From positions 1 through 14,646 of the forward strand of contig JAGAAF010000047.1 in the NCBI GenBank assembly GCA_017615435.1: a DNA stretch of 14,646 nucleotides, read 5' to 3'. Origin of the DNA: Bacteroidales bacterium (GTDB lineage: Bacteria; Bacteroidota; Bacteroidia; Bacteroidales; UBA932). The notes under the pieces are model-generated. The model did not search any database. It worked only from the letters and a program-made list of their open reading frames with translations, and was not told where the DNA came from. The stretch's first letter is position 1. Each line of letters opens with the position of its first letter. Position numbers and translations under genes: made by a program. Positions 1-14,646 of this stretch are shown piece after piece.

Positions 1-155
1 AAGGCGCATGTGCGCCTTTACAGAAACAAGGTTGTAATTGTTCGCTCACATTATCGCCGCGTGTGGATACGCAAATAATGTTTGAGCGATAGTTCCAACA
101 AGGAACTTCTACCCGACCTGACGCCCCAGGGGAGAGCTTAGTCTCTCCCTTTTTT
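1..155 (+). ncRNA. Probable structured non-coding RNA, 3' part (cut by window start)
   Basis: No convincing reading frame lies here, but the plus strand folds into consecutive hairpins. Bases 1-8 pair with 11-18. A long stem pairs 42-54 with 75-89, with a two-base bulge at 81-82, and encloses an inner stem (59-62 with 69-72). A perfect 6-bp hairpin pairs 91-96 with 102-107 across a 5-base loop, and a terminator hairpin with a T run follows at 130-155. An extended rod followed by a small hairpin on its 3' side recalls 6S RNA, and Bacteroidales carry terminator-ended RNAs such as Bacteroidales-1; both identities are from memory and unproven. No -7 box is seen in 1-40, so the 5' end probably lies before the window. 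The alternative is a set of unrelated hairpins after an upstream gene. The hairpins are seen; transcription is inferred. Confidence 0.5.
130..155 (+). terminator. Intrinsic terminator of the left-edge RNA
   Basis: A 7-bp perfect stem (130-136 with 143-149, GGGAGAG/CTCTCCC) with a 6-base loop is followed directly by six T. The T run lies only on the plus-strand 3' side, so it ends plus-strand transcription and does not terminate luxS, whose stop codon is at 157-159. Confidence 0.82.
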
Positions 156-156
156 A

Positions 157-651
157 TTACGCGTCGGCGAAGGTTTTGCCGTCCGACAAAACTACCTGTA
201 ACTTGGTGTATTCGGAGTGGAAGTCGTTAACTAAACGGTCCAGATAGCGGGCGGCTTCCCATTTGCACATCGGGAGGTCGTGCAACATATAATTCCCGCA
301 GGTTTGGGGTTCGGTGGCTGGGACGTGGTCCTGCGAGAGAATCCAGCGAAGGCACTCGCAGGTCAGGCGGCGCATATCTTCGACCGAATAAGTTCCGGTC
401 ATAACGATGTACATCCCTGTGAGGCAGCCCATCGGCCCGACATAGACGACATCGTCCTTAGCAGCGGAGTTGCGAAACCAGGTGGCCATCAAGTGCTCCA
501 GGCTGTGCATTGCGGCTGGGGCGACGGCGGGTTCCTTGTTCGGCTCGGTGATGCGGAGGTCGAAGGTGGTGAAGCCCTTGTCCTGGCGGCTCACATAAAT
601 GCCCGGCTTAAGATGTGTATGGTCTATGGTGAAACTCTGAATGACTTCCAT
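157..651 (-). CDS. luxS: S-ribosylhomocysteine lyase LuxS
   Basis: LuxS cleaves S-ribosylhomocysteine to homocysteine and DPD, the precursor of autoinducer-2, in the cytoplasmic activated-methyl cycle. The 164-residue product has the usual family length. The metal-binding motif HSLEH is at residues 49-53 (His49, His53, with Glu52 as the likely catalytic acid/base). The GPMGC motif with the catalytic Cys76 is at 72-76, and a third metal-ligand-type Cys118 sits in TCGNY. The N-terminal stretch SFTIDHTHLKPG is typical of the family. It is the last gene of a minus-strand run, starting two bases after the stop of the preceding membrane-protein gene, with no promoter between them, so it is probably cotranscribed. 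No terminator follows on this strand; the next hairpin faces the other way. Family assignment is secure; a signalling role, as opposed to simple detoxification, cannot be read from sequence. Confidence 0.98.
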   Translation of the reverse strand: MEVIQSFTIDHTHLKPGIYVSRQDKGFTTFDLRITEPNKEPAVAPAAMHSLEHLMATWFRNSAAKDDVVYVGPMGCLTGMYIVMTGTYSVEDMRRLTCECLRWILSQDHVPATEPQTCGNYMLHDLPMCKWEAARYLDRLVNDFHSEYTKLQVVLSDGKTFADA

Positions 652-653
652 AA

Positions 654-1160
654 TTAACCTTTCTTGTTCAGAAGATAAATCACGCCTATGATCAGCGCCG
701 CAACGAGACCATAGGTGACGATACCGTTGAACAGACCTTCGTGATTCATCCTGAACCAGAAGATTCCGTAGTTTATGGCGAACAGAAGCACACCTCCGGC
801 CAAGGCGATTACCAATCCCCAGACCGTGCCGCCGACATTGTTCTCCCAGGTGTTTTCCTTGAAGGACTTGACTAAAAGATATACGAACGGAATCAATCCG
901 ACCATTATCGAGATAATCAGCGCGATCATCATTTTGTTATGCTTCACGGCCTGCGCCTCTTCGGACTTCTGCTTGGTTTCTTCGAAACGGTCGAGCAAAG
1001 CCTGTTCCTGCGGGGTCAGGTATTGTTCGTACAGTTTGGTGATGTCGTCGTCCTGGGCATAGGCTGACGCGCAAAAGACACCCGATCGGGTCGGTGATGA
1101 CACACAAACAGAGAACGTCGCCAGAGCTCCGGCGATCAATAGTATCAGTATCTTTTTCAT
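654..1160 (-). CDS. Small membrane protein with signal peptide and three membrane segments
   Basis: I do not recognise a named family. The 168-residue product begins with a hydrophobic export signal that probably ends near ASAYAQ (residues 31-36). A short charged, Glu/Lys/Gln-rich amphipathic stretch (about 48-73) that could form a coiled coil comes next, followed by three predicted membrane segments (about 77-97, 111-136 and 145-165) and a basic C-terminal tail (NKKG). The ATG at 1160 is chosen because it overlaps the upstream stop codon (ATGA, 1157-1160), an arrangement typical of translational coupling; a start nine bases further upstream is possible. It lies between a secreted EF-hand protein and luxS. 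A function linked to luxS is not implied beyond cotranscription. The topology is inferred from hydrophobicity only. Confidence 0.8.
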   Translation of the reverse strand: MKKILILLIAGALATFSVCVSSPTRSGVFCASAYAQDDDITKLYEQYLTPQEQALLDRFEETKQKSEEAQAVKHNKMMIALIISIMVGLIPFVYLLVKSFKENTWENNVGGTVWGLVIALAGGVLLFAINYGIFWFRMNHEGLFNGIVTYGLVAALIIGVIYLLNKKG

Positions 1161-1609
1161 CGGTACCAAATAGAATTCGGATCGTTATCGTTATAAACAC
1201 GCTTGACGGTCAGCGAGCCTTCCGAGTTGGGCGTGACCAGTTGCGGATAGCAGCCAACCGCGAGCACGAGCGTCTTCAAAAGCGGGCTTTGTACCGCCAC
1301 GAACTCCAGTTTGTAATTGGCGGACAGGTCCACATCCTGAATATCGCTTTCCCCGAGCCAGACCTTCTTCAGATTGGGAAACTTCTGCAGGTCTTCGTAG
1401 GTCTTGACCTCGAAGATGTGGGAACGGTACACGGTGAGGTTCAGCACGGTCAGCGAATCGGCTTCAACCTTTGACAGTACGCCGTCGCCGTTGCGGTCTC
1501 CGGCCTTCAGCGCGCAGCGCAGCACCTCCGGATCCGCGAACTTCAGCTCCTGCGCAAACGCGTTGAAACTGAGCAGCGCCAGGACGGCAATGAATAGGAT
1601 TTTCTTCAT
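1157..1609 (-). CDS. Secreted EF-hand and leucine-rich-repeat-like protein
   Basis: The 150-residue product has a signal peptide ending near FNAFAQ (residue 20). Residues 38-49 form a textbook EF-hand loop (Asp38, Asn40, Asp42, Gly43, Leu45, Ser46, Glu49), so calcium binding is likely. The following part reads as short leucine-rich repeats (about 60-118, with blocks like LKKVWLGESDIQDVDLS), a pattern common in Bacteroidales exported proteins, where an EF-hand precedes LRR-type repeats. At 150 residues it is short for that group, with only two or three repeats. The ATG at 1609 is preferred over one 21 bases upstream, because a minus-strand -7 box (1630-1637) would overlap the earlier start. 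It is first in a unit with the membrane protein and luxS. The ligand or surface partner is unknown. Confidence 0.82.
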   Translation of the reverse strand: MKKILFIAVLALLSFNAFAQELKFADPEVLRCALKAGDRNGDGVLSKVEADSLTVLNLTVYRSHIFEVKTYEDLQKFPNLKKVWLGESDIQDVDLSANYKLEFVAVQSPLLKTLVLAVGCYPQLVTPNSEGSLTVKRVYNDNDPNSIWYR

Positions 1610-1629
1610 AAACTGATGTGGTTTCTCCA

Positions 1630-1637
1630 CAAAGATA
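1630..1637 (-). promoter_or_regulatory. Bacteroidota -7 element for the luxS operon
   Basis: The minus strand reads TATCTTTG, an exact match to TAnnTTTG, 20 bases before the ATG at 1609. No good -33 TTTG is visible. It sits back to back with the dsbD promoter, two bases away. Confidence 0.6.
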
Positions 1638-1639
1638 AT

Positions 1640-1647
1640 TATATTTG
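1640..1647 (+). promoter_or_regulatory. Bacteroidota -7 element for dsbD
   Basis: TATATTTG matches TAnnTTTG exactly and ends seven bases before the dsbD ATG at 1655, which leaves only a few bases of 5' leader. The -33 region is weak. Confidence 0.6.
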
Positions 1648-1654
1648 AAGAACT

Positions 1655-3505
1655 ATGATGCTGTCTTTTCTGCTAGCGCTTTTGTTCCAGCTCGCTCCCG
1701 CCGTGGTGTGGGAGGCGAAGGTGGAACGTGCGGACAATGATAAGCTCGAACTGGTCATCACCGGAAAGGTGAGCGAAGGCTATTATATCCATCCTATGGC
1801 GGACAAAGCGGTCGGCGTAAGCCTGGAGCTGGCGGATGGCGTGATCCCGCTGGGCGAGCCGGTAGAGCAATACGAGCCGGCGGACTACAAGGGCGTGGAA
1901 GTGGTCACGGGCACATACGTGCTACGGCAGGCCGTCGATGCCAAAGGTGCGGCCGTGAAGGGCACGGTCACCTGGAGCGTGTGCCACGGTGACGAATGCG
2001 AAGCGCCGGAGGACTACGACTTCAGTGTCGCGCTGCCCGAAGCGGAAAAGATCCCCGATCAGGTCGGGGATGAAGTAAAAACATCTCTATGGTCCCTGGT
2101 GCTGGAGGCAATCATATGGGGCCTGCTGATGCTGCTGACGCCGTGCGTGTTCCCGATGGTGCCGATGACGGTGTCGTTCTTCCTCAGGCAGAGCGGCTCC
2201 CCGAGGCAGGGGCGCTTCAAGGCGGCGATGTACGGCTTGTTCATCGTGCTGCTGTACACCGTGCCGATAAGCGTAATCATAGGCCTGACGTGGGCTGTGG
2301 GCGGATCCACGGTCACGGCGGACATCTTCAACTGGCTCAGCACGCACTGGCTGCCGAACATAATCTTCTTCCTCGTGTTTATGGTCTTCGCCGCTTCGTT
2401 CTTCGGAGCTTTCGAGATCGTGCTGCCGTCGTCGTGGACGAACAAGGCCGATGCGGGTAGCGAACGTAAGGGTCTGCTGGGCGTGTTCTTTCTCGCACTC
2501 ACGCTCGTGCTCGTGAGCTTCAGCTGCACCGGCCCGATCGTGGGCACGGTCCTTATCAAGAGCACGCAGGGCGAGTTCTGGGCCCCTATGGTCACTATGC
2601 TCGCGTTCAGCATAGCCTTCGCTTTGCCGTTCACGCTGTTCGCGTTCTTCCCGTCCGTGCTGTCGAAACTTCCGCGCAGCGGCGGTTGGCTTAACAGCGT
2701 AAAGGTCACGCTCGGCTTCATCGAAATCGCGCTCGGCCTGAAGTTCCTCAGCGTGGCGGACCAGACCTACCACTGGCACCTGCTGGACAGGGACATCTAT
2801 CTCGCTATATGGATTATCTGCTTCACCCTGCTGGGATTATACCTCCTGGGGCTGATTAAATTTAAATACGACACCCCCATAAAAAAGTTTTCAGTCGGCC
2901 GTATCGCGCTGATTATCATTGACTTTGCGTTCGTGGCGTATATGATACCCGGAATGTGGGGTGCGCCGCTGAAGGCCCTGAGCGGATACCTTCCGCCGAT
3001 GGAAACACAGCACATCAGGCTCGGAAAGTACGCGCCCGCGGCGGGGGAGAGCGTCGTGCTGCCTGGCACGGTGACCGGTAACGTGGTCGCGCTGCCGCAC
3101 GGGCTGACCGGCTACGACAACCTGCCCGACGCCCTGGCCGCCGCGGCCGCATCCGGAAAGAAAGTCTTCGTGGACATAACCGGCCACGGCTGCGTGAACT
3201 GCCGCGAAATGGAAGCCCGCGTGTGGAGCGATCCGGAAGTGCTGCAGCGGCTCAGGGACAACTTCATCATCGTTTCGCTATATGTGGACGATAAAACTCG
3301 TCTGCCGCAGGACAAATGGGTTACCACCCCTTCAGGCAAGGTCCTGAAAGACGTCGGCCGCGTGAACGCCCGGCTCGTGCTGGATCGCTTCGGCGTGAAC
3401 TCCCAGCCGAACTACTTCATACTTGACGCCGAAGGCCGCACCCTCGCCGGTCCTCGCGGCTATAATCTCGATCCCGTCGCCTTCGCAGCATTCCTCGACC
3501 AATGA
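1655..3505 (+). CDS. dsbD: Thiol:disulfide interchange protein DsbD (three-domain)
   Basis: DsbD carries reducing power from cytoplasmic thioredoxin across the inner membrane to periplasmic thiol proteins. All three cysteine pairs are present in the 616-residue product. The N-terminal periplasmic domain (about 18-128) has Cys110 and Cys115. The membrane domain (about 146-435, roughly eight helices) has Cys164 in TPCVFPM and Cys291 in SCTGP. The C-terminal thioredoxin-like domain (about 460-616) has CVNC at 513-516 and a cis-proline segment near SQPNYF. Residues 1-16 look like a signal sequence. Two ATGs lie in tandem at 1655 and 1658; either could be used, both very close to the -7 box. The linker between the N-terminal and membrane domains carries a perfect DNA inverted repeat (2051-2071). 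The stop overlaps the HAD gene by four bases, so the two are translationally coupled. Confidence 0.95.
   Translation: MMLSFLLALLFQLAPAVVWEAKVERADNDKLELVITGKVSEGYYIHPMADKAVGVSLELADGVIPLGEPVEQYEPADYKGVEVVTGTYVLRQAVDAKGAAVKGTVTWSVCHGDECEAPEDYDFSVALPEAEKIPDQVGDEVKTSLWSLVLEAIIWGLLMLLTPCVFPMVPMTVSFFLRQSGSPRQGRFKAAMYGLFIVLLYTVPISVIIGLTWAVGGSTVTADIFNWLSTHWLPNIIFFLVFMVFAASFFGAFEIVLPSSWTNKADAGSERKGLLGVFFLALTLVLVSFSCTGPIVGTVLIKSTQGEFWAPMVTMLAFSIAFALPFTLFAFFPSVLSKLPRSGGWLNSVKVTLGFIEIALGLKFLSVADQTYHWHLLDRDIYLAIWIICFTLLGLYLLGLIKFKYDTPIKKFSVGRIALIIIDFAFVAYMIPGMWGAPLKALSGYLPPMETQHIRLGKYAPAAGESVVLPGTVTGNVVALPHGLTGYDNLPDALAAAAASGKKVFVDITGHGCVNCREMEARVWSDPEVLQRLRDNFIIVSLYVDDKTRLPQDKWVTTPSGKVLKDVGRVNARLVLDRFGVNSQPNYFILDAEGRTLAGPRGYNLDPVAFAAFLDQ
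2051..2071. repeat. Perfect 8-bp inverted repeat inside the dsbD linker
   Basis: Bases 2051-2058 (ATCCCCGA) and 2064-2071 (TCGGGGAT) are perfect inverted copies around a five-base centre. In frame it encodes IPDQVGDE (residues 133-140), in the hydrophilic linker between the DsbD N-terminal and membrane domains. From memory, similar PDQVRDD-type peptides are encoded by dispersed short palindromic repeats in many bacteria. Only this copy occurs in the window. Confidence 0.6.
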
Positions 3506-4107
3506 TAAGCACCATCATATTCGATTTCGGAGGGGTTCTGGTAGACTGGGACCCGCATAGGATGCTGGACGGGTATTTCGGCAGCCGGCAGAAGGCGGAC
3601 TGGTTCATCGCGAACATCTGCACGAGCGAGTGGAACGCGGAAATGGACGCGGGCAAACCGTTCGCTCAGGGAATAGCCGAACTCTCAGCAATTCATCCGG
3701 AATGGGCGCACGAAATCCAGCTTTACTACGACCGTTGGATCGAGATGATAGGCGATCAGATTCCCGGTATGGAGGACCTGCTGCGCGAGCTGAAAGCCCG
3801 CGGTTACCGCCTCTATGGCCTCACCAACTGGTCGGCGGAAACGTTCTGCCTGGTGCGCCACCGTTTTCCCGTGTTCGACCTGCTGGACGGTATGCTCGTC
3901 TCTGGCGAGGAACATATGCTCAAGCCGGCTCCAGAATTCTTCCAACTGCTTGTGGACCGCTTCGGGTTGAATCCGGCAGAGAGCATTTTCATCGACGACA
4001 ACCAGCCCAATGTGGACGGCGCCATCGCCTTTGGCATCAATGCCATCAGGTTCGAGAATGCCGAAACCCTGCGACGACAATTAAAAACACTGCTATATGA
4101 AAACTAA
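3502..4107 (+). CDS. HAD-superfamily hydrolase, YihX-like sugar-phosphate phosphatase type
   Basis: This 201-residue product is a cytoplasmic haloacid-dehalogenase-type phosphatase. Motif I is FDFGGVLVDWD with nucleophile Asp8; the residue two positions on, often the general acid Asp, is Gly10, as I recall for E. coli YihX, an alpha-D-glucose-1-phosphate phosphatase. Motif II is LTN (Thr108), motif III is the Lys141 of LKPAPEFF, and motif IV is FIDDN (Asp165/Asp166) followed by VDGAIAFGINAI, close to the YihX pattern. The region between residues 17 and 88 forms the helical cap. The ATG overlaps the dsbD stop by four bases, and the 3' end overlaps the next gene by 11 bases. Family assignment is firm; the substrate is an inference. 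Confidence 0.92.
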   Translation: MISTIIFDFGGVLVDWDPHRMLDGYFGSRQKADWFIANICTSEWNAEMDAGKPFAQGIAELSAIHPEWAHEIQLYYDRWIEMIGDQIPGMEDLLRELKARGYRLYGLTNWSAETFCLVRHRFPVFDLLDGMLVSGEEHMLKPAPEFFQLLVDRFGLNPAESIFIDDNQPNVDGAIAFGINAIRFENAETLRRQLKTLLYEN

Positions 4108-4915
4108 CCACGCCCTCCTTATTGTTGCCGCTTGCCTCTGTCTGGCAGGTTGCAAACAGAGCACAGAGTATCCGCCCGTGAAGTCGATATCTCTCGAATA
4201 CCCGAGTTTGTCGGCTTACGAGGAATCCTGGAACTGCAATTATGATTCAGAAGGCCGCCTGAAGCTGGTGGAGAAAAAGGAGGTCGCTGACAAGGAGAAG
4301 CATCTTATGTCGTGGAGTTATGCCTACGATGCAGAAGAACTTAAGGCTGTGAGCGAAGCGAAGGGGTGGAGAAAATCCCGTACCGCCTCCGTTGCCTTCC
4401 AGGACGACTTCACCCATATGCTTTCGTACACACTTCCGGAAGACACTGAGGAGGATGAGTACGGTATCGTTTTCCTGGGGCAGAACTGGGTGGCCACTTA
4501 CGACGCCGGCCGCTTGACAAAAGCCGTGTTCACCGATTTCACTTCCGACGGAATGGATATCAGTATGTTTACCTGGGGCGAAGACGGCCTTCTCGTCAAA
4601 TACGAGGGCTCCGACCCCGGAGTGTTCATTGAAATCAAGGATATAGAATATCTCGAGACGCCCAATCCTTTCAAGGGACCCGATCCCGTTGCGCTCATAA
4701 TGGGAATGAACTCATTCTATTGGCAGGGCTTCGCTGGTCCCAGACCTGCATCCCTGGTGGCGGGCTACACCCGGGTGACGAGCGACCCCTGGGTTGAGGA
4801 TGTCTCAATAGACCATATCTCGATTACTTACGAAACCGACCTCGACGGCCGCATTTCACACATCGTCCAGACTGCGAACGGAGTGCTGGAAAATGTTGCC
4901 GTTATTACTTACTAG
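4097..4915 (+). CDS. Predicted lipoprotein of unknown function
   Basis: The 272-residue product starts with a lipoprotein signal ending in LAGC (Cys19), so it is predicted to be lipid-anchored at the periplasmic or outer face. The mature part contains short beta-type stretches with a Y-D-x-x-G-R-L pattern (NYDSEGRL near residue 49, TYDAGRL near 134 and YETDLDGRI near 246). This resembles the beta-hairpin repeats of Bacteroidales DUF4595-like lipoproteins or YD repeats; I cannot assign it firmly. It overlaps the end of the HAD gene by 11 bases and is followed four bases later by the nuclease lipoprotein, so it belongs to the same transcription unit. No catalytic motif is visible. Confidence 0.82.
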   Translation: MKTNHALLIVAACLCLAGCKQSTEYPPVKSISLEYPSLSAYEESWNCNYDSEGRLKLVEKKEVADKEKHLMSWSYAYDAEELKAVSEAKGWRKSRTASVAFQDDFTHMLSYTLPEDTEEDEYGIVFLGQNWVATYDAGRLTKAVFTDFTSDGMDISMFTWGEDGLLVKYEGSDPGVFIEIKDIEYLETPNPFKGPDPVALIMGMNSFYWQGFAGPRPASLVAGYTRVTSDPWVEDVSIDHISITYETDLDGRISHIVQTANGVLENVAVITY

Positions 4916-4919
4916 CATT

Positions 4920-6587
4920 ATGAAGAAATTTTTAATACTGGCCCTGGCGGTCCTGATTCCATTCTGGGCCTGCGAAGAATTCGGCATTCAGAATCCCCTT
5001 GATCCCGGAACGGGGGAGCAGGTGGACACCACCGGCACTAACGTCCCCATAGACACTACCGGTACAGATGTCCCTATAGACACCACGGGCACCGTGACCC
5101 CTCCCGGCCCTGACACTCCTCCCGGCCCCGATACCCCGCCCGTTGTTGAGCCCGAATCCGTGGTCATTTTCGCCGAGGACTTCGACGGCAACACCTCCTA
5201 CACCGGTTATATGTCGAATTCCGACTGGTATAATTACTCCGGCGAGGATGTCGAGCACGTGACTTACGACACGTGGAATTCAAGTATCCGTAACGACAAT
5301 TATGGCAGCGCGGGCAAGTACGAAGGAGCCTCCGGCCAGTGCTACGGCCGCCTCATTCAGGCAAACAGCGGCAATATGGGCTACTGGACCGTAAACGGTA
5401 TCGGCACCTGCGGGTACAAAGACTTCAAGTTCAGTTTCGGCGCCGAGCAGAGTACGGATGTAATGACCTTCGAGTGGAGCGTGGACGGTACCACCTGGCA
5501 CGCCATTGCCTACGAATTCACCCTGGCGTATGACAAATGGGAAAGGGTAAGCGGCAGCTTCTCCATTCCGGAGGGATCGAAGACCCTTTCGTTGAAGTTC
5601 ACGCTTATAGGCCCGAAAGACACGTATAAATACGGCGCGAACCTTGACGATATTCTCATCGAGTCGGCAGGGGAGGCATCTACTCCCGGCGAGGATCCCG
5701 GAACCCCTTCCGGCCAGATCAATGGCTACATCGAGTGCCCGGCAAGCGTGGCGAACTCCGATTACTACTACAACACGCTCTATACTCACACGGTAAGGAC
5801 CAATAAGGCCGTCCGCAACTTCTCCTTCTGCTATGACACCCGCCGCCACAACCCCATCTGGGTGGCCTTCCCTATGCACGCCATCTATGCCGAAGGCTCC
5901 GGCCGCTCGAAGGACGAAAACGGCAACGACCCGTGGATGATGTATCCCGACCTGCCTCTGGACAAGCAGTCCATCATATGGGATATCGAAGGCGACGGCT
6001 ACCAGTACTGGTCAGCGACGTGTTCGATGCTTAACGGCGGAATGTGGACCAAAGGCCATCTGTGTATGTCCTCCAGCCGTTCCGGCGCGGGCAAGGAAAT
6101 CAACCTCCAGACCTTCTATCCGATCAACATCGCTCCGCAGTCGAACGCCTACTCCGGCATCTTCAGCGAGATATGGAGCAAGACCGAAGACCTTCACTGG
6201 CAGTACGGCTCCGAGGTCTGCTCCGACACCCTCTACGTGGTGGCCGGATGCCACTACGCCACCGACGCCAATGTCGAATACGACGCCTGCAGCTGGAATA
6301 ACCACAGCAGCCACTCCAAGCCTTGCGTGGTCCCTACTCATCAGTATAAACTGCTTCTCCGCACCCGCAGCGGCAACACCGGCAAGGCCATCCAGAACTG
6401 CAGCGCTTCCGAACTGAAGTGCATCGGCTTCTGGATGGATGCGGTAATCCCGAGCGGATCGTCCGAGGATCTTAAGGACTACGCGATGAGCGTGGCCGAC
6501 ATAGAAGCGATCACCGGCCTGACCTTCTTCCCGGGCGCCCCCGCCGCAGTAAAGAACCAATGTACCCCCTCCGACTGGGGCTTGTAG
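4920..6587 (+). CDS. Secreted lipoprotein with beta-sandwich-like region and DNA/RNA non-specific endonuclease domain
   Basis: The 555-residue product has a signal sequence with a probable lipid-attachment Cys18 (the lipobox FWAC is loose; acidic EE follows). A low-complexity Thr/Pro linker (about 34-78) contains tandem repeats. Residues about 80-250 look like a jelly-roll of the cleaved-adhesin/choice-of-anchor type (EDFDG start, late NLDDI). Residues about 285-540 match NUC1 endonucleases: GHL with the likely general base His380, QTFYPINIAPQ, VVAGCHY, and a C-terminal SVADIEAITGLTFF. The usual DRGH motif reads TKGH, and the metal-ligand Asn position after PQ is not clearly conserved, so activity is uncertain. 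About thirteen cysteines lie in the mature chain. The ATG at 4920 is preferred over one 27 bases upstream that would give a poor signal sequence. Likely role: degrading extracellular nucleic acids. Confidence 0.85.
   Translation: MKKFLILALAVLIPFWACEEFGIQNPLDPGTGEQVDTTGTNVPIDTTGTDVPIDTTGTVTPPGPDTPPGPDTPPVVEPESVVIFAEDFDGNTSYTGYMSNSDWYNYSGEDVEHVTYDTWNSSIRNDNYGSAGKYEGASGQCYGRLIQANSGNMGYWTVNGIGTCGYKDFKFSFGAEQSTDVMTFEWSVDGTTWHAIAYEFTLAYDKWERVSGSFSIPEGSKTLSLKFTLIGPKDTYKYGANLDDILIESAGEASTPGEDPGTPSGQINGYIECPASVANSDYYYNTLYTHTVRTNKAVRNFSFCYDTRRHNPIWVAFPMHAIYAEGSGRSKDENGNDPWMMYPDLPLDKQSIIWDIEGDGYQYWSATCSMLNGGMWTKGHLCMSSSRSGAGKEINLQTFYPINIAPQSNAYSGIFSEIWSKTEDLHWQYGSEVCSDTLYVVAGCHYATDANVEYDACSWNNHSSHSKPCVVPTHQYKLLLRTRSGNTGKAIQNCSASELKCIGFWMDAVIPSGSSEDLKDYAMSVADIEAITGLTFFPGAPAAVKNQCTPSDWGL
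5025..5135 (+). repeat. Coding tandem repeats in the nuclease linker
   Basis: Two 27-base units (5025-5051 and 5052-5078) encode DTTGTNVPI and DTTGTDVPI, and a third copy, starting at 5079, is broken off. Two 18-base units (5100-5117 and 5118-5135) encode PPGPDT. They form the flexible spacer between the lipid anchor and the folded domains and could vary in copy number between strains. Confidence 0.8.
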
Positions 6588-6590
6588 AAT

Positions 6591-7454
6591 ATGAAACGCA
6601 TAATCAGCATAGCACTCCTGCTCGCCGTCACCCTGATGGCGCAGGCCCAGCCGCTCAGGCAGAGCACCATCACCACCCATAGCGTCACCAGCACCATCCT
6701 CGGCGAGGAGGTCGCGTACAACCTCTATCTCCCCGCGGGCTACGATTCCGCATCGGCCGAGCGCTATCCGGTCATCTACCTTCTGCACGGTCTCTACGGC
6801 ACGCACGTGGACTGGGCTACCGTCGGGCATATGAAGGACATCGTGGACGAGCTCATCGGCAGCGGCGAGCTTGTGCCTGTCGTGATCGTGATGCCGGATG
6901 CGGGCGACCCTGACGTGCACAACAACTGGAACGGCTATTTCAATATGCCCGGCCACGCCTACGAAGACTTCTTCTTCGGCGAGTTTCTGCCCACGGTCGA
7001 GCGCGAGTGGAAGATCGTCGGCGACAAGCAGCACCGAGCGATTATGGGCCTGTCGATGGGCGGAGGCGGCAGCACCGTCTATGCCCAGCGCCACCCGGAC
7101 CTCTTCTCGAGCTGCTACAGTATGAGCGGCTGGCTGGACGCTGACGAACCGGACGCACGTATGCCCAAGGACAAGCTTTACATAGTCACCAAGTCTGTCC
7201 ACGACCACTCCGCCATCGACTTCGTCGCGAACGCGGACGCGGGGACGCTCGAGCGTCTGCGCACGGTCAAGTGGTTCTTCGACTGCGGCGACGACGATTT
7301 CATCCTGGACCTGTCCCTAAAGATGTATCAGACTATGCGTGATAAGCGCGTTCCCGCCGAGCTCCGCGTCCGCGACGGCTGGCACAGCTGGGAATACTGG
7401 CACACCGCGTTGAGGCTCTCGCTCCCGTTCGCATCGAGGAATTTCGAAAAATGA
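6591..7454 (+). CDS. Exported putative esterase (esterase D/feruloyl-esterase-like, alpha/beta hydrolase)
   Basis: The 287-residue product has a signal peptide ending near MAQAQ (residue 20), so it is periplasmic or secreted. It then follows the PF00756 putative-esterase pattern: YNLYLPAGYD near 43-52, the oxyanion-hole LLHGLYG (64-70), a WNGYF stretch near 113-117, the nucleophile elbow GLSMGG with Ser155, the acid in CGDDDF (probably Asp235) and the catalytic His265 in DGWHSWEYW. The family includes carbohydrate acetyl/feruloyl esterases and siderophore esterases; the substrate cannot be chosen from sequence alone. It starts three bases after the nuclease stop and probably ends the dsbD-led transcription unit. 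A promoter for the next gene begins just past its stop codon. Confidence 0.92.
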   Translation: MKRIISIALLLAVTLMAQAQPLRQSTITTHSVTSTILGEEVAYNLYLPAGYDSASAERYPVIYLLHGLYGTHVDWATVGHMKDIVDELIGSGELVPVVIVMPDAGDPDVHNNWNGYFNMPGHAYEDFFFGEFLPTVEREWKIVGDKQHRAIMGLSMGGGGSTVYAQRHPDLFSSCYSMSGWLDADEPDARMPKDKLYIVTKSVHDHSAIDFVANADAGTLERLRTVKWFFDCGDDDFILDLSLKMYQTMRDKRVPAELRVRDGWHSWEYWHTALRLSLPFASRNFEK

Positions 7455-7455
7455 T

Positions 7456-7463
7456 TAAATTTG
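7456..7463 (+). promoter_or_regulatory. Bacteroidota -7 element for the CBM9-like lipoprotein
   Basis: TAAATTTG matches TAnnTTTG exactly and lies just after the esterase stop (7452-7454), 20 bases before the ATG at 7484. No clear -33 element is present. Confidence 0.5.
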
Positions 7464-7483
7464 AACATTCAAAACATAGCGCA

Positions 7484-8221
7484 ATGAAAAAGCTTTTCAC
7501 TTTAATGGCGATTTTCGCCACACTCGCCGCAGCGGTTTGCTGCAATGAAGATAATCCTCCGAAAGGAGACGATGAGGAAGAAGAGGAAGAAGTAAACAAG
7601 GTCGCTATCACCATCGACGGCGAATTCGCTGACTGGGCTCTTCTTGAGAGGGGCTCATACGCGGTTGCTCAGAACGATCCGGATTCTCCCTGGCCGGCAG
7701 TCGAGCAAATTCGTGTCTATCCTACCTCTGAATTTGTTTTCTACTACATCAAGTTCAAGGAGGATACGCTCAATGAGCTTCTTGAGAATGAAGCAGAGGA
7801 ACTTCCCATCCGTCTTTGCATCAATACCGACAACGAGTTTACCACCGGCTACAAGAACTACTTCCTGGATCCCTACGACTTCATCGTCGAAGGAGCGCTT
7901 GCAGCCGAAGGCGCTTTCACCGATTATGTCGGCAATATCCACCAGAGGATAGGCGACTGGGTAGCATTCGAGGGCAATCCCGTGATGGGAAAGGGCGCCG
8001 GCAGTGAGTATGAAATTATGCTGGTCCGCGAACTCTTCAACGCCGCTATCGCCACCAGCGAGGTCCCTATGCCTCTCCGTGACACCCTCCAGACCGGTAT
8101 CCGCTTCTATTCCACCGGCGGCGGCTCTTGGGCCGAACTCTCCAATATGCCGAACACTGCCAAGGGTGACGGCGGCAACGGTTGGGGCCACCTCCTCGAG
8201 GTTGTCCTTCCTGCTGAATAA
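7484..8221 (+). CDS. Predicted lipoprotein with a CBM9/DOMON-like opening
   Basis: The 245-residue product has a lipoprotein-type signal ending at Cys19/Cys20 and then a very acidic spacer (residues 29-36, almost all Asp/Glu). The folded part starts with AITIDGEFADWA (41-52), the IDG-x-x-x-DW pattern seen at the start of CBM9-like carbohydrate-binding and related beta-sandwich domains, and ends with LLEVVLP, typical of a last beta strand. No catalytic residues are recognised. The ATG at 7484 is chosen because the upstream alternative at 7451 overlaps the -7 box and would add 11 residues before the signal sequence. It has its own promoter and a strong terminator, so it may be regulated apart from the esterase. 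Confidence 0.83.
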   Translation: MKKLFTLMAIFATLAAAVCCNEDNPPKGDDEEEEEEVNKVAITIDGEFADWALLERGSYAVAQNDPDSPWPAVEQIRVYPTSEFVFYYIKFKEDTLNELLENEAEELPIRLCINTDNEFTTGYKNYFLDPYDFIVEGALAAEGAFTDYVGNIHQRIGDWVAFEGNPVMGKGAGSEYEIMLVRELFNAAIATSEVPMPLRDTLQTGIRFYSTGGGSWAELSNMPNTAKGDGGNGWGHLLEVVLPAE

Positions 8222-8244
8222 TCCGTTTGTTCAACTTGACACAC

Positions 8245-8273
8245 AAAAAGCACCGCCCTCAGCGGTGCTTTTT
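8245..8273 (+). terminator. Strong intrinsic terminator, symmetric
   Basis: A 12-bp perfect stem (8245-8256 with 8262-8273) has a five-base loop, with A5 on the left and T5 on the right. It ends the CBM9-like lipoprotein transcript and would also work on the minus strand. Confidence 0.92.
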
Positions 8274-8327
8274 CTGATGTGAAGAAAGGGTGGGAGGAGT
8301 TAGGATAATTTTATTTCCAAAAATCAC

Positions 8328-8335
8328 TATATTTG
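8328..8335 (+). promoter_or_regulatory. Bacteroidota -7 element for the abiE pair
   Basis: TATATTTG matches TAnnTTTG exactly, 26 bases before the abiEi ATG. The -33 area is only AT-rich. AbiEi antitoxins are known to repress their own promoter through inverted repeats; I see no clean inverted repeat here. Confidence 0.6.
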
Positions 8336-8361
8336 CAGAGTTTTAGAAACAAATTAGCACG

Positions 8362-8979
8362 ATGGATTATCTGACATTCAGGGAACTGATGTATCCGATG
8401 GGGTGTTTCCACGTCAACCAGGTGTTGTTATGGGAGAAGGACTTCGACCGTAACAACCTCACGCGTTGGTGTCGGAAGGGTCGGCTGCTGAAGCTGCGCA
8501 ACCAGTACTACGCCTTCCCCGAATGTGCCTCAAAGCCGGACTTTGCCCGTTATGTGGCTAACCGCATCTATGCGCCTTCCTACATCAGCTTGCACAGCGC
8601 GCTGTCGTTCTATGGGATGATTCCGGAGGAGGTGGTGCAGATCACCAGCGTCACCACGCTCAAGACGGCCCGGTTCCAGAACGATTTCGGCACTTTCCAT
8701 TACCAGAACGTGAAGACGCCACTCTATTTCGGCTATGAGATAAAGATTACCTCAAACGGGCGGGGCATCCTGTTCGCCACCCCGGAAAAAGCGCTGCTTG
8801 ACCTGCTCTACCTGAATCCGTACTACAAGACGGAGCAGGATATGGAGGAACTCCGCCTGGATGAAGACTTTATGCAGAATGAGTTCAACCGGGAACGCTT
8901 TGCCGATTACCTCACCCGTATTGGGAGCAAGGCGCTGGAGCAGAGGACGCGCCGATTATTAAAGGTTTACGGCTTATGA
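8362..8979 (+). CDS. AbiEi-type antitoxin / autoregulator (type IV toxin-antitoxin)
   Basis: The 205-residue product matches AbiEi-like antitoxins: an N-terminal winged-helix region (about 1-55, ending in the LTRWCRKGRLLKLRNQYYAF wing), the conserved block IYAPSYISLHSALSFYGMIPE (about 69-89), then SVTT and a C-terminal ATPEKALLDLLYL segment (about 137-149). In known AbiE systems this protein represses the operon and counters the toxin without direct binding. The gene overlaps the toxin start by four bases (ATGA, 8976-8979), the usual coupled arrangement. No catalytic residues are expected. Codon use and CATG avoidance match the neighbours, so any transfer is not recent. Confidence 0.9.
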   Translation: MDYLTFRELMYPMGCFHVNQVLLWEKDFDRNNLTRWCRKGRLLKLRNQYYAFPECASKPDFARYVANRIYAPSYISLHSALSFYGMIPEEVVQITSVTTLKTARFQNDFGTFHYQNVKTPLYFGYEIKITSNGRGILFATPEKALLDLLYLNPYYKTEQDMEELRLDEDFMQNEFNRERFADYLTRIGSKALEQRTRRLLKVYGL

Positions 8980-9758
8980 TTGACATTGAATACATACGTA
9001 GTTTCTTCCCTACCGCCATTGCCCGCGAGAGCCGGTTCGACCGCTATATGCTGAAGGAGTATCTGCAGCTGCTGATCCTGGATCATCTGGCTACTACGCC
9101 TTACTTTGGCAAGCTGACGTTCATAGGCGGTACCAACCTCCGGCTGGTTCAGGGCATCGACCGCTTCTCCGAAGACTTGGACTTCGACTGCAATGATTTG
9201 AGCGAGGCCGATTTTATGGCGATGACGGATAGCGTGGTGCAATACCTCCGGCAGAACAACGTGGAGGTGGAGACGCGTGACAATCCCAATCCTCATCTGA
9301 CTGCATTCCGCCGTAATCTTTATTTCCCGCAAATGCTATTCAATCTGGGGTTGACTGGCCATCGTGACGAACGGCTGTTGGTGAAGATTGAGGCGCAGGA
9401 CCAGGGCGTGACGTATCGGCCCGTTGTGGCCAACATCAACAAAATGGGCTTCTTCTTCTGCGTCCAGGTGCCTCCTGTCGATGTGCTGTGCGCAATGAAG
9501 TTCGCCGCTATCCTTGCCCGCCAGAAGGGACGTGACTTCTACGATGCCATCTTCCTGCTCTCCAAGACAAAGCCCAATATGGATTTCCTCCGTGCAAGAG
9601 CCGGCATCTCTTCCGTGGAAGAGTTGAAGCTTGCCCTCACGAAGCTGTTGGGAGATGTTGATTTGAATCAGAAGAAACGCGACTTTGTGCATCTGCTTTT
9701 CAATGAATCGAACGCAGACCGAATCCTGCAATTCGAGGAAATCGTTGCAACACTATAA
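8976..9758 (+). CDS. AbiEii-type nucleotidyltransferase toxin
   Basis: The 260-residue product belongs to the AbiEii/AbiGii nucleotidyltransferase toxins, which attack a cellular target to block growth during phage infection. Motif I is GGTNLRL (51-57) and motif II is RFSEDLDFD (63-71), with the metal-binding acidic pair Asp67/Asp69. KIEAQ (near residue 134) and the K-x-AAILARQKGRDFYDA block (about 173-190) correspond to motifs III and IV, with their conserved Lys, Arg and Asp. All four are intact, so the toxin is predicted to be active. The gene is coupled to the antitoxin by a 4-base overlap. No terminator follows; a 19-codon frame starts 20 bases after its stop. Confidence 0.92.
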   Translation: MIDIEYIRSFFPTAIARESRFDRYMLKEYLQLLILDHLATTPYFGKLTFIGGTNLRLVQGIDRFSEDLDFDCNDLSEADFMAMTDSVVQYLRQNNVEVETRDNPNPHLTAFRRNLYFPQMLFNLGLTGHRDERLLVKIEAQDQGVTYRPVVANINKMGFFFCVQVPPVDVLCAMKFAAILARQKGRDFYDAIFLLSKTKPNMDFLRARAGISSVEELKLALTKLLGDVDLNQKKRDFVHLLFNESNADRILQFEEIVATL

Positions 9759-9777
9759 AGTAGTAAAAAGGAGCATT

Positions 9778-9837
9778 ATGATTAATCTATCTGAAACCTA
9801 CACATACGAGGACCGCAAGAAAATAAAGACTTGGTAA
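9778..9837 (+). CDS. 19-codon orphan reading frame after abiE (possible remnant)
   Basis: An ATG at 9778 opens a 19-residue frame (MINLSETYTYEDRKKIKTW) with a stop at 9835-9837. It is preceded by AAAAAGGAG, one of the few purine-rich Shine-Dalgarno-like sites in the window. It could be a small third gene of the abiE transcript or the decayed 5' end of a lost gene. The rest of 9759-9950 holds only AT-rich spacer and the promoter at 9915. Confidence 0.25.
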   Translation: MINLSETYTYEDRKKIKTW

Positions 9838-9914
9838 AGGCTTGAAAACGACAACATACAAATGCCTAGTACAACCACAAGAATAAGTGACCAATAGCGA
9901 CCGAGAAAAAGTAG

Positions 9915-9922
9915 TATATTTG
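9915..9922 (+). promoter_or_regulatory. Bacteroidota -7 element for the small membrane protein
   Basis: TATATTTG matches TAnnTTTG exactly and lies 28 bases before the ATG at 9951. No clear -33 element. Confidence 0.55.
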
Positions 9923-9950
9923 TATTTGATAAATCGGATTATATCGAAGG

Positions 9951-10436
9951 ATGACCTTTCTTATTGAATCACTGATTGCCTGCGCGATCTTTACGCTGTT
10001 CGTGTTCCTGATGTCCAGGAACCCGATTAAGAGTATCTTCAACTATCCTCCTGCGATTATCCGGCGATGTGATGAGTTGGGACTGGTGGATGCTAGCAAT
10101 AAGCCGGGTGGAGTGGCGTTTTATGTTAAGAAGTTGACGGCTATGGCGATCTTCGGAGTCCTGTTGGGGTTACTGGTCAAGTATGTGAACGGCTGCACGA
10201 CATTCGGGTGCGGCACCCTGACCGCCTACGCCCTGTGGGTCGTGGTCAACTGGTTCGATGCACTGATCCTGGATTGCATCTGGTTCTGTCACGACAAGCA
10301 TTTCGTCATTCCCGGAACGGAGGATATGACGGACGCCTATCACGACTACTGGTTCCACATCAAGGGCGCTCTGATCGGAATGGTCCTTGGGATACCTGCG
10401 GCCCTTGTGGCGGGTATTGTGGTGATAGTGTTATAA
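9951..10436 (+). CDS. Uncharacterised four-helix membrane protein with PGTE/YH motif
   Basis: I cannot name a family. The 161-residue product has a membrane segment at about 2-21 with an RNP end, a soluble loop (about 22-60), and further membrane segments at about 62-79, 88-110 and 138-161. Features that look constrained are VNWFDALILD (99-108, acidic residues inside or at the edge of a helix) and, on the loop before the last helix, PGTEDM with two histidines in AYHDYWFH (121-136). Polar and acidic residues beside helices suggest a transport or metal-binding role, but that is speculation. From memory, similar proteins with W-x-D and PGTE-x-M-x-x-AYH patterns occur in Firmicutes and Bacteroidota as hypothetical proteins. 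It has its own promoter and converges on the acyltransferase nine bases away, with no terminator between. Confidence 0.85.
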   Translation: MTFLIESLIACAIFTLFVFLMSRNPIKSIFNYPPAIIRRCDELGLVDASNKPGGVAFYVKKLTAMAIFGVLLGLLVKYVNGCTTFGCGTLTAYALWVVVNWFDALILDCIWFCHDKHFVIPGTEDMTDAYHDYWFHIKGALIGMVLGIPAALVAGIVVIVL

Positions 10437-10445
10437 ATCTGTCCT

Positions 10446-11504
10446 TTAGTGACGTCCTTTCCATTTTAGGGCGAACCAGTAAGAAATTGCGGCAATCGCA
10501 AGCGCCGGGAGGTAAGCCACCCAAGGATTGAGAGGCTTCAGTTCCAGGCCCATAAAAAGAGGAAGCCCTATCCAGCAGATAATTACCCAACTGATACAGT
10601 AGACTGCGGTGATTTTTTTGCTGAGTCCCTCAAGCGGCCTCATGATCCATTGCGGAAGAATCTTGCATAGTTGCCAGGCAATTGAGATTAACATTAGGTC
10701 AAGACAGATAAAGAAGAACCCGTCCGCAAGATTATGCCAATAATAGAGGCCTCCGGACAGGGGAGTGAAGCCCTTCTTCGCGATGAGCCAGCAATAGAAA
10801 AGGGTAATCGGTAGAGTCACGACCAGCACGCGCCTGTAGAGACGCTCCTTATCGGCGCACTTGGTGAGATAGCGGCCGGCGAGCAACCCCAACACCGGGT
10901 AGATAATCCAATGCGCGAACGGGAAGCACGAATAACAACTCTCTATGTCGCCGGGGCCTGCTCCGATGAAAAGCCCGAGCAGCGCGTTCAGCGCATCGCT
11001 TCCGCAGTCGAAACCCTGGCAAAGCGTTCCGCCGATGGAGCAGATCACGGCTATGGCGAGCATCAGCCAACCCTTCATCTTCAGCCTCAGGCATAGGCCT
11101 ATGAATAACAGCGCCAGTCCGGCGAACTGAAGGATATCCACGATCAAGAAGGCCATCACCAGATTATCGGCGACCGTATCTCCCAAGCCCAGCGCGAAAC
11201 CTATCCCGATAGGCAGTCCGGCTCTGAGGACGTTCAACAGATATGCCAGCACGAATAGCCGGACTCCGCGCCTCACCAGCGCTTGCGGGGTGCTCCTTCG
11301 GGAAAAGTTGATGGCAATCCCCATACAGATCATAAACATCGGGGCAGCCATCGGCCCGCCGAGTATCTCCTCTGCGACCACATATCCCGTATGGCCCGGA
11401 ACCGCGCCCATATAGCTGACCGTATGGCAAATGATCATCGCGATTATCGCGACCCCTTTCACGAGGTCCAGTTCCGCCAGCCTAGTCTTTGTTTCAGCTA
11501 TCAT
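10446..11504 (-). CDS. Polytopic membrane acyltransferase (acyltransferase-3 / HGSNAT-like)
   Basis: The 352-residue product has about ten membrane helices. Its N-terminus RLAELDLVKGVAIIAMIICHT (8-28) matches the opening helix of acyltransferase-3 and of heparan-alpha-glucosaminide acetyltransferase-like proteins (LD-x-x-[KR]G...H), including the helix-end His27. Such proteins move acyl groups across the inner membrane onto sugars of polysaccharide, peptidoglycan or lipid; the substrate here is unknown. The start at 11504 is chosen because a near-ideal promoter (-7 at 11510-11517) rules out the ATG at 11534, while the next Met is inside the conserved helix. That leaves almost no 5' leader. 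The gene stands alone and converges on the small membrane protein. Confidence 0.85.
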   Translation of the reverse strand: MIAETKTRLAELDLVKGVAIIAMIICHTVSYMGAVPGHTGYVVAEEILGGPMAAPMFMICMGIAINFSRRSTPQALVRRGVRLFVLAYLLNVLRAGLPIGIGFALGLGDTVADNLVMAFLIVDILQFAGLALLFIGLCLRLKMKGWLMLAIAVICSIGGTLCQGFDCGSDALNALLGLFIGAGPGDIESCYSCFPFAHWIIYPVLGLLAGRYLTKCADKERLYRRVLVVTLPITLFYCWLIAKKGFTPLSGGLYYWHNLADGFFFICLDLMLISIAWQLCKILPQWIMRPLEGLSKKITAVYCISWVIICWIGLPLFMGLELKPLNPWVAYLPALAIAAISYWFALKWKGRH

Positions 11505-11509
11505 ATAGG

Positions 11510-11541
11510 CAAAGATATCTCTATTCCTCCACAAAACAAAA
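11510..11541 (-). promoter_or_regulatory. Full Bacteroidota -33/-7 promoter of the acyltransferase gene
   Basis: On the minus strand TTTTG (11541-11537), a 19-base spacer and TATCTTTG (11517-11510) match both parts of the consensus. The -7 box ends five bases before the ATG at 11504, predicting a near-leaderless mRNA. Confidence 0.75.
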
Positions 11542-11578
11542 GCGCCGCATAGACGCGGGATGGTCTAAGAAAAGTTTG

Positions 11579-11586
11579 TAGATTTG
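11579..11586 (+). promoter_or_regulatory. Bacteroidota -7 element for the FKBP gene
   Basis: TAGATTTG matches TAnnTTTG exactly, 20 bases before the ATG at 11607. It makes the alternative upstream ATG at 11586 untenable. No -33 TTTG is seen. Confidence 0.6.
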
Positions 11587-11606
11587 TGTGGATATTTACA
11601 CTTTCT

Positions 11607-12191
11607 ATGGATAAATTAAGTTACGCATTAGGAATGAGTCTGGGCCACAGTCTGGCCAGGTCTGGAGTTGATAAGATAGATTTCGACAGTCTTATGGCGG
11701 GATTGAAGGCGGTTCTCACTAACAGGACGCCTGAGATTAGCGCGGAAGAGGCAAATAGGATCATTAACGAGTACTTTGACAAGTTGAGCCGCGAAAAGAA
11801 TGGCGAGGCGAAGAAAGCCGCCGATAACTATCTGAAGGAGAATGCGGCCAGGGAAGGTGTTCAGGTGACGGCTTCCGGTCTTCAGTATAGGGTTATCAGT
11901 GAAGGAACAGGCGCAAATCCCACGGGGCGCAGCAGAGTTAAATGTCACTACGAAGGGAAACTCTGCAACGGACAAATTTTCGACTCTTCCTACCAAAGGG
12001 GCGAGCCCGCCGTCTTTGGCCTCGACCAGGTCATCCCCGGTTGGACTGAAGGCCTGCAATTAATGAAAGTCGGAGCCAAGTACGAGTTCACTATCCCTCC
12101 TGCACTCGGTTATGGCGAGTCCGGAATCGAGGGCGTGATTCCGGGAAACAGCGTCCTGATTTTCTTGGTTGAACTGCTGGATATAGTCTAA
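11607..12191 (+). CDS. FKBP-type peptidyl-prolyl cis-trans isomerase (FklB/Mip-like, cytoplasmic)
   Basis: The 194-residue product has a helical FKBP_N dimerisation domain (about 1-85, starting KLSYALGMSLG) and a C-terminal FKBP domain (about 90-193). The isomerase pocket residues are present: Tyr115, Phe125-Asp126, Val142-Ile143, Trp146 and Tyr169, with LGYGESG at 167-173 in place of the usual AYG. There is no signal peptide, so it should act in the cytoplasm, like E. coli FklB. It accelerates proline isomerisation and acts as a folding helper. The start is fixed by the -7 box at 11579-11586. It is divergent from the acyltransferase gene and has its own promoter; no terminator follows, but a new promoter lies at 12203-12232. 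Confidence 0.95.
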   Translation: MDKLSYALGMSLGHSLARSGVDKIDFDSLMAGLKAVLTNRTPEISAEEANRIINEYFDKLSREKNGEAKKAADNYLKENAAREGVQVTASGLQYRVISEGTGANPTGRSRVKCHYEGKLCNGQIFDSSYQRGEPAVFGLDQVIPGWTEGLQLMKVGAKYEFTIPPALGYGESGIEGVIPGNSVLIFLVELLDIV

Positions 12192-12202
12192 ATATTAATT
12201 GC

Positions 12203-12232
12203 TTGTATTTCAGGAGGAAGTGCTTATCTTAG
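12203..12232 (+). promoter_or_regulatory. -33/-7 promoter of the lipoprotein/beta-barrel operon
   Basis: TTG (12203-12205), a 19-base spacer and TATCTTAG (12225-12232; one mismatch to TAnnTTTG) precede the ATG at 12248 by 15 bases. Confidence 0.55.
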
Positions 12233-12247
12233 CAAAAAATAGAACTC

Positions 12248-12817
12248 ATGAAAAGAATATTTATTGCTTTGACAATTGTGGCGGCGCTGTTGCCTTCCTG
12301 TAAGAAGGGAGGAGATGATTCCGGCACAAGTGAATCATCAGCTTTGGTCGGTTCTCCCGCCACGGTAATCTCCATTACTGATACGGGTTCTCACAACGAG
12401 GGCTCTGCCTTTATGTATAAGAGCGCTCAAACTCTCTATTTCCTCCTGTGTGAGGGCAAGGCGACTTCCTGGAACGACGGTCTGCGACTTCCGCATCTGG
12501 AGATTCACATCTGGGAAGCCCTGGTCAAGGACGACGCGATGGCCTTTGCCAACCCGGACAATGCCATCGATATCAACGGTTCAGACCCTAAGGTCTATGT
12601 CTGCTGGAAAGCGGGTAATGGCCACAACTTCTTCGACAAGAACAACTATGCGGTCGCTCCCGGGGTGAACTATCAGTTCGAAAGCGGATCATTGTCTGTC
12701 GCCAAGGTGATGGGTATGTATATGATAGCGTTCCAAGGACTTTGCGCCGATGATAAGGGGGCTTACAGTCCCGGATGGAGTTATTCCGGATCGTTCACCT
12801 ATAGTTCAAGGAAGTAA
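12248..12817 (+). CDS. Predicted lipoprotein of unknown function
   Basis: The 189-residue product has a lipoprotein signal ending in LLPSC (Cys18), then a Lys/Gly/Asp/Ser linker (19-33). The mature part (34-189) is rich in aromatic residues and beta-prone, with segments such as SAQTLYFLLCEG and LPHLEIHIWEAL; no known motif is recognised. It is first in a three-gene unit, with one base between its stop and the next ATG, and the two following genes encode outer-membrane barrels, so a surface or periplasmic partner role is plausible but unproven. Its ATG is one of only five CATG sites in the window. Confidence 0.82.
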   Translation: MKRIFIALTIVAALLPSCKKGGDDSGTSESSALVGSPATVISITDTGSHNEGSAFMYKSAQTLYFLLCEGKATSWNDGLRLPHLEIHIWEALVKDDAMAFANPDNAIDINGSDPKVYVCWKAGNGHNFFDKNNYAVAPGVNYQFESGSLSVAKVMGMYMIAFQGLCADDKGAYSPGWSYSGSFTYSSRK

Positions 12818-12818
12818 T

Positions 12819-13520
12819 ATGAAACGGTTTTTATTTGTTTTGGCGGCGCTGCTTGCCGCGGCTCCCGCGTTTGCCCAACTTGATTTCGGAGCGTTGAAAT
12901 ACGGCGTTCGAGCGGGTGTGGGAATAGGATCGGTGGATACTTCCTACGATGACGAGGCGAATAAGAATCTGGAATCCACTATGACGGGAGGTCAGTTCAC
13001 GGTCGGAGCGTTTGCCGAACTCCCTGTTATGCAGCATCTCCTCCTGAGCGCTGAGGTGAATTACGAAAGGACCGGCATCAACGACCGCGTCAAGCGTGTG
13101 GAAATCGTGGATACCGGTGTGATGCCCGTCCACGTCTTTACCGACACAAAAACGAAGTTCCCTATTTCGTATATTCATATCCCTGTTCTCGCAAAATATA
13201 CTTTCGTGCGCGACGCATTGTATGTCGAGGCGGGACCCCAGTTGGGATTTCTGGTCGGCAGGGTGAATACTCACACCGAAACGATAACTACCGTAAACAG
13301 TGTGGATACAAAGACTGTCGCTGATTCAGACGATACCGATCACATCAAAAAGAGCCATTTCGCGCTTGACATAGGCTGGGGCTTCACCTTGAAGAAGGTC
13401 TCGGCGGGTATCCGAGTCGGGTTTGGCCTTGACGACATTCAGGCAGATGCATATAAAGTAGACGGCTGCCACGTCTCACACACAGACGTCCAGTTCGCCA
13501 TCCGTTATAGTTTCCGTTAA
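12819..13520 (+). CDS. Outer-membrane beta-barrel protein (OMP_b-brl family-like)
   Basis: The 233-residue product has a clean signal peptide ending PAFAQ (residue 20), then alternating hydrophobic strands: YGVRAGVGIGS, QFTVGAFAELPV, LLLSAEVNYERTG, SYIHIPVLAKYTF, LYVEAGPQLGFLVGR, and a final strand ending in FAIRYSFR. The block IPVLAKYTF...ALYVEAGPQLGFLVG is characteristic of Bacteroidota small outer-membrane barrels (PorT/OmpW-like, about eight strands). The usual last aromatic is followed here by an Arg. The start at 12819 puts the signal peptide at the N-terminus; an upstream ATG at 12750 would run through the lipoprotein gene. It lies one base after the lipoprotein and four bases before a second barrel gene. 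Cargo or partner is unknown. Confidence 0.88.
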   Translation: MKRFLFVLAALLAAAPAFAQLDFGALKYGVRAGVGIGSVDTSYDDEANKNLESTMTGGQFTVGAFAELPVMQHLLLSAEVNYERTGINDRVKRVEIVDTGVMPVHVFTDTKTKFPISYIHIPVLAKYTFVRDALYVEAGPQLGFLVGRVNTHTETITTVNSVDTKTVADSDDTDHIKKSHFALDIGWGFTLKKVSAGIRVGFGLDDIQADAYKVDGCHVSHTDVQFAIRYSFR

Positions 13521-13524
13521 TATT

Positions 13525-14181
13525 ATGAAAAAACTACTGGTATTAGTGATTGCCCTTGCCACGGGCATTTCAGTTTTTGCACAAACCGAGTCGCAAAGCG
13601 ACTCTAACGTAGGCTTCAGCGTGGGAGCCGGTATTATTACGGCTCAGCAGAAAGGCTCCACAACCATGATGGGCACAACCACCAACTCCACTTCGTCAGG
13701 CCCCGGCTTCTACATCAATCTTGGTTTTAACAGCGACCTTGGACTTGGTGGGCTCGGATATACGATGGACATCTTCTTTGATCATTGGGCCCTGTCTGAC
13801 GACGCAGGTTCTTCCGATGCCGTCGCGAGAGAGAATTATATAGGCTTTGCGACGGCCATCAACGTCCCCCTCAAAGCCTCGGAAACCCTCTGGCTGCAGC
13901 CGTTCTTCGGCCCCGGCTATGCCTGGGGTTTGAGTTCGAAGACCACTTGGACCAATCCTATCACCAATCAGGAAGAGGTCTTGGATAACTACGATGAAGA
14001 CACTCACTATCAGCGCCAGTATGCCTACCTTACAGTCGGAGCGGACATCCTTCTCAAGTCCCTGCACCTCCGCCTGAGGGGCTCGGTAGACTTTGGTATG
14101 TGGGACCGCTACGGCAGCGTCAAGGAAATCAACGCCAAGGACGGCCCTAACTTCCGTCTTGGCATGGCGTATCTGTTCTAG
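13525..14181 (+). CDS. Outer-membrane beta-barrel protein, second of a tandem pair
   Basis: The 218-residue product has a signal peptide ending SVFAQ (residue 20), then a Ser/Thr/Asn-rich stretch (about 38-58) that probably forms an external loop or plug. It ends with a classical barrel signal for BAM recognition, FRLGMAYLF, with a terminal Phe. Strand-like blocks include VGFSVGAGIITA, GFYINLGFNS, LWLQPFFGPGYAWG, YAYLTVGADIL and LRLRGSVDFGMWD. It is not a close copy of the preceding barrel: sequence similarity is slight, so an old duplication or simple co-recruitment are both possible. It is last in the operon and is followed by a terminator. Confidence 0.87.
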   Translation: MKKLLVLVIALATGISVFAQTESQSDSNVGFSVGAGIITAQQKGSTTMMGTTTNSTSSGPGFYINLGFNSDLGLGGLGYTMDIFFDHWALSDDAGSSDAVARENYIGFATAINVPLKASETLWLQPFFGPGYAWGLSSKTTWTNPITNQEEVLDNYDEDTHYQRQYAYLTVGADILLKSLHLRLRGSVDFGMWDRYGSVKEINAKDGPNFRLGMAYLF

Positions 14182-14226
14182 TCCAGGGACTCTTTGGAGC
14201 GTAATAATAGCGCTCAAGGCGCAAAT

Positions 14227-14254
14227 AAGAGCAGCGGGTCACGCTGCTCTTTTT
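14227..14254 (+). terminator. Intrinsic terminator of the lipoprotein/beta-barrel operon
   Basis: A perfect stem pairs AAGAGCAGCG (14227-14236) with 14242-14251 across a five-base loop and ends in a T run, 46 bases after the barrel stop codon. Confidence 0.92.
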
Positions 14255-14300
14255 GTGCCTCGGGCGGGAGCTAGAAACTGGTGGCTATTGAAGGTTTTGT

Positions 14301-14318
14301 CTATCAATTGGTTGATAG
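14301..14318. repeat. Inverted repeat CTATCAA/TTGATAG, with further copies downstream
   Basis: A 7-bp perfect inverted repeat (14301-14307 and 14312-14318) surrounds TTGG. The same heptamer recurs at 14365-14371 and, inverted, at 14465-14471 just before the parD ATG. The four copies in 171 bases suggest protein-binding sites. Confidence 0.5.
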
Positions 14319-14382
14319 AATCACCAGTATGTTCAAATAATGAGCGAAGAATGCGACCAAAAATCTATCAATGCGAGTTGGT

Positions 14383-14412
14383 CCACATTTTTGTGGTCCA
14401 CAATATTGTGGA
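14383..14412. promoter_or_regulatory. Two adjacent CCACA palindromes upstream of parD (candidate operators)
   Basis: CCACA-tttt-TGTGG (14383-14396) is followed immediately by a perfect 16-base palindrome, TCCACAATATTGTGGA (14397-14412). Side-by-side sites fit cooperative binding by ribbon-helix-helix repressors such as ParD, but they lie about 35 bases above the -7 box, so another regulator is possible. Confidence 0.5.
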
Positions 14413-14431
14413 GTGAATATATAGTTACACC

Positions 14432-14455
14432 ATATAAGAATATTTCTTATATTTG
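14432..14455 (+). promoter_or_regulatory. parD -7 promoter element inside a palindrome
   Basis: A perfect 9-bp inverted repeat (14432-14440 with 14444-14452, three-base centre) overlaps the -7 box TATATTTG (14448-14455), which lies 18 bases before the parD ATG. A protein bound here would block the promoter, as expected for antitoxin autorepression. Confidence 0.6.
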
Positions 14456-14473
14456 TGACAAATATTGATAGAA

Positions 14474-14646
14474 ATGAAAACAACTACTGTTGCATTAGGA
14501 ACTCATTTTGACGAGTTTGTCCAGGCGAGTGTTCTTGGTGGTCGCTATACAAATGCCAGTGAGGTGATTCGTGCCGGGCTCAGGAGGCTGGAGGAGGATG
14601 AGCAAAAGATAGCAGCTCTCCGTGCTGCCATAGAGGAAGGTGAAGC
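14474..14646 (+). CDS. parD: ParD-type antitoxin, 5' part (cut by window end)
   Basis: The first 57 codons are present. They follow the ParD/CopG ribbon-helix-helix antitoxin pattern: a short beta strand with TTVALGTHFDEFV, a GRYTNASEVIRAGLRRLEE helix block (about 24-42) and the start of the toxin-binding tail, EDEQKIAALRAAIEEGE. Full family members are about 80-95 residues and usually precede a ParE toxin gene, which would lie beyond the window. ParD binds DNA as a dimer and represses its own operon; palindromes overlap its promoter. The ATG at 14474 is the only start consistent with the family N-terminus and the -7 box. Confidence 0.9.
   Translation, partial: MKTTTVALGTHFDEFVQASVLGGRYTNASEVIRAGLRRLEEDEQKIAALRAAIEEGE

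Follow-up and report, generated by a model that had tools for sequence, protein, structure and literature searches.

Silent loss of CATG from a Bacteroidales contig, most likely a restriction scar, and candidate CATG-cutting enzymes among its relatives

Why should a stretch of bacterial DNA that is rich in ATG hold almost no CATG? The question is raised by contig JAGAAF010000047.1 of a Bacteroidales assembly (GCA_017615435.1), whose 14,646 nucleotides, analysed as a whole, we call the window. An initial annotation had read only five CATG sites there, with none across 10.6 kb, and had suspected one of two causes, selection exerted over a long time by a restriction system, or biased mutation or repair.

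CATG is almost absent from the window

Exact counting recovers the same five sites and no others, together with the CATG-free stretch (Table 1). The expectation used is of maximal Markov order (CAT × ATG / AT; 221 ATG and 191 CAT in the window), and the resulting ratio ranks lowest among all 256 tetramers, with a Poisson P(≤5 | 47.5) of 5 × 10−15; base composition alone predicts 56.5, close to the 55 or so first estimated. The sites are unevenly spread, with four against 11.1 expected in the last 4 kb and one against 36.8 in positions 1–10640. CTAG, put at about seven by eye, does occur seven times (ratio 0.32) and is low in most of 80 related loci, whereas CATG is not low in most of them; CATG is the sole tetramer of the window that departs strongly from the norm of the relatives (z = −4.6, the next being −2.6). 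Pfam scans found no restriction or methyltransferase gene among the window's 17 ORFs.

Table 1. CATG sites and related features of the window
Feature	Position	Strand	Remark
Whole window	1..14646		CATG 5 versus 47.5 expected, ratio 0.105
CATG site 1	7..10		Outside the 17 ORFs used
CATG-free stretch, 10.6 kb	11..10640		Exact count
CATG site 2	10641..10644		Inside acyltransferase ORF 10446-11534 (-)
CATG site 3	12247..12250		Overlaps ATG start codon of ORF 12248-12817 (+)
CATG site 4	13665..13668		Inside ORF 13525-14181 (+)
CATG site 5	14163..14166		Inside ORF 13525-14181 (+)
DsbD-like gene	1655..3505	+	Marker for placing the window among relatives

Across the 17 ORFs, synonymous codon choice avoids CATG in each of the three phases. 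The histidine codon CAT never precedes G (0/20, versus 32/68 elsewhere; P = 3 × 10−5), NCA is absent before TG (0/31, versus 22/143 before other T), and a third-position C stands before only 3 of 114 methionine codons, compared with 109 of 275 isoleucine codons (P = 2 × 10−16), in line with the initial remark that C hardly ever precedes Met. The nearest neighbour of the window on a DsbD tree, locus L003, has a CATG ratio of 0.91, and the branch uniting the two has an SH-aLRT of 91, unstarred. Of the 24 CATG sites of L003 that align to the window none is kept, against a median tetramer retention of 36%, and 13 kinds of replacement are seen: CGTG/CACG in six cases, TATG/CATA in five, CAGG/CCTG in five and others in eight. 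Nor is any kept of the aligned CATG sites of L001 (six) and L002 (seven). Complete loss is also seen for some less common tetramers, such as AGTC (0/12 against L003). Some 90% of the window's CATG has thus been lost through silent changes, most likely as the scar of a restriction enzyme.

Patchy loss among relatives and two kinds of restriction-type genes

The nearest kin of the window are rumen Bacteroidales metagenome-assembled genomes. Among 70 background loci of at least 12 kb, the median CATG ratio is 0.86, with three below 0.25 and ten below 0.5 (2/68 and 9/68 when carrier loci L056 and L074 are set aside). On the DsbD tree, built by a quick method from the window and 70 of the 80 loci (those under 12 kb being excluded), the 11 low rows (<0.5) of 71 require 11 changes, the maximum possible from 11 low rows. 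Low ratios are found on single tips, whose near kin of similar composition have CATG ratios close to 1. Such patchy, tip-by-tip loss fits a mobile Type II restriction–modification system and not a lineage-wide mutational habit.

CATG loss keeps company with two unrelated sets of restriction-type genes. Five relatives carry NlaIII-type genes, with CATG counts over expectation of 2/133 (G755), 8/211 (G328), 17/273 (G333), 92/234 (G230) and 166/268 (G014), a span in ratio of 0.02–0.62 in which the last two avoid the site only in part (0.39 and 0.62). In all but G328, a nuclease gene resembling PF05315 is clustered with two methyltransferase genes, one of them of the D12 type. The PF05315 cut-off is passed in G014 and G755, with the D12 gene adjoining; G333 and G230 were assigned by likeness of their ORFs, and G328 shows the methyltransferase only, its contig ending at that point. 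NlaIII itself belongs to PF05315, and from this family knowledge and the loss of CATG the genes are predicted to cut CATG. All ten NCATGN flanking classes are low in the three of these five genomes that were counted; in the window each class has too few sites for a judgement. The mean CATG z over the five is −4.8, followed by CCGC at −4.2, a signal that comes from G755. The carriers were not drawn blind: the low CATG of G328 was known before its gene was read, methyltransferase length guided the choice of G333 and G230, whose GCATGG counts had already been seen, and PF05315 searches yielded G014 and G755, the ratio of the G014 locus (0.58) being known beforehand. Sub-cut-off PF05315 matches in G579 and G638 were excluded. 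Stretches were fetched from five of 98 D12-bearing genomes and three were read, and the 98 may include additional NlaIII-type carriers.

The second set is an unannotated pair found in four genomes, a helix-turn-helix (HTH)-fused C5 methyltransferase and a possible nuclease of about 273 amino acids that we call R2. The two genes lie side by side in all four carriers (at L234, L232, L265, with one ORF between, and L283). CATG is seen 0 times against 105 expected in G206, 54 against 501 in G955, 23 against 135 in G166 and 39 against 189 in G003 (ratios 0.00, 0.11, 0.17 and 0.21), all ten NCATGN classes are low in each, and the mean z of −6.2 is followed by −1.6 for the next tetramer. It was their avoidance of CATG, together with a common C5 gene, that drew attention to G003 and G206; G166 and G955 came from R2 searches, their CATG being measured after the gene was found, with the GCATGG count of G166 (222 in 2.2 Mb) already tabulated. 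A weak R2-like match in G125 (E = 2 × 10−4; CATG ratio 0.91) was left out of the carrier list. The contigs of G955 differ from one another (0/83, 0/75, 1/82, 3/71, 15/73 and 15/86, and 20/28 on a 3.7-kb contig). R2 has no Pfam, NCBIfam or PADLOC family, its one Pfam match, to RPN7, lying below the cut-off (E = 0.046); an R2 profile matched no solved structure, a fold search gave weak matches only, and a search of viral contigs gave one pattern match and no relative. One R2 relative, P0069, bears PF00145. The spectra of neighbouring tetramers fail to separate NlaIII-type from R2/C5 carriers.

Other avoiders resist such assignment. GCATGG is scarcest in eight genomes, and the D12 and R2 searches found a candidate gene set in only two of them, G328 and G206. 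G158 has 51 CATG against 1,960 expected over 820 kb, and two 20-kb samples elsewhere on this contig hold 10 and 2. It shows no D12, C5 or R2 match; it has one sub-cut-off N6_N4 match and one MmeI-like IIG gene, and neither a motif scan nor phmmer searches with five candidate proteins turned up a DNA methyltransferase or candidate nuclease in the 820 kb. L002, from G008, has a ratio of 0.45 (44/98) and no match for PF05315, D12, N6_N4, N6_Mtase or C5. Further avoiders do have methyltransferase genes (G220, G259, G054, G099, G279, G222 and G002). Adding further contigs, including ones with restriction genes, lifts the ratios of G238 (0.04 to 0.15), G054 (0.03 to 0.14), G259 (0.03 to 0.14) and G158 (0.09 to 0.13).

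Several further candidates for a CATG system were considered. MutH/Sau3AI-type enzymes are known for GATC, and of G238 and G005, which have a MutH-domain nuclease (PF02976) with a C5 methyltransferase, G005 is only moderately low (0.49 over 35.6 kb). The D12-gene neighbour in G001, which we take to resemble EcoRV, leaves CATG loss across genomes unexplained, as do the phage-like methyltransferase loci of the same genome and the orphan N6_N4 methyltransferase of G003. The C5 gene of G007 has an identical copy in G036, whose locus L032 has a CATG ratio of 0.97. The G076 stretch was all N.

What could have removed CATG

Taken together, we consider it very probable that the lineage of the window has had, perhaps to this day, a Type II restriction–modification system that cuts the CATG palindrome, and that the sites were lost through selection by self-restriction. 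The window would then derive from an uncultured rumen-type Bacteroidales with such a system, past or present, in which imperfect methylation would occasionally expose a CATG to the host's own nuclease; variants that lose the site silently would be favoured, and few would remain. Both the selective agent and the presence of the system in the window's own genome are inferred. Counting against this reading are the lack of a restriction or methyltransferase gene among the 17 ORFs, the avoiders in which no candidate gene turned up, the merely partial avoidance in G230 and G014, the CCGC signal beside CATG in the NlaIII-type carriers, the complete loss of tetramers such as AGTC, and the high CATG density of Helicobacter pylori. 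The first of the two initially suspected causes is thus supported by a deviation confined to CATG, by synonymous loss in every phase and by the single-tip pattern, as well as by the CATG-type restriction genes that accompany loss in relatives and the low flanking contexts of the carriers tested. Whether the system has gone, leaving the window as a decaying relic, is a matter of timing within this explanation and no alternative to it. G158 and L002, avoiders in which no candidate gene turned up, speak for a relic, as do the traces of lost systems described by Rusinov et al. 2015 (PMC4687349), but the window ratio of 0.11 falls within the range of carriers (0.00–0.62), and we lean mildly against a vanished system.

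A mutational or repair process that destroys CATG, for instance by deaminating m5CATG to TATG or through a Vsr-like mismatch enzyme, is now disfavoured and seems very unlikely. TATG does show the largest rise in the window (1.31, where 51 non-avoiding loci average 0.92), and a Vsr gene adjoins the R2/C5 genes in G166. However, deamination predicts TATG/CATA only, the fate of just five of the 24 sites lost relative to L003; the substitutions are diverse and include both transitions and transversions, and AATG, GATG and CGTG are also raised (1.08, 1.38 and 1.11, versus 0.84, 1.25 and 0.99 in non-avoiding loci). NlaIII-type carriers, inferred from M.HpyI to make m6A (PMC10423294), lose CATG likewise, and a bias aimed at CATG would itself require a CATG-specific enzyme. 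At least as unlikely is avoidance unconnected with restriction, driven for instance by DNA structure, regulation or codon-pair bias. The widespread scarcity of CTAG, for which we know of no restriction cause in these relatives, speaks for it, but the near-normal CATG of close kin and the low ratios in carriers of two unrelated gene sets argue against it. Chance, miscounting or an assembly artefact is effectively refuted for the window by the Poisson probability, the exact count, the synonymous nature of the loss and its recurrence in other assemblies of up to 820 kb.

Where a single tetramer is strongly depleted, past restriction in uncultured bacteria can be read without methylation data; in this case the trail led to a pair of unannotated genes for which a 4-bp specificity is predicted. 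A fast process is suggested by the near-normal CATG of a close relative, its near-absence from the window and the independent loss in other lineages. The loss in relatives points to an as yet unannotated family of enzymes that may cut CATG. The chances seem evenly poised for a broader proposal, that R2/C5 is an undescribed putative restriction–modification system in which CATG is protected by 5-methylcytosine and cut by a new nuclease family; that, with the NlaIII-type and at least one further system, it moves among gut Bacteroidales, repeatedly wiping out CATG within the time that separates related species; and that leftover CATG clusters mark recently acquired DNA.

Relation to known CATG systems

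Restriction-site avoidance is itself well known, and the new element would be a CATG system made up of R2 and its C5 partner; in the open-licence PMC literature we found no report of CATG avoidance in Bacteroidales. According to Rusinov et al. 2015 (PMC4687349), in whose main text a term search met no word starting with CATG or Bacteroid, avoidance of orthodox Type II sites occurs in about 50% of 1,774 cases and can outlast the system. As here, a palindrome is strongly under-represented, patchily among close relatives and also where no system is now found; our case concerns one site, with ratios of 0.00–0.1 in several uncultured Bacteroidales.

The gene arrangement of NlaIII and iceA1-HpyI (PF05315, ICEA) is matched in G755, G333, G230 and G014 and absent from the window. 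In Helicobacter pylori (PMC10423294), CATG is the densest of the motifs studied although M.HpyI occurs in all genomes, and nuclease frequency has no significant effect, whereas CATG is almost gone in three of our five NlaIII-type genomes. R2/C5 is a putative nuclease–methyltransferase pair as in Type II systems. In description, R2 resembles UpaP162 of Ureaplasma parvum as a CATG-linked enzyme without a recognisable nuclease domain; for that genome PMC6191088 reports m4C and m6A, no m5C, and 1,450 CATG kept, whereas R2 pairs with a C5 methyltransferase. A CATG specificity with m5C, if true, would set R2/C5 apart from the m6A and m4C CATG systems described in PMC10423294 and PMC6191088.

CATG scarcity in the window

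An exact count agrees with the five CATG sites reported in the initial annotation (7, 10641, 12247, 13665 and 14163) and finds no others. Their scarcity is confirmed, with a ratio to the 47.5 sites expected from trinucleotides (maximal-order Markov) of 0.105, the lowest of all 256 tetramers. CTAG, described as rare at about seven, occurs 7 times (ratio 0.32). Across the 17 open reading frames (ORFs), 3 of 114 Met codons follow a C, in line with the earlier remark that C seldom precedes Met, as against 109 of 275 Ile codons; His is encoded by CAT in 0 of 20 cases before G and in 32 of 68 elsewhere, and NCA precedes TG in 0 of 31. The avoidance is synonymous and holds in all codon phases, which excludes an amino-acid effect.

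Four of the five sites fall in the last 4 kb (10641-14646), with 4 observed versus 11.1 expected there and 1 versus 36.8 in the preceding part, a cluster that could reflect chance or DNA acquired more recently. The site at 12247 overlaps a start codon.

Pfam families in the window include LuxS, DsbD, HAD hydrolase, Endonuclease_NS, esterase, AbiEii, acyltransferase, FKBP and an outer-membrane barrel, with no restriction or methyltransferase family among the 17 ORFs; a PADLOC scan of 10 of these returned AbiEi and AbiEii and nothing else.

Annotated features of the window and of loci carrying the R2/C5 gene pair
Feature	Location	Strand	Evidence
AbiEi + AbiEii, adjacent; type IV toxin-antitoxin/abortive-infection pair	window, 8362-9758	+	AbiEi PADLOC E 3.8e-77; AbiEii PADLOC 1.6e-101, PF08843 1.9e-18
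Vsr gene near R2/C5 of genome G166	L265:7772-8320	-	PF03852
ORF beside R2/C5 in genome G206	L232:5774-6400	-	weak PF05315 match, E 7e-4; PADLOC REase_II 3e-14

Distribution and loss of CATG among relatives

Over 80 related loci the CATG ratio ranges from 0.09 to 1.12; the 70 that reach 12 kb have a median of 0.86, with three below 0.25 and ten below 0.5. When these 70 loci and the window are placed on a DsbD tree, 11 changes are required to account for the 11 rows with ratios under 0.5, so that common descent is shown for no low state. Three rumen Bacteroidales MAGs (loci L001-L003) have DsbD-like proteins 82-84% identical to that of the window, whose nearest neighbour on the tree, L003, joined by a branch that is not starred, has a ratio of 0.91. 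Additional stretches of the three genomes gave 0.82 (L001), 0.45 (L002) and 0.94 (L003). GCATGG is also patchy across 299 genomes of the family: by per-Mb values derived by hand from the count table, eight genomes have about 10-20 per Mb, and several hundred are common. When 8-60 kb was sampled from each of these eight, seven had CATG ratios of 0.00-0.09 and G220 had 0.48; the inclusion of more contigs brought some up to about 0.14.

CATG-avoiding genomes also contain CATG-richer contigs (L284 in G955, L231 in G238, L227 and L239 in G054, L230 in G259), among them contigs that bear genes for restriction enzymes or methyltransferases; the density of CATG may be a sign of recent acquisition or of misbinning. 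Other palindromes are nearly missing in single relatives, as patchily as CATG: ACGT (0 in both L072 and L077), AGCT (0.11 in L064), GATC (0 in L080, 0.07 in L077, 0.10 in L066, 0.11 in L012), and GGCC and CCGG in G001.

The initial annotation had proposed either restriction-driven selection or a mutational or repair bias. Over about 3.6 kb aligned between the window and L003, the 24 CATG sites of L003 correspond to 13 different tetramers in the window and none is kept, the median tetramer being kept at 36%, and rarer tetramers sometimes also at zero (AGTC, 0 of 12); from L001 and L002, 0 of 6 and 0 of 7 are kept. The replacements include transversions as well as transitions at several positions, a mixture that, in these small numbers, speaks for selection on any CATG-removing change and against a single mutational route.

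Candidate restriction genes and avoiders in which neither set was found

C5 methyltransferases occur in 18 of 40 genomes searched, and one kind is common to the avoiders G206 and G003 (66% identity), bearing an N-terminal HTH_17 in G003 and adjoining in both an unannotated protein of about 270 residues, R2. As a query, R2 found three of 299 genomes (G206, G166 and, weakly, G125) and, in a second set, two of 325 (G003 and G955). In G166 and G955 too, R2 has a similarly built C5 gene nearby, and the CATG ratios are 0.17 and 0.11; given 3 of 70 background loci, the chance of two out of two R2-found genomes falling below 0.25 is about 0.002. In the four carriers (G206, G003, G166 and G955) CATG stands apart from every other tetramer, at a mean z of -6.2 against -1.6 for the next, and it is low in each of the ten NCATGN contexts. 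What is new is the R2/C5 pair, a CATG restriction-modification system predicted from its association with CATG loss.

NlaIII-type genes form another candidate set. PF05315 (ICEA) exceeded the cut-off in one of 50 genomes (G014) and one of 393 (G755), and D12 methyltransferases occur in 98 of 299; of five D12 stretches fetched, the three read (G333, G230 and G328) were all NlaIII-type. The five carriers have CATG ratios of 0.02, 0.04, 0.06, 0.39 and 0.62, and CATG leads all tetramers less clearly than in the R2/C5 carriers (mean z -4.8, next -4.2).

Strong avoidance also occurs where searches returned neither set. In 820 kb of G158 (G158:C1:1-820000) there are 51 CATG versus 1960 expected (ratio 0.026), with no 5-kb bin above four, and no candidate CATG system was found: searches gave no gene for D12, C5 or R2, one N6_N4 match below the cut-off and one MmeI-like IIG enzyme, a type whose sites, according to Rusinov et al. 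(PMC4687349), show no avoidance in the great majority of cases. Searches of G222, G054, G238, G259, G220 and G002 likewise found neither set, other methyltransferases being present. In such genomes either the systems were lost, or they lie in missing parts of the MAGs, or further kinds exist; because of these genomes, the agent for the window is one that we infer.

Nor need a CATG system cause avoidance: passages of a Helicobacter pylori study (PMC10423294) report M.HpyI in all genomes studied, yet CATG as the densest motif, and nuclease frequency without significant effect. We nevertheless consider that a restriction system, past or present, very probably lies behind the CATG loss in the window, one of the two readings proposed earlier. 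Avoidance of orthodox Type II sites, and its persistence after system loss, are established (PMC4687349, PMC10359461), and against that background the window represents a new and strong instance.
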